Shown here in pieces: positions 1-64,000 of a DNA stretch of 64,000 nucleotides. The DNA is taken from assembly GCA_021202075.1 (NCBI GenBank), contig JAJQDT010000116.1, positions 62,001 to 126,000 of the forward strand. The letters are read 5' to 3'. The position numbers were made by a program, and so were the translations under genes. The notes below the pieces were generated by a model, which was not told the origin of the DNA, ran no database searches, and was given only the letters and a program-made list of their open reading frames with translations. Numbering within the stretch: position 1 is the stretch's first letter; the number at the start of each line of letters is the position of its first letter. The stretch is from Lachnospiraceae bacterium (GTDB lineage: Bacteria > Bacillota > Clostridia > Lachnospirales > Lachnospiraceae).

Positions 1-1359
1 ATAATACTGACAGGTGCCGTCCTCATACAGGTCAAACTCCAGCGTTTCGGTTCCAAACGCGCCCTCATAGTCGCACAGGTAAATCGTTGCGCCTTCCGGT
101 GCTTCTGCCGCCGCATCCGCCGCTTCTGTCTCATCCTCGCTCTCCAAAGCGCTCTCATTATAGCCGTTCTCGGAATCCCAGTAAACCGTCAGGCCTTCCT
201 GTGAAAGAACATCCTCATAAGTATACGCTACAATCTGAGATTCGGAATCGAAGAATACCAGCTCCGACACACCGTCATTCTGCTCCGCCTCAATCGGATA
301 GTACAGTCCGATGCTGTTCGGATTGCTCTTGCCGTAATCTACGCCTTCCTCTCCAAACATGACGGAGTAAGCCAGGTTTGCCAAGGTGGTCGCCGCGTCG
401 CCGCCGCCAAACTGGCATGCACCGCGGAATACGCTTGCGGTACCCGCTTCATCGGAAACCGAACCGATCAGGTACTCATACTCGTCACCCATAACGCCTG
501 CGGAGAAGAACGCAAATTCTTCCTGTTCCTCCTCGGAATAGGTATCCATGATATACTGGCTGCCCGCAGTAGACACCAGCGAATTGTAACCGATGATCAC
601 ACGCACATTCGGGTTATCCGTAAGCACCCCCGCCACTACGGAACGGTTGTCTCCGGAAATATCCATCTCTGTCGTGCACGCATCCAGGCTCTCCACGCGC
701 TCCGCAATCATCTCACAGTAAACCGGGTTCTCCACCTTATCAGCTTCGTCTACTACATCGCCGACCAGATTAACATACTCGCCATCCTCATTCTTCAGGT
801 ACGGCTCAATGATCTGCGCCTCACCCGCACAGCGGCTCTTCGCGTCATCACTGATCGTCGAACTCAAAAATGCCACATCCCAGTCGCCGTCCGGATCCAT
901 GTTTTCCTCCACCCAGGTCTTAGTGATGGATGCCACATACATACCGATCATATACTCATCATCCGCAGATACCGCATCATAGCAATCTTCTGAGATTGAG
1001 CCGGTGCCACCGCTGATCACAATTTTGGCCCCATAATCTCTTGCTTCCTGAAGCACATCCTCCAGCGTCTCTATCTCACATGGAAGCACGACGATCATTT
1101 CCGCCTCCATCAGCGAGAAGTTCTGAATCTGCTGTGTCTGTGTCGAAACGCTGTCATCCGCGGATACCACCTGCACCTCATAGCCGAGCGGCTCAAACAG
1201 CTCCGTCAGCGCTTCAGCCTCCAACTCACTGATGCTGCTGGACATATTCTGCATGCAGACGCCGATCAGTCCGCTTCCCTCCGCGCTCGCGGCGGTGCCC
1301 ATCCCAAGGGCCGCTGTCAGGGTCATCACTGTCATTCCCAAAATGAACCTTCTCTTCAT
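1..1359 (-). CDS. Sugar ABC transporter substrate-binding protein with C-terminal extension (cut by window edge)
   Basis: This is a secreted periplasmic-binding-protein-fold protein (Peripla_BP_4 type), presumably delivering a sugar to an ABC permease outside the window. It starts at ATG 1359 behind a strong AGGAGG. A Sec signal peptide (MKRRFILG..., cleavage near ASA-EG) is followed by the family-typical start GLIGVCMQNMSSS. The reading frame stays open to base 1, giving at least 453 residues, longer than the usual 330-380. The surplus is C-terminal: an acidic Ala/Glu linker near residues 420-430, then a small domain containing TLEFDLYEDGTCQYY. That tail resembles the beta-repeats at the N-terminus of the esterase at 4298-5929 (TLELSEDGTYALTE). 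The GPH symporter follows upstream in the same direction after a 136-base gap. Substrate is unknown. Confidence 0.8.
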   Translation of the reverse strand, partial: MKRRFILGMTVMTLTAALGMGTAASAEGSGLIGVCMQNMSSSISELEAEALTELFEPLGYEVQVVSADDSVSTQTQQIQNFSLMEAEMIVVLPCEIETLEDVLQEARDYGAKIVISGGTGSISEDCYDAVSADDEYMIGMYVASITKTWVEENMDPDGDWDVAFLSSTISDDAKSRCAGEAQIIEPYLKNEDGEYVNLVGDVVDEADKVENPVYCEMIAERVESLDACTTEMDISGDNRSVVAGVLTDNPNVRVIIGYNSLVSTAGSQYIMDTYSEEEQEEFAFFSAGVMGDEYEYLIGSVSDEAGTASVFRGACQFGGGDAATTLANLAYSVMFGEEGVDYGKSNPNSIGLYYPIEAEQNDGVSELVFFDSESQIVAYTYEDVLSQEGLTVYWDSENGYNESALESEDETEAADAAAEAPEGATIYLCDYEGAFGTETLEFDLYEDGTCQYY

Positions 1360-1495
1360 AGCGCAAAATCCTCCTGTTTGCAAAATCCGTGTTACAGTTA
1401 CTTCCTTATTCTGTCACCCCATTTTCCAGAATAGCTTCCCTGTGCCATATAACCATTGTATGGTCTGTAAAACCGTTCCAAATCTTGTCCGGGTA

Positions 1496-2869
1496 TTATT
1501 TGCCCATCGGCGGCTTTTTCTCACCAACCGACTTGCGGATCTCCGGCATATACTTCTCTACATCCATCAAAAGGATTCCGATGATCAGGAGAACCGCCAG
1601 AATCATTCCCAGCCAGCCAAAGCCAAAGCGGACAATGTTTACAACCTTATCCGGCTGAACCTCAGCCATCGCGTCGTACCCCGCCATCGCCAGCAGGAAC
1701 GCCGGCAATGCCTGTCCGAGACCCATACCGATCTTAGAGCCGATCGACTGAGAGGAAGCCATAAAGCCCTCCGACCGGATTCCGGTCTTCCACTCGCCAT
1801 AGTCCGCAGAATCCGCGCAGAACGCGTAGAGTCCGGCAAACATCGGGCTGATGCCAAGAGAACGAATCACGGTACCGGCAAGAAGCATGTTTACGTTCGC
1901 GCCCGCCAGTCCGGTGATGAGAAATCCAATCGCAAGAATAATTCCGCATCCAACCAGGAAAAGCCGTTTGGAAAACTTGTTGGAAATATAAGGCATAAAC
2001 AGCAGCATTACAAGTCCGGGAGCCTGTCCGAACGCCATCAGCTGTACAAGAACCATCGGGTTGTTAAGGACAATGTTGCAATAGTAAATCTGGAATGCCA
2101 CGGAATTCGCGTTAATCAGCAGGATAATCACACCCAGAACCAGCGCGATCCAGAAATAACGGTTTTTCAAAACTGCTTTCAGCTGCTCCATCATAGGAAC
2201 ATCGCTCTTCGGAGCCGGTGCTCCCGGGCCTTCTACTTCAACCTTCTCATCCACTCCGACTGTCTCTACACAGAACAGTCCCGGGATCATAATCAAAACG
2301 CAGGCAACCACTCCAAGGATAATACCTGTATTCGCCCAGCCGACTTGTGTATAGACGGCAGCTACAGCAGTGCTGACGACCAGACCTACAATCCCGTTCA
2401 TCAAAGATGAGAACGTCGAAGTCGTGTTACGGTCTTTCGGGTCACGCGTCATACGGGCCAGCAGTGCGGTGTGGGCAACGCCAACGATCGTGTAAACAAT
2501 ACAGTTCACAAATATGTAGGTAATATAGGCATAAATAATCTTTGTTTTTTCCGCCCATTCCGGATTTACCCGGAAAATCAGCGCCATACCGAGCAGCATC
2601 AGTGGACCTGCCAGAATCAGCCATGGCCTCGCTTTGCCGAGCTTCGTATGTGTTTTATCGACAATCCCGCCCATAATAAAATCCGTTATGCCATCAAACA
2701 CACGGCAGATTACCATCATACTTGCTACCGCGGCCGCTCCGATCAACGCGGAATCCGTGTAATAGCTCAGCAGAAAGCTTGCAAATACAGTACTTACCAC
2801 ATTGCTGCCGCCGGCGCCACACCCATATGCAAGCTTCCGGCTCACGGGTATTTTTTTACTTTCGTTCAT
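1496..2869 (-). CDS. GPH-family glycoside/hexuronide:cation symporter
   Basis: Polytopic membrane carrier of the glycoside-pentoside-hexuronide:cation symporter family, about 457 residues and 12 predicted helices, expected to import a glycoside or uronide with Na+ or H+. Family signs are the N-terminal KLAYGCGAGGSNVV, the loop after helix 2 containing DGITDFIMGGIVDKT (the conserved Asp-rich cation-site region) and the mid-protein RDPKDRNTTSTF. The start at 2869 is preferred over in-frame starts further upstream because AGGAGAG lies 8 bases before it. It faces a LysR regulator across a 284-base region with overlapping promoters and a perfect palindrome, so that regulator probably controls it. 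The substrate cannot be read from the sequence. Confidence 0.88.
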   Translation of the reverse strand: MNESKKIPVSRKLAYGCGAGGSNVVSTVFASFLLSYYTDSALIGAAAVASMMVICRVFDGITDFIMGGIVDKTHTKLGKARPWLILAGPLMLLGMALIFRVNPEWAEKTKIIYAYITYIFVNCIVYTIVGVAHTALLARMTRDPKDRNTTSTFSSLMNGIVGLVVSTAVAAVYTQVGWANTGIILGVVACVLIMIPGLFCVETVGVDEKVEVEGPGAPAPKSDVPMMEQLKAVLKNRYFWIALVLGVIILLINANSVAFQIYYCNIVLNNPMVLVQLMAFGQAPGLVMLLFMPYISNKFSKRLFLVGCGIILAIGFLITGLAGANVNMLLAGTVIRSLGISPMFAGLYAFCADSADYGEWKTGIRSEGFMASSQSIGSKIGMGLGQALPAFLLAMAGYDAMAEVQPDKVVNIVRFGFGWLGMILAVLLIIGILLMDVEKYMPEIRKSVGEKKPPMGK

Positions 2870-3049
2870 TTTACAACTCTCCTTTTCATTTCCTTGACGA
2901 ATGGCCATTTCGTCAATGTTTTTTTCCATCCGGCATCCCTCTGCTGTCTGTTCTTTCTACGTATGTCAGCGGGCAGCCGAATAGTTCTTACAGCATTTTG
3001 TTTTATAAAACAATATTTCCTGATAAACAAGATTATATTCTGTGCAAGA

Positions 3050-3078
3050 TTGACAAGCAATTCGAATTGTTGTAAAAT
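3050..3078 (+). promoter_or_regulatory. Sigma-A promoter for the LysR gene
   Basis: TTGACA at 3050-3055, a spacer of exactly 17 bases and TAAAAT at 3073-3078, about 75 bases ahead of the ATG at 3154. The spacer contains the CAATTCGAATTG palindrome. Confidence 0.7.
3058..3069. promoter_or_regulatory. CAATTCGAATTG palindrome, likely LysR operator
   Basis: A perfect 12-bp palindrome sits exactly between the -35 and -10 boxes of the LysR gene promoter and overlaps the -35 region of the divergent GPH transporter promoter (TTGCTT, 17 bases, TATAAT on the minus strand). The placement suits autorepression combined with control of the transporter. Direct observation of sequence; function inferred. 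Confidence 0.6.
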
Positions 3079-3153
3079 CTATTCCAGATTAGAATTGTTT
3101 ATTTTTTCTTCTTTTATTTCAGAAGTATCTTTTGCTTTGTGAGGTTTTTACAT

Positions 3154-4062
3154 ATGAATCTGGATTACTTTCGTGAATTTATTGTCCTGGCAGACTGTAC
3201 AAATTATCTGGAGGCCGCTGAGCGCCTCTTCATCGGGCAGTCCACTCTGTCCAAGCACATCATCTCCATGGAAAAGGAGCTTGGTGTTCCCCTGTTCGAA
3301 CGGACCTCGCGAAAGGTTGTGCTGTCTAAATACGGCAAACTGATGCTGCCCTATGCAAATACAATTGCCCAGACCCAGTACAGCTATGCTTCCGCGCTTC
3401 AGAACGAGCTGGAGTCTGAGCGAGGCCGCGTGACGGTCGGGACGATTGCCGCCACCGCCAAATACGGGATCACCGGCATGATCGCCAGCTTTAAAAGGAA
3501 ATATCCCACCAGCAGCATCCAGATGTTTGAGGGCGACCCGGATGATCTGGCTTCTCAGTTAAGAGAACGCAAATGCGACGTGATATTTGCGCATCTGCCG
3601 GAGCGCAACGTACTCGGTATGTCCTTTAATAAGATCCACTATCTTGATGATTCCCTGGTCTGCATTCTCCCCAGAAGTCATCCTCTGGCCGGCCAGAAGG
3701 AGCTGCCGCTGGAACAGCTCAAGGACGAGACCTTTATCGCGCTCGCGGAAAACACCACCGTACATCAGCTGATTCTGGATTGCTGTTACCGCGTTGGTTT
3801 TTCTCCCAGGATTGCCTTTCTGTGCCACCGGGTGGACAGCGTGCTTGACCTTGTCACCAAGGGAATGGGCATCGCAATCCTGACAGAATATATGACAAAC
3901 CGGCCGGAGGACGGCAATTTCCCCGAAAACGCACCGTTCGCGGTCGCCAGACTGCTTCCCCGCACTGCGGTGTCTGTCGATCTCTGCTACCGGAAGGATG
4001 AAGATCTCTCTCCCATGGCAAAGCATTTTGTCGATCTTGTGCGGGAAACCGTATCCTCCTGA
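3154..4062 (+). CDS. LysR-family transcriptional regulator
   Basis: A 302-residue LysR-type regulator: N-terminal winged helix (residues 1-60, with YLEAAERLFIGQSTLSKHI as the recognition region) and a LysR substrate-binding domain from about residue 90. The ATG at 3154 is chosen over an upstream GTG at 3139 because GAGGT lies 9 bases before it and LysR proteins typically begin MxLxYFxEF. It is divergent from the GPH symporter and probably responds to that transporter's substrate or its metabolite. A strong bidirectional terminator lies downstream at 4216-4249. Confidence 0.9.
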   Translation: MNLDYFREFIVLADCTNYLEAAERLFIGQSTLSKHIISMEKELGVPLFERTSRKVVLSKYGKLMLPYANTIAQTQYSYASALQNELESERGRVTVGTIAATAKYGITGMIASFKRKYPTSSIQMFEGDPDDLASQLRERKCDVIFAHLPERNVLGMSFNKIHYLDDSLVCILPRSHPLAGQKELPLEQLKDETFIALAENTTVHQLILDCCYRVGFSPRIAFLCHRVDSVLDLVTKGMGIAILTEYMTNRPEDGNFPENAPFAVARLLPRTAVSVDLCYRKDEDLSPMAKHFVDLVRETVSS

Positions 4063-4215
4063 GACTGCGGACTGTTATTTAATCACTGTCATGGACAGGC
4101 CTGTGATCAGCATAATAAAGTCAGATCTGTGCTGCACATAATAGTCCTTGTATCTTTAAATCATTGAAGGAGTTTCTACAGAAGCAAATGAAACGCTCAA
4201 AAGGTGAAAGGAATC

Positions 4216-4249
4216 AAAACGAGTCGGATGGGTAACCCGACTCGTTTTA
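4216..4249. terminator. Bidirectional rho-independent terminator
   Basis: AAAACGAGTCGG pairs with CCGACTCGTTTT around a short loop, with A-runs and T-runs on both sides. It lies between the convergent LysR gene (+) and esterase gene (-) and can serve both. Confidence 0.85.
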
Positions 4250-4297
4250 TCTAATGCGAACTCCAGTTCATGCAAACTTTATTTTATATGAACTTCA

Positions 4298-5929
4298 TTA
4301 TCCAATCACTGTCGCAAGAAACTCAAACACCGCGGCAAGGTTCTCATCGGTATAGAAGAGGTCGTCCTCATGCTCCGCGCCCTCGATGATACCAAAAGAC
4401 ACCTGCTCTTCGCCGAGCAGCTCAGTCAGGCGGTCCGACAGATTTACAGATTCCGTGTAAGGAACACTGGTGTCAGAATCGCCGGCCTGAATCCAGGCGA
4501 TGAGCTCTGTGTTGGTAAATTCATCCACATAGGTCCCCCAGTAAGTGGTGTAGGTGTATTCCTCGTCATCCATAAGGTTTTGTCCGAGGAACTGGCTCTC
4601 AAAGGAGGAGTCGGTTCCAAAGCTGCTCTCGATTCCAAGCTCCGCGTATTCGTCATCCATGACATAAAATTCAATCGGGCCGTAGAAATCTACGAGAGCG
4701 GTCACTTCCGAAGAGTATTCGATGTTCTCATCCACGTCACCGTTCAGAGATTCTACATTGGCGGTCAGAGCGGTCATGACGGAGAGATAAGCGCCCGCGC
4801 TCTCGCCCCAGATCACGATGGAGTCGGAATCAAAGCTGTATTCGTCCGCGTTGGCGCGAACATAACGGACAGCCGCCTTTACATCCGCAAGGGCTGCCGG
4901 GAACTGTGCTTCGGAGCTCTTGCGGTAATCGACGCTGACAACGGCGTACCCATTTTCAAGACCAGCGGATATAACTGGCTGGATGATGTCCATCATCTGA
5001 TCGCCGAACATAAAGCCACCGCCGTGTACCACTACGATTACCGGGAAGGGGCCGTCACCTTCAGGAAGATAGATATCGAGCACCTGGCTGCCAGAATCGT
5101 CGGCATAGGCTACATTTGAATAATCCGCATTGCTTTCGGAGGAACCAGAAACGTCGCCCACACTTTCCGCTGCCACGGAATATGGCAGCATGGAGCTATC
5201 GGCAGTGGTCAGTACCCATTTGGCCAGATAGTCGTTTTCGCTGTCAAAGAAATCTGCTATTGGCATCTCTCCGCTATCCGATTCTGTAACGCGGGTTATG
5301 ATATTGCCATCTGTAAACTGCCAGGTGACTGTATAGGTGGTATCACCAAATGAGGAGTTGGATTCTACAAGGGTAGCGTTTTCCTCATCGTCAAAGGTCA
5401 GTGTCCATACAACGGTGAAGTCGTATTCCGTTTCCTCCGTATAGACGAAGGAAGTTCCGACCAGTTCATCCGGGATAACGTCGCTGACAATAGCGGTATC
5501 GTCAGCTTCAGAGGTGTCGGCGGGAGATTCTGCCTCCTGGGGATTCATTGTGCCGTCCTCAAAGACGTTCCATACGGAAGACCCGTCTGCGTTGAAGAAA
5601 CCTGCTTCCGGGGTGCGCCCGGTATCCGAGGTGTATTCCCCTGCAGAGACCATATAGCCCTCATACGCATCCTCAACCGTATATTCTCCAGAATAAACAG
5701 TCACGCCGGTGTTGGGGTTGTCTTCGGTGAGCGCGTAGGTGCCATCTTCGGACAGTTCCAGCGTCCAGGCGACGGTAAATTCCATCATCGCCTGCACCGA
5801 CTCTTCATAGGTGTAGGTTCCAGCGACGTCCGAAACGGAAACCGCAGATTCCTCCGCAAGTGCAGGTTGTGCACATACTGCCAGTGAAAGAACCGCAGCA
5901 AGTGCAAGTGTAGCGAATTTTCTTTTCAT
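4298..5929 (-). CDS. Secreted alpha/beta-hydrolase (esterase) with two N-terminal beta-repeats
   Basis: A 543-residue exported esterase. A Sec signal peptide (cleavage near ALA-EE) is followed by two related beta-rich repeats (about residues 35-125 and 155-245, each with a WTLxxxxDG-type core) and then a carboxylesterase/BD-FAE-like domain. The oxyanion motif is VVVHGGGF, the nucleophile elbow is WGESAG, and the late acidic and His positions are GDSDTSVPY and EGAEHEDD. The start at 5929 has AGGAGG upstream; in-frame starts further upstream lack a site and would hide the signal peptide. Known relatives remove acetyl, feruloyl or similar groups from carbohydrates; the actual ester is unknown. 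The N-terminal repeats may bind substrate or cell wall. It is very acidic, as expected for an exported protein. Confidence 0.85.
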   Translation of the reverse strand: MKRKFATLALAAVLSLAVCAQPALAEESAVSVSDVAGTYTYEESVQAMMEFTVAWTLELSEDGTYALTEDNPNTGVTVYSGEYTVEDAYEGYMVSAGEYTSDTGRTPEAGFFNADGSSVWNVFEDGTMNPQEAESPADTSEADDTAIVSDVIPDELVGTSFVYTEETEYDFTVVWTLTFDDEENATLVESNSSFGDTTYTVTWQFTDGNIITRVTESDSGEMPIADFFDSENDYLAKWVLTTADSSMLPYSVAAESVGDVSGSSESNADYSNVAYADDSGSQVLDIYLPEGDGPFPVIVVVHGGGFMFGDQMMDIIQPVISAGLENGYAVVSVDYRKSSEAQFPAALADVKAAVRYVRANADEYSFDSDSIVIWGESAGAYLSVMTALTANVESLNGDVDENIEYSSEVTALVDFYGPIEFYVMDDEYAELGIESSFGTDSSFESQFLGQNLMDDEEYTYTTYWGTYVDEFTNTELIAWIQAGDSDTSVPYTESVNLSDRLTELLGEEQVSFGIIEGAEHEDDLFYTDENLAAVFEFLATVIG

Positions 5930-6290
5930 TTCTTTCTTCCTCCTTTTGAGTGTGAATGGCCGCTTCATCCGGCTGACCGGGCGCTGGCTGTCATAAAGTG
6001 TCCACAAACCATTTCACGCTGTTTGCTTTAATTGCGCAACAAGGTGGGTGGTATTTATGATCGCAATTACAATCGACAGCGCCATTTCAGTGATGGAGAA
6101 AGTTTAATGCAAAAAATCAGGGAAAGCAATTCAATTTGACGGGAAAGCTATTCTGTTTCGGAATAGTTTTGTGTAAAAAACACAGACACGTTTTAGAGAT
6201 GTTCCTGTATGCTCGTCATTTGTTTCACCCCTGTCAGATATAGACAGGAGCGAAGGTGCCAGGCTAAGAGACAAGGTACCAGCAGCTTGC
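5930..6290. other. Non-coding stretch upstream of the secreted esterase
   Basis: About 360 bases with no convincing gene. It should contain the esterase promoter, but no clear -35/-10 pair was identified. A 70-codon minus-strand open frame at 6131-6343 has no recognisable motif or good ribosome-binding site and is not annotated. Confidence 0.5.
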
Positions 6291-6465
6291 ATCGTAATTT
6301 CTTGTACATTCTGCTTACCTGTTTCGCCGATAGCACATAGCAAAAATCCTCAGCAGTCTCCTCTCCGCTTCGGTCGGCACTAAGCGAACGTCCACTGGAC
6401 GTTCAGCGCCCCACTGCACCTACATTTTTTGCTATGCACCCTCGACAAAACATTCTGCACATTAC
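6287..6465 (-). repeat. Structured intergenic repeat, family 2, copy a
   Basis: Read on the minus strand: GGCGCTGA, a small hairpin ACGTCC-AGT-GGACGT, a TTAGTGCC segment, ACCGAAGCGGAG, then a 3-prime module GAGGATTTTTGC...GCTATCGGCGAAACAGG...GCAGAATGTACA. The core recurs at 25898-26012 and 28631-28701, and the 3-prime module recurs at 48066-48130. An outer stem GCATAGCAAAAAAT/ATTTTTGCTATG encloses the core. No protein is encoded. Confidence 0.7.
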
Positions 6466-6490
6466 GCACAAGTTCTTACGATACGATCCG

Positions 6491-7846
6491 CTAAAGCGCT
6501 GACAGATCTACCTGATAAAAATACCCCTTCGGTACTTCTTCCGGCTGGTAAAACAGAATCATGTACCATGGGAAATACTGAATCCCGTCCTCATTTTCCA
6601 CATTTCCTTCGCAAAAAACGATCTTTTGGCCAAACGTCCAGTTCTCAATCCGCGACACATGGTCAAGTGCGAGATGCTTTTTGTAGTCGCGGCCGGATTT
6701 TACCTCGATCAGGTCGATTTCTGTCCCATTCTGAACTACAAAATCCAGTTCGCCCATTTTCTTGGATTCGTAATAGTTAAGAGAAAAGCCGTTGCCTTTG
6801 AGGGACTGAGCAAACACGTTTTCCAGAATGCTGCCCATATTGACCTCAAGCTCCCCCTGTAGAAGATCAAACTGTATATTTTTCATGCAGGCGGCGCAGA
6901 GAAGTCCGGTATCGTTCAAAAACAATTTAAAGATACTTCTCTTTTCATTTAGCCGCAGGGGCGCCACCGGCTCCGTAACATTATAAGATGGCAGAGCCAC
7001 TCCCGCGTCGGCCAGCCACAAAAAGGCGTTCTCATAACGGTTCTGTCGTCCGTTTTCGTCCACACGGCTTAAGAAAAATCTGCGGTTCTTATCATTCAGC
7101 TGTGATGGAATGCTGTCAAAAATCGCCTGAATCTTCATTCGGTCATTTCCGGAAGCATATCTGGCGATATCGAGACGATACAGCTCCAGAATGTCCCGCT
7201 GCGCCTGGACAACCTTTCCGATATCATGCGTTGTCACATAAGTCTGAACCACCGCCGGCATCCCTCCAACCACAATGTAGGTGTAAAAAAGCTTCTTCAT
7301 CGTGCTGTGTATGGCCTCTGATACCGGCCGGTTCTGCTTACAGCACGTTCTCAATAACTCAAATGTGGAGTCCTGTACGCCATTTGCTGCCGCGTATTCT
7401 TTAAACGTCATGGGATACATATAGCAGATTTCCTCATATCCGACCGGATAGGATTTTACCTCTTTATATCTGACGCCCAGCATAGAGCCCGATTCAATAT
7501 AATCAAAACGGCCATCTTCCACCAGAAACTTGATCGCGCACCTCGCATTCGGGCACTCCTGAATCTCATCCAGAAAAACCAGCGTTTTTCCCGGCTCCAT
7601 CTTCTGCATTGTATACGCAGTCAGATTCTCTATAATAGTGTCTGCCCCCAGGCTTCCGTCAAAAATCCTCCCGGCCTGTTCATCCGTGACAAAATTAATC
7701 TCCACAAAATAATCATAATACTCCCGGCCAAACTGCTCGATAATTGTGGTCTTTCCAATCTGCCGGGCTCCGATAATGCAGAGAGCCTTCTTTTGTGGTT
7801 CCTCTTTCCACGCTTTTAATTTTGAATAGATCTCTCTCTCTAACAT
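6491..7846 (-). CDS. AAA-family ATPase with C-terminal DUF4143 domain
   Basis: A 451-residue cytoplasmic ATPase of the widespread AAA_14/DUF4143 family. The Walker A motif is GARQIGKTT and Walker B is TLVFLDEIQEC. The C-terminal third is DUF4143, with the nuclease-like segment YYESKKMGELDFVVQNG...DLIEVKSG that resembles a PD-(D/E)XK core. The start at 7846 is preferred because GGAGG precedes it, although the spacing of 11 is long. Function in the family is unproven; roles in defence or toxin-like activity have been suggested. It is monocistronic, with its own promoter at 8039-8066. A second ATPase-nuclease of a different family lies at 10284-11864. Confidence 0.87.
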   Translation of the reverse strand: MLEREIYSKLKAWKEEPQKKALCIIGARQIGKTTIIEQFGREYYDYFVEINFVTDEQAGRIFDGSLGADTIIENLTAYTMQKMEPGKTLVFLDEIQECPNARCAIKFLVEDGRFDYIESGSMLGVRYKEVKSYPVGYEEICYMYPMTFKEYAAANGVQDSTFELLRTCCKQNRPVSEAIHSTMKKLFYTYIVVGGMPAVVQTYVTTHDIGKVVQAQRDILELYRLDIARYASGNDRMKIQAIFDSIPSQLNDKNRRFFLSRVDENGRQNRYENAFLWLADAGVALPSYNVTEPVAPLRLNEKRSIFKLFLNDTGLLCAACMKNIQFDLLQGELEVNMGSILENVFAQSLKGNGFSLNYYESKKMGELDFVVQNGTEIDLIEVKSGRDYKKHLALDHVSRIENWTFGQKIVFCEGNVENEDGIQYFPWYMILFYQPEEVPKGYFYQVDLSAL

Positions 7847-8038
7847 ATGCAGCAATACCTCCGCTTCCCCGGCGATATAATAATACATTTCGTATGTTAT
7901 AACACCCATATATCTGCATCGGTTGTGAATGATGTTTCGATTCTATATTCGCGGCTTTCATTGTATGTCTATACCCACGCAGCGGATATGGACAATGGCC
8001 GTGGCAATCGCGAATCGATTTTCTTTTACGCGACTTCT

Positions 8039-8066
8039 ATTGTAACATTTTTCCGAAGTTTTTCAA
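8039..8066 (-). promoter_or_regulatory. Putative sigma-A promoter for the DUF4143 ATPase
   Basis: On the minus strand TTGAAA (8066-8061), a 16-base spacer and TACAAT (8044-8039), giving a leader of roughly 185 bases before the ATG at 7846. Confidence 0.5.
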
Positions 8067-8239
8067 TAGTATATGCTACTTTTTTCGCAGTTTTTTCGTG
8101 CTTTGCGTCACTTTTTCTATCATTCTTCCTTGCAATCCCAGTCTCTGGACTGCACCGCGTTGAGTATCGCCGGACATAGATTATTAAGCTCCTGAAAAAG
8201 AAGTCAGATAAACCGGCAGAAAGGGAATCCGTCCACGGT
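8067..8239. other. Non-coding spacer between ATPase promoter and DUF89 gene
   Basis: AT-rich, with no recognisable gene, hairpin or repeat. Short open frames on both strands give no family resemblance. Confidence 0.4.
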
Positions 8240-9106
8240 TTATTCATGCACCAGCATTCCAGTAAACTGCGGTACCTGAAAATTCTCACAAAACAACCTG
8301 CATTTGCAGAGGAAAATGAAATAAATATTTTTTTCACACAAGCGAAGCGTCTCGTAATTCGCCTGTCCCTTGGCAATGATCACATCCGATTCATCCCAGA
8401 CATTTTTCGCCTCCGGGGACAGCTCCGGCAGCCATGTCCCCGCAATTCCGTTGCCGTTGCCATATACCTCGGCCACCTCCTGCAGGCCGATTTCCATGGC
8501 ATCCTCCATCGTCACATCATTCGAGACCGGCTGGCCCTTTACCAGCACCTTTATGCGAAGCTGCGGATACTGTTCCCGGATCACTTCCAGAAACAATTTA
8601 TCCAGTACTCCCTCTCCTGCGTTGTCCGTCAAAAGCAGAAGCTTCCGGGATCTGCTTAAATCCCGCTTCAATTCCTCATAGGCCTCACCTGTGACGCTGT
8701 TTTGCTCCACTTCCTCCAGAAGCTTCTCCAGACAGGCCTCCTCCACATTTTTCACGGCAGAAAAATCGATGTAATTTCCCACCAGTGAAAACTGCAACGC
8801 CTTGAGAAGCGGATCCTCCGCGCTGTGAATCTTCTCCCGGATTCCCTCTGCTTTTTCCAGCATAAGCTGATTGTAATAAGACTTTTCCCTGGAATAGTCC
8901 GGGGTCTGGCCGAACATTTCCTTCCGCACCCGGTCGATGTCCCGCACAATCACCGGCGCGCAGGTTTCCACCGAAGCCTCCGATAAAATTTGAAACATAC
9001 TCTGTAAAAATGCAAGCTTCTGATCTTCTGTTGCACTCTCAGGTATATTATTGAACTGTTTTTCAGCCAGACACTGGATGCATTCCGAACGCAGTAATGT
9101 ACTCAT
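8240..9106 (-). CDS. DUF89 / ARMT1-like damage-control phosphatase family protein
   Basis: A 288-residue protein of the DUF89 family, metal-dependent phosphatases thought to hydrolyse damaged or harmful phosphometabolites. Visible landmarks are the N-terminal CxxC (Cys9 and Cys12) typical of the prokaryotic subfamily, GNYIDF near residue 110, the metal-binding LLLTDNAGEGVLDK around residue 155, and the late VIAKGQANYETL motif. The length matches the family. AGGAGAG lies 7-8 bases before the ATG. It is 27 bases downstream of the esterase gene at 9134-10171 on the same strand, so the two are probably co-transcribed. The physiological substrate is not predictable from context. Confidence 0.88.
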   Translation of the reverse strand: MSTLLRSECIQCLAEKQFNNIPESATEDQKLAFLQSMFQILSEASVETCAPVIVRDIDRVRKEMFGQTPDYSREKSYYNQLMLEKAEGIREKIHSAEDPLLKALQFSLVGNYIDFSAVKNVEEACLEKLLEEVEQNSVTGEAYEELKRDLSRSRKLLLLTDNAGEGVLDKLFLEVIREQYPQLRIKVLVKGQPVSNDVTMEDAMEIGLQEVAEVYGNGNGIAGTWLPELSPEAKNVWDESDVIIAKGQANYETLRLCEKNIYFIFLCKCRLFCENFQVPQFTGMLVHE

Positions 9107-9133
9107 ACTATTTTTCTCTCCTTAAAAAACCAA

Positions 9134-10171
9134 TTACATAAACTTCCGGAAGAATTCGCACTGTGCGTCGTTGCACGTTGCGGCAATTTCAGATCTCATA
9201 TTCAGATGGAAGACGTGTCCAAGCTCATGATCCTTGTCCCCATAAAACTGAAATTCACACGGCACCTGGCATTCCATAAGGCGGCTGTAGAGAAGCGCTG
9301 CCTGCGACTGGAGGAAATCTCCGGTACAGGTCATGAAATAGGTCGGAACATAATTCTCCGTAATCGTTTTCGGCACACAGATTTTCTCCAGATTCTCCTT
9401 TGTGGCTCCGTCCGCAAACAGATCATTCATAAGTTCCATGGTCTGGCTGTCCATGCCGACTTCTTCGTCCATCCAGTACGCGCCGCAGTTCAGCGCGATC
9501 GCGGTCGGGCGGAAGATCTGTGGAAACGCCCCCTCGCTGCGCTCGACGGCAGGTCGGTTCGCCCATGAAAGTTCGCTGTGCGAAGGGCGAACCTGCGGAA
9601 CCGTAAACGGATACAGCGCAGCGTATTCCGGATTCGTGCAGATTCCGGCGTAGAGTCCTAGCGCGTGCGCGCCGGCAGAATCCCCCACCATGAAAATATG
9701 TTCCGTGTCGAACCCATACTCCTGTGCATGGGAGAGCACCCAACTCACCACCAGATTCGTGTCCTCCTGGCACGACGGGAACTTATACTCCGGCGCCAGG
9801 CGGTAGGTGAAATTCACCACAGCAAATCCTCTCTGGGTCAGGCTCATGCAATAATACTGATACAGCTCTTTATCTCCATAAACCCAGCCGCCGCCGTGAA
9901 TACTGATGATGACCGGGAGCGGTTCGTCGTTTAAATTTTCAGCGAAGCCGGTATCCTCTTTCCCTCCAGATGCATTTCCTGCCGGCGAATCTGCATCATC
10001 CTGCGTTTCATTTTCCTTCGGGCGGTACACGTCCAGCAGCTGACAGTCCGCGTCTGTGCCGTAGCGGATGTCGTCAAACCGCCGCACATCCTCCGGCGTC
10101 GTAAGACCGGCGTCCCGGATGTCATCGTTCTTTTTAAACTCTCTTCTTAATGTATCGCTTGCCAGTGACAT
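9134..10171 (-). CDS. Cytoplasmic alpha/beta-hydrolase (HSL/BD-FAE-type esterase) with inserted segments
   Basis: A 345-residue hydrolase without a signal peptide. The oxyanion motif is ISIHGGGWVYGDK, the nucleophile elbow is VGDSAGAH, and the terminal catalytic His lies in GDKDHELGH. The start at 10171 is chosen by AGGAGA 9 bases upstream. Two surplus segments interrupt the fold: an acidic Ser/Gly/Asp-rich stretch before the HGGG motif (about residues 65-90), and about 25 residues after YPFTVPQ encoded by a nested inverted repeat (9556-9593). The frame is intact in both places. It probably forms an operon with the DUF89 gene. Acts on small acyl esters by family; natural substrate unknown. 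Confidence 0.83.
   Translation of the reverse strand: MSLASDTLRREFKKNDDIRDAGLTTPEDVRRFDDIRYGTDADCQLLDVYRPKENETQDDADSPAGNASGGKEDTGFAENLNDEPLPVIISIHGGGWVYGDKELYQYYCMSLTQRGFAVVNFTYRLAPEYKFPSCQEDTNLVVSWVLSHAQEYGFDTEHIFMVGDSAGAHALGLYAGICTNPEYAALYPFTVPQVRPSHSELSWANRPAVERSEGAFPQIFRPTAIALNCGAYWMDEEVGMDSQTMELMNDLFADGATKENLEKICVPKTITENYVPTYFMTCTGDFLQSQAALLYSRLMECQVPCEFQFYGDKDHELGHVFHLNMRSEIAATCNDAQCEFFRKFM
9534..9600 (-). repeat. Nested inverted repeat inside the esterase coding sequence
   Basis: On the minus strand GGTTCGCCC pairs with GGGCGAACC (9 bp) and encloses a smaller hairpin TTCGC-ACA-GCGAA on its 5-prime side, followed by CTTTCAT. Flanking GCAGG/CCTGC and a GTCGAGCGCAGCGAGG tail may extend it. 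The layout (outer stem, nested hairpin, unpaired strand) matches the intergenic family 1 repeats. It falls where the protein has extra residues relative to relatives. Structure observed; kinship to the repeat family is inferred. Confidence 0.5.
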
Positions 10172-10230
10172 AATAAATGATCTCCTTTCTTTCCACAATG
10201 ATTGCCCTTTTGTTGTCTTTTCCTAACCCG

Positions 10231-10288
10231 GACAAGCCTAAACCAAAGCTCTGCTATTTTACCGGGAAAATGTTCTTAAGCACCTAAA
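10231..10288 (+). repeat. Dispersed ~58-bp repeat (family 3), copy a, degenerate
   Basis: This segment ends in GTTCTTAAGCACCTAAA and aligns along its length with the copies at 38107-38164 (same orientation) and 35879-35936 (inverted). It overlaps the stop codon of the ATPase gene that ends at 10284. The upstream part is diverged. Confidence 0.6.
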
Positions 10289-11864
10289 CTACCGCCTCAA
10301 TCAGCAGCCTGTCGCCGAGTACAATCTCCTGTATTCCCGGTTTTTTGTTCTTATTAAAGTTAAAGCTAAGCATATAGCCTTTTTTCAAATGAAAATAATC
10401 AAGATAACCGGACAGCTGATTTTCTCCCCGTTTGTTGTACGCATTGCCCCGCCACAGCTTCAACTCCAGGATATTTTGTTCCCCCTTATAGAAAATTACC
10501 AGGTCCATACGCTCGCTGTTCCGTGTCTGCGGCTCAATGCTGTAATTTCCAATGCCATTGATAATCGGCTTAAGGAAAAGAAGAAAATACTTCCTTCCCA
10601 CGTTTTCCAGAAATGAATCGTCCTCCTGACTATATAACTCTTCAAATGTCTCAATAAACTTTTCTAATATCCGCCGGATATCCAGATGACCGCCGACAAA
10701 GAACTGATTCCTTTCACGCTCACCGGCATCATACATCTTGTTCGTCACAAATTCTTCTGAAATAAAGTTATTATATAGTACAGCCTCAAAAATCCGATTT
10801 GAAATCACCGCCCGCTCATTTTCATTCCGGATAAATCCAAACATTGCCGCGTCCTTGATATAAGGACTTGTCGCGACATATGGAATGGTCTTACCGTTAA
10901 ACAGCAGTTTGTAAACAACCTCCCTCAATTCCGGATACGTTTCCAGTTTTCCCATCAGAGATTCATACAGTGGATTATCTTCTCTGACAATTCTCTTTTC
11001 AGCTTCATAGAAACCTTCTTTTGTCCACGCTCTGCTTCTGTCCGGGAATTCATCGGTTCCCGAAATTTTTTCATCCAGAAGCTTACAGATACGGGAAACC
11101 AGAACGGGGTATCCCGATGTGTAATTATAAATCAATTCCGAAATTTCCTGAACATTCATTCCTGTATGATAATCATTTTCATACTGCTCAAGCATATTCG
11201 TAATATCCTCTACGCCAAAACTCATGTCGACATCAAAATCGGCTGCGATGTTCCATGGAGAATTCGTTTTGTGTTCCTCTTCCGGGCGAATTTTTCTCTT
11301 AATGCTGCGCACATCATATACACCGGCGAGAATCACAGAGTGAAAAGCGGCAACATCAGGACGTTTTAAATAATACGCCCGCAGCTGCGACAGAAAATCC
11401 AGAAATACCTGATTGTTCGTAGCCGTATCTACCTCGTCAATTAACAGAACAATTTCTCTATCCGCTTTTTGACACCATATTTTCAAAACTCTGAATAAAT
11501 CCTGCAACGAATACTGCTCTTCCTGCTTCTTCCTGAATTTTTTTAGTTTCTCTTCAATTTCGTCTGGAAAAGACACTACATTATCAAGAAGTTCATTCGC
11601 AAATGCCGCAACAAAAGCAGGGATACTCTGAAAACAATCCGTATCCATTGTCTGAAAATCAAGGCTGACGACCTCATATTCGCTTTCAAGATACTTCGCA
11701 AGAGCACGCAGGGTAGTCGTTTTCCCATACTGCCGCGCCCTGTTAATTGTAAAATACTCGCCAAGCTCCACCATTTCACGGATTACTTTCAGTCTGGAAT
11801 CCAGATTTACCATGTAATGTCGGTTCGGATCACAGGCGCCGTTTACATTGAATCTTTTTGCCAT
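10284..11864 (-). CDS. AAA-ATPase_like / PD-(D/E)XK nuclease superfamily protein
   Basis: A 526-residue protein with the AAA-ATPase_like (PF09820-type) plus C-terminal PD-(D/E)XK layout common in Lachnospiraceae and Bacteroidetes. It opens with a GACDPNRHYMV segment. Walker A is RARQYGKTTTL and Walker B is IVLLIDEVDTA. The nuclease-like tail has MDLVIFYKGEQNILELKLWRG, that is D...ExK, followed by QLSGYLDY. Start 11864 is supported by GGGAG; a 49-codon upstream extension of the frame runs through a structured repeat and is rejected. Function in the family is unknown; transfer-associated or defence roles are speculative. It is transcribed alone. Confidence 0.88.
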   Translation of the reverse strand: MAKRFNVNGACDPNRHYMVNLDSRLKVIREMVELGEYFTINRARQYGKTTTLRALAKYLESEYEVVSLDFQTMDTDCFQSIPAFVAAFANELLDNVVSFPDEIEEKLKKFRKKQEEQYSLQDLFRVLKIWCQKADREIVLLIDEVDTATNNQVFLDFLSQLRAYYLKRPDVAAFHSVILAGVYDVRSIKRKIRPEEEHKTNSPWNIAADFDVDMSFGVEDITNMLEQYENDYHTGMNVQEISELIYNYTSGYPVLVSRICKLLDEKISGTDEFPDRSRAWTKEGFYEAEKRIVREDNPLYESLMGKLETYPELREVVYKLLFNGKTIPYVATSPYIKDAAMFGFIRNENERAVISNRIFEAVLYNNFISEEFVTNKMYDAGERERNQFFVGGHLDIRRILEKFIETFEELYSQEDDSFLENVGRKYFLLFLKPIINGIGNYSIEPQTRNSERMDLVIFYKGEQNILELKLWRGNAYNKRGENQLSGYLDYFHLKKGYMLSFNFNKNKKPGIQEIVLGDRLLIEAVV

Positions 11865-11904
11865 GTTCGGAGACTCCCTTACATTACCATGTGGGCTTCT
11901 TATA

Positions 11905-11986
11905 GTAAACGACTTTAGTCGTTTTACTTTGCGCCGGATACGAGGCTGCTTTAAGCAGCCATTCCCTGCGTATCCGTGTGCATCAA
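11905..11986 (+). repeat. Structured intergenic repeat, family 1, copy A
   Basis: 5-prime hairpin GTAAACGAC-TTTA-GTCGTTTTAC; outer stem CGGATACG/CGTATCCG; nested hairpin GGCTGC-TTTA-AGCAGCC on the 5-prime side; ATTCCCTG; tail TGTGCATCAAAT. The architecture is the same as in copies B-E, but the stems have different sequence. A small TGACA/TGTCA hairpin follows the tail. Confidence 0.75.
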
Positions 11987-12043
11987 ATATAATGACAGCC
12001 CTCATTGTCAAATTGTGCCGCTAAAACGCCTTTCTTCAAGACT

Positions 12044-12865
12044 TTACTCTCTGCGGATCCGCGCCGGATTGTAGATAATATTGCCATGCCCGGGCTGCAC
12101 GTTTTCGAGCGCCCGCAGGCCTTTGTCGCCGCCAAACTCCATCGGAAGGTCGTCGGTCTCTCCTGCCAGGATCTGATCACAGACACGGATGTTGTCCTTA
12201 ATCACTTCCGGTGAAAGCACTCCATCCCCGTGAGACGCCAGAACCTTATCAAATTTGCCGTCCAGCTTCCTCTTCAGTCTGCAAAGGCTCTCCCGGTATT
12301 CTTCGACCGTGGTCGAATAATCCTGAAATAAAAATGTAAAGCCATTGCAGGCATCTCCAAGAAGGACGGTTCGTTCCTCCGGAAGCAGCATCACCAGGCT
12401 GCCCCTGGTATGTCCCGGGCAGGCATAAATCTCTACCGAGATCCCTCCCAGGTCAAAGCGGTCCCCTTCCTTCAAATCATTCCAGTCCGCGATTGGCACC
12501 ACCGGTGTGAAATCCTCCTCCGTCACCTGATCTCCGCCCGGCATCATGCCCAGGCCGCCCTTGCGGAATTCCCAGGTGCAGTGCTTTTCATAGATATAGG
12601 CATCGTCCTGGTTGATGTAGACATTCTCCGCCGGGAACTCCGACGCCCCCATCGCGTGATCCACATGCCCGTGCGTCAGCAGCACCGTGACCGGTTTGTA
12701 CGTCAGTCGGTCGATCAGCGGCTTCACAAACCCGATCCCGCTGCCCGAATCCAATAGCGCCGCCTGATTCTCACCCTCCACCAGATACATCAATTCCGTA
12801 GAAAACGCAAAAATCCGGGTAATCCGCTCGCTCACCTTTTCTGTCTTGAATTCTGAAGTGATCAT
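12044..12865 (-). CDS. MBL-fold metallo-hydrolase
   Basis: A 273-residue metallo-beta-lactamase-fold hydrolase. The zinc signature THGHVDHAMG (HxHxDH) lies near residue 60, with later ligands in CPGHTRGS and LGDACNG and a C-terminal ASHGDG. This pattern fits glyoxalase II-like or small-ester hydrolases rather than a beta-lactamase. The start at 12865 has AAGGGAG six bases upstream; the frame extends a further 48 codons upstream with no signal. It stands alone between two family 1 repeats. Substrate cannot be assigned. Confidence 0.85.
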   Translation of the reverse strand: MITSEFKTEKVSERITRIFAFSTELMYLVEGENQAALLDSGSGIGFVKPLIDRLTYKPVTVLLTHGHVDHAMGASEFPAENVYINQDDAYIYEKHCTWEFRKGGLGMMPGGDQVTEEDFTPVVPIADWNDLKEGDRFDLGGISVEIYACPGHTRGSLVMLLPEERTVLLGDACNGFTFLFQDYSTTVEEYRESLCRLKRKLDGKFDKVLASHGDGVLSPEVIKDNIRVCDQILAGETDDLPMEFGGDKGLRALENVQPGHGNIIYNPARIRRE

Positions 12866-13140
12866 AGTTTCTCCCTTCTCAGAATCGTTATTTTTCAGGA
12901 TCGTCCTCTCACAGACGATTCCTGTCCGTATTCTTTTCCAGGCCAGTTTAACAGCCCGTATCTGCTGGTTTTCACTATACCACATCCGCGGGCAAAAAGC
13001 CATCTGCAATCACACCTTTTCCGTTTTTCACACAATTTCCACCCCGATTTTTAATGCAAATCCCAAACAACAACTCTTTCGAGCAAGAGGCCGTATTCCG
13101 TCTCCTGGCCGCCGCATGGTTGACTTCTTAAGCATCCCTG
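12866..13140. other. Non-coding stretch upstream of the MBL-fold gene
   Basis: About 275 bases, expected to hold the MBL gene promoter on the minus strand; no confident -35/-10 pair. A short CTTCTTAAGCATCCCTG near 13125-13141 resembles the end of family 3 repeats but is too short to call. Confidence 0.4.
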
Positions 13141-13142
13141 TG

Positions 13143-13236
13143 CAATCGGATAGGGGGAGGCCTCTCCCCTATCCGCCTGCGCGGGGCGCGTGTGGCGTAA
13201 GCCACAAAACTCCTCTCGCGCCCCTGTGCATAAAAC
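13143..13236 (+). repeat. Structured intergenic repeat, family 1, copy B
   Basis: 5-prime hairpin CGGATAGGGG.../CCCCTATCCG (13147-13175); linker CCTGC; outer stem GGGGCGCG/CGCGCCCC (13183-13190 with 13217-13224); nested hairpin TGTGGC-GTAA-GCCACA (13191-13206); AAACTCCTCT; tail TGTGCATAAAAC. A terminator-like hairpin follows at 13242-13264. Confidence 0.85.
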
Positions 13237-13241
13237 AACAT

Positions 13242-13264
13242 GGACCGGGCGATACACCCGGTCC
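13242..13264 (-). terminator. Probable terminator of the first sugar ABC operon
   Basis: GGACCGGG/CCCGGTCC stem, followed on the minus strand by ATGTTGTTTTATG. It lies about 75 bases beyond the stop of the permease gene. The T-run is broken, so confidence is moderate. Confidence 0.6.
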
Positions 13265-13337
13265 GATTCTATGAAAGAAAAAAATAGCTTGCACGGATAT
13301 TTGACTTCCTTAGCGGTTCCATACAATGTTCCGTATC

Positions 13338-14321
13338 TTACGCCGCCCGATCCTCTTTCCTCTTATTGGAGGCGATCGCTCTCCTCTTGATCTGGAATGC
13401 GTCGAACCACATCACGAGCAGCATGATCGCGCCCTTGGCGATGAACTGATAATAGGTGTTCAGGCCCGCGAGCTGCATACCGTTCGCCAGAAGGCCCATG
13501 ATCAGGACACCGGCGATACAGTTGGCGATCTTGCCGTCGCCGCCGCGGACGGATACGCCGCCGACCAGGACGCCCGTCAGAACGGTGATCTCAGTGCCTG
13601 CCGCGGTACCTGCCGCTGCCGCGCCGACACGGGCGGTCAGGATGACAGCGCCGAAGCCGCAGAACAGACCCGCGACGCAGCCGATTGCGTATTTCATGCG
13701 CTTGACATTGATACCGGCCAGCCTTGCCGCCGCCTCATTGCCGCCGAGTGCGAATACGTAGCGGCCGAAGTAAGTGCGGTCCATGATGAAGCTCATGATG
13801 ATTCCGAAAATAATCATCGCGATGGTCGCGTAGGTCAGGCTCGGGTGGAAAATCGTGCCCTGGCCGATGACCTTGAAGCCGTCCGGCAGGTTCGAGATAG
13901 TCTTGGAATTTGTGATAACGTACGCAACGCCCTGATAGACTGTGCTAAGACCGATGGATACGAAAATACGCGGCAGCTGCAGCAGCTGCTCCAGCAGCGT
14001 GCCGAGTGCTCCGAACGCCACGCTGACCGCCACGGTGATGATGACGACGACCGGAATCGGAAGCCCGGTGTTGGTCAGCATCAGGGCCGCCAGTACGCCG
14101 CAGATACTCATCTGATAGCCGACCGCCATATCCAGGCCGCCGGACATCATGATCAGCGCAATGCCGTATGTACAGATGATGATATACGCGTTCTGGTTCA
14201 AAATATTCAACAGGTTCTTCACGGTCAGGAAGTTCTTACTCGTGAAGGTAAATACCACGCAGATAACCAGCAGCAGCACCCAGGCGAGGTTTCTTCTGCA
14301 AAAATCTACTACTTTCGACAT
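13338..14321 (-). CDS. Sugar ABC transporter permease (RbsC/MglC type)
   Basis: A 327-residue permease of the BPD_transp_2 family with about 8-10 hydrophobic helices, expected to form the inner-membrane channel of a monosaccharide importer. The family motifs MMSGGLDMAVGYQ and the ATPase-contact loop ALGGNEAAARLAGINV are clear. The start at 14321 follows GGAGTAAGAT and is 4 bases after the stop of the ATPase gene, so translation is probably coupled. Last gene of the minus-strand operon with the ATPase (14325) and binding protein (15915). Confidence 0.93.
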   Translation of the reverse strand: MSKVVDFCRRNLAWVLLLVICVVFTFTSKNFLTVKNLLNILNQNAYIIICTYGIALIMMSGGLDMAVGYQMSICGVLAALMLTNTGLPIPVVVIITVAVSVAFGALGTLLEQLLQLPRIFVSIGLSTVYQGVAYVITNSKTISNLPDGFKVIGQGTIFHPSLTYATIAMIIFGIIMSFIMDRTYFGRYVFALGGNEAAARLAGINVKRMKYAIGCVAGLFCGFGAVILTARVGAAAAGTAAGTEITVLTGVLVGGVSVRGGDGKIANCIAGVLIMGLLANGMQLAGLNTYYQFIAKGAIMLLVMWFDAFQIKRRAIASNKRKEDRAA

Positions 14322-14324
14322 ATC

Positions 14325-15815
<1,491 letters not shown>

Positions 15816-15842
15816 ACTATATCCTTTCTATCTCATTTATAC

Positions 15843-15872
15843 GAAAGGCTGCCGCAAAAGCAGCAGCCTTTC
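15843..15872 (-). promoter_or_regulatory. Intercistronic hairpin between binding-protein and ATPase genes
   Basis: GAAAGGCTGC pairs with GCAGCCTTTC around a 10-base loop. No long T-run follows on the minus strand. Such hairpins commonly protect the upstream binding-protein message or partially terminate it, giving more binding protein than ATPase and permease. Role inferred. Confidence 0.6.
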
Positions 15873-15914
15873 ACATTTCCTGTCTATCGTCAGCGAATCA
15901 TGACAGTTTTCTTA

Positions 15915-16964
15915 TCAGTCGTCCGGATAATACTCATCGATTGTATCCGGGGTGATTTCGATGCAGCGCTCAGAATAAACCTTGTCCACAACGCGGTCTG
16001 ACCAGGTGCCATCCATCAGCTTGTAGCAGGTCATCGGTGTGCCCTCACCAAGCATTACCGTTCCGCGGATTACGGAATCGCCCGTCACAGAACCTCTGAT
16101 CTTCTCACGGATAAACTCAGCCGTATCTACCGTAAATACAGCAAACTCATCGGTGTCGATGCCGGCCGCCATAACTGCCTCATTTGCGCCTTGTCCCTGA
16201 TCGGTACCATAGGTCAGGATTACCTTCAGGTCTTCATTGTTCATGAGCATCATTTCTGCGTAGCTCTGCGGCACGGAAGCGCCGTCCGCCTGTGTGGTCT
16301 CATGCTCTTCTACGATAACTGCCTTGGATGTATACTCTTCAATCTCGCGAAGTCCGTCGCATCTCGCGACCGCATCCTCGTTCTCAGAGTTCGTCAGAAG
16401 GCCAACCTTGATGGAGCCATCTTCCGCATCCGGGAAGGTCTCCTCAATCCATGCTGCGGCAAGCTGCGCCTCTACCTGGCCGGATTCCTTCTGGCTGATG
16501 TTGATGCAGACATCGTATGCGTCTGCGTTGTCAAGAACGGTACCGATGACGATGATAAACGCGCCTTCCTCTCTCGCCTTGATCAGCGCGTCAGAAATCG
16601 AGGACGCATCCACAACGAAGCAGATGATATAATCCATACCCATCGAAACAAAATTCTCAACCGTCTGGATCTGGGTCTGTGCGTTGCCGTTCGCATCCGC
16701 TACATCATACTCCATGCCATAGCTGGTGAAATACTCTTCCATCTGGTTGGACATGTCCGTGAAAAACTCCGAGGACATCATCAGTGCGGAAAAACCAACC
16801 TTCTTACCGGTCAGATCCGCGCCTTCCGCCTCAATGGCTTCCGTCACTTCCTCCGCAACGCTCTCCGCCTCCGTCTCCTCTTCCGCCATCGCGGTCGTAA
16901 AGCTGCCAAGGCTTCCAAGCACCATACAGCCTGCCATCAGTAATGCCATCAGTTTCTTCTTCAT
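15915..16964 (-). CDS. Sugar ABC transporter substrate-binding protein
   Basis: A 349-residue exported binding protein (Peripla_BP_4 fold). The signal peptide is MKKKLMALLMAGC..., with a Sec cleavage site near AMA-EE; LMAGC could act as a non-standard lipobox. An acidic linker (residues 28-50) leads into GKKVGFSALMMSSEFF, and a hinge segment EDLKVILTYGTDQGQGA is present. GGAGG lies 9 bases before the ATG, and a stable CCGCGCA/TGCGCGG hairpin sits just upstream of it. First gene of the transport part of the locus and downstream of the signalling genes. The family binds pentoses, hexoses or polyols; the ligand is unknown. Confidence 0.92.
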   Translation of the reverse strand: MKKKLMALLMAGCMVLGSLGSFTTAMAEEETEAESVAEEVTEAIEAEGADLTGKKVGFSALMMSSEFFTDMSNQMEEYFTSYGMEYDVADANGNAQTQIQTVENFVSMGMDYIICFVVDASSISDALIKAREEGAFIIVIGTVLDNADAYDVCINISQKESGQVEAQLAAAWIEETFPDAEDGSIKVGLLTNSENEDAVARCDGLREIEEYTSKAVIVEEHETTQADGASVPQSYAEMMLMNNEDLKVILTYGTDQGQGANEAVMAAGIDTDEFAVFTVDTAEFIREKIRGSVTGDSVIRGTVMLGEGTPMTCYKLMDGTWSDRVVDKVYSERCIEITPDTIDEYYPDD

Positions 16965-16988
16965 AAAATTCTACCTCCATCACTTTCT

Positions 16989-17096
16989 CCGCGCACACCT
17001 GCGCGGGTTCCGGAGCAATCCGTTATCGACTGTCGTTGTTTCCTGTGAAAATTCAGGTTCCTTATTTGGCAGACAGGATTTCCAGCCGATTGCTCC
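16989..17096 (-). promoter_or_regulatory. Structured leader between pseudo-ABC and binding-protein genes
   Basis: On the minus strand GGAGCAATC (17096-17088) can pair with GATTGCTCC (17020-17012), enclosing TCCTGT/ACAGGA; a second hairpin CCGCGCA-GGTG-TGCGCGG (17006-16989) lies about 10 bases before the Shine-Dalgarno site of the binding-protein gene. Likely a leader with an RNA-level role or a promoter region; no known riboswitch is recognised. Confidence 0.45.
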
Positions 17097-17120
17097 CGCT
17101 TTCGTTATAGAAAAAGAATA

Positions 17121-18617
17121 TCAGAAATTCCATTCGTTTTGGGGTGGAAAAAATTGTGAAACGGTGGCGATTTTTGCATTTTTTCCGTTTTGCGTACAGA
17201 TAATCCGGTCACAGTCTTCGCGCATCTCATCCGGAGTCTTTGAAAAATACAAAATACGGCTTCCTCTTTTTTCCACGTCATGCAGATATGTGCGCAAACG
17301 AGCCGTCTCTTCCAGAGTCATGCCGCTGTACGGGCTCTCCAGTATCATGATTTTCGGATGGGCAAGCTCCCAACGGTAAATGGAAAGAATTTTTCTCTGA
17401 ATCCGGTCCAGATCACTAATCTCAGTTTTGTCAGGCTCGATTCCCGTCATCCGATAAAGCTTTTCGATAATATTCCGGCGAATATCCCGGCGAATTGCCC
17501 TGACTGGTCCGCGTCCGGCACGCCCCGGAATCGGGAGCAGCAGATTATCCGCAATATCCAGGTTACTGACAAGACTCTCTCCACTGTTGACCGGTATCAC
17601 CACAGTACCCCTGCAAAAGCTCTCACCCGCCTCCGGAATATGCGCTCTCACTTCTTTTTCCCAGAAAAGCGGATTCTGTCTCTGCACAAAAGAAAGATAA
17701 TGCCAGATTCCGTCCTCCATCTCCCACTCATAGTCATATATGCCCAGAAATCCTTCCGCAGGTTCCTCGGATTCATACGGCGATAGCATCTCCGTCTCTG
17801 ACTTTCTGTCCGCTGTTTTCCCTGATTCGCCCTCCATCCTGTTATGGGCAGCCGCATCCGCTCCTGCAGTTGCTTCCTCTGTGCCTGCCGCAGCAGTTCC
17901 CGCCGCCGGTCTGCGCAGGCATAGCCGAACCCGGTCATCCATGCTCCCCCACTCCTTCAGATCAACTCCGCCTGCGAGAACCTGTATCCGGTTCGCAATC
18001 TCCGCAAACAGTGTATAGCACCTTGAAAGAATGACAAACGTAATCCCTTCCGCATTCGTCCGCCGGATCAGTTCACTGATCTCTTCTGCCTCTTTCCCCT
18101 CATAAATACCATGCGTAGCGTCCAGAATAATCAGCCGCGCTCCATGCATATTCGCTTTCAGGATGCTCAGCTTTTTCCGATCGGTCTGGCTTAACATCCA
18201 CGGTTCCTCGTCGGCCCGGATATCCAATCGTTCCTTTTCCAGGTATTCATCTACCTTTCGCTCCGCTTTTTTTCGATTATAAGGCAGCAAAGAAAACGGC
18301 AGATGCCGCACCGCCTCCAGATTCTCCGCCACACTCATGGTCTCCACGAGCTCCTGCTCCGCAGTGATGGTATAGATCTGATAATAATAAGCGGTATTCC
18401 GGTCATAGTCCTCTACCTTTTTTCCATTCAGAAAAAGACTGCCTCCTTTCAGAGCGCAGTCTCCCGCAAACACCTTCGCCAGAGTCCGGATTCCGCTGTC
18501 CTCGATTCCCTGAATGTACAGGATATCTCCTTCATAGATTTCGACGTTATAATCACGCAGCGCGTCCTCACCCACATCATCAAGACGGCCATGCACAATA
18601 CGGAGCAATTCTTTCAT
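17121..18617 (-). CDS. Degenerate double ABC ATPase (pseudo-ATPase) in a two-component operon
   Basis: A 498-residue protein with the length and layout of an MglA/RbsA-type sugar ATPase but with its catalytic motifs lost. Where the neighbour at 14325 has GENGAGKST, this has GIEDSGIRT (Walker Lys and Ser gone); LSTAQMQIVEI becomes LSQTDRKKLSI; Walker B VLIMDEPS becomes LIILDATHG, lacking the catalytic Glu. In domain 2, Walker B ILIFDEPTRG is IMILESPYSG and no Walker A is visible. A low-complexity Ala/Gly/Glu-rich insert of about 55 residues separates the halves. Its start overlaps the kinase stop by 4 bases (ATGA). I infer a regulatory or scaffold role linking the transporter to the kinase. 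An inactive ATPase relic is possible, but the intact frame and coupling argue against decay. Confidence 0.8.
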   Translation of the reverse strand: MKELLRIVHGRLDDVGEDALRDYNVEIYEGDILYIQGIEDSGIRTLAKVFAGDCALKGGSLFLNGKKVEDYDRNTAYYYQIYTITAEQELVETMSVAENLEAVRHLPFSLLPYNRKKAERKVDEYLEKERLDIRADEEPWMLSQTDRKKLSILKANMHGARLIILDATHGIYEGKEAEEISELIRRTNAEGITFVILSRCYTLFAEIANRIQVLAGGVDLKEWGSMDDRVRLCLRRPAAGTAAAGTEEATAGADAAAHNRMEGESGKTADRKSETEMLSPYESEEPAEGFLGIYDYEWEMEDGIWHYLSFVQRQNPLFWEKEVRAHIPEAGESFCRGTVVIPVNSGESLVSNLDIADNLLLPIPGRAGRGPVRAIRRDIRRNIIEKLYRMTGIEPDKTEISDLDRIQRKILSIYRWELAHPKIMILESPYSGMTLEETARLRTYLHDVEKRGSRILYFSKTPDEMREDCDRIICTQNGKNAKIATVSQFFPPQNEWNF

Positions 18618-19489
18618 ATCTGTGACTTCTCCTCGTATCTTACCCGTGCAAAAACATCTACCACCGGCATGGTGACCACCGCGTCCGTGCCTTCGCCTTC
18701 CATCGAACGATAATGGATACCGCTGCCCTCGCCAAAGGTCAGCTTCAGACGGGCGTTAACATTATTCAGAGCGATTCCCGAATGCCGACTCCCTTTCCGC
18801 CCCGCCTCGTACATCTGACCGCTCATTCTCTCGTTCAAAGAGGCAAGCTGCTCCGGGTTCATACCAACTCCATTATCAGCGACCAGTATTACCAGCCTCT
18901 CATTGGCCAGAAAAATATGGAGATCAATCCTGCCCTTTTTCGCGCTCTTTTCCAGACCGTGGATCATCGCGTTTTCCACAAGCGGCTGCAATGTCATTTT
19001 CGGCAGATAATAATCGTAAATCTCGTCCGTCTCAACCTCAATCCGCATGTCCAGCTTATCTTCAAACCGGTATTTCTGAATATAATAATAATCCTGAATG
19101 TGGTTCAGCTCCTCGCGGACCCGCACCAGACGGTCGCTGTTGCTGATACAATATCGGAAAAAACGCGAAAGAATCTCTGTCATCTGCGCGATTTCCGTCT
19201 GTCCGTCCATCAGCGCACGGCTGCGGATACTGTCCAGCGTATTATACAAGAAGTGCGGGTTGATCTGCTCCTGCAGCGTCGAGAGTTCCATCCGTTTCCG
19301 CAAAAGACGAAGCTCTTCTGCCTCTCCGGATTCCCATTGTATCCGGTCCTGCGTTTTTTTTCGTTTCTCCTGCGTGGTCAGAAACGTAATCATTTTTTTC
19401 TGCTGGTGCAGCTTTACGCAAGTCAGGATTAAAAGAATCAGCAGGACTACAATGACCGCTGCCAGAATAATCTTCATTCTGTTGTCCAT
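18614..19489 (-). CDS. Sensor histidine kinase (LytS/YesM type) with no extracellular sensor
   Basis: A 291-residue His_kinase (PF06580-type) protein. It has a single transmembrane helix (about residues 6-25) with only a few residues outside, a short coiled segment, the phospho-acceptor motif LQEQINPHFLYNTLDSIRSR and the HATPase N-box LQPLVENAMIHG followed by VADNGVGM. YesM-type kinases normally carry a 150-250-residue extracellular domain, which is absent. The start at 19489 is set by GGGGGAG. It follows the response-regulator gene by 105 bases and overlaps the pseudo-ABC gene by 4 bases. Input therefore probably comes from a partner protein such as the pseudo-ABC or the transporter. Confidence 0.9.
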   Translation of the reverse strand: MDNRMKIILAAVIVVLLILLILTCVKLHQQKKMITFLTTQEKRKKTQDRIQWESGEAEELRLLRKRMELSTLQEQINPHFLYNTLDSIRSRALMDGQTEIAQMTEILSRFFRYCISNSDRLVRVREELNHIQDYYYIQKYRFEDKLDMRIEVETDEIYDYYLPKMTLQPLVENAMIHGLEKSAKKGRIDLHIFLANERLVILVADNGVGMNPEQLASLNERMSGQMYEAGRKGSRHSGIALNNVNARLKLTFGEGSGIHYRSMEGEGTDAVVTMPVVDVFARVRYEEKSQI

Positions 19490-19594
19490 ATCGCACTCCC
19501 CCAGGTATTCAATCTGCATTCCCAATCTGTACAGGGTTGTCCATCGGTTATGCAGTCACTTGGTTCACGCTCTGTAAGGTCGGTGCAGACACAC

Positions 19595-21208
19595 TCATCC
19601 GCTGTAAATCCGTCTGTAATCGGTCGGCTTGATTCCTGTATTCTTTTTGAAAAGCTTTGAATAATATTTCTCATCCGGATACCCGACCTTCGCAGCGATT
19701 TCCCGAACCGTCAGGTTTGTACTTTCCAGAAGCTTCTCCGACTCCTCCAGGCGCACCTGCGTCAGAAATTCATTGAATCCGATCTGCATCTCGCTCTTAA
19801 ACAGCTTGCTCATATAGGTCGGAGAAACGTTACCGGCCGAAGCGGCATCCTCCAGAGAAATCGGTTCGGCGTAATGCTCCCGCACATAGCGAACGGCCAT
19901 CTGAATTGGTTTCCCCATCTTCTCCTTCAGCTTTTTCTGCTCCTCCTCCATATATTTCTGGCAGGCAAGATAAAAATTGCGAATGACCTGCTGAAAATTG
20001 CGGGCGTCCAGATAGGCGTAATAAATATCCTCCTGCATCCGTTTCTGCCGCCCGGTATCCTCAAAGCTGAAAATGATTTCCTCCTCCAGCTTAAAAAAGC
20101 TCATCATCATATCCCGGGGATTCCGGCCATTCAGCCGCACCGCCCTCTGATAAATTTGTTCCATCAGATCACTTAACTCTTCCTGACGCAGATAATGAAG
20201 ACAGTCAAGCAGAGTTTGTGTCTCCTCACGCGTAATCAGTTCTTCCATCGAAAATCCAGGCAACTGCGCGATCTGATCGTAATCCAGCACCCCGTTCCGT
20301 GTCAGCACCAGGCGCCCCCACTCTGCGCTATGCGCTTCATCAAGCGCTGTAAAAAGATCCGAAACGCTATGGCAGACCCGGCTGCAGCCGATGCTCAGCC
20401 GGATATCCCCGTAGATTTCCCGAAGATCCCGGATTTTATAATAAAGTGCCAGTACCGCCTGCCGAATCTCATTTTTCTTTTCTTCCGGATAATTTGCAAC
20501 CAGGATATATCCCATATAAGTGTTATTGCCGTAGTACCGGACATAGTCCGGAAAGCTCTCCTGAATATAAACTTCCAGCCTCCCGTTGCCCACCGCATCC
20601 TGTTTTTCCAGTATTGCACTCAAACTGGAAAAAATGCAGAACATCTGATAACATCCCGGCATAAATTCCGTATGAAATGCCTGATTGCAGCTCTCTTCAG
20701 AGGAAAAGCAGGCGTCGTCTACCGTCTCATCCCGATAGAGCAGCTTCGCCCACATACGTTCCAGAGCCTTACGGTTCTGATTTTCCTGAAGGACATACAG
20801 CGTCTTGCTCTGTTCCGCCAGATGATTGCGCTCATCAATGCGCGCACAGATCGTCCTTAAGGTATCGTTCAGCTGCTTTTCATCGATTGGCTTCAGCAGA
20901 TAATCCATGACATTCAGCTGAATCGCGCTTCTGGCATACTCAAAATGGCGGTAGCCGCTGATCAGCACAAACAGCGGGTCCACATTCGCGTCCCGCACCC
21001 GCCTTATCAGCTCGATCCCGTCATAGACCGGCATCTGAATGTCCGACAGGACAAAATCCGGCCGGTTCTTCACAATACTCTCCAGAGCCTCCGCTCCATT
21101 GCGGCACTCATCCACAATCTCAATATCCAGCTCCTGCCAGTGTCCCAGCTGGCGGATCAGCTGGAGGATTTTCGGCTCATCATCCGCGATAATTACCCGG
21201 TACTTCAT
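19595..21208 (-). CDS. Response regulator, REC plus AraC-type DNA-binding domain (YesN type)
   Basis: A 537-residue transcription regulator. The N-terminal receiver domain has the acidic pair IIADDEPK, the phosphorylation-site segment PDFVLSDIQMPVYDG and the conserved Lys in DYLLKPIDEKQ. The long middle region is typical of YesN proteins, and the C-terminal AraC HTH has GNVSPTYMSKLFKSE and VGYPDEKYYSKLFKKNTG. The start at 21208 follows AAAGGATAAAATAT. First gene of the minus-strand locus containing its kinase, the pseudo-ABC and a sugar transporter; it probably activates the transporter genes. Confidence 0.93.
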   Translation of the reverse strand: MKYRVIIADDEPKILQLIRQLGHWQELDIEIVDECRNGAEALESIVKNRPDFVLSDIQMPVYDGIELIRRVRDANVDPLFVLISGYRHFEYARSAIQLNVMDYLLKPIDEKQLNDTLRTICARIDERNHLAEQSKTLYVLQENQNRKALERMWAKLLYRDETVDDACFSSEESCNQAFHTEFMPGCYQMFCIFSSLSAILEKQDAVGNGRLEVYIQESFPDYVRYYGNNTYMGYILVANYPEEKKNEIRQAVLALYYKIRDLREIYGDIRLSIGCSRVCHSVSDLFTALDEAHSAEWGRLVLTRNGVLDYDQIAQLPGFSMEELITREETQTLLDCLHYLRQEELSDLMEQIYQRAVRLNGRNPRDMMMSFFKLEEEIIFSFEDTGRQKRMQEDIYYAYLDARNFQQVIRNFYLACQKYMEEEQKKLKEKMGKPIQMAVRYVREHYAEPISLEDAASAGNVSPTYMSKLFKSEMQIGFNEFLTQVRLEESEKLLESTNLTVREIAAKVGYPDEKYYSKLFKKNTGIKPTDYRRIYSG

Positions 21209-21327
21209 ATATTTTATCCTTTCACCGCGATCCGGTAGATGTATCAAAGTTTATACCTGGCAGTATAGCATACTCTCACGGATTCCGCCATATCCGGCAG
21301 CGCTTTTTCTTAATCCGTTTTTAACAC

Positions 21328-21372
21328 GAAAAAAACGGGCAGTACCAACCATCTGCCAATTGGTACTGCCCG
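21328..21372 (-). terminator. Strong terminator of the second sugar ABC operon
   Basis: CGGGCAGTACCAA and its complement TTGGTACTGCCCG form a 13-bp stem; the minus strand continues with a run of seven or more T. It lies about 70 bases after the permease stop at 21441 and ahead of the YesN gene promoter region. Confidence 0.9.
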
Positions 21373-21440
21373 CTATGAGCTTATGATACAGTTACTGCTG
21401 ATTTAAAGGGAATACGTCCCTGCCTGTGCATGATAGTTCC

Positions 21441-22631
21441 TTACGATGCCTTCCGGCTGGATACGACATCGAAGATAACCGCGATCAAAAGCACCGCGCC
21501 TTTTACCACATACTGCCAGGAATCGCCGATACCCATGATCGACATGCCCATGTTGATGACGCCGAGCAGCAGCGCACCTATGATAACGCCGCCGATCGTA
21601 CCGCTGCCGCCATATGCGGAAGCGCCGCCGATGAAGCAGGAGCCGATCGCGTCCATCTCAAAAGAGTTACCGGTCGAACCATTTACAGAGCCGACGCGCG
21701 CCAGGCAGAGAAGCCCGCACAGACCCGCGAGCAGACCCATGTTCGCGTACGCGAAAAAGTATACCTTGTTTGTATTAATACCAGAAAGCTTCGTTGCTTT
21801 CTCATTGCCGCCCACCGCGTAGAAATAACGGCCGAACGCAGTTCTGGATGTGATAAAGTTGTAGATCAGACAGATCGCCACGACCCATACCAGCATAACG
21901 GAGATACCCTTGTACTGGCAGAGCAGATTGCAGTACCACAGAAGAAGTACTGAGATCACTGCCGCACTGCCGAAATCCGCAAGCGCGCTGTTCTGACGGT
22001 AGCCTTTTTTCGCTTTGCTTGCGCGGGAGGATATCTTGCTGTAGAAGATAATGATTACGGCAATCGCACCAATCACCAGCGGGGAAAGAATGCGGCTGTC
22101 CGTATCCAGTCCCGGAATCTTTATGTATGCGGTAAAGATGTTCAGGAACGCTTTGTTCTGTACGGAAACCGTTTTACTGTTCAGTACCAGACGACCAAAC
22201 CCGCGGAAGATGAACATGCCGCCCAGCGTCGTGATGAACGGAGGGATCCGCACATAGCCAATCCAGAACCCCTGCCAGATACCGCATGCAAGACCGATCA
22301 GCAGACAGATGATAATCGTCAGATACACATTCATCCCATTGTTGGAGATCATTACAGCCGCAATGCCGCCCACCAGACAGATCACAGAGCCGACCGACAG
22401 GTCGATATTACCGCCGGTCAGGATACAGAGCAGCATACCACAGGCCATGACCAGCACGTAACCGTTCTGCAGCATCAGGTTGGACATATTCTGCGCATAG
22501 AGCAGACGTCCGTCCGTCATAAAATAAAAGATAATAAATACAACGACAAGGGCAATGACCATCGTATATTTGCGGAAAAAGCCCGCTATGTCAAATTTGC
22601 CCGAGCTTACAGATTCATTGTTATTTGCCAT
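21441..22631 (-). CDS. Sugar ABC transporter permease (XylH/GguB type)
   Basis: A 396-residue permease with about 10-12 hydrophobic helices. Landmarks are CILTGGNIDLSVGSVICLVGG and the coupling loop AVGGNEKATKLSGINTNKVYF, characteristic of XylH/GguB/MmsB-type multiple-sugar permeases. It is longer than RbsC-type permeases, as XylH is. GGGAG precedes the ATG, 16 bases after the ATPase stop. It works with the ATPase at 22648 and the ChvE-like binding protein at 24444. Confidence 0.93.
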   Translation of the reverse strand: MANNNESVSSGKFDIAGFFRKYTMVIALVVVFIIFYFMTDGRLLYAQNMSNLMLQNGYVLVMACGMLLCILTGGNIDLSVGSVICLVGGIAAVMISNNGMNVYLTIIICLLIGLACGIWQGFWIGYVRIPPFITTLGGMFIFRGFGRLVLNSKTVSVQNKAFLNIFTAYIKIPGLDTDSRILSPLVIGAIAVIIIFYSKISSRASKAKKGYRQNSALADFGSAAVISVLLLWYCNLLCQYKGISVMLVWVVAICLIYNFITSRTAFGRYFYAVGGNEKATKLSGINTNKVYFFAYANMGLLAGLCGLLCLARVGSVNGSTGNSFEMDAIGSCFIGGASAYGGSGTIGGVIIGALLLGVINMGMSIMGIGDSWQYVVKGAVLLIAVIFDVVSSRKAS

Positions 22632-22647
22632 GAAAACACACTCCCTT

Positions 22648-24186
22648 TCAATTTGCTGCGCTGCTCATAATGTAGCCCATGATCTCTTCCTGCGTGGTGT
22701 TCTTCGCCTCTACCTCGCCGCAGAGCTCGCCCTCGTTCATGATGTAGATGCGGTCGCACATACCGATCAGCTCCGGCATCTCCGATGAAATCATAATCAC
22801 GGATTTCCCATTGTCGACCATCTGGTTGATCAGACAGTAAATATCGTATTTCGCGCCGACATCAATCCCGCGGGTCGGCTCATCTAAGATCAATACATTC
22901 GGCTCTGCAAACATCCATTTGCCCAGAAGCGCTTTCTGCTGGTTGCCGCCGGAGAGGTTTCCGATCATCTGCTCGATAGACGGAGTCTTTGTTCCCATCT
23001 CTTCTGTCATCTCCTCCGCGGCTTTCTTTTCCGCTGTAGAATCTATGACGCCGTTGCTGCAGATCTTATCGAGGCGTGCCAGTGTCGTATTGAATCGAAT
23101 CGACTCGCCGAGAATCAGGCCGTTTGTCTTCCGATCCTCAGTCACATAGGCAATCTTATTTTTGATAGCCTGCTCCGGCGACTTTAAATCTACCTTTCTG
23201 CCTTCCAGATAAATCTCGCCGGAGATATCCGTGCCGTAACTTCTGCCAAAGAGGGACATCGCCAATTCGGTTCGTCCCGCGCCCTGCAGGCCGGAAAATC
23301 CGACTACTTCTCCTTTATGCACCTTGAAGGAAATATTGTCGTCCACAATCTTCTCCGGATACAGCGGATGATGTACGGTCCAGTTCTTCACTTCAAGGCC
23401 GACCTCACTGCTTACATTGTGTTTGCGCTCCGGATAGCGGTCGTCCATCGGACGGCCTACCATTCCCTTAATGATGCGGTCCTCACTGAACTCATCGACG
23501 CCTTTCACCAGCGTCTCGATGGTTGAGCCATCGCGAAGAATGGTTGCTTTGTCCGCACAGTAGATAATCTCATTCAGCTTGTGTGTGATAATAATGGACG
23601 TCAGCCCGTCCTTTTTAAATTCAATCAGCAGATCAAGCAGCATCTTCGCGTCCTCATCATTTAATGAAGACGTCGGCTCATCCAGAATCAGCAGCTTTAC
23701 GTTCTTTGAGAATGCCTTCGCAATCTCAACCAGCTGCTGTTTGCCGGTACCGATATCCTTAATCAGCGTCTGTGCAGACTCATGCAGACCGACCTGCTTC
23801 ATATGTTTTTCCGCATCATTCCAGGTCTGATCCCAGTCAATCACGCCGAACTGATTTCGTTTTTCATTCCCCAGGAACATATTCTCACCAATCGTAAGCA
23901 GCGGGATCAGCGCCAGCTCCTGATGGATAATAACAATGCCTTTTGCCTCGCTGTCCTTCAGCGTCTTAAACTGGCAAAGCTCTCCGTTGTAATAAATCTC
24001 ACCATCATAGGTGCCTGCCGGATAAATACCAGACAGCACATTCATCAGAGTCGATTTTCCCGCACCATTTTCCCCGATCAGCGCATGGATTTCTCCGCGC
24101 TCTACAATCAGATTCACATCGTCAAGCGCCTTGACCCCTGGAAACTCTTTTGTGATGGATTTCATCTCCAGAATCGTGTCACCCAA
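22648..24186 (-). CDS. Sugar ABC transporter ATP-binding protein (XylG/GguA type)
   Basis: A 512-residue double ABC ATPase. Domain 1 has Walker A GENGAGKST, GIVIIHQELALIPLL and LLILDEPTSSLN; domain 2 has NLSGGNQQKALLGKW and VLILDEPTRGIDV. The start is TTG at 24186 (TTGGGTGACACG), chosen because AAAGGAGG lies 6-7 bases upstream and no ATG or GTG fits. A start codon weaker than the SD suggests tuned translation. A family 1 repeat and a terminator-like hairpin lie between this gene and the binding-protein gene, so the ATPase and permease may be made at lower level than the binding protein. Confidence 0.94.
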   Translation of the reverse strand: MGDTILEMKSITKEFPGVKALDDVNLIVERGEIHALIGENGAGKSTLMNVLSGIYPAGTYDGEIYYNGELCQFKTLKDSEAKGIVIIHQELALIPLLTIGENMFLGNEKRNQFGVIDWDQTWNDAEKHMKQVGLHESAQTLIKDIGTGKQQLVEIAKAFSKNVKLLILDEPTSSLNDEDAKMLLDLLIEFKKDGLTSIIITHKLNEIIYCADKATILRDGSTIETLVKGVDEFSEDRIIKGMVGRPMDDRYPERKHNVSSEVGLEVKNWTVHHPLYPEKIVDDNISFKVHKGEVVGFSGLQGAGRTELAMSLFGRSYGTDISGEIYLEGRKVDLKSPEQAIKNKIAYVTEDRKTNGLILGESIRFNTTLARLDKICSNGVIDSTAEKKAAEEMTEEMGTKTPSIEQMIGNLSGGNQQKALLGKWMFAEPNVLILDEPTRGIDVGAKYDIYCLINQMVDNGKSVIMISSEMPELIGMCDRIYIMNEGELCGEVEAKNTTQEEIMGYIMSSAAN

Positions 24187-24224
24187 AAGACTTCCTCCTT
24201 TCCAACTTACCCTCTGTTTCTAAT

Positions 24225-24360
24225 CGAGCAGGAGGCGGCTTGTCGACTCCTGCTCGCCCGCGCGGTATGTCATAAGGATTGCCGACGCAGTCGGAGGATT
24301 CCTTATGACTACGGGCCGGAGCGGCTTTAGCCGCAAAACACCTTGCCCGGCCCTGCGCAT
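24225..24360 (+). repeat. Structured intergenic repeat, family 1, copy C (with extra hairpin)
   Basis: 5-prime hairpin CGAGCAGGAG/CTCCTGCTCG (24225-24256); linker CCCGCGC; an inserted long hairpin GTCATAAGGA/TCCTTATGAC (24269-24309); outer stem GGGCCGG/CCGGCCC (24313-24319 with 24347-24353); nested hairpin GCGGC-TTTA-GCCGC; AAAACACCTTG; tail TGCGCATAAT. A terminator-like hairpin follows. It lies inside a transport operon. Confidence 0.8.
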
Positions 24361-24369
24361 AATTAACGG

Positions 24370-24399
24370 AAAGGGCGGGATGGCTGCCCCGCCCTTTTT
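24370..24399. terminator. Terminator-like hairpin after the ChvE-like gene
   Basis: AAAGGGCGGG pairs with CCCGCCCTTT around an 8-base loop. The plus strand continues TTC, while the minus strand continues CCGTTAAT. It lies 45 bases after the stop of the minus-strand binding-protein gene, so it may partially terminate between binding protein and ATPase. Confidence 0.65.
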
Positions 24400-24443
24400 C
24401 AGGTAACTTCATTTTAAAATCAACTATCTCATTCAGATCCGAA

Positions 24444-25565
24444 TTACTCAACCGCTGTCAGATACCCGTCATCGCCCATCTCATACAGTCCGGTATCTAC
24501 CAGCTCATCCAGATTGTCTGCTGTAATTACGCTCGGCACAAGCAGGAAGGACGGGCAAACATTGCCTTCGGTTGTCTCATAAGACTCGGTGTCATATGCA
24601 CAGTCAATATCAAACGTATCGCACAGGGACTCATCAATCGTTTCGCCATTCAGGATTGCCTCAGCAAGCGACAGAGTAACAATCGACTCATTGCTGACGT
24701 TCTTGTAGACAGTCATGGTCTGAACGCCGTCAACGATGTTTGCAAGGTTTGCAACATCGCCGTCCTGGCCGGTGATAATCACAGAGTTATCGCCTGCATA
24801 GTCAGAGGTGATCGCCTGCGCTACGCCAAGAGCGGTGGAGTCGTTGGAGCAAAGCCATACGTCCAGCTGTGTGCCGTCTGCATAGTAAGAACCAAGGATG
24901 TTCTGTGCTCTCTCAAGGGCGGTCTGGGTATCCCACTGATCCGTGGCAACCGTATCGAAATCTGTCTGACCGGATACGACTACCAGTGTGCCGGCCTCGA
25001 TGTACGGATTCAGGACATCCATCGCGCCATTATAGAAATAGCCTGCATTGTTGTCAGCCGGGTCGCCGGCGGTAATCTCAAGGTTGTAGGTCGCGTCACC
25101 CGCGTTCTCCAGATCCAGCTGCTCCACAATAAATTCACCCTGCAGCTGACCTACGGTGTAGTTATCAAACGATACATAATAGGAAACTGCGTCGTTCATA
25201 ATCAGACGGTCATAGGCGATAACCGGAACCTCCTGCTCCGCCGCTTCATCCATCGCTGTATTCAGCGCTTCGCCGTCAACCGCAGCAATAATCAGAATGT
25301 CTACGTTGTCCGCCAGAAGGTTCTGAATATCACTTACCTGCTGCGAAGAATCATTGTCGGAGTAAACCAGTTCTACTTCATATCCCGCGTCCTCGAACTG
25401 CTCTTTCAGATACTCACCGTCACGATTCCAGCGCTCCAGGGACTGGGTCGGCATCGAGATACCGATTACCTGTGCCTGTGCCTCTTCCTCTGCCGCTGCC
25501 GGTACAGAGATTGCTCCGAGTGCCATCACCGCTGTCATCGCAATTGCCATTTTCCTTAACTTCAT
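24444..25565 (-). CDS. Multiple-sugar substrate-binding protein (ChvE/XylF type)
   Basis: A 373-residue exported binding protein. The signal peptide (MKLRKMAIAMTAVMALGAIS, cleavage near AAA-EE) is followed by IGISMPTQSLERW, IIAAVDGEALNTAMDEA, IAYDRLIMN and ITGQDGDVAN, hallmarks of the ChvE/XylF group that binds xylose, arabinose, glucose or galactose. GGAGG lies 7 bases before the ATG at 25565; an in-frame upstream extension lacks these features. It is the first gene of the minus-strand transporter operon, divergent from the sensing operon that begins at 26046. Confidence 0.94.
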   Translation of the reverse strand: MKLRKMAIAMTAVMALGAISVPAAAEEEAQAQVIGISMPTQSLERWNRDGEYLKEQFEDAGYEVELVYSDNDSSQQVSDIQNLLADNVDILIIAAVDGEALNTAMDEAAEQEVPVIAYDRLIMNDAVSYYVSFDNYTVGQLQGEFIVEQLDLENAGDATYNLEITAGDPADNNAGYFYNGAMDVLNPYIEAGTLVVVSGQTDFDTVATDQWDTQTALERAQNILGSYYADGTQLDVWLCSNDSTALGVAQAITSDYAGDNSVIITGQDGDVANLANIVDGVQTMTVYKNVSNESIVTLSLAEAILNGETIDESLCDTFDIDCAYDTESYETTEGNVCPSFLLVPSVITADNLDELVDTGLYEMGDDGYLTAVE

Positions 25566-25854
25566 GTTTCTACCTCCATTTCGTAATGAGTGGCTTCGCA
25601 CATTTCCAACTCCCGGAGCGGTATTGTTCTTGTGTTCCCGCCCGCAGAAAGATGTGCGAAATGACCATGTTTTTGATGGAGCCATCGTATCATATATGCA
25701 AATTGCATAAAATAGAATCTCTTGTCGGGCAGCTGTAAATTTTTTTCACTTCCATACACAGAAAAACCCGGGAAACTGGATTTTCTTGTTTTTTAAGAAA
25801 TAACTCCGCAAGAATTTACGCATTTTATGCGGAAAATTTTCTTTGCAATTGTGG

Positions 25855-25860
25855 TATGAT
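25855..25860 (+). promoter_or_regulatory. Extended -10 promoter of the sugar-sensing operon
   Basis: TGGTATGAT (TGn plus TATGAT), with no good -35 box, as expected for an activator-dependent or extended -10 promoter. A CGCATTTTATGCG palindrome lies just upstream at 25819-25831 and could be an operator. The transcript would carry the family 2 repeat at 25898-26012 in its leader. Confidence 0.5.
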
Positions 25861-25897
25861 GATACAGGCAGCCCGTATCGTAATTTCATAGTAACAG

Positions 25898-26012
25898 TTC
25901 AGAACAGCATCGAAATGAAAAGACAGGCGCTGAGCGCCAGTGGCGTCTACACTCCGTTTAGCGCCGACCGGAGCGGAGCGTAGACCTGTGGCCTGCTGTT
26001 CTGAATAGTTAC
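25898..26012 (+). repeat. Structured intergenic repeat, family 2, copy b
   Basis: Outer stem TTCAGAACAGCA/TGCTGTTCTGAA (12 bp, with GTAAC/GTTAC outside it). Inside: GGCGCT/AGCGCC, a small hairpin CGCC-AGT-GGCG, and GTCTACACTCCG that can pair with CGGAGCGTAGAC with one mismatch. It shares GGCGCTGA, CCAGTGG, GTTTAGCGC and AGCGGAGCGTAGACC with the copy at 28631-28701. It lies in the 5-prime leader of the sensing operon. Confidence 0.75.
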
Positions 26013-26045
26013 ATTTCATATACTTTATTACAGGTATTTATTATT

Positions 26046-27068
26046 ATGAAGAAAAATTTCCTTACAATTACCATTCTTCTAATCATCTGTGTGCTTATTC
26101 TCTCACTGGCCTGGTCCTATTTCCGGAACAGCCTGGATGCGATGGACATCACGGAAGGCGAAGCTTCCGAGACCTATGAACGCCATTACGCATTGATTCC
26201 GGAGGATGAGAATTCGGTCCTCTGGCAGTCTGTTTATGAAAGTGCGTCTGCCTGGGCCGCTGAAAATCATGCTTATCTTGAGCTGATCAGCCAGGAGGGC
26301 GGCAGCACGTATACAACCGCAGATTATCTGCGCATTCTGATCGCCTCTAAGGTAGATGGCATTATTCTGAAGCCGGACGGCACAGACGAGATCCGCAATC
26401 TGATCGATGAAGCAGTTGAAAGCGGAATACCGGTCGTCACAGTGCTGGAGGACGATTCCGAAAGTCAGCGCATCAGCTACGTCGGTCTGAACAGCTATCA
26501 GCTGGCAGATGTCTATACGGAATACACCCTCTCCCTGTTAAATGGCGGGGCCGGCGGTATCATGGTTCTGCTCGACTCAGAATCCGTCAACCCGGTTCAG
26601 TCGCTCGCCGCTTCCCAGCTGACCAGATACCTGGATGAGCAGAAAGCAGACGGTCAGGAGCTGAATGTCTCCCTGTACTATCTGGACAATGCGTCTGATT
26701 TTGACCTGGAAGAGAGCATCCGCGAACTGTTTGTCACCGATTCTCAGCTTCCGGACATTCTGATCTGTATGGACGAAACCGTAACGGAATGTGCCTATCA
26801 GACCCTGGTTGATTACAATGCAGTCGGCAGTACAAGTATCATTGGATTTTATTACACTGACCAGATTCTGGATGCGATCGAAAAGGATATCATTCCGGTT
26901 ACACTGGTTGTGGACACTGCACAGATCGGCACCTGCAGCATCGACGCGCTGGAGGAATTTCACTCCCTTGGCCACACCAGCAGCTATTACAACATTGGTC
27001 TGAGCCTGATTACGACAGACAATGTGTCGGAGTATCAGGAAGAATCCACAGAAGGGGAGGATATCTGA
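26046..27068 (+). CDS. Membrane-anchored sugar-binding sensor protein (XylFII-like)
   Basis: A 340-residue protein with one N-terminal membrane anchor (residues 5-24, no lipobox) and an extracytoplasmic periplasmic-binding fold (VDGIILKPDGTDEIRNLIDEA, IPVVTVLEDDS, GFYYTDQILDAI). It is followed after one base by a LytS/YesM kinase gene, so it most resembles XylFII of clostridia, a binding protein that hands sugar occupancy to the LytS kinase instead of to a transporter. Assignment rests on gene order and architecture; the bound sugar is unknown. The ribosome-binding site (CAGGT) is weak. Divergent from the ChvE-type transporter it presumably controls. Confidence 0.82.
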   Translation: MKKNFLTITILLIICVLILSLAWSYFRNSLDAMDITEGEASETYERHYALIPEDENSVLWQSVYESASAWAAENHAYLELISQEGGSTYTTADYLRILIASKVDGIILKPDGTDEIRNLIDEAVESGIPVVTVLEDDSESQRISYVGLNSYQLADVYTEYTLSLLNGGAGGIMVLLDSESVNPVQSLAASQLTRYLDEQKADGQELNVSLYYLDNASDFDLEESIRELFVTDSQLPDILICMDETVTECAYQTLVDYNAVGSTSIIGFYYTDQILDAIEKDIIPVTLVVDTAQIGTCSIDALEEFHSLGHTSSYYNIGLSLITTDNVSEYQEESTEGEDI

Positions 27069-27069
27069 T

Positions 27070-28608
27070 ATGAAAAAGAAAAAGCCTTTTTCTCTTTTTT
27101 CCTCCATCCAGACGCGCATCAATATTGTGATCGCGGTCTCTCTTTTGCTGGCTCTTGCCATGAACCTTTTCCTGTTTAATGAAATCAACTCCGCTGTCCA
27201 GAGGATTGACTCGATTTTCACCAGCAATGTCTCTGTCAATACGCTTTCGGATACGCTTGAAAATATCCAGACCTCCGTCTATGAATACCTGAATACCAAA
27301 AGCAGTCAGGCGCTGGAGGACTATTACGGCTATGAGCAGGAATACCGCGCCCTTCTCGATGAACTGAACAATAGAATTGTCAACAGCGAAATCCTGATAC
27401 TGGAAAAAAACATCCGCAGCATGTCGGAATCCTACCTGGATCAGACCAGCATCACTGTGCAGGCCAAGCGCGGACGCAACATTGAGCGTTACAAGGAATC
27501 CTACGAAGAACAGACACAGCTGTACGAATACATCAACAGCTACATCTATCGGCTGAACAATCTGCTCTTTGGGCAAAACTCGGCCAATTACCAGACGCTG
27601 CTGACTTCCATGCAGGTTCTTGAACAGGGCAGCCTGGCGGTCATGGTGGTGGTATTTCTGATAGCCATCCTGTTCATCGCCATTCTCGTGCACGGCATGA
27701 TCCATCCGCTGACCGTCCTTTCTTCGACCGCGCACGAGGTGGCGGGGGGCAACCTGGATGTCCCCCAGCTTCCTGTCGTCTATGAGGACGAGGTTGGCGT
27801 CGTGACACGCGGCTTCAACCAGATGCTCTCCAGCATCCGTGAATACATCGACCGCCTCCGCGCAAGCATGGAGACTGAGGCCCGCCTCCGGGAGCGCGAG
27901 CTTTCCATGGAAGCCCATCTGAAGGAAGCGCAGCTTAAATATCTGCAGGCACAGATCAATCCGCATTTCCTGTTCAACAGCCTGAACGCAGGCGCCCAGC
28001 TCGCCGTCATGGAGGACGCGGATCAGACCAGCCTCTTTCTCGAGCAGATGGCGGACTATTTCCGCTACAGCGTACGGAAAATGTCCAGCGACACGACTCT
28101 GGGGGAAGAAATTCAATCCGCCGACAACTATATCTACATTCTGAATGTTCGTTTTGCCGGGGATATTACCTGGAAAAAAGAAGTGGACGAGGGCGTCGAT
28201 GACATCCGGGTGCCGAGCATGATCCTTCAGCCATTGGTCGAAAACGCGGTACAGCACGGCATCCACGACTGCCTGGCGGACGGATGCATCACGCTTTCTG
28301 TCCATTTGCTGAATAAAAAAGCAGACCGTTTTCCCGCCCGAACGGTTCCCAATGAAGAACACGCTCTGGAAATCACCGTCCGCGACAACGGCGCCGGCAT
28401 GACGCCGGAGCGGATTCGCGACGTTCTAAATGACAATATCCATCCGGACGAGGAGGAGAACCGTTCCGCCGGAGTTGCAATGTCGAACGTCATCCATCGC
28501 CTGGAGCTCTATTACAACCGGAAGAATCTGCTCCGGATTGAGAGCGATGGCCCCGGCCTCGGCACCCGGGTGATTATCACATTACCCGTTCATCAAAATT
28601 TCAGGTAA
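27070..28608 (+). CDS. Sensor histidine kinase (LytS/YesM type) with extracellular helical domain
   Basis: A 512-residue kinase. TM1 (about residues 15-37) is followed by an extracellular, mostly helical region of about 150 residues, TM2 (MVVVFLIAILFIAILVHGM), a HAMP domain, the phospho-acceptor motif QAQINPHFLFNSLNAG and the HATPase motifs LQPLVENAVQHG and VRDNGAGMT. Start 27070 follows GGGGAGG; the frame is open for 16 further codons upstream, overlapping the previous gene. Downstream, 164 bases away, lies its YesN-type regulator. In the known XylFII-LytS system the binding protein docks on the helical domain; the same is inferred here. Confidence 0.92.
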   Translation: MKKKKPFSLFSSIQTRINIVIAVSLLLALAMNLFLFNEINSAVQRIDSIFTSNVSVNTLSDTLENIQTSVYEYLNTKSSQALEDYYGYEQEYRALLDELNNRIVNSEILILEKNIRSMSESYLDQTSITVQAKRGRNIERYKESYEEQTQLYEYINSYIYRLNNLLFGQNSANYQTLLTSMQVLEQGSLAVMVVVFLIAILFIAILVHGMIHPLTVLSSTAHEVAGGNLDVPQLPVVYEDEVGVVTRGFNQMLSSIREYIDRLRASMETEARLRERELSMEAHLKEAQLKYLQAQINPHFLFNSLNAGAQLAVMEDADQTSLFLEQMADYFRYSVRKMSSDTTLGEEIQSADNYIYILNVRFAGDITWKKEVDEGVDDIRVPSMILQPLVENAVQHGIHDCLADGCITLSVHLLNKKADRFPARTVPNEEHALEITVRDNGAGMTPERIRDVLNDNIHPDEEENRSAGVAMSNVIHRLELYYNRKNLLRIESDGPGLGTRVIITLPVHQNFR

Positions 28609-28630
28609 CTCATGTAACGGTGGCTACATC

Positions 28631-28701
28631 GACTGATGGCGCTGAACGTCCAGTGGACGTTCGTTTAGCGCAAACTGAAGCGGAGCGTAGACCAACGAAG
28701 C
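28631..28701 (+). repeat. Structured intergenic repeat, family 2, copy c
   Basis: GGCGCTG, hairpin AACGTCC-AGT-GGACGTT, CGTTTAGCGC, then CTGAAGCGGAGCGTAGACC. It is nearly identical in the core to the copy at 6287-6465 and structurally equal to 25898-26012, with a different hairpin stem. It separates the kinase and regulator genes within the sensing operon. Confidence 0.75.
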
Positions 28702-28772
28702 AGATGGAAATTCAGGCAAGTATAAAGTCGAGATAATTTGGAGACGCAAAAATACTGACATGGAGGTCTGAT

Positions 28773-30416
28773 ATGTATCGAATTCTGATTGCTGACGACG
28801 AAGGACTCATGCTGGAGGCTCTGAAAAAAATCATTCTGGATCAATACAAAGACTGCTGCGAGCTGGCTACAGCAAAAACAGGGCGTGCAGCAATCGAAAC
28901 AGCGGAAAGCTTCCACCCGGATATCATTTTCCTCGACATTCAGATGCCGGGAATCAATGGGATTCAGGCGATGAAGGAGATCCGCGAATCCAACGGCAAC
29001 GCGCTCTTTTACATTATTTCCGCCTATGACAAATTTGATTACGCGCAGGAGGCGATTGACCTGGGCGTTGAGAAGTATCTGACCAAACCGATCACGCGCA
29101 AGACTGTTCTTTCCGTTGTCGCGGAGGCGATGGAAAAGATTGACCGCACCCGCACACTGCGCACAAAACAGCTCCAGATTCAGGAAAAGCTGGAAATCAT
29201 TGTCCCCGTGGTCGAGCAGAGTCTTATCACCAACCTGCTTTTCCAGACCGAACTGCAGGATGTCCGCTATTATCTCCAGCTGCTGGACATCGGGGAGGAA
29301 AACGGCTATATTATGGTTATCCAGTTCGGTGCGGACTACCAGGACGGCCAGCTGGTCAGCCCGCTGCGCACGAATGTACAGGCACAGGATTTCTACCCGG
29401 AGTTCCACGATCTGGTCAAGGATTCTCTAAACTGCGTCGTCGGTCCGCTCATGTCAAACCGGGTTGTGCTGCTGATTCCACGTCAGGAGGAAACGATTTC
29501 CTATGAGGACCGCATCCGGATCGTGGAAAACGCACGCCTTCTCGCCGCAAAGCTGGAAGAGCACTTCAGCGTCAAATCTCGCATTGGTATCGGCCGGGTG
29601 TGCAAAATGGAAGATCTGCAGCTCTCTTACCGGGAAGCGGTGGGCGCTTTAAACGACAGCAAAAGCCACGTCATCCACATCGATGATTTAAAACCGAATG
29701 GCTATTATGAGGAAGAGTTCCCCGCCGAGATCGAGCGGCGAATCTTCCGGCTGGTCGAAGCAGGCAATACCTCCGCCATGCTGGCCGAGCTAAATGATTT
29801 TTTTGACTGGATGATTCATCATTACCCCGAGGACAGCGGCGATATCTGTCTTAAGGTTCTGGAGTATATCATCCGGGCGGAGCGGGCAGCTTTCGATTCC
29901 GGCACAATCAATTACAAATTCAGTGACCGGAAGGATTACCTGCGAACAGCCCAATCGCTCCTGGTCCCCCGTTCCAATCCGGAATCCGGCACAGATTCGG
30001 CCGCCACTGACTTCGAACCGCTGCGCCGCTGGTTTATAGAAAAAATGACTGCCGCGTGTGATTCCATTCGAACTTATCGGGAATCCCAGTCCAATTCGGT
30101 CGTGAAAAAAGCGCAGGCCTATATACAGGAAAACTACAGCCACGATCTCTCCCTGGACGATGTCTCCCGCGCAGTCAACATCAGCCCCTATTATTTCAGC
30201 AAGATTTTCAAAGAAGAATCGGGAGAAAATTTTATCGAATATCTAACGCGGATCCGCGTCGAAAAGGCAAAAGAGCTACTGGAGAAGCCGGATCTGAGTG
30301 TAAAAATCATCAGCTCCATGTGCGGGTATTCCGACCCGAATTACTTCAGCCGCCTGTTCAAAAAACAGACCGACATGACCCCGCGCGAATATCGGATGAA
30401 GTTTAGCGGGCAGTGA
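28773..30416 (+). CDS. Response regulator, REC plus AraC-type DNA-binding domain (YesN type)
   Basis: A 547-residue regulator partner of the preceding kinase. The receiver domain shows LIADDEGLMLEA, the phospho-Asp segment PDIIFLDIQMPGING and Lys in YLTKPITRK. The C-terminal AraC HTH has VNISPYYFSKIFKEESG and CGYSDPNYFSRLFKKQTDMTP. GGAGG lies before the ATG. By analogy with XylFII-LytS-YesN it should activate the divergent sugar transporter at 21441-25565, and perhaps the lipoprotein gene downstream. Confidence 0.94.
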   Translation: MYRILIADDEGLMLEALKKIILDQYKDCCELATAKTGRAAIETAESFHPDIIFLDIQMPGINGIQAMKEIRESNGNALFYIISAYDKFDYAQEAIDLGVEKYLTKPITRKTVLSVVAEAMEKIDRTRTLRTKQLQIQEKLEIIVPVVEQSLITNLLFQTELQDVRYYLQLLDIGEENGYIMVIQFGADYQDGQLVSPLRTNVQAQDFYPEFHDLVKDSLNCVVGPLMSNRVVLLIPRQEETISYEDRIRIVENARLLAAKLEEHFSVKSRIGIGRVCKMEDLQLSYREAVGALNDSKSHVIHIDDLKPNGYYEEEFPAEIERRIFRLVEAGNTSAMLAELNDFFDWMIHHYPEDSGDICLKVLEYIIRAERAAFDSGTINYKFSDRKDYLRTAQSLLVPRSNPESGTDSAATDFEPLRRWFIEKMTAACDSIRTYRESQSNSVVKKAQAYIQENYSHDLSLDDVSRAVNISPYYFSKIFKEESGENFIEYLTRIRVEKAKELLEKPDLSVKIISSMCGYSDPNYFSRLFKKQTDMTPREYRMKFSGQ

Positions 30417-30417
30417 T

Positions 30418-30580
30418 TAGTGGTTAGTGGTTAGTAGTTAGTGATTGGCGGCCGGCGGTAATGATTCGTGATTGGTGTCCAGCGGTTGATGCTTAGCGGA
30501 TAATAATTAGCGATTATTGCTCAGTGGCTGGGGGCTAGCGGATAATGATTCGTGATTATTGTTCCGTGGCCGGCGATGTG
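30418..30580 (+). repeat. Degenerate tandem repeat array (~42-bp and 7-bp periods)
   Basis: The spacer begins with near-tandem GTGGTTA/GTGATTA units (30418-30446) and continues with three degenerate units of about 42 bases; the second and third start at TAGCGGATAATRATT (30494 and 30536). It has no open frame and a composition unlike the surrounding DNA. The lipoprotein SD site begins right at its end. Confidence 0.7.
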
Positions 30581-30595
30581 TGAGGAGATGATTTC

Positions 30596-31657
30596 ATGCG
30601 CAGATATGTATTGATTTTATTGAGTGTTTTTCTCCTGGTTTCTCTTTCCGGCTGCTCTGCGCCGGTGGAAACCGCGCAGACGGAACAGCCGGAAACAGAA
30701 GCGCGTATCCAGATTGGACTGAGCTTTGATTCCTTTGTCATCGAGCGGTGGCTGCGCGATCGTGATATGTTCGTCTCCACCGCACAGAGTCTCGGCGCGG
30801 ATGTAAACGTACAGGTGGCCGGCGGCGACGCGGACGAACAGATCTCTCAGATTGAATATTTTATCCAGAAGAAAATGGATGTGATTGTAATTATTGCCGC
30901 GGACGGCGACGCGCTGAAGGATGTGGTCAGCGAGGCGATTGACGCCGGCATCCGGGTCATCTGCTATGACCGTCTGATCCCGGATGTGGACATCGACCTG
31001 TTCGTCTCCTTCGACAGTTATCAGGTCGGCGCATTGATGGCAGAAGCTCTGATGGAAGCCTGCCCGGACGGCGGAAATATTTTTGCCATCTACGGATCCC
31101 CGACCGACCTCAATGTTGATGATATCGTGGAAGGCTTTACCTCCACACTGGACGGAAGCAATCTTACGATTGTCTATTCCGCTTACTGCGACAGCTGGCT
31201 CGCCGAACTTGCCTTCACCTACGTAAATGAAGGGCTTGAAGTGACGGATGACATCGTTGCTGTCATGTGCGGCAACGATGATCTCGCCAGTCAGGCCATC
31301 AAGGCGCTCTCGGAAAACCAGCTCGCCGGATCGGTTGTTGTCGTCGGGCAGGACGCGGAGCTTTCCGCCTGTCAGCGTATCGTGGAAGGCACCCAGGAAA
31401 TGACCGTCTACAAATCCGTTGAAGACGAAGCGATGGCCGCCGCCACGCTCGCGGTTGCTATCGCCCGCGGAGAGGACATCACCTCAGAAGATTGCACGTA
31501 TCCGGTCACAGAAACCATCACCTCCGGTTCGTATGAGGTACCCTACTACAAGCTGGAGCCGGTTGCCGTAACCGCGGAAAATATGGATGAAGTCATCATC
31601 TCCGGCGGATTCCACTCACGGGAGGATGTATATCTGAATATTCAGGAAGAATCCTGA
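30596..31657 (+). CDS. ChvE/XylF-like sugar-binding lipoprotein
   Basis: A 353-residue lipoprotein: the signal peptide ends in the lipobox LSGC (Cys20), a Glu/Thr-rich linker follows, then a ChvE-like fold (IGLSFDSFVIERWL, VIIAADGDALKDVV, ICYDRLIPDVD, VVVGQDAELSACQRIV). It clearly parallels the binding protein at 24444, suggesting duplication with membrane tethering. Last gene of the sensing operon; GAGGAG precedes the ATG. It could scavenge sugar for the same permease or modulate the sensor. The stop lies 26 bases from the stop of the convergent hydrolase gene, with no clear terminator between. Confidence 0.9.
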   Translation: MRRYVLILLSVFLLVSLSGCSAPVETAQTEQPETEARIQIGLSFDSFVIERWLRDRDMFVSTAQSLGADVNVQVAGGDADEQISQIEYFIQKKMDVIVIIAADGDALKDVVSEAIDAGIRVICYDRLIPDVDIDLFVSFDSYQVGALMAEALMEACPDGGNIFAIYGSPTDLNVDDIVEGFTSTLDGSNLTIVYSAYCDSWLAELAFTYVNEGLEVTDDIVAVMCGNDDLASQAIKALSENQLAGSVVVVGQDAELSACQRIVEGTQEMTVYKSVEDEAMAAATLAVAIARGEDITSEDCTYPVTETITSGSYEVPYYKLEPVAVTAENMDEVIISGGFHSREDVYLNIQEES

Positions 31658-31682
31658 TTTTTACATAGTTTCTTATTCTGCC

Positions 31683-33341
31683 TTATTCTGCCGGGATTTC
31701 CAGCACAGAATCTTCCCCGCAGAAAATCGTCTGTCTCGCGGTTCGCGCATTTCTCTGCTTGGCCCACAGTCCGGCATAGTTGGTGTGTATCGCATATTGC
31801 GGAAAGTCGGAACTGGAAATATCCAGGCGCAGCCGGCAGCCGGAGGGAATCTGCCAGCTGATGTCCCACATGGTCACGCAGACGTTTGCACGCTCACCCG
31901 GCCGGTACGTGCTGTTATCGGCCAGGACGCGTGTGATGGAGGAGCGAATATGGTACGCGCTGCCGTCCGGGAAAACCTGGCTGACGCGGGCAGTGAACGA
32001 GGTATCATCCGCATCCGTCCTGACTGCCAGCTTCACATTGATCTTGCCAAAAATATTCAGCGGTTCATCCAGCACAGGGCTGATAAAAGTGATCACATCC
32101 TCACGCCAGCCCGGCTCCGGCAAACGGCGGCTCCCTGCGCAGGACATGGTCGTCAGGAGCGCCTCCCCGCCGCAGCTCGGAACTGGATTTTGCGGGTCAT
32201 ATAAAAAAGAGAGTTCCTGCTCTTCTTCCCCCGCACAAACCGTCAGTTCCCTGCGGCCGGTAAGGTAAAACCGCACGATGTTCTCCGCTCTCGGAGGAAA
32301 TGTGTGCGCCTGTTTCCAGCAATCCGCACCGACCTGATAATACCGGATGTTCTGTTTGGGCAGTCGTCCATCCAGAAGGATTTCCTTTGTAAAGGCCAGC
32401 ATCTGGCATATCTCATCGTTCTCCAGATGCTTCGGTTCCATCCACGGCAGGACAGACTCGCAGAAATGATTCCAGCAGCCAATCGTCAGATGGCTGTGCT
32501 CTTTTACTTCCGGATTCAGGCCCTCCCAGGTGTGAATCGCGGAGCCAAAATGATGGTCGTACCATGCGTCTATGATATGCACAGGAACCTTTACATGTCC
32601 CGGAATTTCCTGAAGCATTTTCCAAAAACCGGACTGCCAGTAGGCGTCAGTACGTTCCGTGTTTGAAATCCAGTCTCGATACCAGGGAAGCCTTCCGCCC
32701 CACAGCGTCTCGTCCACCTCCATCTGCGGGCGGAAACGACAGCTTTCCAGGTAATCCGCCTGTACCGGATGCCCGGCATTCTCCATCGCCCACCCGGTCA
32801 GAACATCATGGCGGAACATTCCTTTTTCATACGCGGAGAAAAAACGGTCAGTGCCATAGACATTAAGCACCATTCCTTTCATTTTAGACGGAACCACGTC
32901 TGCCAGCACCCAACCGGTCAGCGCCAGGTAGCTGGTTCCCCACCAGACCATGGACTCCACCCATGTCTGAGCATTCAGCCAGCCTAGAAGGGAAAGCCCA
33001 TCCTCGCGCTCGTTTACATTCGGCTCCCATTCTCCCTCACTTTTTCCGATTCCGCGGCAGAACTGCATCACATGTACAAAGCCGCGCTTCGCCAGTTCTT
33101 CGCCATATGCCTCATAAATGGGCTCCTGATCCGGATAGCAGCTCCGCTGCACAACCACCGGAAAGGATGTCTGCATCAGTCCTGTCGGACGGGTAATGAC
33201 CGTATACAGCCTGACTTCATCTTTCGCAGGCAGCATCTGCGTCCTCTTTTCAAAGGTGTCCGTCACACAGGCAATCGGCCCGTTCCGAAAAGAATTTCTG
33301 GTTTTCTCTTTTAACATCTGAATAACCTTTTCCGGCATCAT
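31683..33341 (-). CDS. CocE/NonD-family hydrolase (peptidase S15-like)
   Basis: A 552-residue hydrolase of the X-Pro dipeptidyl-peptidase/cocaine-esterase type. The nucleophile motif is WWGTSYLALTGW, followed by the acyl-enzyme region and a C-terminal jelly-roll domain (DVITFISPVLDEPLNIFGKI onward) typical of PepX_C. Start 33341 follows AGGAGG; the frame is open further upstream into the next gene without support. No signal peptide. It lies 62 bases downstream of the AEC carrier gene and is probably co-regulated with it by the LacI repressor. Natural substrate (ester or amide) unknown. Confidence 0.87.
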   Translation of the reverse strand: MMPEKVIQMLKEKTRNSFRNGPIACVTDTFEKRTQMLPAKDEVRLYTVITRPTGLMQTSFPVVVQRSCYPDQEPIYEAYGEELAKRGFVHVMQFCRGIGKSEGEWEPNVNEREDGLSLLGWLNAQTWVESMVWWGTSYLALTGWVLADVVPSKMKGMVLNVYGTDRFFSAYEKGMFRHDVLTGWAMENAGHPVQADYLESCRFRPQMEVDETLWGGRLPWYRDWISNTERTDAYWQSGFWKMLQEIPGHVKVPVHIIDAWYDHHFGSAIHTWEGLNPEVKEHSHLTIGCWNHFCESVLPWMEPKHLENDEICQMLAFTKEILLDGRLPKQNIRYYQVGADCWKQAHTFPPRAENIVRFYLTGRRELTVCAGEEEQELSFLYDPQNPVPSCGGEALLTTMSCAGSRRLPEPGWREDVITFISPVLDEPLNIFGKINVKLAVRTDADDTSFTARVSQVFPDGSAYHIRSSITRVLADNSTYRPGERANVCVTMWDISWQIPSGCRLRLDISSSDFPQYAIHTNYAGLWAKQRNARTARQTIFCGEDSVLEIPAE

Positions 33342-33403
33342 AATATCTTCCTCCTGTCTCTTAATTGTATGATAATCGTGATAATAAAAACCGCGCCCCT
33401 CGC

Positions 33404-34321
33404 CTAAATCCCCCACCATGCTGAAGCTGCTCCAACCACCAGGGGCAGGGTCACCACTGAGAGCAATGTTGTCAGCGTTACACATTTGACCGCATAGCTG
33501 TAATCGCCGCCATTAACCTGTGCGTATACGGCAACATTCGCTCCGGTCGGTGCACTCGCAGCAATCAGAAGCGCCATCCGAAGCTCATTCCATCCGGCGG
33601 GCAGCACGAACAGCACCGCCATCGTCAATGCGGGGATCAGAATCAGGCGGAATAGCGCCATCTTGTAGAGCCTCGCAGTACGGAACATAGAAAGCAAATC
33701 CGTCTGCGCCAGATAAACCCCCAGAACCAGCATGGCAAGCGGAGCGTTCAGCGCCTGTACATCATCCAGGAAGGTGCAGACCACAGACGGAACCGGAATG
33801 GAAAGAAAAAACACAGCCAAACCGATCACCATGCCAATCACAATCGGGTTGACCAGCAGCTTTCTCAGGTTAAATTCCAGCTTTTCGCCGCGCATCATAG
33901 GCGCACCGTAAACCCACTGAAACAGGTTGATTAACACAATGAAGGCAGAGATGTAAAACACGGCCTCGCTGCCGAGCACGGACTGTACGAGAGGAATCCC
34001 GATAAACCCGGCATTTGAAAATGCAGCTGCGAAATCATCCACAGGTGCTTTTGGAAAAGCCACCCGCGATATGACCGCCGCCAGGATTAAAATCAGGGCG
34101 CTGACACCTGCGGAGAGCAAAAGTGCGCGAATCTTTTCCGGAGTGGCCTCGACCAGAAACGTATTAACAATGACGCAGGGGATAACCAGATACAAAAGAG
34201 CAGATGCGATACATTTACTGCCCTCTACCGTTATTTTACCTCCCTTGAATAACAAATAGCCGGCAGCCATAAGTAAAAACATCACAACCGTCTGCTGAAC
34301 AACAATGAGTGCCATCGACAT
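33404..34321 (-). CDS. AEC-family (auxin efflux carrier-like) transporter
   Basis: A 305-residue membrane carrier with about 10 helices, in the two five-helix halves typical of AEC proteins. AEC members move organic acids such as malate or malonate. Landmarks are FSNAGFIGIPLVQSVLG in the first half and APTGANVAVYAQVNGGDYSYA in the second. The start at 34321 follows GGGAGG. Pairing with a CocE-type hydrolase and a LacI repressor suggests transport of an acid or ester handled by that hydrolase. Confidence 0.88.
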   Translation of the reverse strand: MSMALIVVQQTVVMFLLMAAGYLLFKGGKITVEGSKCIASALLYLVIPCVIVNTFLVEATPEKIRALLLSAGVSALILILAAVISRVAFPKAPVDDFAAAFSNAGFIGIPLVQSVLGSEAVFYISAFIVLINLFQWVYGAPMMRGEKLEFNLRKLLVNPIVIGMVIGLAVFFLSIPVPSVVCTFLDDVQALNAPLAMLVLGVYLAQTDLLSMFRTARLYKMALFRLILIPALTMAVLFVLPAGWNELRMALLIAASAPTGANVAVYAQVNGGDYSYAVKCVTLTTLLSVVTLPLVVGAASAWWGI

Positions 34322-34513
34322 AAAATTACTCCTCCCATTATGTCCGTCACCGCAGCACGGTGACGGATGTATGCAGTGTTTTGGTTTGCAAGGTGAATTG
34401 AGAACGGCACCGTGCCCATTATGCGAAGCACATTTGTTTATGGCGCGGCTCTCCACTTTTATCCAATCCAGACAAACCGGATCAGCGATATAAAAAAACA
34501 GGAACAGCTATAT

Positions 34514-34529
34514 AGTATAACGTTGTACT
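34514..34529. promoter_or_regulatory. LacI-type operator 1 (imperfect)
   Basis: AGTATAACGTTGTACT, one mismatch from the perfect palindrome at 34579. It overlaps the presumed -10 region of the divergent AEC/CocE operon (minus strand), as expected for a repressor site. Confidence 0.75.
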
Positions 34530-34578
34530 TGCTGACAAAAGAGAGTTTATATCAAAAAAAATCATTTGTCAACAGGAA

Positions 34579-34594
34579 AGTATAACGTTATACT
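34579..34594. promoter_or_regulatory. LacI-type operator 2 (perfect palindrome)
   Basis: AGTATAACGTTATACT is a perfect 16-bp palindrome with the central CG common in LacI-family sites. It lies immediately upstream of the -35 box of the LacI gene. Centre-to-centre distance to operator 1 is 65 bases, allowing loop formation. Confidence 0.85.
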
Positions 34595-34601
34595 AAAATA
34601 A

Positions 34602-34630
34602 TTGTATTCCTGAACTTTTTATGCTAAAAT
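34602..34630 (+). promoter_or_regulatory. Sigma-A promoter for the LacI gene
   Basis: TTGTAT, 17-base spacer, TAAAAT, about 65 bases before the ATG at 34697. Confidence 0.65.
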
Positions 34631-34696
34631 AAGGCAATTGCTGCAACAAAAGAGGTTTCGTTTATCACGGTTTTTCAGAGAAACAGGGGGTAAGAC

Positions 34697-35725
34697 ATGG
34701 TTACATTGAAACAGATTGCGGAGAAAACCGGTTTTTCAGTCAGCACAGTCTCCATTGTTCTGGGAAATCGTTCAAAAGAGCGAAAAATCCCCGAACAGAC
34801 CCAGCAGGTCATTCAACAAGCGGCCAGAGAACTTGGCTATCGGCCAAGTATGGCGGCCCGTCAGCTTCGCGCCGGCAAAATGGAGCAAAGTCTCCAGATT
34901 GCGTTGTTCTGGGCACAGGATTTCCGCGCCCCAATGATGGTCCGCTTCCTGAACGGGCTTCGGCGGGAAATTGATCAGTGCGGACAAAAAATCCACCTGA
35001 CCGTCATTCCATATCAGACCGGATTTCTTTCTGCGGAGGAGATGCTTCTTTCAAAGAGCAGCTGCCATGGAGCCATTATATGCAATGCTTCAGCAAAAGA
35101 CCTGGATTTTCTGAACTCCGCCGACATTCAGGTTCCGGTGGTTCTATATAACAGAGTAAGCAGCCGCTATGACACCGTCCGAATGGATAATAATCAGATC
35201 GGACAGCTGGGCGCCAGGATTTTAAGGGAATGCGGCTGCTCCAGAGTCCAGCTGATTACTTCCTCTGCACTCTTCCCCGGCGTAGAGCAGAGAAACGAAT
35301 CCTTTCTGGTAACCTCCCGGGAAAAGGGGATGGAGCCATTACCTTTGATCTTTTGTGAAAGCAGCCGAAAGGGCGGATATGAGGCCATCACAGGACTAAG
35401 GGGGAAGCAACTGCCGGATGGTATTTTTTGTGGTTCGGATTCTATAGCGCAGGGGGTTCTGCGAGGGCTGTATGAGTGCGGCATCTCCTGCCCCAACGAT
35501 GTGAAAGTGCTGGCGATTGGAAATGGAATTCCGGAGGAGGCTGTGTACACGGTTCCCTCCCTGTCCGTCATCTCACTGCCGATGGAAGAGATGGCCGCGG
35601 AATGTCTGACACTTCTGACCGGGCATCTGACAGAAGCAAAGACCGACATACGCAGCAGGGAAATTCCGGTACAGGCACTGCTGCGGGAAAGCACGGCAAC
35701 CGTTGCGATTTCAATTGAATCATAA
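34697..35725 (+). CDS. LacI-family transcriptional repressor
   Basis: A 342-residue LacI/GalR regulator. The N-terminal HTH VTLKQIAEKTGFSVSTVSIVL and hinge helix SMAARQLRAG are followed by a periplasmic-binding-like effector domain. A GGGGG site precedes the ATG. Two matching operators in the divergent promoter region indicate control of the AEC carrier/CocE hydrolase operon and of its own gene. The effector is unknown. Confidence 0.93.
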   Translation: MVTLKQIAEKTGFSVSTVSIVLGNRSKERKIPEQTQQVIQQAARELGYRPSMAARQLRAGKMEQSLQIALFWAQDFRAPMMVRFLNGLRREIDQCGQKIHLTVIPYQTGFLSAEEMLLSKSSCHGAIICNASAKDLDFLNSADIQVPVVLYNRVSSRYDTVRMDNNQIGQLGARILRECGCSRVQLITSSALFPGVEQRNESFLVTSREKGMEPLPLIFCESSRKGGYEAITGLRGKQLPDGIFCGSDSIAQGVLRGLYECGISCPNDVKVLAIGNGIPEEAVYTVPSLSVISLPMEEMAAECLTLLTGHLTEAKTDIRSREIPVQALLRESTATVAISIES

Positions 35726-35878
35726 AACAAGATATGTTATAGTTTTTATTGAAGCAAAGCTGAGACCGCGAAGCTGCAAAGCAACCATTTCATGCTCGTC
35801 TGCGTGCATCGACTATAGTGAATGACAAAAGAATTCTGTCGTTCACTATAATCCCTTCGTTCGGATGGACTTTGCATT

Positions 35879-35936
35879 AGATGCTTAAGAACAATTGCTT
35901 GCGCAAAATGGCAATATTTTGGTTCCGGTTTATTCG
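35879..35936 (-). repeat. Dispersed 58-bp repeat (family 3), copy b, inverted
   Basis: It matches the complement of 38107-38164 at 54 of 58 positions by eye (shared TGCTTAAGAAC, CTTGCGCAAAATGGCAA, ATTTTGGTTCCGGTTTATTCG in pieces). It ends exactly where the ribosome-binding site of the ion-channel gene begins. The two copies face each other around a 2.2-kb segment. Confidence 0.85.
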
Positions 35937-35950
35937 AGGAGGAATATCCT

Positions 35951-37528
35951 GTGAAGAGAAAACATCGGCTTCCCGTAACCATTATTCTGGTCGTAGTTTT
36001 TGTATATATCACGCTCCTGCTCCTTCTGATAAGGGCGGAGGCGGATGAGCCGCTGTCGTCGATTGATACGTTTATCGACGCCCTGTGGTATTCGGTAGCG
36101 ACGCTGACTACGGTTGGCTATGGCGACATCACCCCGGTCACGCCCCTAGGGCGGGCAGTCGGAGTTGTTTTTGTGCTGCTTTCTACCGGCATCCTGGTTA
36201 CTTTGATCAGCACACTGCTCTCGTTTCTGGCAAGTGAGGGATTCCCGCTGTTTCGTCTGTCTTTTCTGAAACGAAGGAACTGGTACTATTTTGCCGATGC
36301 AAGCCCGGAATCTGTCACCCTGGCCGGACAGATTCTAAAAAGCGAACAGGAAGCCGTGATTATTTATGGTCTGAGTAAAAGCCAGGTAACGGAAGCACCG
36401 GACTATCCCTGCCTTTTTGTCAATGTCTCTCCGGAGCGCATCGCCGAACTCAAGGGGGATACCGGAAACCGGTGCAGCGTCTTTTTTATGAAGGAAAACG
36501 ATATCGGCGTCAACGCAAAGGCTGCCGGTATTTCGCAGCTTCCGGTGGAAGTGTACGCCAGAACTGTCAGCGGAGAGGAGATGCTCTCCGGAAATATTCA
36601 TTTTTTCCATTCTTATGATTGCTGTGCCCGGGAGTACTGGCGGCAGAAGCCCCTGCTTCGCAGGGAGCGCCGGATTGTCATGATTGGCTTTGGCCACTAT
36701 GGGGAGGCGCTGCTCAAATACGCGATCCTCACCAATGTCATCGCGCCGGAACACCATGTTGCTTATCATATTTTCGGCGGTTCCGACCGGTTTCTTGACA
36801 TACACGCAAAACTGAAACATGTCTTTTCGATCCAGGAGGAGGCCGATGACCGGGATTCCATTCTCTTCCATTCCTCGTCCTGGACGCTGGATCACGAGCT
36901 GCTCGCATCTGCGGACCGGGTTATCATCTGCTGCGACGATGAACAGGAAGGATGGGATATTTTCTGGCAGCTGCGCCGCTATTACCGAATCAGCGGGCGT
37001 ATTGATCTGAGGAGCAGCCGTTTTATCCCGGATGTGTCGCACTTCGGCGTGATGGAATCCATCTATACGCCGGAGCATGTCCTGCGCACCACGCTGAATC
37101 AGGTGGCCATCGCCATGAACGACCTCTACCGCAGCAATCATCCGCAAACGGCCCTTGGCTGGGATGCGCTTGGCGACTATCTTCGTCAGTCCAAGATCGC
37201 CGCGTCCGAGCATCTGTTTGTAAAGGTCCGGATTCTGCTGGATAAGCAAAATGAGACACTGACGGACCTGACGCCGGAGACGCTGGCCCGGGCGTATGCT
37301 GCTTATCAGAACAACATTCAGGACAAAACCTGTCTGGATGAGTACCGCCAGATTGAGCACCTGCGATGGATGCGATTTTATCTGTACCACAACTGGTCCC
37401 GCGGCCCCGTCCACAGCCAGACGCTCCGACAGGACCCGCGCCTGTGCCCCTACGCCAAGCTAACGCCCCAGGCGAAAGCATATGGGGACTATTCCTGGGA
37501 ATTGCTGGGAGAACTGAGACTGATATAA
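35951..37528 (+). CDS. Ion channel (Ion_trans_2) with large cytoplasmic regulatory region
   Basis: A 525-residue protein. Two membrane helices flank a pore loop with the potassium selectivity filter TLTTVGYGD (about residues 50-60), so the pore is K+-type. The roughly 430-residue cytoplasmic part contains two segments that look Rossmann/RCK-like (EAVIIYGLSKSQ and RRIVMIGFGHYGEALLKYA), and ends with IEHLRWMRFYLYHNW, which resembles RyR-repeat-containing channel proteins. The start is GTG at 35951, chosen for GAGGAGG 8 bases before it and its position right after the family 3 repeat. Ligand gating by a nucleotide is plausible but unproven. Transcribed alone. Confidence 0.85.
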   Translation: MKRKHRLPVTIILVVVFVYITLLLLLIRAEADEPLSSIDTFIDALWYSVATLTTVGYGDITPVTPLGRAVGVVFVLLSTGILVTLISTLLSFLASEGFPLFRLSFLKRRNWYYFADASPESVTLAGQILKSEQEAVIIYGLSKSQVTEAPDYPCLFVNVSPERIAELKGDTGNRCSVFFMKENDIGVNAKAAGISQLPVEVYARTVSGEEMLSGNIHFFHSYDCCAREYWRQKPLLRRERRIVMIGFGHYGEALLKYAILTNVIAPEHHVAYHIFGGSDRFLDIHAKLKHVFSIQEEADDRDSILFHSSSWTLDHELLASADRVIICCDDEQEGWDIFWQLRRYYRISGRIDLRSSRFIPDVSHFGVMESIYTPEHVLRTTLNQVAIAMNDLYRSNHPQTALGWDALGDYLRQSKIAASEHLFVKVRILLDKQNETLTDLTPETLARAYAAYQNNIQDKTCLDEYRQIEHLRWMRFYLYHNWSRGPVHSQTLRQDPRLCPYAKLTPQAKAYGDYSWELLGELRLI

Positions 37529-37655
37529 TGATACAAAGGACAAGATGGAACGTGCGAAGCACGTAGCAATCCGCAGTATCTTTCCCTTTTGTCACTCAAA
37601 TCATATAATATTTTGCACATCCGCTCTGCAGATGCACGACGCAGGTCAGGCTATA

Positions 37656-38033
37656 TTATGCGAGGCTCTCAATTATCTCTTCCTCCAACTCCCGGCAGGC
37701 ATCCAGAATTTCCCTGATCTCTTCGGGTCTGATATGATCAATATGGATTCCGCAGGTGCACACGACTGTGCAATTCTGATGCGCAGCCACTGTTTCCGCG
37801 ATCTGACGGGCAATCTCCTCGTCCTTATGTCCCAGCCGGTTCAGCACCGAGGACGTAGCACTGATTCCATCGCCGGTCAGACTCGGCCGGGCAGCCGCCA
37901 TGACAGCGGAGCCAATATGCCCATTTTTGCCATCACGAACGCAGATGGTATAGTCCGGCCCCATCGGGATCACATCGCAAAGGATTGTAATCCCGCACAC
38001 CGTCTTTTTATATTCCCGCCGTATCATGTCCAT
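37656..38033 (-). CDS. LpdD-like prenylated-flavin chaperone
   Basis: A 125-residue protein matching the LpdD/PAC-like family associated with UbiD-type decarboxylases. Landmarks are GKNGHIGSAVMAAARPSLTGDG, SATSSVLNRLGHKDEEIA and a His/Cys-containing VVCTCGIHIDHI. LpdD helps gallate-type decarboxylases mature with prenylated FMN, which is made by UbiX. It lies 224 bases downstream of the UbiX gene on the same strand, with a family 3 repeat between. The UbiD-type catalytic subunit is not in this window. Confidence 0.8.
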   Translation of the reverse strand: MDMIRREYKKTVCGITILCDVIPMGPDYTICVRDGKNGHIGSAVMAAARPSLTGDGISATSSVLNRLGHKDEEIARQIAETVAAHQNCTVVCTCGIHIDHIRPEEIREILDACRELEEEIIESLA

Positions 38034-38106
38034 TTGCGTTTTCCTCTCTTTATCCCCTCAATTTCATTCTGGCAATCTCTGTATTCTCAGCTAAAATAGC
38101 CTGACC

Positions 38107-38164
38107 CGAATAAACCGGAACCAAAATTTTGCCATTTTGCGCAAGAAATCGTTCTTAAGCACCT
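38107..38164 (+). repeat. Dispersed 58-bp repeat (family 3), copy c
   Basis: Contains CGAATAAACCGGAACC, CCATTTTGCGCAAG and GTTCTTAAGCACC. Inverted relative to 35879-35936 and in the same orientation as the degenerate copy at 10231-10288. Confidence 0.85.
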
Positions 38165-38257
38165 AAAGCAGAAAATGCCCCTTGTTAAAAGACAATACAT
38201 TTCCTGTCTCACCAATTTGTCTCCCAAATTCAGTTCCAGACAAGCAGCAGCTAATTA

Positions 38258-38938
38258 TTAGCTCCACCTCCGGAAGCCTTCTATCTCAATCCCAAACGGC
38301 TGCAGCAGCTTTCCGACAATATGGCGCTCCATGTCAGAAACCTGCAGGGATTTTTTTTCTGAACCACCCTGTTTCGTGGAACTGCAGGTAAACGCTTCGT
38401 CCTCGTTCTGAGCCAATTGTAGAAAATCTTTACCCGGATCATCAACGGACTCTGCGGCAGTCTCGTCATCCTTCATGTAGTACGTCACCATAGGCGGCAT
38501 GATATAGACATTCTGCAATCTCGACAGCGTCAGCATATTCTCCAGATGAATCGGACTCAGGGGCATTTCGCGCACGGCAAGCACCAGGTTCCGGCGTTCC
38601 TTGATGGTCACGTCCGCCGCGCGCAGCAGCAGGTTCTCGCTGAAACCATGAGCGATACCACTGACCGTCTTCATCGAACACGGCAGGATGATCATGCCTT
38701 CGGTCAGGAACGTGCCGCTCGCGATGGCCGCGCCGATATTGCTGTTCTCATAGCAGACATCTGCGAGCGCGCGAATCTGTACCGCGTCCATGCCGCTCTC
38801 CTGTTTCGCAGTGAGCTCCGCGCCATAGGTGAAAACCAGATGCGTCTCAACCTCCGGTATTTTTTTCAGTTCCTTCAAAAGGCAGACGGCCAGAGGAAAC
38901 CCGCTGGCGCCGCTGATGCCTACTACAATCCGTTTCAT
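38258..38938 (-). CDS. ubiX: UbiX-family flavin prenyltransferase with C-terminal-region insert
   Basis: A 226-residue flavoprotein that would attach a dimethylallyl group to FMN to make the prenyl-FMN cofactor of UbiD-type decarboxylases. Signs are VVGISGASGFPLA at the N-terminus, ILPCSMKTVSGIAHG, the LAVREMPLSPIHLENML segment and PPMVTYYM. Relatives run almost directly into DMERHIVGKLL; here about 40 acidic/Ser/Gln-rich residues (DDETAAES ... GGSEKKSLQ) are inserted, partly encoded by a nested inverted repeat (38340-38389). The frame is open, so activity may be retained. SD upstream of the ATG is GGGAGGG. Confidence 0.87.
   Translation of the reverse strand: MKRIVVGISGASGFPLAVCLLKELKKIPEVETHLVFTYGAELTAKQESGMDAVQIRALADVCYENSNIGAAIASGTFLTEGMIILPCSMKTVSGIAHGFSENLLLRAADVTIKERRNLVLAVREMPLSPIHLENMLTLSRLQNVYIMPPMVTYYMKDDETAAESVDDPGKDFLQLAQNEDEAFTCSSTKQGGSEKKSLQVSDMERHIVGKLLQPFGIEIEGFRRWS
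38340..38389 (-). repeat. Nested inverted repeat inside ubiX
   Basis: ACCTGCAG/CTGCAGGT (8 bp) encloses a smaller CCAC/GTGG hairpin on the 5-prime side (minus strand) and an A-rich strand GAAAAAAAATCC. The order matches intergenic family 1 repeats (outer stem, nested hairpin, A-rich strand with TCC). It coincides with surplus residues in the protein. Kinship is inferred. Confidence 0.45.
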
Positions 38939-39235
38939 AAAACCCTCCCATACTACTCATACCCGATATTGACCTGTTTTACAAATTCCTTCTGTTTTCC
39001 TGTCAGCTTTCAATTGATATAATCTGCCTGCCGGTGGATTCCTTATGACTCCGGCTACCCGATTCGTTGCTTCGCGGGAATAAACGAAACACTTCCGTGC
39101 TCCCATCTTAAAATTCAGGAACTTTTCTGCTGCATGAATCTCAAATGCATCGTTCGTATAATCTTTTAGCCATAAAGTTCGGAATTTTCATCTATATCTG
39201 CATCATAGCACATCACACTGTAAATTGCCATATGA
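38939..39235. other. Non-coding stretch between ubiX and reductase genes
   Basis: No gene visible. A fragment GGATTCCTTATGACT near 39033 is shared with the extra hairpin of family 1 copy C (24292-24310), possibly a repeat remnant. Confidence 0.45.
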
Positions 39236-39262
39236 AAATGAGCCGGACTTACGCCCGGCTCA
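39235..39262 (-). terminator. Terminator of the flavoprotein reductase gene
   Basis: TGAGCCGG/CCGGCTCA stem with an 8-base loop, followed by TTTTC on the minus strand; 50 bases past the reductase stop. Confidence 0.85.
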
Positions 39263-39311
39263 TCATTTGTCTGTTATTTACCTGCTATTTTATCCTGGCC
39301 TGGTAAGCCCC

Positions 39312-41249
39312 TTACTCTTCACTTGCTGCTGCCGCCGCATTCAGTCCGGCGATGCGCCCGAAGGTCATGATATCCGGGTACGCGTTGCCACCAAGGCGGT
39401 TATTGCCATGGATGCCGCTGGTCACTTCGCCTGCAGCATAGAGGCCTTCGATCACGTTGCCTTCCGTATCGACAACCTGTGCCTCGGTGTTGATCTCAAT
39501 GCCGCCCATGGTGTAGTGAACCGTCGGGGTGCGAAGGCTCGCGTAGAACGGTCCCTGCTCGATGACGGAATCCGCGCTTGCGGATTTTCCATATTCATCC
39601 TCACCGTTTACCATGCCCTCGTTATAAGTCTCAACCGTAGCAACCAGCGTGTCCGCATCTACACCGATGATCTCCGCCAGCTCTTCCAGCGTGTCTGCCA
39701 CGTAGGAATGCCCATCCGCAAGAAGGCTCTCAATCAGCTCGTCACGCGTGTCATCGTCCGCGATCTCGCTGCTGTCCACGATCAGCCACATCTCGCCGTC
39801 GGTCTGCTCCAGCTCTGCCATACTAATGGCGTAGCGAGTGTTGTCCTCATTGATAAAACGCTCGCCCTCTTTATTCACAAACAGATATTCCGTCGCGCTC
39901 AGCCAGTTGCCGACGAACTCGCTCACGCAGCCGCAGTCGTCAATCGGGTCGCCCAGCGGATGCACCTGAATCTGATCCAGGTTGATCAGGCTGGCGCCGA
40001 CCGCTTCCGCCAGCTCAAGTCCGTCGCCGGTGCTGGTCACTGCACAGCTGTGCAGGGTCGTTGTGATCGCGCCATCGCTGTATTTGAGCACCAGATCGCT
40101 GTCCGCACCATAGCCGCCGGTCGTCAGGATGACGCTGGCCGCATTTACCGTAATCACGCTGCCGTCCGTGCGGGTCGCCTCACAGCCGACCACAGTGCCG
40201 TTTTCATCCACCAGGAGGCTGGTCGCCGGCGCGTTTGTCTCAATGATCGCTCCGCGCTCCGTCGCGTATGCCTCCAGCATATCGATATAGACACGTCCGC
40301 CATTGTCTCCCTCTGCGCCGGTAGCCGCCACGAGGTCAACCTGATGGCCGCGCGCCCATTTGCCGCCGATCGCCATAAAGATATAGTCGCTCTTAAATGG
40401 AATGCCGATCTCATCCTCCAGCCACTCCAGCGTCACCGGAGCCTGCTCCGCATACAGCCGGATCAGTTCGATGTCATCAATAGAACCGCCGCCAATATAG
40501 GTCTGCAGCGCATGCCAGTTTACACTGTCAAACAGCGTTTCGCCGTTGTTCTCCTGCCATTCGGCATAATCCGCCGCGACGTCGTCAATCAGCGCCTGGT
40601 ACTCCGGATCATCGGTCTCCACGCTGATGGCCTCTTCGACCTCCGCGCAGTTGTCCGCGGTCATCTCGATCGAAGACTGCAGATCCGGATCTGCGCTGTT
40701 ATAGGTGCCTTCACCCAGCTTCGTATTGCCGCCGATGGACGAGCTCTTCTCCAGCACGAGGACACTTGCGCCCTGCTCCGCCGCGCTGGCCGCTGCCGCC
40801 ATACCGGCGCCGCCCGCGCCGATAATCACAACATCCACATCATAGGTCGTGTCCACGCCCTGCTCGGCTGTAACTTCGTTCTCATAATCCGCCGGATCTA
40901 CACCCGCCGCAAGCAAAGCGTTTGTCACCGCCTCAATCAGACCCTCGCTGGAAAGCGTCGCGCCCGTCACCGCATCTACCGCAATCGTATTATTTTCGAC
41001 CATCGTCGAAATCAGGTCAAAAGCAAGCGTGCCGACGCCATCCGTCTCGCCCTGCTCCGTTACCTCAATGTCTGTGATCGCGCCGTCATCATCGAGCGTC
41101 ACCTCTACCACAATGTCTCCGTTGCGTCCTTCTCCGACTCCCTCGTAGGTCCCCGCAACGCCATCCGCCGCGAGCGCCGAAGCCGCGCCGCCCGCCAGAC
41201 CGGCCGTCATGGACAGAGCCAGAAGTGCTGCTAAAAATTTCCGCTTCAT
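39312..41249 (-). CDS. Secreted FMN/FAD flavoprotein reductase (fumarate/urocanate reductase family)
   Basis: A 645-residue exported enzyme. A Sec signal peptide (cleavage near ALA-AD) is followed by an FMN-binding domain with the flavinylation motif DAVTGATLSSEG (Thr attachment by ApbE), then a FAD-binding fumarate-reductase-type domain (VVIIGAGGAGMAAAAS, SSIGGNTKLGEGTYN, a C-terminal GNNRLGGNAYPDIMTFGR). Such enzymes reduce fumarate, urocanate, cinnamates or related enoates outside the cell, receiving electrons through extracellular electron transfer. Start 41249 follows GGAGG. Divergent from a LysR regulator and next to UbiX/LpdD genes, so an aromatic or enoic acid substrate is plausible. 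Substrate not determinable here. Confidence 0.88.
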   Translation of the reverse strand: MKRKFLAALLALSMTAGLAGGAASALAADGVAGTYEGVGEGRNGDIVVEVTLDDDGAITDIEVTEQGETDGVGTLAFDLISTMVENNTIAVDAVTGATLSSEGLIEAVTNALLAAGVDPADYENEVTAEQGVDTTYDVDVVIIGAGGAGMAAAASAAEQGASVLVLEKSSSIGGNTKLGEGTYNSADPDLQSSIEMTADNCAEVEEAISVETDDPEYQALIDDVAADYAEWQENNGETLFDSVNWHALQTYIGGGSIDDIELIRLYAEQAPVTLEWLEDEIGIPFKSDYIFMAIGGKWARGHQVDLVAATGAEGDNGGRVYIDMLEAYATERGAIIETNAPATSLLVDENGTVVGCEATRTDGSVITVNAASVILTTGGYGADSDLVLKYSDGAITTTLHSCAVTSTGDGLELAEAVGASLINLDQIQVHPLGDPIDDCGCVSEFVGNWLSATEYLFVNKEGERFINEDNTRYAISMAELEQTDGEMWLIVDSSEIADDDTRDELIESLLADGHSYVADTLEELAEIIGVDADTLVATVETYNEGMVNGEDEYGKSASADSVIEQGPFYASLRTPTVHYTMGGIEINTEAQVVDTEGNVIEGLYAAGEVTSGIHGNNRLGGNAYPDIMTFGRIAGLNAAAAASEE

Positions 41250-41519
41250 AAAAATCCTCCTTCTTTTCTGTTTTCTCTTCTTTTTATACATGAGTTTTCC
41301 TGTTCTCCCGGAAAACCAGAGGCGTTCGCTCTTCTTCCTTCGCTCACGTTTTGAGCCGTGCCTGTATCCTGATCCCCACAAAAATTCCGGATATCCTGTC
41401 AGTCATCCTCCTGAGGTCCGCTGCGAATACGAGATCCCGCCCGATATGTATAAAAAATATGTGTAAATAATTTTATCACCTGATTATCCTGTTTTCTAAT
41501 TGAAAAAATGCATAAATCC

Positions 41520-41534
41520 ATAGCCAAAAGCTAT
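41520..41534. promoter_or_regulatory. LysR-type box ATAGC-N5-GCTAT
   Basis: A 5-5-5 inverted repeat ATAGCCAAAAGCTAT just upstream of the LysR gene -10 box and in the control region of the divergent reductase. It has the size and dyad form of LysR binding sites. Confidence 0.55.
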
Positions 41535-41608
41535 CAATCGTGTTATACTTTTATTATTATATCCCTGTGCATCCTGCATCGTTTACAGAAACCAGCAAAT
41601 AGTATTAT

Positions 41609-41645
41609 GCTTCAAGCGCTAAACGGACATCCACTGGATGCCCAC
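41609..41645 (-). repeat. Structured intergenic repeat, family 2, copy d (degenerate)
   Basis: On the minus strand GGGCATCC-AGT-GGATGTCC then GTTTAGCGCTTG: the conserved CC-AGT-GG tip with a third stem sequence, followed by the GTTTAGCGC block of the family. Confidence 0.55.
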
Positions 41646-41676
41646 CGAAACGCTCAGAATCCAGGAGGCTCCTCTT

Positions 41677-42543
41677 ATGACACTGAACCAGCTTCGCTAT
41701 TTCCAGACACTCGCGAAAACCGAGCATTTCCGCAAGGCCGCTGATATGCTCTATATCTCGCAGCCTTCCTTAAGTAAGGCCATTGCGCAGCTCGAATCCG
41801 AACTCGGCGCCGTTCTGTTTGAGAAAAGCGGGCGCAATGTCCGCCTGAGTGAGGCTGGAAAAGCATTTCTGCCTTATGTAAATCAGGCGTTAAGCAAACT
41901 TGATCAGGGGACGGAGGTTCTCCGCAATTTTTCCGGTAAGGAAGAGCGTATCTCCATCGGATGCATCTGCCCCGCCCTGATGACCTATCTGGCTCCCGTG
42001 ATTAAGACCTATCAGGATACGCTTCAAAGAGAGCTCCGGTGCCGCACAGAAGTCGGTATGTCCGAAAATCTGTTAAAGGATCTGCTTGCCGGTGAACATG
42101 ACGTTGTCTTCTGTACATATGTAGATGGTGTGAAAAAAGTACGCTTCACGAAAGTCTGTGAATTTCCATTTTATGTCGTGGTACAGAAGAACAATGCATT
42201 CGCCCGCCAGAGCAACATCCGTCCGGAAGAGCTCGACCATTATCCGGTGCTTTTCACCTGTTCATCGGCCTATTCCCGGATGATCCGTGAAATGCTGAAC
42301 TATTATCACGTACATCCCATATCAGCGGGTCTCTCTAATGACGAAGTCGGACTGCTCGGGATGGTCGAGGCCGGACTTGGCGTCTTCATCACTACTGATT
42401 ACCCGCAGGTGCACAGTGAGAATACCGTCCTGATACCGCTTACGCAGAACCGTTTTACCCGCCCCGTTTATATGGCAGTGCGTGAAGGGCAGAACCTTCC
42501 GCCCTCCGTGCAGGGGCTGGTTGATTTTGTTCTTTCCGGCTAA
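41677..42543 (+). CDS. LysR-family transcriptional regulator
   Basis: A 288-residue LysR-type regulator with HTH HFRKAADMLYISQPSLSKAI and a substrate-binding domain (CTYVDGVKKVRFTKV, MVEAGLGVFITTDYP). The start at 41677 follows AGGAGG; an upstream in-frame start is inside the family 2 repeat. It is divergent from the secreted flavoprotein reductase and presumably activates it in response to its substrate. Confidence 0.9.
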   Translation: MTLNQLRYFQTLAKTEHFRKAADMLYISQPSLSKAIAQLESELGAVLFEKSGRNVRLSEAGKAFLPYVNQALSKLDQGTEVLRNFSGKEERISIGCICPALMTYLAPVIKTYQDTLQRELRCRTEVGMSENLLKDLLAGEHDVVFCTYVDGVKKVRFTKVCEFPFYVVVQKNNAFARQSNIRPEELDHYPVLFTCSSAYSRMIREMLNYYHVHPISAGLSNDEVGLLGMVEAGLGVFITTDYPQVHSENTVLIPLTQNRFTRPVYMAVREGQNLPPSVQGLVDFVLSG

Positions 42544-42686
42544 GGATCTGTTGCAGAATAACTTATCCATCTTGCACCGCCTGACGCGCGGATGGAAGCG
42601 CTCCTCGCTTCGCGTTTTGGCGGCGCTATCGCAGACCATTAAAACCTCAACGCAGTACGCCTCCAAAAGCTTTAACACAAATGCCG

Positions 42687-42977
42687 CTATTTTCCCTGGC
42701 CTTCCGGTATAAATTCCAGCTTCAGCTGCATACCCATGCCCTTCGCCAGCCGTTTCAGCATTTCAAGACTTGGGTTTCTTGTGCCATTCTCAATACGGCT
42801 GATATCCGCCTGTGTAATTCCTGTCTTTTCAGATAAATCCTTCTGTGTCATATGTTTCTCTTTTCTCGCATCAATCATAGCCTGTATAATGTCGTATTCC
42901 GGAGCAAGCGCTTCATATTCTTTCCTGACTTCCGGATCTGAAAGCATCTCTTTCTTAAAATTCTCATATCTGGTCAT
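42687..42977 (-). CDS. XRE-family antitoxin (HigA-like)
   Basis: A 96-residue protein with a Cro/C1-type HTH in its C-terminal half (MTQKDLSEKTGITQADISRIENG). Its start overlaps the stop of the toxin gene by 4 bases (ATGA), so the two are translationally coupled. In toxin-first HigBA modules this protein neutralises the toxin and represses the operon. Confidence 0.9.
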   Translation of the reverse strand: MTRYENFKKEMLSDPEVRKEYEALAPEYDIIQAMIDARKEKHMTQKDLSEKTGITQADISRIENGTRNPSLEMLKRLAKGMGMQLKLEFIPEGQGK

Positions 42978-43327
42978 TTCCCAAATCTCCTTTCATAATC
43001 AGCCCTGTATTTTTCTGCAAGCCTGATCTCAACCCCTGGTGTTTTCTGCGTTTTCTTCGTGAATCCATTCGTCAGAATGATTCTTCTTCCACTGCGGAAA
43101 AAATATAACACTCTTGTAATATCTGTACCTTGCTTTGCCCTTATTTCATAAATTCCATTCCTTAAATGCTCTGAATATGGCTTTCTCAAAGCCGTTCCAT
43201 TTTTCTCAAGCAAATCTATAATCCGAAAAACCTTTGCTTTCATCTTGCTATCGAGACTTCGAATATAATCCTCAGCAGGTGCCTCTCCATTTTCCTTCGT
43301 GTAAAAATCGACTGTAAACTTATCCAT
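42974..43327 (-). CDS. RelE/HigB-type toxin (phage Gp49-like family)
   Basis: A 117-residue basic protein of the Gp49/HigB family, ribosome-dependent mRNA interferases. Visible signs are FYTKENGEAPAEDYIRSL, the HLRNGIYEIRAK block and RVLYFFRSGRRIILTNGFTKKTQKTP, which carries the conserved basic residues. The GGAGG site is about 11-12 bases before the ATG. The toxin-first order and 4-base overlap with the antitoxin are typical. Confidence 0.9.
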   Translation of the reverse strand: MDKFTVDFYTKENGEAPAEDYIRSLDSKMKAKVFRIIDLLEKNGTALRKPYSEHLRNGIYEIRAKQGTDITRVLYFFRSGRRIILTNGFTKKTQKTPGVEIRLAEKYRADYERRFGK

Positions 43328-43639
43328 AATTCCAAATGCCCCCTCCCTGGCATCGAATCATGTTCCTTATCATTATATGTCGGATGCAACATATTTGTCA
43401 AGTTCCCTTATAGATGCCATTTTCATTTTCTCCGTTACAATAAATATAACGTTTAAAATTTCGTAATGTTACGCAAAATCTCTCATTTTTTTTAAATTTT
43501 TCACCATCCGCAAAAAATACCACTTCCACAACCGGTCAAAACGTGTTACCTTTAGGGCAATAGAATTGCGGCGCCAGGAGAAAAGTTCCCGGAACAGAAC
43601 TCTGACGTCACAACATTTCATTTACGAGGAGGATTTCTC
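43328..43639. other. Non-coding region between toxin and beta-glucosidase genes
   Basis: A 312-base AT-rich divergent promoter region. It should hold promoters for both the toxin-antitoxin pair and bglB, but no consensus pair is convincing. No repeat or riboswitch recognised. Confidence 0.4.
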
Positions 43640-46147
43640 ATGAAACGTGATTTGAAAGCCCTGATTCAGGAAATGGCGCTCGAAGAGAAGGCCGGCATGT
43701 GCTCCGGTCTGGATTTCTGGCATTTAAAGGGAGTCGAACGGCTCGGCATCCCGAGCGTGATGGTCAGCGATGGCCCTCACGGCCTGCGCAAGCAGGATGA
43801 AAACGCCGACCACCTCGGCATCAACGAAAGCATCAAGGCGGTCTGCTTCCCGGCCGGCTGCCTGACAGCCTGCTCCTTCGACCGCGATCTGCTGAAAAAG
43901 CTCGGCGACGCGATTGGAAAAGAGGCACAGGCAACGGACCTTTCCGTCGTTCTCGGACCGGCAGTCAACATCAAGCGCTCCCCGCTCTGCGGGCGGAATT
44001 TTGAATATTATTCGGAGGATCCGTACCTGGCCGGCGAGACGGCGGCAGCTTTCATTGAGGGCGTGCAGGAGCACCATGTCGGCACTTCCATCAAGCATTT
44101 CGCGGCGAACAGTCAGGAATTCAACCGTATGAGCGCTTCCTCGAACGTGGACGAGCGCACACTGCGCGAGATTTATCTTCCGGCATTTGAGACGGCAGTG
44201 AAGAAAGCGCAGCCCTACACGGTGATGTGCTCCTACAACCGGCTGAATGGCACGTTCGCTTCTGAGCATCCGTGGCTGCTCACCGATGTGCTCCGCAAAG
44301 AGTGGGGCTTTGAAGGCTATGTGATGTCCGACTGGGGCGCTGTGAATGAGCGCGTGGCAGGCCTGAAGGCAGGGCTTGAGCTGGAAATGCCGTCATCCGG
44401 CGGAAGCACGGATATTGAAATTGTAAAAGCGGTACAGGACGGCACGTTAGATGAAGCGGTCCTCGACCAGGCCGTAGAGCGTATTCTGAACATCGTTTTC
44501 GAGTATGTGGATCACCGCGAGGAGCAGGAATTCACGCTGGAAGCGGATCACGAGCTTGCGCGTCACATCGCCGGGGAATCGATGGTACTTCTGAAGAACG
44601 AAGCAGCAGCACCTGGCCGCAGCAGTCGATCCGAAAATGAATCAACCGCGCCGTGCCACAGCAGCCAGTCAGAAAATGAATCTGCTGGTGACGAAAGTGT
44701 TCCTCATCCGGAAAAGCCAGCGATTCTGCCTCTTGCGAAAGACGAAAAGGTCGCATTTATCGGCGAATTTGCGGCGAAGCCGCGCTTCCAGGGCGGCGGC
44801 AGCTCGCATATCAACTGTTTCCGCGTCAGCAGCGTGCTCGATGAAGTAAAGGATAATACAAACATTACCTATGCAAAGGGCTTTGCGGCGGACCGGGATG
44901 TCTATGACGAAGCGCTCGCGGCGGAGGCCGTCGAGGCAGCAAGGGCGGCGGACAAGGCAGTCCTGTTTGTCGGTCTCCCGGACAGCTTCGAATCCGAGGG
45001 CTACGACCGCAGCCACATGCGGCTCCCCGACTGCCAGAACCGCCTGATTGAGGAGATTCTGAAAGTTCAGGAAAATGTGATTGTCGTCCTGCACAATGGC
45101 TCTCCGGTCGAACTTCCCTGGGCAGATCAGGTAAAGGGAATTCTGGAAGCGTATCTCGGCGGTCAGGCGGCGGGCGGCGCGATTGCGGATATTCTGTTCG
45201 GTAAAGTGAATCCGTCCGGAAAGCTCGCGGAAACCTTCCCACTCCGTCTTGAAGACAATCCGTCCTATCTCGCGTTCGGCGACCCGATAGAAGTAAACTA
45301 TAATGAAGGAATTTATGTCGGCTACCGCTATTATGACGCGAAGCATATGGCGGTCGCCTACCCGTTCGGATACGGGCTTTCCTACACGACCTTCTCCTAC
45401 AGCAATCTGAATCTCAGCCAGGCGTCCATGTCGGAAAACGAGAAGATCACGGTATCCGTAGACATCACCAACACCGGCGACCGCTTTGGAAAAGAAATCG
45501 TCCAGCTCTATGTCTCAGACAAGACCGGTGCGGCGCGCAGGCCGCTCGCTGAACTGAAGGGATATGAAAAGGTCGCGCTGCAGCCGCGTGAGACAAAGAC
45601 CGTCACAATGACCATCGACTACCGCAGTCTTGCGTGGTACAGCACGAATCTCCACGACTGGTACGCGGCGTCCGGAGATTACGAGATCCTCGTTGGCGCT
45701 TCCTCCCGCGATATCCGCCAGAGTGCGTCTCTTCATCTGGAAAACAGCACGCTGCTGCCGCTGCACGTGACCCGAAACACCACTCTCGGGGAGCTCATGG
45801 CGGATGCGCGCACCGCGCCCCTCATCGGAGAATGGGTAAAAAAAATGCTGGCTGTATTCGCGGCGCCGGAGGATACCGAAGATGAAGCCCGGACTGCTGG
45901 TTCAAAGGATGCCAGGGCAACTGACGCGGCCGCTTCAAAGGCTGTCGGGGCGACTGACGCGGTCGATCCGCAGGATGCTGCCGCGGACACAGACAATGCA
46001 AAAGAAACCTCCGCCTCTGAAGAAGCTGTCTCCGAAGAGATGAACAACGCAATGATGGTTTCCATGCCTCTTCGGAATCTGGTGACATTCGGCACCTGCA
46101 ATCCGGTGCAGCTGGATGCGCTGATTGAGGAACTGAACCAGCTGTAA
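43640..46147 (+). CDS. Glycoside hydrolase family 3 beta-glucosidase
   Basis: An 835-residue cytoplasmic GH3 enzyme that would release glucose or related sugars from beta-glucosides. The N-terminal barrel holds KHFAANSQE and the nucleophile motif GYVMSDWGAV (Asp near 235). The GH3 C-terminal domain follows (GESMVLLKNE onward), then a fibronectin III-like domain (GKEIVQLYVSDK). Two low-complexity segments are unusual: a twice-repeated SSxSENES-type insert near residues 318-350, and an Ala/Asp-rich stretch near 755-800 with an imperfect 11-residue repeat. No signal peptide. AGGAGG lies before the ATG. Terminator at 46372-46417. Confidence 0.94.
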   Translation: MKRDLKALIQEMALEEKAGMCSGLDFWHLKGVERLGIPSVMVSDGPHGLRKQDENADHLGINESIKAVCFPAGCLTACSFDRDLLKKLGDAIGKEAQATDLSVVLGPAVNIKRSPLCGRNFEYYSEDPYLAGETAAAFIEGVQEHHVGTSIKHFAANSQEFNRMSASSNVDERTLREIYLPAFETAVKKAQPYTVMCSYNRLNGTFASEHPWLLTDVLRKEWGFEGYVMSDWGAVNERVAGLKAGLELEMPSSGGSTDIEIVKAVQDGTLDEAVLDQAVERILNIVFEYVDHREEQEFTLEADHELARHIAGESMVLLKNEAAAPGRSSRSENESTAPCHSSQSENESAGDESVPHPEKPAILPLAKDEKVAFIGEFAAKPRFQGGGSSHINCFRVSSVLDEVKDNTNITYAKGFAADRDVYDEALAAEAVEAARAADKAVLFVGLPDSFESEGYDRSHMRLPDCQNRLIEEILKVQENVIVVLHNGSPVELPWADQVKGILEAYLGGQAAGGAIADILFGKVNPSGKLAETFPLRLEDNPSYLAFGDPIEVNYNEGIYVGYRYYDAKHMAVAYPFGYGLSYTTFSYSNLNLSQASMSENEKITVSVDITNTGDRFGKEIVQLYVSDKTGAARRPLAELKGYEKVALQPRETKTVTMTIDYRSLAWYSTNLHDWYAASGDYEILVGASSRDIRQSASLHLENSTLLPLHVTRNTTLGELMADARTAPLIGEWVKKMLAVFAAPEDTEDEARTAGSKDARATDAAASKAVGATDAVDPQDAAADTDNAKETSASEEAVSEEMNNAMMVSMPLRNLVTFGTCNPVQLDALIEELNQL

Positions 46148-46192
46148 TCAGGAGCCATCTGGCAGTTTTTCGCATCAAACCCGTTCCAAAAA

Positions 46193-46281
46193 TCGGACAG
46201 GGGAACGAGCGTTTCCCCTGTCCGCCGTTATGTCGGGCGCAATTAACAAAATTGCTAATTTCCGCTTGCGCCCGTATGTAA
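46193..46281 (+). repeat. Structured intergenic repeat, family 1, copy D1
   Basis: 5-prime hairpin CGGACAGGGGAA/TTCCCCTGTCCG (46194-46224); CCGTTATG; outer stem CGGGCGCA/TGCGCCCG; nested hairpin GCAATT-AACA-AATTGC overlapping its inner end; TAATTTCC; tail TATGTAAT. Directly followed by copy D2 in the same orientation. Confidence 0.8.
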
Positions 46282-46376
46282 TCGGATAGGGGAACGCTCT
46301 TCTCCCCTATCCGCCGCGCCAGGCCGCGTCCGGCTTTAGCCGGAAAAATTCCATGCGCGGCCTGTGTGCATAAAAG
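46282..46376 (+). repeat. Structured intergenic repeat, family 1, copy D2
   Basis: 5-prime hairpin CGGATAGGGGAA/TTCTCCCCTATCCG (46283-46313); linker CCGCGCCA; outer stem GGCCGCG/CGCGGCC; nested hairpin CCGGC-TTTA-GCCGG (46330-46343); AAAAATTCCAT; tail TGTGTGCATAAAA. The tail runs into the terminator at 46372. Confidence 0.85.
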
Positions 46377-46417
46377 ACAGCTCTTAGCCGATAAAATCTG
46401 CCTGGGCTGTCTTTTTA
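46372..46417. terminator. Terminator of the beta-glucosidase gene
   Basis: AAAAGACAGC pairs with GCTGTCTTTTT, with a second inner pairing. T-rich on the plus strand (CTTTTTATTTTT) and A-rich on the other side, so it can act in both directions between convergent genes. Confidence 0.8.
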
Positions 46418-46477
46418 TTTTTAACGAACAGGGACCTCTCAGAATACCGCCTTCTGCTCATAATTTGCTTTATAAAT

Positions 46478-48019
46478 TTACAATATGAATATGTTGCACA
46501 ATGCGAACGACAGCACTGCCGCGAGCAGAAACATCGCTCCGGTCTTTATCCCCCTCTTCTTTTTCAAAACCATCATCAGCGCGTAGATGATGCCCATGAA
46601 CAGCACAGGGGCATATTCATTACCCATCTCCAGGCCGACCTTGCAGTTCTGGTAGACGAGAGAAGAAATAACCGTCAGCATCAGACCAGCGACAATCGGT
46701 CGAATCCACTTTTTGATATTCCGGAAAACCGCCACATCGTGAAAGCACCGGTAGATATCTCCGATCATTGCGAACACCCCACAGGAGGCCGCGACACTGA
46801 CCAGAAATCCCGCCACGCCCGATACTACGCCGCCCGCCACGCTGCCGGTGGAGGTATAGCCGAGCAGATAGCCGACGCCGCTGAGCATCTTACAGAGGAT
46901 CGAGCCGGGCAGAATGTTCGTGATTGGCACGAGCAGGCTGTAGAACTGATCAGAGGATATCATTTTTTCATTCACAAACAGCGCGTCCGCCACTGTCAGA
47001 TAAGCGTCGCCTCCGCCAAAGGACATAAGAGAAGAAATCGTGCCGTTTTTCACAAAAGCAAAGCCACTGTCGGTCACAGACAACGCCAGCACCAGAGCGA
47101 CCGCCAGCAGCCCGACCAGGATGGTAAAATCCTTGCCGATATCCCGAAACGGAATTTTCCGCACTTTCTGTTCTTGTGTAAAATTTTTCTTCAGGCCATA
47201 AAGGGCAAGCGCAATCATCCCCAGGTAAATGCATAATTCCATATTCCCAGGGAAAATCTGATCTCCCAGCGTGTCATTGAGCAGATACAGAATACAGAAA
47301 AGCAGAGAAACACTGCAATTCACTAGCGTCGGACGACAGTTCGTGTAGAAAATCACGAAGAATGCGATGACAAACACATCTACCGTGGACAGACAGACCG
47401 GGGTAGAGACTTCCAGCCCGAAAATCTTAATCAGGTTCTTTCCGCAGGTCAGCGCAAATACAATCAAAATGATACAGCGGCTGGCCCAGCGTGTCCGGCT
47501 GCTCTCATGCTCTTTTCTGGTCCCCGCAACGTAATCGGTCAGCAGGCAGGCAATCCCCGCCGTAATTCCAACCGTCAGGTACTGCACCTGCAGCAGAATC
47601 CGTTCTCCGACGGAGCTTACCAGAATCAGCAGAAGAATGGTCAGAAACACCCCTGGCACCGCCATCGCCAGCGCTGCTGCAAGCATTCCCCTGCGCCCAA
47701 GCACCCGTTTGCCGACTCCCGAGGCCAGCTCCACCGGAAGCGCACCCGGTGTGATGTTCGCAATTACAACGTCCTCATCAAAATCATCCTGTGAGACCAG
47801 CTCCCTCCCGACAATACTTTTCTCGATCAGCGGAACCAGCGCATTCCCGCCGCCAAAACCGACCAGTCCGATTTTCAGCATCGAACCAACCAACGTCTTC
47901 CACTTCCATCCCGGCCCATTTTCCCGGCATCCGGCGCCATCTGCCAGAATTGACTTTCCATCTCCACCTGATGGCGCATCTTCTCTCTTTGTTTTCGTAT
48001 CTTTCATATGCTCAAGCAT
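46478..48019 (-). CDS. CHR-family (chromate/anion) transporter, two-domain form
   Basis: A 513-residue membrane protein with two homologous halves, as in long-chain chromate ion transporters. The first half has VGFGGGNALVPLIEKSI and NITPGALPVELASGVG; the second repeats the theme with SLMSFGGGDAYLTVADALFV and TNILPGSILCKMLSG. The real substrate of many CHR proteins is unknown; chromate competes with sulfate, which is of interest because sulfate-activation genes start 400 bases away. Start 48019 is supported only by AAGG 6-7 bases upstream. The cytoplasmic N-terminus (about 45 residues) is hydrophilic and variable. Confidence 0.85.
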   Translation of the reverse strand: MLEHMKDTKTKREDAPSGGDGKSILADGAGCRENGPGWKWKTLVGSMLKIGLVGFGGGNALVPLIEKSIVGRELVSQDDFDEDVVIANITPGALPVELASGVGKRVLGRRGMLAAALAMAVPGVFLTILLLILVSSVGERILLQVQYLTVGITAGIACLLTDYVAGTRKEHESSRTRWASRCIILIVFALTCGKNLIKIFGLEVSTPVCLSTVDVFVIAFFVIFYTNCRPTLVNCSVSLLFCILYLLNDTLGDQIFPGNMELCIYLGMIALALYGLKKNFTQEQKVRKIPFRDIGKDFTILVGLLAVALVLALSVTDSGFAFVKNGTISSLMSFGGGDAYLTVADALFVNEKMISSDQFYSLLVPITNILPGSILCKMLSGVGYLLGYTSTGSVAGGVVSGVAGFLVSVAASCGVFAMIGDIYRCFHDVAVFRNIKKWIRPIVAGLMLTVISSLVYQNCKVGLEMGNEYAPVLFMGIIYALMMVLKKKRGIKTGAMFLLAAVLSFALCNIFIL

Positions 48020-48065
48020 TCCTGACCTTCTATTTCTTGTGTTACCAGATGATTCAAATTCTCGT

Positions 48066-48130
48066 ATCATAATTCTATGTACATTCTGCCTGTTTTGCCG
48101 ATAGCCGCTGCAAAAATCCTCGACGCAGCG
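48066..48130 (-). repeat. Family 2 repeat, 3-prime module only
   Basis: On the minus strand CCGCTCGCTGCGTCGAGG, GATTTTTGCAGCGGCTATCGGC, AAAACAGGCAGAATGTACA. It aligns with the 3-prime part of the copy at 6287-6355 (GAGGATTTTTGC, GCTATCGGCGAAACAGG, GCAGAATGTACA). The core GGCGCTGA part is missing. The rest of the 48020-48426 spacer shows no gene. Confidence 0.65.
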
Positions 48131-48356
48131 AGCGGTAAAACTTATTCAATCATCCGACACCACGATAGAATATTACATTTTGCATATCTGGTCAACCTTT
48201 TTTCAAGTCTCTTTCCTTTTTATTGTTTACAGATTCACAGGAGAATCCGCTCCTCTCCCGGCGGGTGATGATTCTATTCTATCGGCGGCGCCCTGAAATC
48301 CCGATAATATCACATTTATTTCAACAATTTCTTCAATAATTACGCTATAAAGTACC

Positions 48357-48385
48357 TTGGCAAGCGGGCAAAAAAGTGGTAAGAT
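48357..48385 (+). promoter_or_regulatory. Sigma-A promoter of the cysD-cysNC operon
   Basis: TTGGCA, spacer of exactly 17 bases, TAAGAT, giving a short leader of about 35 bases before the ATG at 48427. No riboswitch-like structure fits in so short a leader. Confidence 0.7.
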
Positions 48386-48426
48386 AGCAGAAAAATTAAC
48401 AATTCGTAACATTACAGGAGACACAT

Positions 48427-49320
48427 ATGAATTATTTGGACAAGCTGGAAGCAGAATCGATTTATATCATGCGGGAGGTTGTCGCGGAATGTGAAAAGCC
48501 GGTGATGCTCTACTCGATCGGCAAGGATTCCTCCGTGATGCTGCATCTCGCGCTCAAGGCTTTTTATCCGGAAAAGCCGCCTTTCCCGTTTCTGCATGTA
48601 AACACCACCTGGAAGTTTAAAGAGATGATAGAGTTCCGGGACCGGACTGCGAAAAAATACGACCTTGACATGATTGAATACATCAATCAGGAGGGACTTG
48701 CGCAGGGAATTAATCCGTTTGACCACGGCTCCGCCTACACGGATATCATGAAAACGCAGGCACTCAAACAAGCACTGAATAAATACGGCTTTACTGCCGC
48801 GTTCGGCGGCGGACGGCGCGATGAGGAAAAGAGCCGCGCGAAGGAGCGCATCTTTTCTTTCCGCAATGAGGAGCATGTCTGGGACCCGAAGAACCAGCGG
48901 CCGGAGATGTGGAAGCTGTTTAATACAGAAATCAATAAAGGGGAAAGCATCCGGGTTTTCCCGATCTCGAACTGGACGGAAAAGGATATCTGGCAGTACA
49001 TCAAGCGGGAAAATATCGAGATTGTACCGCTCTACTACGCTGCGGTTCGTCCGGTTGTGGAGCGCGACGGGAACCTGATTATGGTGGACGATGACCGTAT
49101 GCGGCTGCGCCCCGGTGAGGAGCCGATGATGAAAAAGGTTCGGTTCCGCACGCTGGGCTGCTATCCGCTCTCCGGCGGCGTAGAGTCCGAAGCGGATACG
49201 ATTGACGGGATTATCGAAGAGACCTTAAGCGCTGTTTCCTCCGAGCGGACCAGCCGGGTGATTGACAAGGACGGCGGCGCGGCCAGTATGGAAAAACGGA
49301 AGCGGGAGGGTTATTTCTAA
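48427..49320 (+). CDS. cysD: Sulfate adenylyltransferase small subunit
   Basis: A 297-residue PP-loop ATP pyrophosphatase that forms adenylyl sulfate (APS) from sulfate and ATP together with CysN. The PP-loop is [11 protein letters not shown] near residue 30; the family segments [17 protein letters not shown] and [15 protein letters not shown] are intact. AGGAG lies before the ATG. The stop overlaps the next start (TAATG), giving a tightly coupled two-gene unit. With no PAPS or APS reductase nearby, the product probably feeds sulfonation rather than assimilation; this is inference. Confidence 0.96.
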
Positions 49321-51143
49321 TGGATTCTTTATTAAAGTTTATCACATGCGGAAGCGTGGACGACGGGAAATCAACCCTGATCGGGCATATGCTCTATGAC
49401 GCGAAGCTTCTGTTCGCCGATCAGAAGGATGCCCTGGAGCTGGAGTCGAAGGTCGGCTCGAATGATGGAAACATTGACTACAGCCTTCTGCTAGACGGCC
49501 TGATGGCCGAGCGGGAGCAGGGCATTACGATTGACGTGGCTTACCGCTATTTTACCACGGAGCACCGCTCCTTTATCGTCGCGGACACGCCGGGACATGA
49601 AGAATATACGCGGAACATGGCGGTCGGCGCCTCCTTTGCCGATCTCGCCGTCATCCTGGTGGACGCGAGCCAGGGGGTTCTGACGCAGACGCGCCGCCAC
49701 ACGAGAATCTGCTCGCTGATGGGTATTCAGCACGTTGTTTTTGCCATCAACAAGATGGATCTGATCGACTACAGCCAGGAACGCTTCAAAAAAATTAAAA
49801 AGGAAATCCGCATCCTTCTCGCTGAGTTTGAGCATCGGAGTGTGCAGATCATTCCGGTCTCCGCTACCAACGGCGACAACATCACCAAAAAATCCAGGAG
49901 AATGCCCTGGTACAAGGGACCGACGCTTCTCCATTATCTGGAGACCGTCGATGTCAGCGAGAAGCCGACCGACGCCGAGTTTTCCATGCCGGTACAGCGG
50001 GTCTGCCGCCCGAACCGCAGCTTCCGCGGGTTCCAGGGACAGATCGAGAGCGGAAGCATCTCGGTCGGGGATCCGGTCACGGTTCTGCCAAGCCATGAGA
50101 CCTCGACCGTAAAGGCGATTCTGGAAGGGAATCAGTCCGTCGAGGAATCCAGCGTCGGGCACCCGGTCACCATCCAGCTCGACACAGAGATTGACGTTTC
50201 CCGCGGCTGCGTTCTCACAAAGGATCCGGAGCTCTACGTTAATACCATGTTTTCTGCGACTCTGCTCTGGATGGACGACACGAAGCTTGTCGAGGGGAAG
50301 AATTATCTTCTGAAATCCGGCACGCAGAAAATTCCGGCCACCGTTCTTCACATTCGTCACAAGATCGATGTGAACACCGGCCGCGAGGTACCGGCGAAGG
50401 AGATTTTCAAAAACGAGATCACGCAGTGCGACATCTCCGTCTCCTCAAACCTGGTATTTGACCTGTTTGAACACAACAAAACGCTCGGCTCCCTGATTCT
50501 GATCGACCGCATCAGCCACGCAACCGCGGCCTGCGGCGTCATCACACAGTCCATCAGCCGCAGCCGCGATCTCACCTGGCATACAATGGATATCACAAAG
50601 GAATTCCGCGAGAATCAGCTCGACCAGAAGGCCTGCACGATCTGGTTCACGGGTCTGTCCGGATCCGGCAAATCCACGCTCGCAAACGCGCTGGAAAAAC
50701 GCCTCGTCTCACTGGGCAAGCATACCATGCTTCTCGACGGCGACAACATCCGCCTGGGCCTGAACCGAAACCTCGGCTTCTCCGAAGCGGACCGCATTGA
50801 AAATATCCGCCGCATCGCCGAGGTCTCCAAGCTGATGAACGACGCGGGACTCATCGTCCTCACCTCCTTCATCTCTCCGTTCGTGCGCGACCGGAGAAAG
50901 GCAAAGGAAATCATCGGGGACGACTTTATCGAGGTTTATATCGACACGCCGATTGAAGAGTGCGAGCGCCGCGACGTGAAAGGCCTGTACGCGGCCGCCC
51001 GCGCCGGAAAGATTGAGCATTTCACCGGCATCAGCAGCCCCTACGAAAAGCCGCAGAAGCCGAACATCCGCATCGACACCACCAATCACAGTGTCGACGA
51101 ATGCGTCGACCAGCTGATGGAATATCTGAAGCCGCGGCTATAA
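49320..51143 (+). CDS. cysNC: Bifunctional sulfate adenylyltransferase GTPase subunit / APS kinase
   Basis: A 607-residue fusion. The N-terminal CysN GTPase domain has G1 GSVDDGKSTL, G3 DTPGHEEY and G4 NKMD, then two beta-barrel domains. From about residue 440 comes an APS kinase with Walker A FTGLSGSGKSTLA and the LDGDNIRLGLNRNLGFS and DTPIEECERRD segments. Together with CysD it converts sulfate to PAPS, the sulfate donor of sulfotransferases. A probable terminator follows at 51256-51288, and a sulfotransferase gene lies 208 bases downstream on the same strand. Confidence 0.96.
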   Translation: MDSLLKFITCGSVDDGKSTLIGHMLYDAKLLFADQKDALELESKVGSNDGNIDYSLLLDGLMAEREQGITIDVAYRYFTTEHRSFIVADTPGHEEYTRNMAVGASFADLAVILVDASQGVLTQTRRHTRICSLMGIQHVVFAINKMDLIDYSQERFKKIKKEIRILLAEFEHRSVQIIPVSATNGDNITKKSRRMPWYKGPTLLHYLETVDVSEKPTDAEFSMPVQRVCRPNRSFRGFQGQIESGSISVGDPVTVLPSHETSTVKAILEGNQSVEESSVGHPVTIQLDTEIDVSRGCVLTKDPELYVNTMFSATLLWMDDTKLVEGKNYLLKSGTQKIPATVLHIRHKIDVNTGREVPAKEIFKNEITQCDISVSSNLVFDLFEHNKTLGSLILIDRISHATAACGVITQSISRSRDLTWHTMDITKEFRENQLDQKACTIWFTGLSGSGKSTLANALEKRLVSLGKHTMLLDGDNIRLGLNRNLGFSEADRIENIRRIAEVSKLMNDAGLIVLTSFISPFVRDRRKAKEIIGDDFIEVYIDTPIEECERRDVKGLYAAARAGKIEHFTGISSPYEKPQKPNIRIDTTNHSVDECVDQLMEYLKPRL

Positions 51144-51255
51144 TATCCGCAAAGATTCATGGATCCGCAGCGATAAGTCAGCGGAATGCCATGATGCTGC
51201 AGTTATTAATCTGGTTGTCAGTGCAATCTTACAGCTATTTTTCCGACAAAAGAGA

Positions 51256-51288
51256 GCGGGCAGGAAACAGTTTTCGTCTCCTGCCCGG
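51256..51288 (+). terminator. Probable terminator of cysD-cysNC
   Basis: CGGGCAGGA/TCCTGCCCG stem with a 13-base loop; the following ATTATTATCTGTTTTC is T-rich but not a clean run. Partial readthrough into the sulfotransferase gene is possible. Confidence 0.55.
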
Positions 51289-51351
51289 TCATTATTATCT
51301 GTTTTCTGTTCTGCAGGCGCTGCCTTGAGCGCGAGTCCAAAAGGAGAAGCA

Positions 51352-52467
51352 ATGAAAACTCTGTATCTTCACATAGGCACACCGAAAACCGCCACTTCCT
51401 CCATTCAGGTTTTCTGTCTGAAAAACCGCCGCAGGTTCCGTAAATACAACTATTGTTTTCCGCTGCTCCCCCTGAAATATCCGAATATCCCGCTCAAGCG
51501 CAACGCACATTTTTTAGTGGAAGCTTCCGCCAAATGTGATATGATCTCCGTGAAAAAACAGGAAGAAACGGATTCCCAAAAACAAGACAGCTTCTGGGAG
51601 AAGCGGCTTTCTTCCGCTCTCTCAGCCATTCACCGGCAATTTGACCGTTATGATAATATCATCCTGTCAGATGAGAATCTCTGGCGCTCCATGAGCTACA
51701 ACCAGCAGAATCCTCTTGACATCCTGATCAAAGATGGCTCTGAGTACGGCTATCGCACGAAGGTCATCGTATACCTGCGGCGGCAGGATCAGTTCCTGAT
51801 TTCACGCTGGAACCAGCTCGTAAAAGATGAAATCATGCGCAGGCCGTTCCCGAAGCATCTGAAACGCGTTCTCTCAAACGAGCCTCTGATCGCGGATTAC
51901 GCCGCAGCGCTGGGCCACATCGCCGCGAAAATCGGAAAGGACAATATCATTGTCCGCCGCTTCGAGGCCTCTGCCTGGGTTGGCGGCTCTATTTACTCGG
52001 ATTTCACAAACGCCGCAGGATTAACAGATGCTGCCAATTTGAAGCTGCCCAAGAAAAAGGTCAACCCCGGCCTCAAATTGAATTACGCTGAAATCCAGCG
52101 CCGGATAAACGCCAGCCGGCAGCTTTCCGAAGAGGATAAGACATTTCTTGGTTATTTTCTGAGAAAAACATCCGCAGGCCGTTCGGAGCATGAGGAATAC
52201 GGTATACTTTCCGAAGAGGAGACCAGAGCCTTTCTGGCCCGTTTTGAGGAAGGCAACCAGCGGATTGCCCGGGAATATTTTGGGGAAAACGGCCCCCTGT
52301 TCTCCGATGAAATCAAATGTCAGAAAAAATGGACGCCGGATAATGCGTATATGGAGGAAGACCTGCTTGCTTATCTCGCTGCCCTTGGCAGCGCCGCCCG
52401 CGGGCACGGTATGTTAAAATTCAGATGTTTGCGGCTCCTGCAAAAAACAGGTCCGCGATTTCTGTAA
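51352..52467 (+). CDS. Putative PAPS-dependent sulfotransferase
   Basis: A 371-residue cytoplasmic protein with a sulfotransferase-type 5-prime phosphosulfate loop at the N-terminus (LYLHIGTPKTATSSIQ) and a later KVIVYLRRQDQFLISRWNQ that fits the 3-prime phosphate-binding Arg/Ser region. It is diverged from classic Sulfotransfer_1 proteins, and similar loops occur in bacterial carbohydrate sulfotransferases. Start 51352 follows AGGAG. It lies just downstream of cysD-cysNC, which makes its donor. Acceptor unknown; a surface glycan is suggested by the neighbours. Confidence 0.78.
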   Translation: MKTLYLHIGTPKTATSSIQVFCLKNRRRFRKYNYCFPLLPLKYPNIPLKRNAHFLVEASAKCDMISVKKQEETDSQKQDSFWEKRLSSALSAIHRQFDRYDNIILSDENLWRSMSYNQQNPLDILIKDGSEYGYRTKVIVYLRRQDQFLISRWNQLVKDEIMRRPFPKHLKRVLSNEPLIADYAAALGHIAAKIGKDNIIVRRFEASAWVGGSIYSDFTNAAGLTDAANLKLPKKKVNPGLKLNYAEIQRRINASRQLSEEDKTFLGYFLRKTSAGRSEHEEYGILSEEETRAFLARFEEGNQRIAREYFGENGPLFSDEIKCQKKWTPDNAYMEEDLLAYLAALGSAARGHGMLKFRCLRLLQKTGPRFL

Positions 52468-52510
52468 ACAGGCCATGCAGCGTTTTTCGGCGGCTTCCCG
52501 CAGAAAACAA

Positions 52511-52559
52511 TTCCGATTTTCGGGAATATTTCTTATAAAGCATTTCCGATTTTCGGGAA
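52511..52559. repeat. Two direct copies of the palindrome TTCCGATTTTCGGGAA
   Basis: Identical 16-base hairpin-forming sequences at 52511-52526 and 52544-52559, 33 bases apart, in the spacer between convergent genes. Too short a stem and no T-run for a standard terminator; may act as a paired terminator or processing site. Confidence 0.55.
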
Positions 52560-52564
52560 AAGCG

Positions 52565-53932
52565 TTATGGTCTTAGTTCCATCTCTACACGGATATCATT
52601 CCCTTGCACATGCACAGCTGCGTAGCTGCCGGTGATAAGCGGCATGGACGGCGGCAGATGCCCAAGATCCATATCCATGACGACCGGCACACCCTTACGC
52701 CCCGCCACGTCAAGCACCGCCTGATATTGATCCAGACCCATCACCGGCTCCAGAGCACTCAATGGCCGTCCGATCAGAAACCCTTTGACATAACGGAACC
52801 ATCCTGCGTGCTCCATCTGCCACATTGCCCGGCGGATGCCGAAGACGTTCAGATCACAGGCATCAAGAAACCAGATGACGCCGTCCTCTTTATATTTTTC
52901 CAGAAACTCATCCGTGTGATCATAGCAGGTGCCGAGCAGGTTCACCAGGCAGTCCAGGCAGCCGCCAAGCAGACGCCCTTCGAAGGCCGTTTCCGGGATT
53001 TCTTTTCCGGTCAGGATGGGATATCCAGAATTCCTCTCCTTCCTTCCGGAGCCTTCTGTACAGTTACCACCCGGCGATGCAGCTGAACAAAGCATCGCAT
53101 CGGAGCCGACAGCGCTGTATTCCCGCAAAGGCAGGTCCGATACGGCTGCCCCGGCATTGGACAAGCTCTGATCATTTACAGCAGTCCCATCATAAAGCTT
53201 TAATATCTTTCTCTCTGTCAGATTATAGGCAGCCAGAGGATTCTCCTCATCCTTTATCCCTTCGATTTCCCACTTCGGATAACCATGCACGCAAAATTTC
53301 GGAATCGGTTTCTTCGTCCTGTACGATGTCCCTGCGGCATCGCCAATCCCTTCGCCTTCCATTTTCCCCGGGGCGCAACTATTTCCGCCATCCTTCGAAT
53401 GATCTGCATAGTCCCTGGCACCACAGATGCCATCAGCATGCTCCGCCGCACCCTCTCCCGTCAGAATCGCAAACGCGTCTTTGAGAACCCTGTGCTGCGG
53501 TTTCATGCCAAACGAAGGCGCACACGGCCCGTAAATCGAAGCGGTATCGCAGATGGTCGCCAGCAGATAGGTCATGTTCGTATTGTCGGAAAATCCCATA
53601 TACCACTTCGCCGGAGCCGCCGCTATCTTTTCCCAGTCCACATAATCCAGAACCTCGCACATCAGCTCCCCGCCGCCGCAGGCAATCAGGCAGTCATTGT
53701 CCGCTTTCAGATAAAACTCCGTCAGCTCCTGTCCGCACAACTCTGGCGTGTTGCTGATCCCCACACCGCTTCCCTCAAAGCAGTTCGGTCCCAGGTCCAA
53801 TCCGTACCCCTGTTGCTTCCAGCGCCGCAGGGCATTCTCAAACGCGCTCTTATAAGGGTCGATATTGCAACCAAACGAGGGCGCCACAAAGCCGATCATA
53901 CCTTTTTTCTGTAAAAATTTTCCATATTTCAT
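52565..53932 (-). CDS. Peptidase S66 (L,D-carboxypeptidase/MccF-like) with large insert
   Basis: A 455-residue serine peptidase of family S66, which trims murein peptides or cleaves microcin-C-like aminoacyl nucleotides. The N-terminal VAPSFGCN, the nucleophile region WYMGFSDNTNMTYL and the late GGCLDCLVNLLGTCYD and GHLPPSMPLITG segments are present. Family members are about 300-350 residues; here some 110 extra Gly/Ala/Ser-rich residues lie around positions 165-310 within and beside the linker between domains. The frame is continuous. AGGAG precedes the ATG. Neighbours are envelope genes, which favours a cell-wall role. Confidence 0.87.
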   Translation of the reverse strand: MKYGKFLQKKGMIGFVAPSFGCNIDPYKSAFENALRRWKQQGYGLDLGPNCFEGSGVGISNTPELCGQELTEFYLKADNDCLIACGGGELMCEVLDYVDWEKIAAAPAKWYMGFSDNTNMTYLLATICDTASIYGPCAPSFGMKPQHRVLKDAFAILTGEGAAEHADGICGARDYADHSKDGGNSCAPGKMEGEGIGDAAGTSYRTKKPIPKFCVHGYPKWEIEGIKDEENPLAAYNLTERKILKLYDGTAVNDQSLSNAGAAVSDLPLREYSAVGSDAMLCSAASPGGNCTEGSGRKERNSGYPILTGKEIPETAFEGRLLGGCLDCLVNLLGTCYDHTDEFLEKYKEDGVIWFLDACDLNVFGIRRAMWQMEHAGWFRYVKGFLIGRPLSALEPVMGLDQYQAVLDVAGRKGVPVVMDMDLGHLPPSMPLITGSYAAVHVQGNDIRVEMELRP

Positions 53933-53974
53933 GCTTTTATTCTCCTGCCAGTTTTTAATTTTTCCGTATTTTCT

Positions 53975-55456
53975 CTACTGAAAAACAACCGTCATATCCT
54001 CTGGGATACCATAAAATTCCTTAAAATTTTTAAGCCAGCTATCATTCACTGGTTCTGTCATGTAACGCCAAGATGGATAAGGCATTATTGGTAAAACTAC
54101 TTCTTCCGCTCCGCTTTCCACAGCCGCCTCTATCTGCTCCTGGCGATAACGATCCGTCACACCATTCGCCATATAAATTCGAATATAAACTGCTCCCAGC
54201 ACTGTTACTGCCACAGCTGCAACAAGCGCAGGATACCAGAGAGAAAGGCTCTTCTCCTGTAACAGATACTGTATCAGTTTTAACAATGCCATACACTGCA
54301 TGACATAGCAGAAATAGTAGCAGCGCGCACCGGTAGGGCTCACAGCCATGAGCGGTGCTGCTGCTGCCGCTGAGCACAGGAGCAGGATACAAATACTAAG
54401 CCTGTGGCGCGGATCTACATTTCTCCATATGCACAAAAGTACCGAGACAAAAAATGCCAGAGTCATCAGCAATTCAATCGAATCATTAACAGCCTGGTTC
54501 GAGAAAAAGACCCATTCCGGACAAACAGAATGCCAAACACTATAAAATGCATATCCGCATACAATAATAGCAATAGCTGTATCTGCAAGAGAGCGTTTCC
54601 CTCTTCGTATCAACAACCAGATGAGTGTAATAGCAAGCACACTATTCAAAAGCCAATTATTAATAAACAGGAAATCGATTACGGTTTCCCGCAGCTGTGA
54701 AACCATCACTGTCAGTGATGCAGAGATACTCTTATAACCGCTTATTTTCCCAGAATCAGCCCGGTAGGCAGTATTCGAAAACATCAAAACGGCACCCAGA
54801 ACCGTTCCCGAGAGGTAAAGCAAATGAAGAAGATATACTTTTCCGCTTTTTGCCTTTGTATATATTACCATCCAAAGAGCATAAACCACAGCAAACAACG
54901 TGACATGCTCACAGAAAAGCTGTGTGGCCACACCCAAAGGCAAAGCCAAAAGTTTCCATCTGCTCTCCCTGACCATTCCTTCGGTATAAATGCTCTCCGT
55001 CCAATTAAACCAGGCCAAAAACAAAATTGCAGGCGGCACATAATTGGCAAAGCCGGAAAACCATCCATAAGTCTGCTGAAACAGAGATTGCGGAAGCGAA
55101 GTAAGCAAAAAGATTCCAAGCAGCAGAAGGAATAAAGAATTCTTATTCTCACTGCAATTCTTCTCTGATAAGCCCCTGTCAATTTCTTTTAACAGCCAGA
55201 TCATCCAGAGTGTTGGAATAAAAACCTTCGCGGCTACACTTCTGGTCAGTAAAAGTATTGTGATATTGCCCAGATATCTCCCGTTATAGTTACGAAACCA
55301 CCGCTTCATTAATCTCAGGCGGGCCGGAAGCCCCCACTTCCAGTCATCATGGCAATAGGGCAACTGATACGCAAGATATGCCACAACCACTAAAAATGAC
55401 AGATACATCAATATCCGAATCCATCGTCTGCCGCTTGTCGAATTTATTCTGATCAT
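53975..55456 (-). CDS. Polytopic membrane protein, GT-C/DUF6056-like
   Basis: A 493-residue protein with about 11-12 hydrophobic helices. The first extracytoplasmic loop has the acidic motif YCHDDWKWG and then GRYLGNITILLL, as in DUF6056-type and other GT-C-fold membrane glycosyltransferases. The start at 55456 is chosen by GAGGCGG. It is 108 bases downstream of the LtaS-like gene on the same strand and likely co-transcribed. Probable role: transfer or modification of a lipid-linked sugar at the outer face; the family is biochemically uncharacterised. Confidence 0.75.
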   Translation of the reverse strand: MIRINSTSGRRWIRILMYLSFLVVVAYLAYQLPYCHDDWKWGLPARLRLMKRWFRNYNGRYLGNITILLLTRSVAAKVFIPTLWMIWLLKEIDRGLSEKNCSENKNSLFLLLLGIFLLTSLPQSLFQQTYGWFSGFANYVPPAILFLAWFNWTESIYTEGMVRESRWKLLALPLGVATQLFCEHVTLFAVVYALWMVIYTKAKSGKVYLLHLLYLSGTVLGAVLMFSNTAYRADSGKISGYKSISASLTVMVSQLRETVIDFLFINNWLLNSVLAITLIWLLIRRGKRSLADTAIAIIVCGYAFYSVWHSVCPEWVFFSNQAVNDSIELLMTLAFFVSVLLCIWRNVDPRHRLSICILLLCSAAAAAPLMAVSPTGARCYYFCYVMQCMALLKLIQYLLQEKSLSLWYPALVAAVAVTVLGAVYIRIYMANGVTDRYRQEQIEAAVESGAEEVVLPIMPYPSWRYMTEPVNDSWLKNFKEFYGIPEDMTVVFQ

Positions 55457-55564
55457 TTTTCCGCCTCTTAATATTCTTTGCAAAAAACGTTGCAGCACAG
55501 TGCATATGTTTCCTGGATTAGCTTTTGCTTTCAAGCTTCAGTCATGAAAGAACCCTGTATCAAA

Positions 55565-58024
55565 TCATCCGAAGAAATCTGCCAGATCAGATAAGTTTCC
55601 AAACAGGTATCCATACTGCAGGAGTTTATAGGTTTCCGCCATATTGGCTGTTTCGCCATCCAGCTCATCTATAGACCAGTAATAATTCTCATCTGCATCT
55701 ATGCAGCCATTTACGTTGATGACAGGGAGAAATTCCATAAGTTCAGACAAAAAGGATTGATATCCGTTCAGCGGAAGTCCTGCAGCATCAAGCAATAGAG
55801 CGGACAGATAATTTGCACTCAGTTTTTCAATCTCAGCTTCTTCAATATCATAATTCGCCCATATAATAAAAGAAGTAGTATATTGTGCCTGTATCTTTTC
55901 CTGGTCGCTCTTATCAGATATCTTATTCATCAGATAATTGTATGTGTTATTGCTCATAAGCGGCCAGTGATCCCCAAACATCAAGATAATTACATGCTCT
56001 TCCTGTTGTTCAAAATATTCGATTAACTCTTGAAAAGCCAGATCGGACTCCCGCAGCAAAGCCAGATATTCCGCGGTCGTCTCATCAGTATCCAGATCAG
56101 AAAGTAGTGGATTTGCTATCTCGTTGGTATATCCATAGGAGTAACCGCCATGATTTTGTATAGTCACATCGAACAAGAAGAAATATTCGCTCTCCTGTTC
56201 CTCTTTCCAGGTTTCATAACGCTCCTCAATAGTCTGATAAGTAGCACGGTCTGAAGCTCTTGTACGGATGATTTCCGCATCCTCCACATCAGACTCAGAA
56301 ATAAATTCATCAAAGCCCAAAAGGGGGTACGCTTCGTCACGATTGTAGTTAGTCGCTTTTGAAAGGTGAAGAGCCGTTGTTGAGTACCCAAGACTTTTCA
56401 GATAAGTGACGAGAGATGGCGTCTCATCGTGAATATAAATCTGAAAAGGAATGCTCCCGCTCGGGAGAAAATTCATAGTAGATCCTGTGAGAAACTCAAA
56501 TTCTGTATTGGCGGTTCCACCCGCATATACCGATACATACAAATTCCCTTTTATTGTATTCTCTTCGAGAGAGTCAATAAAAGGAGTAACCGGCTCTGTA
56601 GTCTCTATTCCACCAACGCCGTTAAAATCCGTCCATGATTCATTCATAATCGCAATAATATTCGGGTATTCTTCTTCACTAAGAGCTTCTTCCTGATTCG
56701 CTTCATCCATATCTCCTGCTTCTTCCAAAATCCCGGCCGCTGCCTCACGAACGAGGTCGTCCGAATAATTATCCGGTTTTTCGACTACCTGAAAGCACTG
56801 ATATAAGTATGTGCCGAGAAAATATCCGTTCGTTTTATAAGTACTCTTAAGATTCCAGAAAATGCCGCCATTTCTGGAGGCAGACGCTTCCGCGGTCAGT
56901 GGCATAGAACGAATAACGAAAAAGCTGCCTGCTCCAAATAAGAGCAGCCCTCCGAGAATTCCCGCATAAACACGCGGACGGTAGCGTCTGAAACAAATTT
57001 TCCCTTCCCAAAGAAACAGCACAGCCAAAATCAATACCGCGACCACCATTCGTTCGGTAATATCAAACGTGTAGGAATCCGCGACATCCGCTGCTGTACC
57101 GACACTGAGGATGTCATATAAAACAAGAGGCGTGCCTCTGAATTCCAGCACATAATATTCCGCTATACCAAGTATAGTGCATAATACAGTGCCGCCATAC
57201 AGTACCAGTCTTCCCTTCCACAAGAGCAGGACGGAAAGTGCAATAAAAATATAACTGCACAGGATAACATTCAAAAGAATCGTCTTTGCATCCAGTTCCC
57301 AGATATAATTTCCCACAATATACTCCAGGAGAAAAAAAGAGAGCAAGGCATGGAAAAGAATAAACAAAGGAAACAGACAGGTTTCTCTCTTCGGAATAAA
57401 TGGATCGAAAAACACAAAGAGCAGTGCCAGTAAAGTCAAAATCAGACAAAGCCTCCAAAATACATTCCTGGTATAAGACTCCTGAAATTTGAATGTTGTA
57501 ATAATGCTCTGTTCTTGTACCACATCATTCACATACAGAACTCCTAAAATCGGAGAAGCGGCCTCAGTACATTTTGCGGTACGGAAAACCGGGTATTCAT
57601 CTTCTACACCCTCAAAAGTAATCGTATAATAATATTCCGCTCCTGCTACAACATTTACCTGAAAATCAAATTCCTGATTCCCTTTTTCTACCAACTCGGA
57701 ACAATCTGTTGTGACAGAAGCGATTTCTTTCCCATTCTTATCATATACCGTGACAATCATACTGCCAGTCTGCCCATGCTTCACAATTCGGGTATACAGA
57801 CAAGTCAGGATATCATCCTGTGGGTAGAACACCTGTTTTAAAACAGTCTCCGCATCCAGATCTTCGAGTTTTCCTTTTTCCTCAGACGAATCATATTCAG
57901 CCGTATATTTAGTCTTTTTTCCGTAAAACCAGCTGCGGCATGAGAATGTAAAGATAATACATACCAGAAAAAGCAGAAATGCAGTAATCCGAAGGAAATT
58001 CCCGTTTCTAATAATATTCTTCAT
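55565..58024 (-). CDS. LtaS-family phosphoglycerol transferase (sulfatase fold) with extra outer domain
   Basis: An 819-residue membrane enzyme. One helix (about residues 9-27) is followed by an extracytoplasmic beta-rich domain of about 150 residues, then a block of helices and a C-terminal sulfatase-fold domain from about residue 460. The latter has IIAIMNESWTDF (metal site), the catalytic Thr motif GGTANTEFEFLTG and the late LMFGDHWP. LtaS/MdoB relatives move glycerol-phosphate from phosphatidylglycerol to teichoic acids or surface polysaccharides. It is longer than LtaS (about 650), and the extra beta domain after the first helix is unusual. AGGTGG lies before the ATG at 58024. Confidence 0.88.
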   Translation of the reverse strand: MKNIIRNGNFLRITAFLLFLVCIIFTFSCRSWFYGKKTKYTAEYDSSEEKGKLEDLDAETVLKQVFYPQDDILTCLYTRIVKHGQTGSMIVTVYDKNGKEIASVTTDCSELVEKGNQEFDFQVNVVAGAEYYYTITFEGVEDEYPVFRTAKCTEAASPILGVLYVNDVVQEQSIITTFKFQESYTRNVFWRLCLILTLLALLFVFFDPFIPKRETCLFPLFILFHALLSFFLLEYIVGNYIWELDAKTILLNVILCSYIFIALSVLLLWKGRLVLYGGTVLCTILGIAEYYVLEFRGTPLVLYDILSVGTAADVADSYTFDITERMVVAVLILAVLFLWEGKICFRRYRPRVYAGILGGLLLFGAGSFFVIRSMPLTAEASASRNGGIFWNLKSTYKTNGYFLGTYLYQCFQVVEKPDNYSDDLVREAAAGILEEAGDMDEANQEEALSEEEYPNIIAIMNESWTDFNGVGGIETTEPVTPFIDSLEENTIKGNLYVSVYAGGTANTEFEFLTGSTMNFLPSGSIPFQIYIHDETPSLVTYLKSLGYSTTALHLSKATNYNRDEAYPLLGFDEFISESDVEDAEIIRTRASDRATYQTIEERYETWKEEQESEYFFLFDVTIQNHGGYSYGYTNEIANPLLSDLDTDETTAEYLALLRESDLAFQELIEYFEQQEEHVIILMFGDHWPLMSNNTYNYLMNKISDKSDQEKIQAQYTTSFIIWANYDIEEAEIEKLSANYLSALLLDAAGLPLNGYQSFLSELMEFLPVINVNGCIDADENYYWSIDELDGETANMAETYKLLQYGYLFGNLSDLADFFG

Positions 58025-58259
58025 TGTAACCGACCACCTGTTGACTGCAAATATAAAGATTAAATCTATTGACCATACATATAAATAAATCTTGATAATC
58101 CTAGCAAACAACATATAAATTGTCAATAGCATATTTTAGTGTCAGAAAACACCCATGTTGTATTGGGAAACCAAAGTTGCTTGCAAAGGAAAAATATCCT
58201 TCTTCTAAGCTTGCTAAAACGAAAAACCCATGCTATGATGTAGCTGGAGGAAATTAATT

Positions 58260-59906
58260 ATGGTTAAATGCTTACGTACTTTCTGCAATGTACTGTTTAT
58301 CGTCTTGTTCGGATTAATTGTAATTCAATTATTTCAATATACACTCAAAACTTACCCCACAGCTGTAGTTCTCCTTTTTCTGTTTTTTATAATTACACTT
58401 GTGTTCTTTCTTCGAATTTTCCGTGGGCACTCCTTTTATCATCCTCATTCATTTTCATATCATAAAGCCTGGATCCTGATCCAGTTGCCAGGTATTGCGA
58501 TCCTTATTGCTGCCTTTTTTACAAATAGAATCGAACCTGCCTGGGACTGGGGACACACCATCAATATAGCTATCCAGTACGCGACAAGTGGAACTACTAC
58601 TCTTCCCTCCTACGTTGCTGCCTATGCAAACAATCGTCTCTGGATTACGGTACTGATTTATTTTTTCAAAATCATCCTTCGCATCTGCCCATCAGCCAGC
58701 GCAGACAATATGAAAACCCTTCTTTGGGCTCTGAGCGATTTTCTGGTCATAGCGACAGTAAATCTGATTTATCTGTCTGCACGATGCCTTTTTTCTGAGA
58801 AAAAAGCCTTCTTTACCGGCGGGCTGGCCGCTCTCTATCTGCCGATTTATCTTTACGGACAGATTTCTTACACAGATATACCCGGACTCTTTCTTTGCTC
58901 ATTCATCCTCTATCTCTATTGCAGACTGCGTCAGGCAAAAGGACGCCAAACCTATCTGTGCCTGTGCTTTTTAGGCGGCGTCGCTGCAGTAGCCTATAAA
59001 ATCAAAGTTCTGGTTTTTATTCTGGTTCTCGCGATCCTTATTGAGGAGATTCTGAGAATCCTCTCGCTTTCCCATGCCCATCCTTGCGAAGCTCGTTCAT
59101 CGGCCCCCGGAAAGCTAACGCTCCCATTCGTCTCCAGAGTTTTTGATTTACCTGTCAAATCAGGATTTATCCTGCGTTTAAAAACCAGCCTGTTCCATGC
59201 GCTGATTGCAGTATGCGCATTTGGAATTATTTTTGGTGTCTCAAATCTTCTTATCAGTAGAGCGCTTGCTATTTCAGACGAGATAGTTGAAGAATATGAG
59301 ATCCCTCTGACGCACTGGATCATGATGGGACTGGATGGAAATGGCGGATATAGCGGTGACGACTATGCCTTTACCACAAGTATATCCGGTTATCAGGCAA
59401 AAGTGAACGCAACGGTTTCAGAAATCAAAGAACGGCTCGATAATCTGGGTGTGCAGGGACTGCTGAAACATATTTTTTATAAAAAGCTTCGGCGAACCTG
59501 GTGTAAATGCATGCTGGGTGCTGATAGCTATATATCCGAAAGCACATTGAAGGAGCGCACTATGTTTCAGAAACTATTTTACAAAAAAGGCTCTCTCTCC
59601 CTCCCCGTCCATATCATAACATCCGTTTATTATTTTATACTGATGCTTGGAGTTTTTGCCTCCGGAGTTTTTTCTTTCAGCAAAAGCTCTGCCGCAAATT
59701 CAACGGAAACGCTGCGCAGCAGTCTGACCTTTATCTGTCGAACCACTTTGATTGGCTTCTTTCTTTTTGAGAGTATCTGGGAATGCAACAGCCGCTACCT
59801 GCTCTGTCTGATCCCTGTGTTTATGCTTACGGCCGGAGATGGGCTGTTGCAAATAACTGCGTTCCTGCAAAAAATACTCCATCAAAACACCGCCTCACAC
59901 AACTGA
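58260..59906 (+). CDS. GT-C-fold membrane glycosyltransferase (PMT/ArnT-like)
   Basis: A 548-residue protein with about 11-13 hydrophobic helices. The first large outer loop holds NRIEPAWDWGHT with the conserved acidic residue and AYANNRLWI; ISYTDIPGLFL marks the second conserved acidic loop. Together these match GT39-like enzymes that use a polyprenyl-phosphate sugar outside the membrane. GGAGG precedes the ATG. A Ser/Pro/Ala-rich hydrophilic insert occurs near residues 275-295. It lies between an LtaS-like enzyme and a GT2 that could make its donor. Confidence 0.78.
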   Translation: MVKCLRTFCNVLFIVLFGLIVIQLFQYTLKTYPTAVVLLFLFFIITLVFFLRIFRGHSFYHPHSFSYHKAWILIQLPGIAILIAAFFTNRIEPAWDWGHTINIAIQYATSGTTTLPSYVAAYANNRLWITVLIYFFKIILRICPSASADNMKTLLWALSDFLVIATVNLIYLSARCLFSEKKAFFTGGLAALYLPIYLYGQISYTDIPGLFLCSFILYLYCRLRQAKGRQTYLCLCFLGGVAAVAYKIKVLVFILVLAILIEEILRILSLSHAHPCEARSSAPGKLTLPFVSRVFDLPVKSGFILRLKTSLFHALIAVCAFGIIFGVSNLLISRALAISDEIVEEYEIPLTHWIMMGLDGNGGYSGDDYAFTTSISGYQAKVNATVSEIKERLDNLGVQGLLKHIFYKKLRRTWCKCMLGADSYISESTLKERTMFQKLFYKKGSLSLPVHIITSVYYFILMLGVFASGVFSFSKSSAANSTETLRSSLTFICRTTLIGFFLFESIWECNSRYLLCLIPVFMLTAGDGLLQITAFLQKILHQNTASHN

Positions 59907-59977
59907 TTGCCATTATGCTTTTATCTATCCAGCTATTTTACGGCTTGTGCGAACGGTTTTGTGCATTGCGCTCCAAA

Positions 59978-60928
59978 TTACTGAAATAATTCTGTCTCCA
60001 CAATATAACGCGGGCGCTCTTTGACTTCCATATAAATATTACCGATGTATTGCCCGATAATACCCAGCGACAGCAAAATCATACCGCCCAAAAACCAGAG
60101 CGAACAGAACAGGGATGTCCAACCGCTTACCGTATTTCCCATAAAGTGACCAATCAAAGAATAAAGAATAGCAAAAATACTCACCAGAATGCTCCCGATT
60201 CCAACAAAAGAAATGAGCATCATTGGTTTTATACTGAAAGAAGTGATTCCCCGGAGAGCAAATGCGATCATTTTGTGTAGCGGGTATTTCGACTCTCCTG
60301 CCATTCGTTTCTTTCGCGTATAGTAAACTTCGGTACTCTGAAATCCAATGGTTGTCACGATGCCACGCAAAAAAAGATTCCGCTCTTTATATTTCTCCAG
60401 TTCATCCAGAGCCCGGCGACTCATCAGGCGGAAGTCCGCATGATTTTTCACTGTTTCCGCTCCCATCCATTCCATAAAGCAATAGAAAAGCTCTGCGGAT
60501 GTTCTTTTAAACCAGGTATCCGAAGAGCGGTCATTCCGAACACCGAACACAAGCTCGTTTCCTTCATCATATTTTTCAATCATTTCGCTGATCACAGAAA
60601 TATCGTCCTGCAAATCAGCATCCATCGATATCGTCATATCCACGAGCTCTCTTACACCCATAAGCCCTGCAAGTAACGCATTCTGGTGTCCGGAATTACG
60701 GGCAAGCTTCATTCCCCAAACAGTAGTACTGCTCTTCTCGTGCTCCCTCCGAATAATCTCCCAGGTTCGGTCACTGCTGCCATCATCGACAAAAACGAGC
60801 ATACTGTCCATCGCAATCTGTTCTTTTTCTTTTAACTCTTCCAAAAGCCCTGCAAGCTGCCGAATGCTTTCAGGAAGAACTGCTTCTTCATTATAGCATG
60901 GTACTACAATCGCCAGTCTGTCTGCCAT
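59978..60928 (-). CDS. GT2 polyprenyl-phosphate glycosyltransferase (GtrB/ArnC/DPM1-like)
   Basis: A 316-residue enzyme: an N-terminal GT-A domain (VVPCYNEEAVLPE, VDDGSSDRTWE, the DxD-like TISMDADLQDD, RMAGESKYPLHKMI) and two C-terminal helices (about residues 235-260 and 270-295). This layout is that of GtrB/YfdH enzymes that load a hexose from UDP- or GDP-sugar onto undecaprenyl phosphate. The product is the donor used by GT-C enzymes such as those at 53975 and 58260. AAGGA precedes the ATG. Confidence 0.92.
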   Translation of the reverse strand: MADRLAIVVPCYNEEAVLPESIRQLAGLLEELKEKEQIAMDSMLVFVDDGSSDRTWEIIRREHEKSSTTVWGMKLARNSGHQNALLAGLMGVRELVDMTISMDADLQDDISVISEMIEKYDEGNELVFGVRNDRSSDTWFKRTSAELFYCFMEWMGAETVKNHADFRLMSRRALDELEKYKERNLFLRGIVTTIGFQSTEVYYTRKKRMAGESKYPLHKMIAFALRGITSFSIKPMMLISFVGIGSILVSIFAILYSLIGHFMGNTVSGWTSLFCSLWFLGGMILLSLGIIGQYIGNIYMEVKERPRYIVETELFQ

Positions 60929-61154
60929 GTTGCTTTTCCTTCTTTCCTTTCCTGCTAAGGTTTAAATGATGTCTGGACAGTATTTATAAAACTACAAGAC
61001 CTGACAGCACAAACGGATAATCTCACGCAAAATTCAGGTATGTTGTTCTGGCAATGTGCCAGCTTTGACATTGATTAAGTTCTCCGAGCTTCACGGAATC
61101 AAGCTTCATTTAATTATAGCCATGTCCCCCTTCTTTTTCAACCATTTTCATTAA

Positions 61155-61184
61155 TTGGACAAATTTTTGCATGAGTGTTATACT
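61155..61184 (+). promoter_or_regulatory. Sigma-A promoter for the HD-domain gene
   Basis: TTGGAC, 18-base spacer, TATACT, with the start codon 35 bases downstream of the -10 box. Confidence 0.65.
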
Positions 61185-61218
61185 AATCAACAAACCACAA
61201 AAGAAGGGATGATTTTTG

Positions 61219-61815
61219 ATGAATGAAGAGCGCATCCGCCGGCAGTTTGCCTTCTGCCTGGAAATGGATAAAGAAAAGAATATCGGTCGGCAGACATATC
61301 TGTCGGACGGTGAGAGAAAAGAAAATGACGCGGAGCACGCGTGGCACATGGCCGTGATGACGCTGGTGCTTGGCGAGTATGCCAATGAAGACATCGACCT
61401 TCTGCGGACCATCGGTATGCTTCTGATTCACGATGTCGTGGAAATCGACGCAGGGGATACCTACGCCTATGATGAGGAAGGGAAAAAGACGCAACGGCAG
61501 CGGGAGCTGGCCGCAGCGGACCGTCTCTTTTCTCTGCTCCCGCCGGATCAGGGGGCTAAGATGCGGGCTCTCTGGGATGAATTCGAAGCCTGCGAGACGC
61601 CGGAAGCGAAGTTCGCGCGCACGATGGACAATATCCAGCCCGCGATGCTGAATGCGGCGGCGGGCGGAAAAGCCTGGAGTGAGAAGGGAGTCCATTTAAA
61701 TCAGATTCTGGAGCGGAATAAAAATACCGCGCAAGGATCGGAAGCGCTCTGGGACTATTCCCTCGAAAATTTCATCGAGCCGAATGTTAAGGATGGAAAT
61801 ATTCTGAAGGATTGA
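61219..61815 (+). CDS. HD-domain phosphohydrolase (YfbR-like)
   Basis: A 198-residue HD-family metal-dependent phosphohydrolase. The ligand residues appear as AEHAWHMAVM, LLIHDVVEIDAGD and a later ARTMDNIQP. The family includes the 5-prime-deoxynucleotidase YfbR and related nucleotide hydrolases. Start 61219 (ATG) is preferred to a TTG three bases earlier; AAGGG lies upstream. Its own promoter is visible at 61155-61184. No functional link to the sulfotransferase genes is evident. Confidence 0.9.
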   Translation: MNEERIRRQFAFCLEMDKEKNIGRQTYLSDGERKENDAEHAWHMAVMTLVLGEYANEDIDLLRTIGMLLIHDVVEIDAGDTYAYDEEGKKTQRQRELAAADRLFSLLPPDQGAKMRALWDEFEACETPEAKFARTMDNIQPAMLNAAAGGKAWSEKGVHLNQILERNKNTAQGSEALWDYSLENFIEPNVKDGNILKD

Positions 61816-61969
61816 AGCAATGTATTCCATTTCTTCATGCAGTTGGATTACTGCATTCACTTCCAGTATTGACAGAGCCTGAAAGCAGATAAAGTGCGAA
61901 ATAATAACCAGAATGTTTCTTGCACAGCCCAAAGTTCCCAATCTGCTTTTCTAATCTGAAACTATTTTG

Positions 61970-62100
61970 CAATCGGATAGGGAGCCCTCTCTCCCTATCC
62001 GCCGCGCGAGCCGGGTGCGGCTTTAGCCGCAAAACTCCCTCGCCGGGTGGCATCCCACGCTTCGCATGGGATATGCCTTGCCCGGCTCTGTGTATAAAAA
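61970..62100 (+). repeat. Structured intergenic repeat, family 1, copy E (with extra hairpin)
   Basis: 5-prime hairpin CGGATAGGGAG/CTCCCTATCCG (61974-62001); linker CCGCGC; outer stem GAGCCGGG/CCCGGCTC (62008-62015 with 62081-62088); nested hairpin TGCGGC-TTTA-GCCGCA (62016-62031); AAACTCCCT; an inserted hairpin GGCATCCCA.../TGGGATATGCC (62049-62077); tail TGTGTATAAAA. A terminator follows at once. Confidence 0.85.
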
Positions 62101-62131
62101 AAGAGCGCCCCCAGCGCTTCTTTTTTATTAT
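62093..62131. terminator. Terminator between HD and sulfotransferase genes
   Basis: AAGAGCGC/GCGCTTCTTTTTT hairpin with A-run and T-run on opposite sides; bidirectional between convergent genes. Confidence 0.75.
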
Positions 62132-62158
62132 TCATCAATTTTTATCTGATATCTGATC

Positions 62159-63217
62159 TCACGCCGCATCCTGCGGGCTGCATCCGCATCTGGCTGTTCC
62201 GTCTTTTGCCTTACCTGCTTTATTCAGATGCTCCTTGGCCGGATACCAGAGCTCGGAGAGGTCTTTTCCGGAGAGCTTCTCGATCCCGCGGACTTCGTCC
62301 GCGAAATACGCCTCCAGATACTTCCGTGTCTGCGGCAGCATCTGGCTTTTGTCCTCATCCGGGAGGAAATATTCCTGTCGTTTTCTATCATAAAAGCCCT
62401 TAAACCGCCGGTAGGCGTTCGGCAGCCAGTAGGTCAGCGCCACAAACTCGTAAAAGCCGTAATTGAAGCCTTTGATAATCTTAAAGATCCACGCAGCATG
62501 GCTCGAGGTGGCCCGCTCGTTCCCCTCATTGGCACGGATGGAATAGTCCAGGCTCTCGTCCTCGCCGATGCCGATATAGTCGAATAATTCCCGGCAGGAA
62601 GCCTTCTCATCGCGGACAAATTCTTCGAAAAATACCAGGCGTATATTTTTTCGGGGAAAATGATCCAGATATTCCCGGATACAGCTGTAATATTTGCTCT
62701 GTGAAAAGACCAGATATTTCAGACGGCTTTTCATGATCTGTTTTTCCTGCGCGGGGTCGTCCAGCACAGTATGGACATAGCGGTCAAACGCTTCGGCATG
62801 GCCATATTCCTGATCCATCTCCACACACCCTTTGGGCAGAAACCCGCGAGCCAGAAAATATTTATACGAGGAATACGCGCGATCCACCGGATTGCGCATC
62901 ATAAAAATCAGTTTGGTATCCGGGGAAAAGTCGTGGCAGATTTTTTTTGCGCAGCCGGTAAATGTCAGTCCCGCATTCACCTCGCCGCAGCGCCTCGGAT
63001 CGTCCTTCGCGATATGACCGTAATAGCGCAGCTTATAATACCATTTACGCCCGAAAAACCACAGACCCTCGACACGGTAATACATCGGCTCCTTCACATC
63101 GCGGCAGAGTACTACATCCTTGTGCTGTCTCAGTATTTCAAATAATGTCGTTGTCCCGCATTTCTGAAATCCCATACACAGGAACTCAGGATTCCTGCCC
63201 TTCCCTCTGCTGCTCAT
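62159..63217 (-). CDS. PAPS-dependent sulfotransferase (Sulfotransfer_1 / heparan-type)
   Basis: A 352-residue cytoplasmic sulfotransferase. The 5-prime phosphosulfate loop is MGFQKCGTTTLFEIL near residue 15, and the 3-prime phosphate-binding motif is LIFMMRNPVDRAYSSYKYF (Arg and Ser). The overall pattern resembles the N-deacetylase/sulfotransferase-like carbohydrate enzymes. GGAGG lies before the ATG. It shares the region with cysD-cysNC and with another sulfotransferase at 51352. The C-terminal Cys-containing tail (ARCGCSPQDAA) is unusual. Acceptor unknown; a polysaccharide or lipid is likely. Confidence 0.92.
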   Translation of the reverse strand: MSSRGKGRNPEFLCMGFQKCGTTTLFEILRQHKDVVLCRDVKEPMYYRVEGLWFFGRKWYYKLRYYGHIAKDDPRRCGEVNAGLTFTGCAKKICHDFSPDTKLIFMMRNPVDRAYSSYKYFLARGFLPKGCVEMDQEYGHAEAFDRYVHTVLDDPAQEKQIMKSRLKYLVFSQSKYYSCIREYLDHFPRKNIRLVFFEEFVRDEKASCRELFDYIGIGEDESLDYSIRANEGNERATSSHAAWIFKIIKGFNYGFYEFVALTYWLPNAYRRFKGFYDRKRQEYFLPDEDKSQMLPQTRKYLEAYFADEVRGIEKLSGKDLSELWYPAKEHLNKAGKAKDGTARCGCSPQDAA

Positions 63218-63261
63218 CGCACATCCTCCGATGTATGCCAGTATAAATATTTATAAATGCT

Positions 63262-64000
63262 TTACAGAAACGATTCCCACAGCATCATAAGTCCCAGCCC
63301 GAACAGTACCACGCCGGTCACACGGTTCGTTGTCTTGTCCTTCATGTGGTTCGAGATCGCCGCGGCCGCCAGGGCGGATACCAGGGTAAACGCGATGCAT
63401 AGCAACAGCGCCGGAATATAATTCGTGACGTCTCCGAAATAAAAGTGAGAAACTGCCCCGGTAAAGGCGATAAACGTCATCACAAACACACTGGTTCCGA
63501 CTGCGGTCTTTAAATCGTAGCGAAGAATCGTCGTGAGGATAAACAGCATCATCATCCCGCCTCCGAGACCCATGAAACCGCAGTAAAAACCGATACAGAC
63601 GCCGCAGATAATCGAAAGCAGCATCCGCCGGTTTTTCGGAATATGGATTCCAAGGTCGGCCTGTTTTGTGGCGGGAAGAACTATGAACCGCAGCCCCAAA
63701 AATGTGGTAAAGATGACTGAGAGCCGTCCCATCTCCAGATCCGGCATATACTGAGAGAAATAGCTTCCCAATATCGTCATGAACAGCACCGCCGCCACCA
63801 TGATCAGCCCATGCTTCAGATCCAGATTGTCATTTTTTCTATATACACATGCAGAAAATGCAGATGCAAGCGCATCAGATGCAAGCCCGATTCCTACCGC
63901 TTCATACCACGGAACGCCCAGGAATGTCACCAGCATCGGCACAATCGCCGTCGTCGCGGACATCCCGGCAAACCCGGTGCCTACGCCCGCCGCGATTCCG
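63262..64000 (-). CDS. TSUP/TauE-SafE family anion exporter (5-prime end beyond window)
   Basis: A cut membrane protein; at least 246 residues are visible and the open frame runs past base 64000. Several helices with the duplicated family pattern GIAAGVGTGFAG...GIGLASDALAS and CGFMGLGGGMMMLFIL identify the TSUP (TauE/SafE) family, whose members move sulfite, sulfoacetate, sulfolactate or other organic anions. It ends 44 bases before the sulfotransferase gene start on the same strand, so both may share a transcript. That pairing fits a sulfur-related role but the substrate is not proven. Confidence 0.85.
   Translation of the reverse strand, partial: GIAAGVGTGFAGMSATTAIVPMLVTFLGVPWYEAVGIGLASDALASAFSACVYRKNDNLDLKHGLIMVAAVLFMTILGSYFSQYMPDLEMGRLSVIFTTFLGLRFIVLPATKQADLGIHIPKNRRMLLSIICGVCIGFYCGFMGLGGGMMMLFILTTILRYDLKTAVGTSVFVMTFIAFTGAVSHFYFGDVTNYIPALLLCIAFTLVSALAAAAISNHMKDKTTNRVTGVVLFGLGLMMLWESFL

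Follow-up and report, generated by a model that had tools for sequence, protein, structure and literature searches.

A Candidate Sulfation Module with an Uncatalogued Sulfotransferase-Like Family in a Lachnospiraceae Genome

In a 64,000-nucleotide stretch of a Lachnospiraceae genome (hereafter the window, to which all positions refer), we found a chrA-like anion transporter gene, cysD, cysNC and a sulfotransferase-like gene, stfA, with a second sulfotransferase gene (stf2) and a TSUP transporter gene nearby, which together probably represent a dedicated sulfation module. Judged from sequence comparison, PAPS-dependent sulfation by the predicted module is well supported. The most likely acceptor would be a phosphate-containing, teichoic-acid-like surface glycopolymer, a reading that we consider probable given that several lineages have StfA linked to genes for CDP-glycerol glycerophosphotransferase (PF04464), TagD, or TarI. 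We put forward more tentatively, with less than even confidence, the idea of a system, widespread in Lachnospiraceae-like Clostridia, that produces wall polymers of the teichoic acid type bearing sulfate (sulfate esters and, in places, pyruvate on a backbone of glycerol phosphate or ribitol phosphate) by means of uncatalogued sulfotransferases that are often arranged in tandem.

Core Genes of the Module

The chrA-like gene (46478..48070, minus strand), a member of the CHR family of anion transporters (PF02417; Pfam Chromate_transp, 129 bits, cut-off 28.6), is located directly upstream of cysD and divergent from it, and its homologs recur inside cysD-cysNC-stfA modules of relatives; the preliminary description of this DNA had omitted it. 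The cysD gene (48427..49320, plus strand) encodes the small subunit of ATP sulfurylase (NCBIfam CysD equivalog, 511 bits, cut-off 413), and cysNC (49320..51143, plus strand) encodes a fusion of the large subunit with APS kinase (NCBIfam PRK05506, 857 bits, cut-off 715). Both the CysN and APS-kinase parts are over curated cut-offs and the kinase P-loop is intact, in agreement with the complete PAPS synthesis claimed in a preliminary description of this DNA.

The stfA gene (51352..52467, plus strand) was recognized from its motifs and a 59-sequence family alignment; the mechanically called reading frame begins at a TTG (51325), and the ATG at 51352 agrees with the alignment. It is separated from cysNC by 208 bp containing an inverted repeat. 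In 11 of the 17 modules measured, the two genes lie on one strand with a gap of less than 40 bp. Because the gap in the window is wider than in most relatives, cysNC and stfA may not form one operon there. In one relative (L133), a CysQ gene is also present inside the module.

An Uncatalogued Sulfotransferase-Like Family

No Pfam or NCBIfam model matched the window StfA at E ≤ 0.001, and none of the Pfam sulfotransferase models matched it at E ≤ 1. Among 59 family members, the best E-values were 0.0032 for PF00685 (nine members at E ≤ 1) and 0.02 for PF13469 (12 members), and in a few members coiled-coil models reached lower E-values than sulfotransferase models. The alignment comprises 59 of the 62 listed references; a fragment (L070), one of the L079 copies, and L081 were left out. 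The window protein contains a 5'-PSB-like loop (HIGTPKTATSS), an RRQD...S segment, and E108; H7, G9, K12, and R143 are invariant in all 59 sequences, and T13 and S151 are nearly invariant. We take these motifs to be the 5'-phosphosulfate loop and the 3'-phosphate motif of PAPS-dependent sulfotransferases. StfA was not filed under PF00685 or PF13469 because no match was over cut-off; its motifs, together with its tie to APS kinase (see below), suggest an uncatalogued PAPS-dependent sulfotransferase-like family.

The second gene, stf2 (62159..63217, minus strand), belongs to Sulfotransfer_1 (PF00685; 55.6 bits, cut-off 22), is the sole PF00685 match that the genome yielded, and is related to the bacterial sulfotransferase 3rnl and to heparan 3-O-sulfotransferases. 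Thus, both of the different sulfotransferases described previously are real genes, but the assignment of StfA comes from motifs and family rather than from a Pfam or NCBIfam match. Profile comparison of StfA with Stf2, for which only four close sequences were used, gave a weak match (probability 9.7%, E 0.0033) with the motifs in the same register. Searches of PDB had unrelated proteins as best hits, both for the window StfA alone (E 0.17) and for the StfA profile (E 0.11; sulfotransferase 3rnl, E 0.2). Structure prediction from four sequences yielded a poor model (pLDDT 49), for which Foldseek and VIA-align ranked generic P-loop folds first, and these results were set aside as functional evidence. 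A single scan of a collection of genome contigs revealed four loci, and a search of viral contigs with the 59-sequence alignment found no relative.

Co-occurrence and Linkage with PAPS Synthesis

We analyzed the distribution of these genes in 397 genomes drawn evenly from the bacterial family, taking three counts as referring to the same 397 and scoring a few candidates per genome. StfA was detected in 23 genomes and APS kinase in 51. All 23 StfA-positive genomes have APS kinase, versus 28 of the 374 others (Fisher P = 1.6e-23, ignoring relatedness). Either StfA or PF00685 is present in 33 genomes, 32 of which carry the kinase; conversely, 32 of the 51 kinase-positive genomes have one of them and 19 have neither sulfotransferase family, which provides a testable rule for the family that kinase-bearing CysNC often goes with sulfonation. 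In the genus (n = 47), 34 genomes have both kinds of gene, one only the kinase, two only a sulfotransferase, and ten neither. Here, kinase matches were counted only at E < 1e-60 (35 genomes; 39 at E ≤ 0.001, the remainder scoring 20–24 bits) and PF00685 only over cut-off, so that G022, below it, was left out.

Genomic linkage was scored with a local HMM (E ≤ 1e-8, ORFs of at least 90 amino acids). StfA is located within 10 kb of cysD or cysNC in 20 of the 33 StfA-positive genomes of the genus and in 14 of 21 outside it (13 of 19 scored, plus G155 by coordinates only; the fragmented G237 was left out). Counted as clusters, 22 of 40 in the genus and 13 of 27 elsewhere are near cysD/cysNC, versus 0.24 and 0.21 expected under random placement and independence, an assumption violated within the genus, whose counts are phylogenetically non-independent. 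The neighborhood comparison proposed in the preliminary description gave two answers: linkage of cysD-cysNC to the sulfotransferase recurs, whereas linkage of the LtaS-like gene to the module was not seen in the relatives' loci examined (flanks of ~10 kb). In a quick LG+G4 tree built from 94 of the 98 scored rows (rows shorter than 270 amino acids dropped, N-termini trimmed to the motif), the cys-linked label changed 16 times and the PF04464 label 15 times, counts that have no shuffled expectation alongside.

Surface-Glycopolymer Context of StfA

In several relatives, StfA is found among genes of surface polymer synthesis. The L044 locus contains PF04464, Stealth, glycosyltransferase (GT), flippase, and pyruvyl transferase genes, and L046 shares most of these gene clusters. 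The gene order is PF04464-TagD-PF04464-cysD-cysNC-stfA-chrA in L064, APS kinase-chrA-stfA-TagD-PF04464-GDPD in L148, PF04464-PF04464-phosphoesterase-stfA in L082, and TarI-PF04464-pyruvyl transferase followed by five diverged tandem stfA copies in L145. In L064, L073, L145, and L148, StfA or its module has PF04464 together with TagD or TarI as neighbors. TagD of L148 and TarI of L145 are over NCBIfam cut-offs; the TagD-like genes of L064 and L073 were assigned by PF01467 only, and the L148 protein is 84% identical to that of L073.

Of the 40 genus clusters, 13 have PF04464 within 10 kb of stfA where 0.59 would be expected at random; for the 27 others, the count is 4 against 0.81 (P = 0.009). 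These figures use positions in StfA-bearing genomes, with some second matches on contigs lacking StfA left out. The remaining 27 and 23 clusters have none within that distance, and some of their contigs end nearby. Where APS kinase occurs in the absence of StfA (28 genomes), PF04464 was located within 10 kb of the kinase in only one, G293. StfA has a LysR-like gene beside it and a dnaX-like gene nearby in eight loci of the genus (names from reading the sequence). The window itself has no teichoic acid locus in the sense of PF04464 together with TagD or TarI: none of the three PF04464 matches in its genome (G000) is on the contig of the module (C40), and neither TagD nor TarI models appeared in the Pfam results for the ten window proteins scanned.

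The acceptor might instead be a capsule or exopolysaccharide that lacks both glycerol phosphate and ribitol phosphate, with PF04464 links reflecting phosphate decorations or mere clustering of surface genes. We regard this reading, which overlaps the broader surface-glycopolymer one, as possible though not favored. It agrees with G010 and G014, in which StfA belongs to a GT/UDP-sugar dehydrogenase cluster related to L044/L046 that has no nearby PF04464, and with L152, where WbsX, GT2, and GT4 genes surround it; it does not easily explain the TagD-like or TarI genes, pointing to CDP-glycerol or CDP-ribitol, that lie next to StfA or the module in L064, L073, L148, and L145.

Sulfation of small molecules (sterols, bile acids, phenols, or secondary metabolites) appears unlikely. 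Many StfA copies do lie in no visible glycopolymer cluster, and Bacteroides BT_0411-BT_0416, whose BT_0416 sulfates cholesterol, is reported to be organized alike, with a sulfate transporter, PAPS genes, and an adjacent sulfotransferase (PMC9417993). However, StfA is repeatedly linked to PF04464, TagD, or TarI and to flippase/GT clusters, and the five diverged copies beside TarI and PF04464 in L145 fit better a polymer with several sites.

Composite Structure of the Region

The preliminary description treated the 15.6-kb region as a single island. Judging by gene order in relatives, it is a composite of the recurring core, a syntenic block, and a low-GC insert of four genes. The block comprises an S66 LD-carboxypeptidase-like gene (52565..53932, minus strand; Pfam), an HD-domain (HD_3/YfbR-like) gene (61216..61815, plus strand), stf2, and a TSUP (TauE/SafE) anion transporter gene (63262..64000, minus strand, running off the window; PF01925, 118 bits), which adjoins stf2 in L084, L085, and L096. 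The TSUP transporter and the cell-wall peptidase reported earlier are therefore both present. The S66 gene was found in 12 of 15 loci around cysNC of relatives whose stfA is elsewhere or absent; it is conserved next to cysDNC in part of the genus, with no sign of a role in sulfation.

The insert contains genes for a DUF6056 GT-C-like membrane protein (53975..55534, minus strand; PF19528; 43.5% GC), a GacH/LtaS-like phosphoglycerol transferase (55565..58132, minus strand; PF00884; 41% GC), a GT-C-like membrane glycosyltransferase (58260..59906, plus strand; PMT_2, with TIGR03766 below cut-off), and a GtrB/PgfS-like polyprenyl-phosphate glycosyltransferase of family GT2 (59978..60928, minus strand; PF00535). 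Both GT-C membrane proteins noted before were thus recovered. The GtrB-type enzyme is present as a GtrB/PgfS-like GT2, but the PgfS model scores 218 bits against a cut-off of 500. Similarly, an LtaS/GacH-like gene exists, but its product is closer to GacH than to LtaS: the best solved relative is GacH (5wcx, E 4e-22), and the NCBIfam LtaS equivalog gives 50.4 bits against a cut-off of 970. The similarity spans the solved GacH domain and takes in a conserved GGTANxEF segment.

The four genes (53975–60928) have 41–44% GC versus 50–57% in neighboring genes, although low GC is not special by itself (43% at window positions 10001–12000). All four are missing at the same place in L084, L085, and L096, where the S66 and HD genes adjoin, and, within flanks of ~10 kb, no ORF around StfA or cysNC in the relatives received any of these labels. 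Given this local-insert pattern, we rejected the GacH/GtrB/GT-C block as part of the recurring module and as a reason to propose a teichoic-like polymer. Consequently, the proposed sulfate- and glycerol-phosphate-bearing polymer loses its original basis but gains partial, independent support from the position of StfA next to PF04464, TagD, or TarI in some relatives. That cysDNC, both sulfotransferases, and the GacH-like, GtrB-like, and GT-C genes all serve a single polymer in this organism is improbable in view of this pattern, despite their adjacency within 15.6 kb and the resemblance of the insert proteins to the gacH-L decoration genes (PMC12282279). Judged by proximity alone, the insert might decorate the same surface with glycerol phosphate and a side-chain sugar.

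PAPS Supply and a Separate Reductase Operon

A genome-wide PF01583 search had one match, making the window cysNC the sole APS kinase found. The reported lack of an APS or PAPS reductase is true of the window but not of the genome: another contig carries CysD, CysN, the adenylyl-sulfate reductase alpha subunit (AprA, above cut-off), and a sulfate-type ABC ATPase, along with a sulfite-reductase-like protein below its cut-off. CysN of this operon has a degenerate C-terminus without the kinase P-loop. A PF01507 search of the genome, as suggested previously, found nothing PAPS-reductase-like beyond two CysD proteins and two weak matches. The second strong PF01507 gene, on contig C96, was rejected as a PAPS reductase, being CysD, and the two weak matches on C80 (26–30 bits) were rejected as assimilatory CysH, lying among phage-like genes. 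Hence, a reductase operon does exist elsewhere, as a refutation of the preliminary description would have it, but the conserved sulfotransferase linkage that such a refutation denies recurs.

Sequence comparison indicates that, within this genome, sulfate would be adenylylated and then phosphorylated to PAPS only at the window module, and the separate CysDN and APS reductase presumably serves cysteine synthesis. Because the sole APS kinase is here, the reductase-operon CysN lacks the P-loop, and every StfA-positive genome of the family sample has the kinase, the earlier suggestion that PAPS is probably used for sulfonation is strengthened. It is very improbable that cysD-cysNC is merely a second assimilatory operon with incidental sulfotransferase neighbors, as the 81% identity of its CysD to the reductase-operon copy and the sulfate ABC-type genes that follow StfA-adjoining cysD-cysNC in G181 might suggest, since the reductase operon has its own CysDN, APS reductase needs no PAPS, nothing PAPS-reductase-like was found by PF01507, and APS kinase co-occurs with sulfotransferases.

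Proposed Pathway and Implications

In the proposed pathway, sulfate would be supplied or balanced by the ChrA-like or the TSUP anion transporter (in some relatives by ABC transporters), CysD and the CysN part would adenylylate it, and the kinase part would phosphorylate APS to PAPS. In the cytosol, StfA and Stf2 may then use PAPS to sulfonate hydroxyls on a surface glycopolymer or its precursor, after which PAP would be cleared by a phosphatase, for which CysQ is a candidate in the one relative mentioned above.

Were a wall polymer the acceptor, sulfated glycans would be exposed on the surface of these Clostridia-like bacteria, as a wall counterpart to those of animals. Such a surface would bear on charge, recognition by phages and antibodies, and competition for sulfate, perhaps in the gut, which we guess to be their habitat. 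Since neither Pfam nor NCBIfam detects the window StfA, the capacity for sulfation is probably under-reported.

Comparison with Known Systems

Literature searches, which left most subscription journals outside, found neither the phrase "sulfated teichoic acid" nor a paper joining "sulfate ester", "teichoic acid", "Gram-positive", and "sulfotransferase". Like the streptococcal GacH/gacH-L decoration genes (PMC12282279), the insert combines a GacH-like phosphoglycerol transferase with GtrB-like and GT-C proteins. It differs in that its proteins score under the LtaS and PgfS equivalog cut-offs; in the relatives' loci examined, its genes did not accompany the sulfation module.

Sulfate-bearing bacterial polysaccharides are likewise described for Vibrio KMM 8419 (PMC11641403) and Cobetia (PMC11766843), but, in the portions of those reports available, these are capsules of marine Gram-negative bacteria with no teichoic-type polymer. 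The Bacteroides BT_0411-BT_0416 cluster for PAPS and cholesterol sulfation, with a proposed sulfate importer, also has sulfate transporter, PAPS synthesis, and sulfotransferase genes side by side (PMC9417993). There the acceptor is cholesterol, whereas StfA falls outside Pfam sulfotransferase cut-offs, may occur in multiple tandem copies, and is linked to teichoic-type genes in some relatives. The wps-1 cluster of Actinoplanes missouriensis differs in being a predicted Wzx/Wzy exopolysaccharide locus of an actinomycete, with no TagD/TarI link reported in the accessible part of the paper and the term PAPS absent from its main text (PMC13390465). Like the window, it combines, in a Gram-positive bacterium, two predicted sulfotransferases that belong to separate families, and a sulfated polysaccharide has been proposed as its product.

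Gene Content and Order in the Window

The window corresponds to bases 62001–126000 of contig C40 in a draft genome of 5.55 Mb (G000). A preliminary description proposed an island for a sulfated surface glycopolymer at 48427–64000, and the genes it listed were all found in the same positions by open reading frame and domain-model checks. The genes cysD (48427–49320) and cysNC (49320–51143), both above the NCBIfam cut-offs, are flanked by two genes: a sulfotransferase-like gene, stfA (51352–52467), which is the next gene after cysNC and is recognized by none of the Pfam or NCBIfam models at E ≤ 0.001, and a CHR-family transporter gene, chrA (46478–48070), which is divergent from cysD and was absent from the earlier list. 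Downstream of stfA are genes for an S66 peptidase, four surface-glycan proteins, an HD protein, a separate Sulfotransfer_1 (PF00685) protein (stf2), and a TSUP transporter. The gap between cysNC and stfA is 208 bp and contains an inverted repeat, given which stfA may be transcribed separately. This 13-bp G+C-rich repeat (51257–51287) has a T-rich tail on the minus strand.

Between the S66 and HD genes lies a block (53975–60928) of 41–44% GC, compared with 50–57% in the adjoining genes. In three related genomes (G010, G011, and G007; loci L096, L084, and L085) the order is bglX-cysD-cysNC-S66-HD-stf2-TSUP, and chrA, stfA, and the four surface-glycan genes were all absent from the corresponding locus. 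The gene described as an LtaS-type phosphoglycerol transferase is present, but sequence comparison placed its protein closer to GacH than to LtaS. Such a GacH-like protein could add glycerol phosphate; its supposed tie to the sulfation core, on the other hand, comes down to a local insertion.

Sulfur Pathway across the Genome

The absence of a visible reductase holds within the window but not for the genome. A genome-wide search with PF01507 (PAPS-reductase/CysD-like genes) gave four matches. Two are CysD proteins, one in the window and one on contig C96; the other two, on contig C80, are weak. On C96, CysD and a 623-aa CysN share an operon with the alpha subunit of adenylyl-sulfate reductase (864 bits against a cut-off of 557), a protein resembling sulfite reductase (Pfam NIR_SIR; its top NCBIfam model falls short of the cut-off), and an ABC ATPase of the sulfate type. 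The C-terminus of this CysN (L006, 5340–7211) is degenerate and misses the kinase P-loop at the position expected for an APS kinase domain; it is perhaps the remnant of a former CysNC. A search with PF01583 detected a single APS kinase, that of the window, in an assembly whose draft state (95% complete, 5.5% contaminated) means that absences are not absolute. Because the C96 CysN lacks the kinase P-loop and only one APS kinase was detected, the genome appears to split the pathway, with APS directed to cysteine on C96 and PAPS made at the window.

The two PAPS-reductase-like genes on C80 (L007, 7315–10457; 26–30 bits with PF01507) are located among phage-like genes and are probably not assimilatory. 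In another genome (G354), cysD-cysNC adjoins stfA on contig C30 (L146, about 7015–9481) and is broken into several reading frames, by either decay or sequencing error; a second APS kinase is present on contig C78.

StfA, a Sulfotransferase-Like Family

Alignment of 59 StfA sequences revealed six invariant residues (H7, G9, K12, E108, Y141, and R143), with T13 and S151 nearly so, and two conserved segments, HIGxPKTGTT and YLRRQDxFxxSxW, which we take to be the 5'-phosphosulfate loop and the 3'-phosphate motif, respectively. A role for E108 as the catalytic base is our guess. At a threshold of E ≤ 1, PF13469 matched 12 of these sequences and PF00685 matched 9, the lowest E being 0.0032; none of the Pfam sulfotransferase models matched the window StfA at this threshold. 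Profile alignment of StfA with Stf2 was weak (probability 9.7%, E = 0.0033), with both motifs falling in register. The predicted structure was of poor quality and fold comparisons gave no clear match. On these motifs and the association with APS kinase described next, we regard StfA as a sulfotransferase-like family.

Association with APS Kinase and cysD-cysNC

In a family sample of 397 genomes, 23 carry StfA and 51 have a strong APS kinase match. The kinase is present in all 23 StfA-positive genomes versus 28 of the 374 StfA-negative ones (Fisher P = 1.6e-23, shared ancestry ignored). PF00685 was found in 14 genomes, 13 of which also have the kinase, and lies, by coordinates, within 3 kb of it in 9/14. 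Altogether, 32 of the 33 genomes with StfA or PF00685 contain the kinase, and 19 kinase-positive genomes have neither. Within the genus (47 genomes, counting only kinase matches with E < 1e-60), 34 have both kinase and sulfotransferase, one has the kinase only (G012, 71% complete), two have a sulfotransferase only (G003, 88% complete; G006, 65% complete), and ten have neither, shared ancestry again being ignored.

Of the 33 genus genomes that carry StfA, 20 have it no more than 10 kb from cysD/cysNC; outside the genus, the same is true of 13 of the 19 genomes scored (14/21 with G155 added by coordinates). By cluster, this linkage was observed in 22/40 in the genus and 13/27 elsewhere, against 0.24 and 0.21 expected under random placement. 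Modules have between one and four StfA copies flanking cysD-cysNC, and of the 17 modules listed, 11 have a cysNC-stfA gap below 40 bp. In L064, the genes PF04464-TagD-PF04464-cysD-cysNC-stfA-chrA are all codirectional, with gaps of 13 bp (cysNC-stfA) and 7 bp (stfA-chrA).

Nine further cys-linked genomes of the genus have a ChrA-like gene in the module, as do 4 of the 13 cys-linked genomes outside the genus (L129, L139, L141, and L148, the last as a short ORF). ABC-transporter-like genes adjoin StfA in L131–L133, and the transporter neighbor of stf2 is TSUP. That unrelated transporter families occupy the same place suggests a role in sulfate supply or anion balance. In L133, a gene for the PAP phosphatase CysQ (above cut-off) separates cysNC from stfA, as would be anticipated if the transferase uses PAPS.

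The window StfA groups in an eight-member clade (support 99) with seven sequences that lack cys linkage; four of these seven (in G007 and G011) lie within 10 kb of a CDP-glycerol glycerophosphotransferase (PF04464) gene. The cys-linked copies in the second part of the genus branch elsewhere in the tree. Judging by the tree, a StfA lineage of glycopolymer clusters elsewhere adjoins cysNC in G000. The presence of separate lineages beside cysNC argues for function over inherited order.

Glycopolymer Genes near StfA and cysD-cysNC

Several loci place StfA or its module among glycan genes. L044 (G011) has two StfA genes inside or at the edge of a cluster containing two GT2 genes, a GT4 gene, PF04464, a Stealth protein gene, a pyruvyl transferase gene, and a flippase gene. 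In L073 and L064, two PF04464 genes and a TagD-like gene adjoin cysD; in L148 (G216), genes for APS kinase, ChrA, StfA, TagD, PF04464, and a GDPD phosphodiesterase follow one another on one strand. The stfA genes of L145 (G213) are followed on the same strand by pyruvyl transferase, PF04464, ribitol-5-phosphate cytidylyltransferase, and epimerase genes. L082 has two PF04464 genes and a phosphoesterase gene, then StfA, and G240 contributes two further loci.

Of the 40 StfA clusters in the genus, 13 have PF04464 within 10 kb (0.59 expected; clusters not independent), as do 4 of 27 outside the genus (0.81 expected, P = 0.009). Weighing against a glycopolymer acceptor, the majority of StfA clusters have no such neighbor within this distance, StfA is next to a LysR-like gene in the eight genus loci described below, and among kinase-positive genomes lacking StfA, PF04464 is equally close to the kinase in 1/28. 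In G008, G016, and G017 (L088, L090, and L089), cysD-cysNC is close to PF04464 (nearest about 3–5 kb by coordinates), no StfA was found, and a PF00685 gene is present on a different contig.

Other arrangements were also observed. L145 (G213:C37:1501–14550) carries five successive stfA genes with 4-bp overlaps on one strand (2392–12807). In eight genus loci (L014, L049, and L051–L056), StfA is next to a LysR-like gene and near a dnaX-like gene (names read from sequence); in L014 (G000:C78, 5269–8798) two StfA genes surround the LysR-like gene. In L088, the flanking genes include those for ribitol-5-phosphate cytidylyltransferase and for an ABC ATPase that carries a UDP-galactopyranose mutase domain as a fusion.

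Proposed Role and Comparison with Known Systems

The basis of the sulfation model comprises gene content, domain integrity, co-occurrence, and linkage. In this model, sulfate would be taken up into the cell, CysD-CysNC would yield PAPS, cytosolic StfA/Stf2 would sulfate a glycopolymer precursor prior to export, and PAP would then be hydrolyzed. A surface glycopolymer is, in our estimate, a fairly probable acceptor; its narrower assignment to a teichoic-acid-like polymer is somewhat doubtful. The main rival outside the surface is that the module sulfates small molecules, for which Bacteroides BT_0416 offers a precedent (PMC9417993).

PAPS-sulfotransferase clusters are already described for Bacteroides. 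For an actinomycete, a sulfated exopolysaccharide has been predicted (PMC13390465), and there are reports of sulfated capsules from marine bacteria (PMC11641403, PMC11766843). Searches on sulfated teichoic acids and wall polymers, judged by titles and abstract openings, turned up nothing closer. PAPS-sulfotransferase clusters and sulfated polysaccharides are known; a sulfated teichoic-acid-like polymer would be the bolder reading, which we put forward tentatively.
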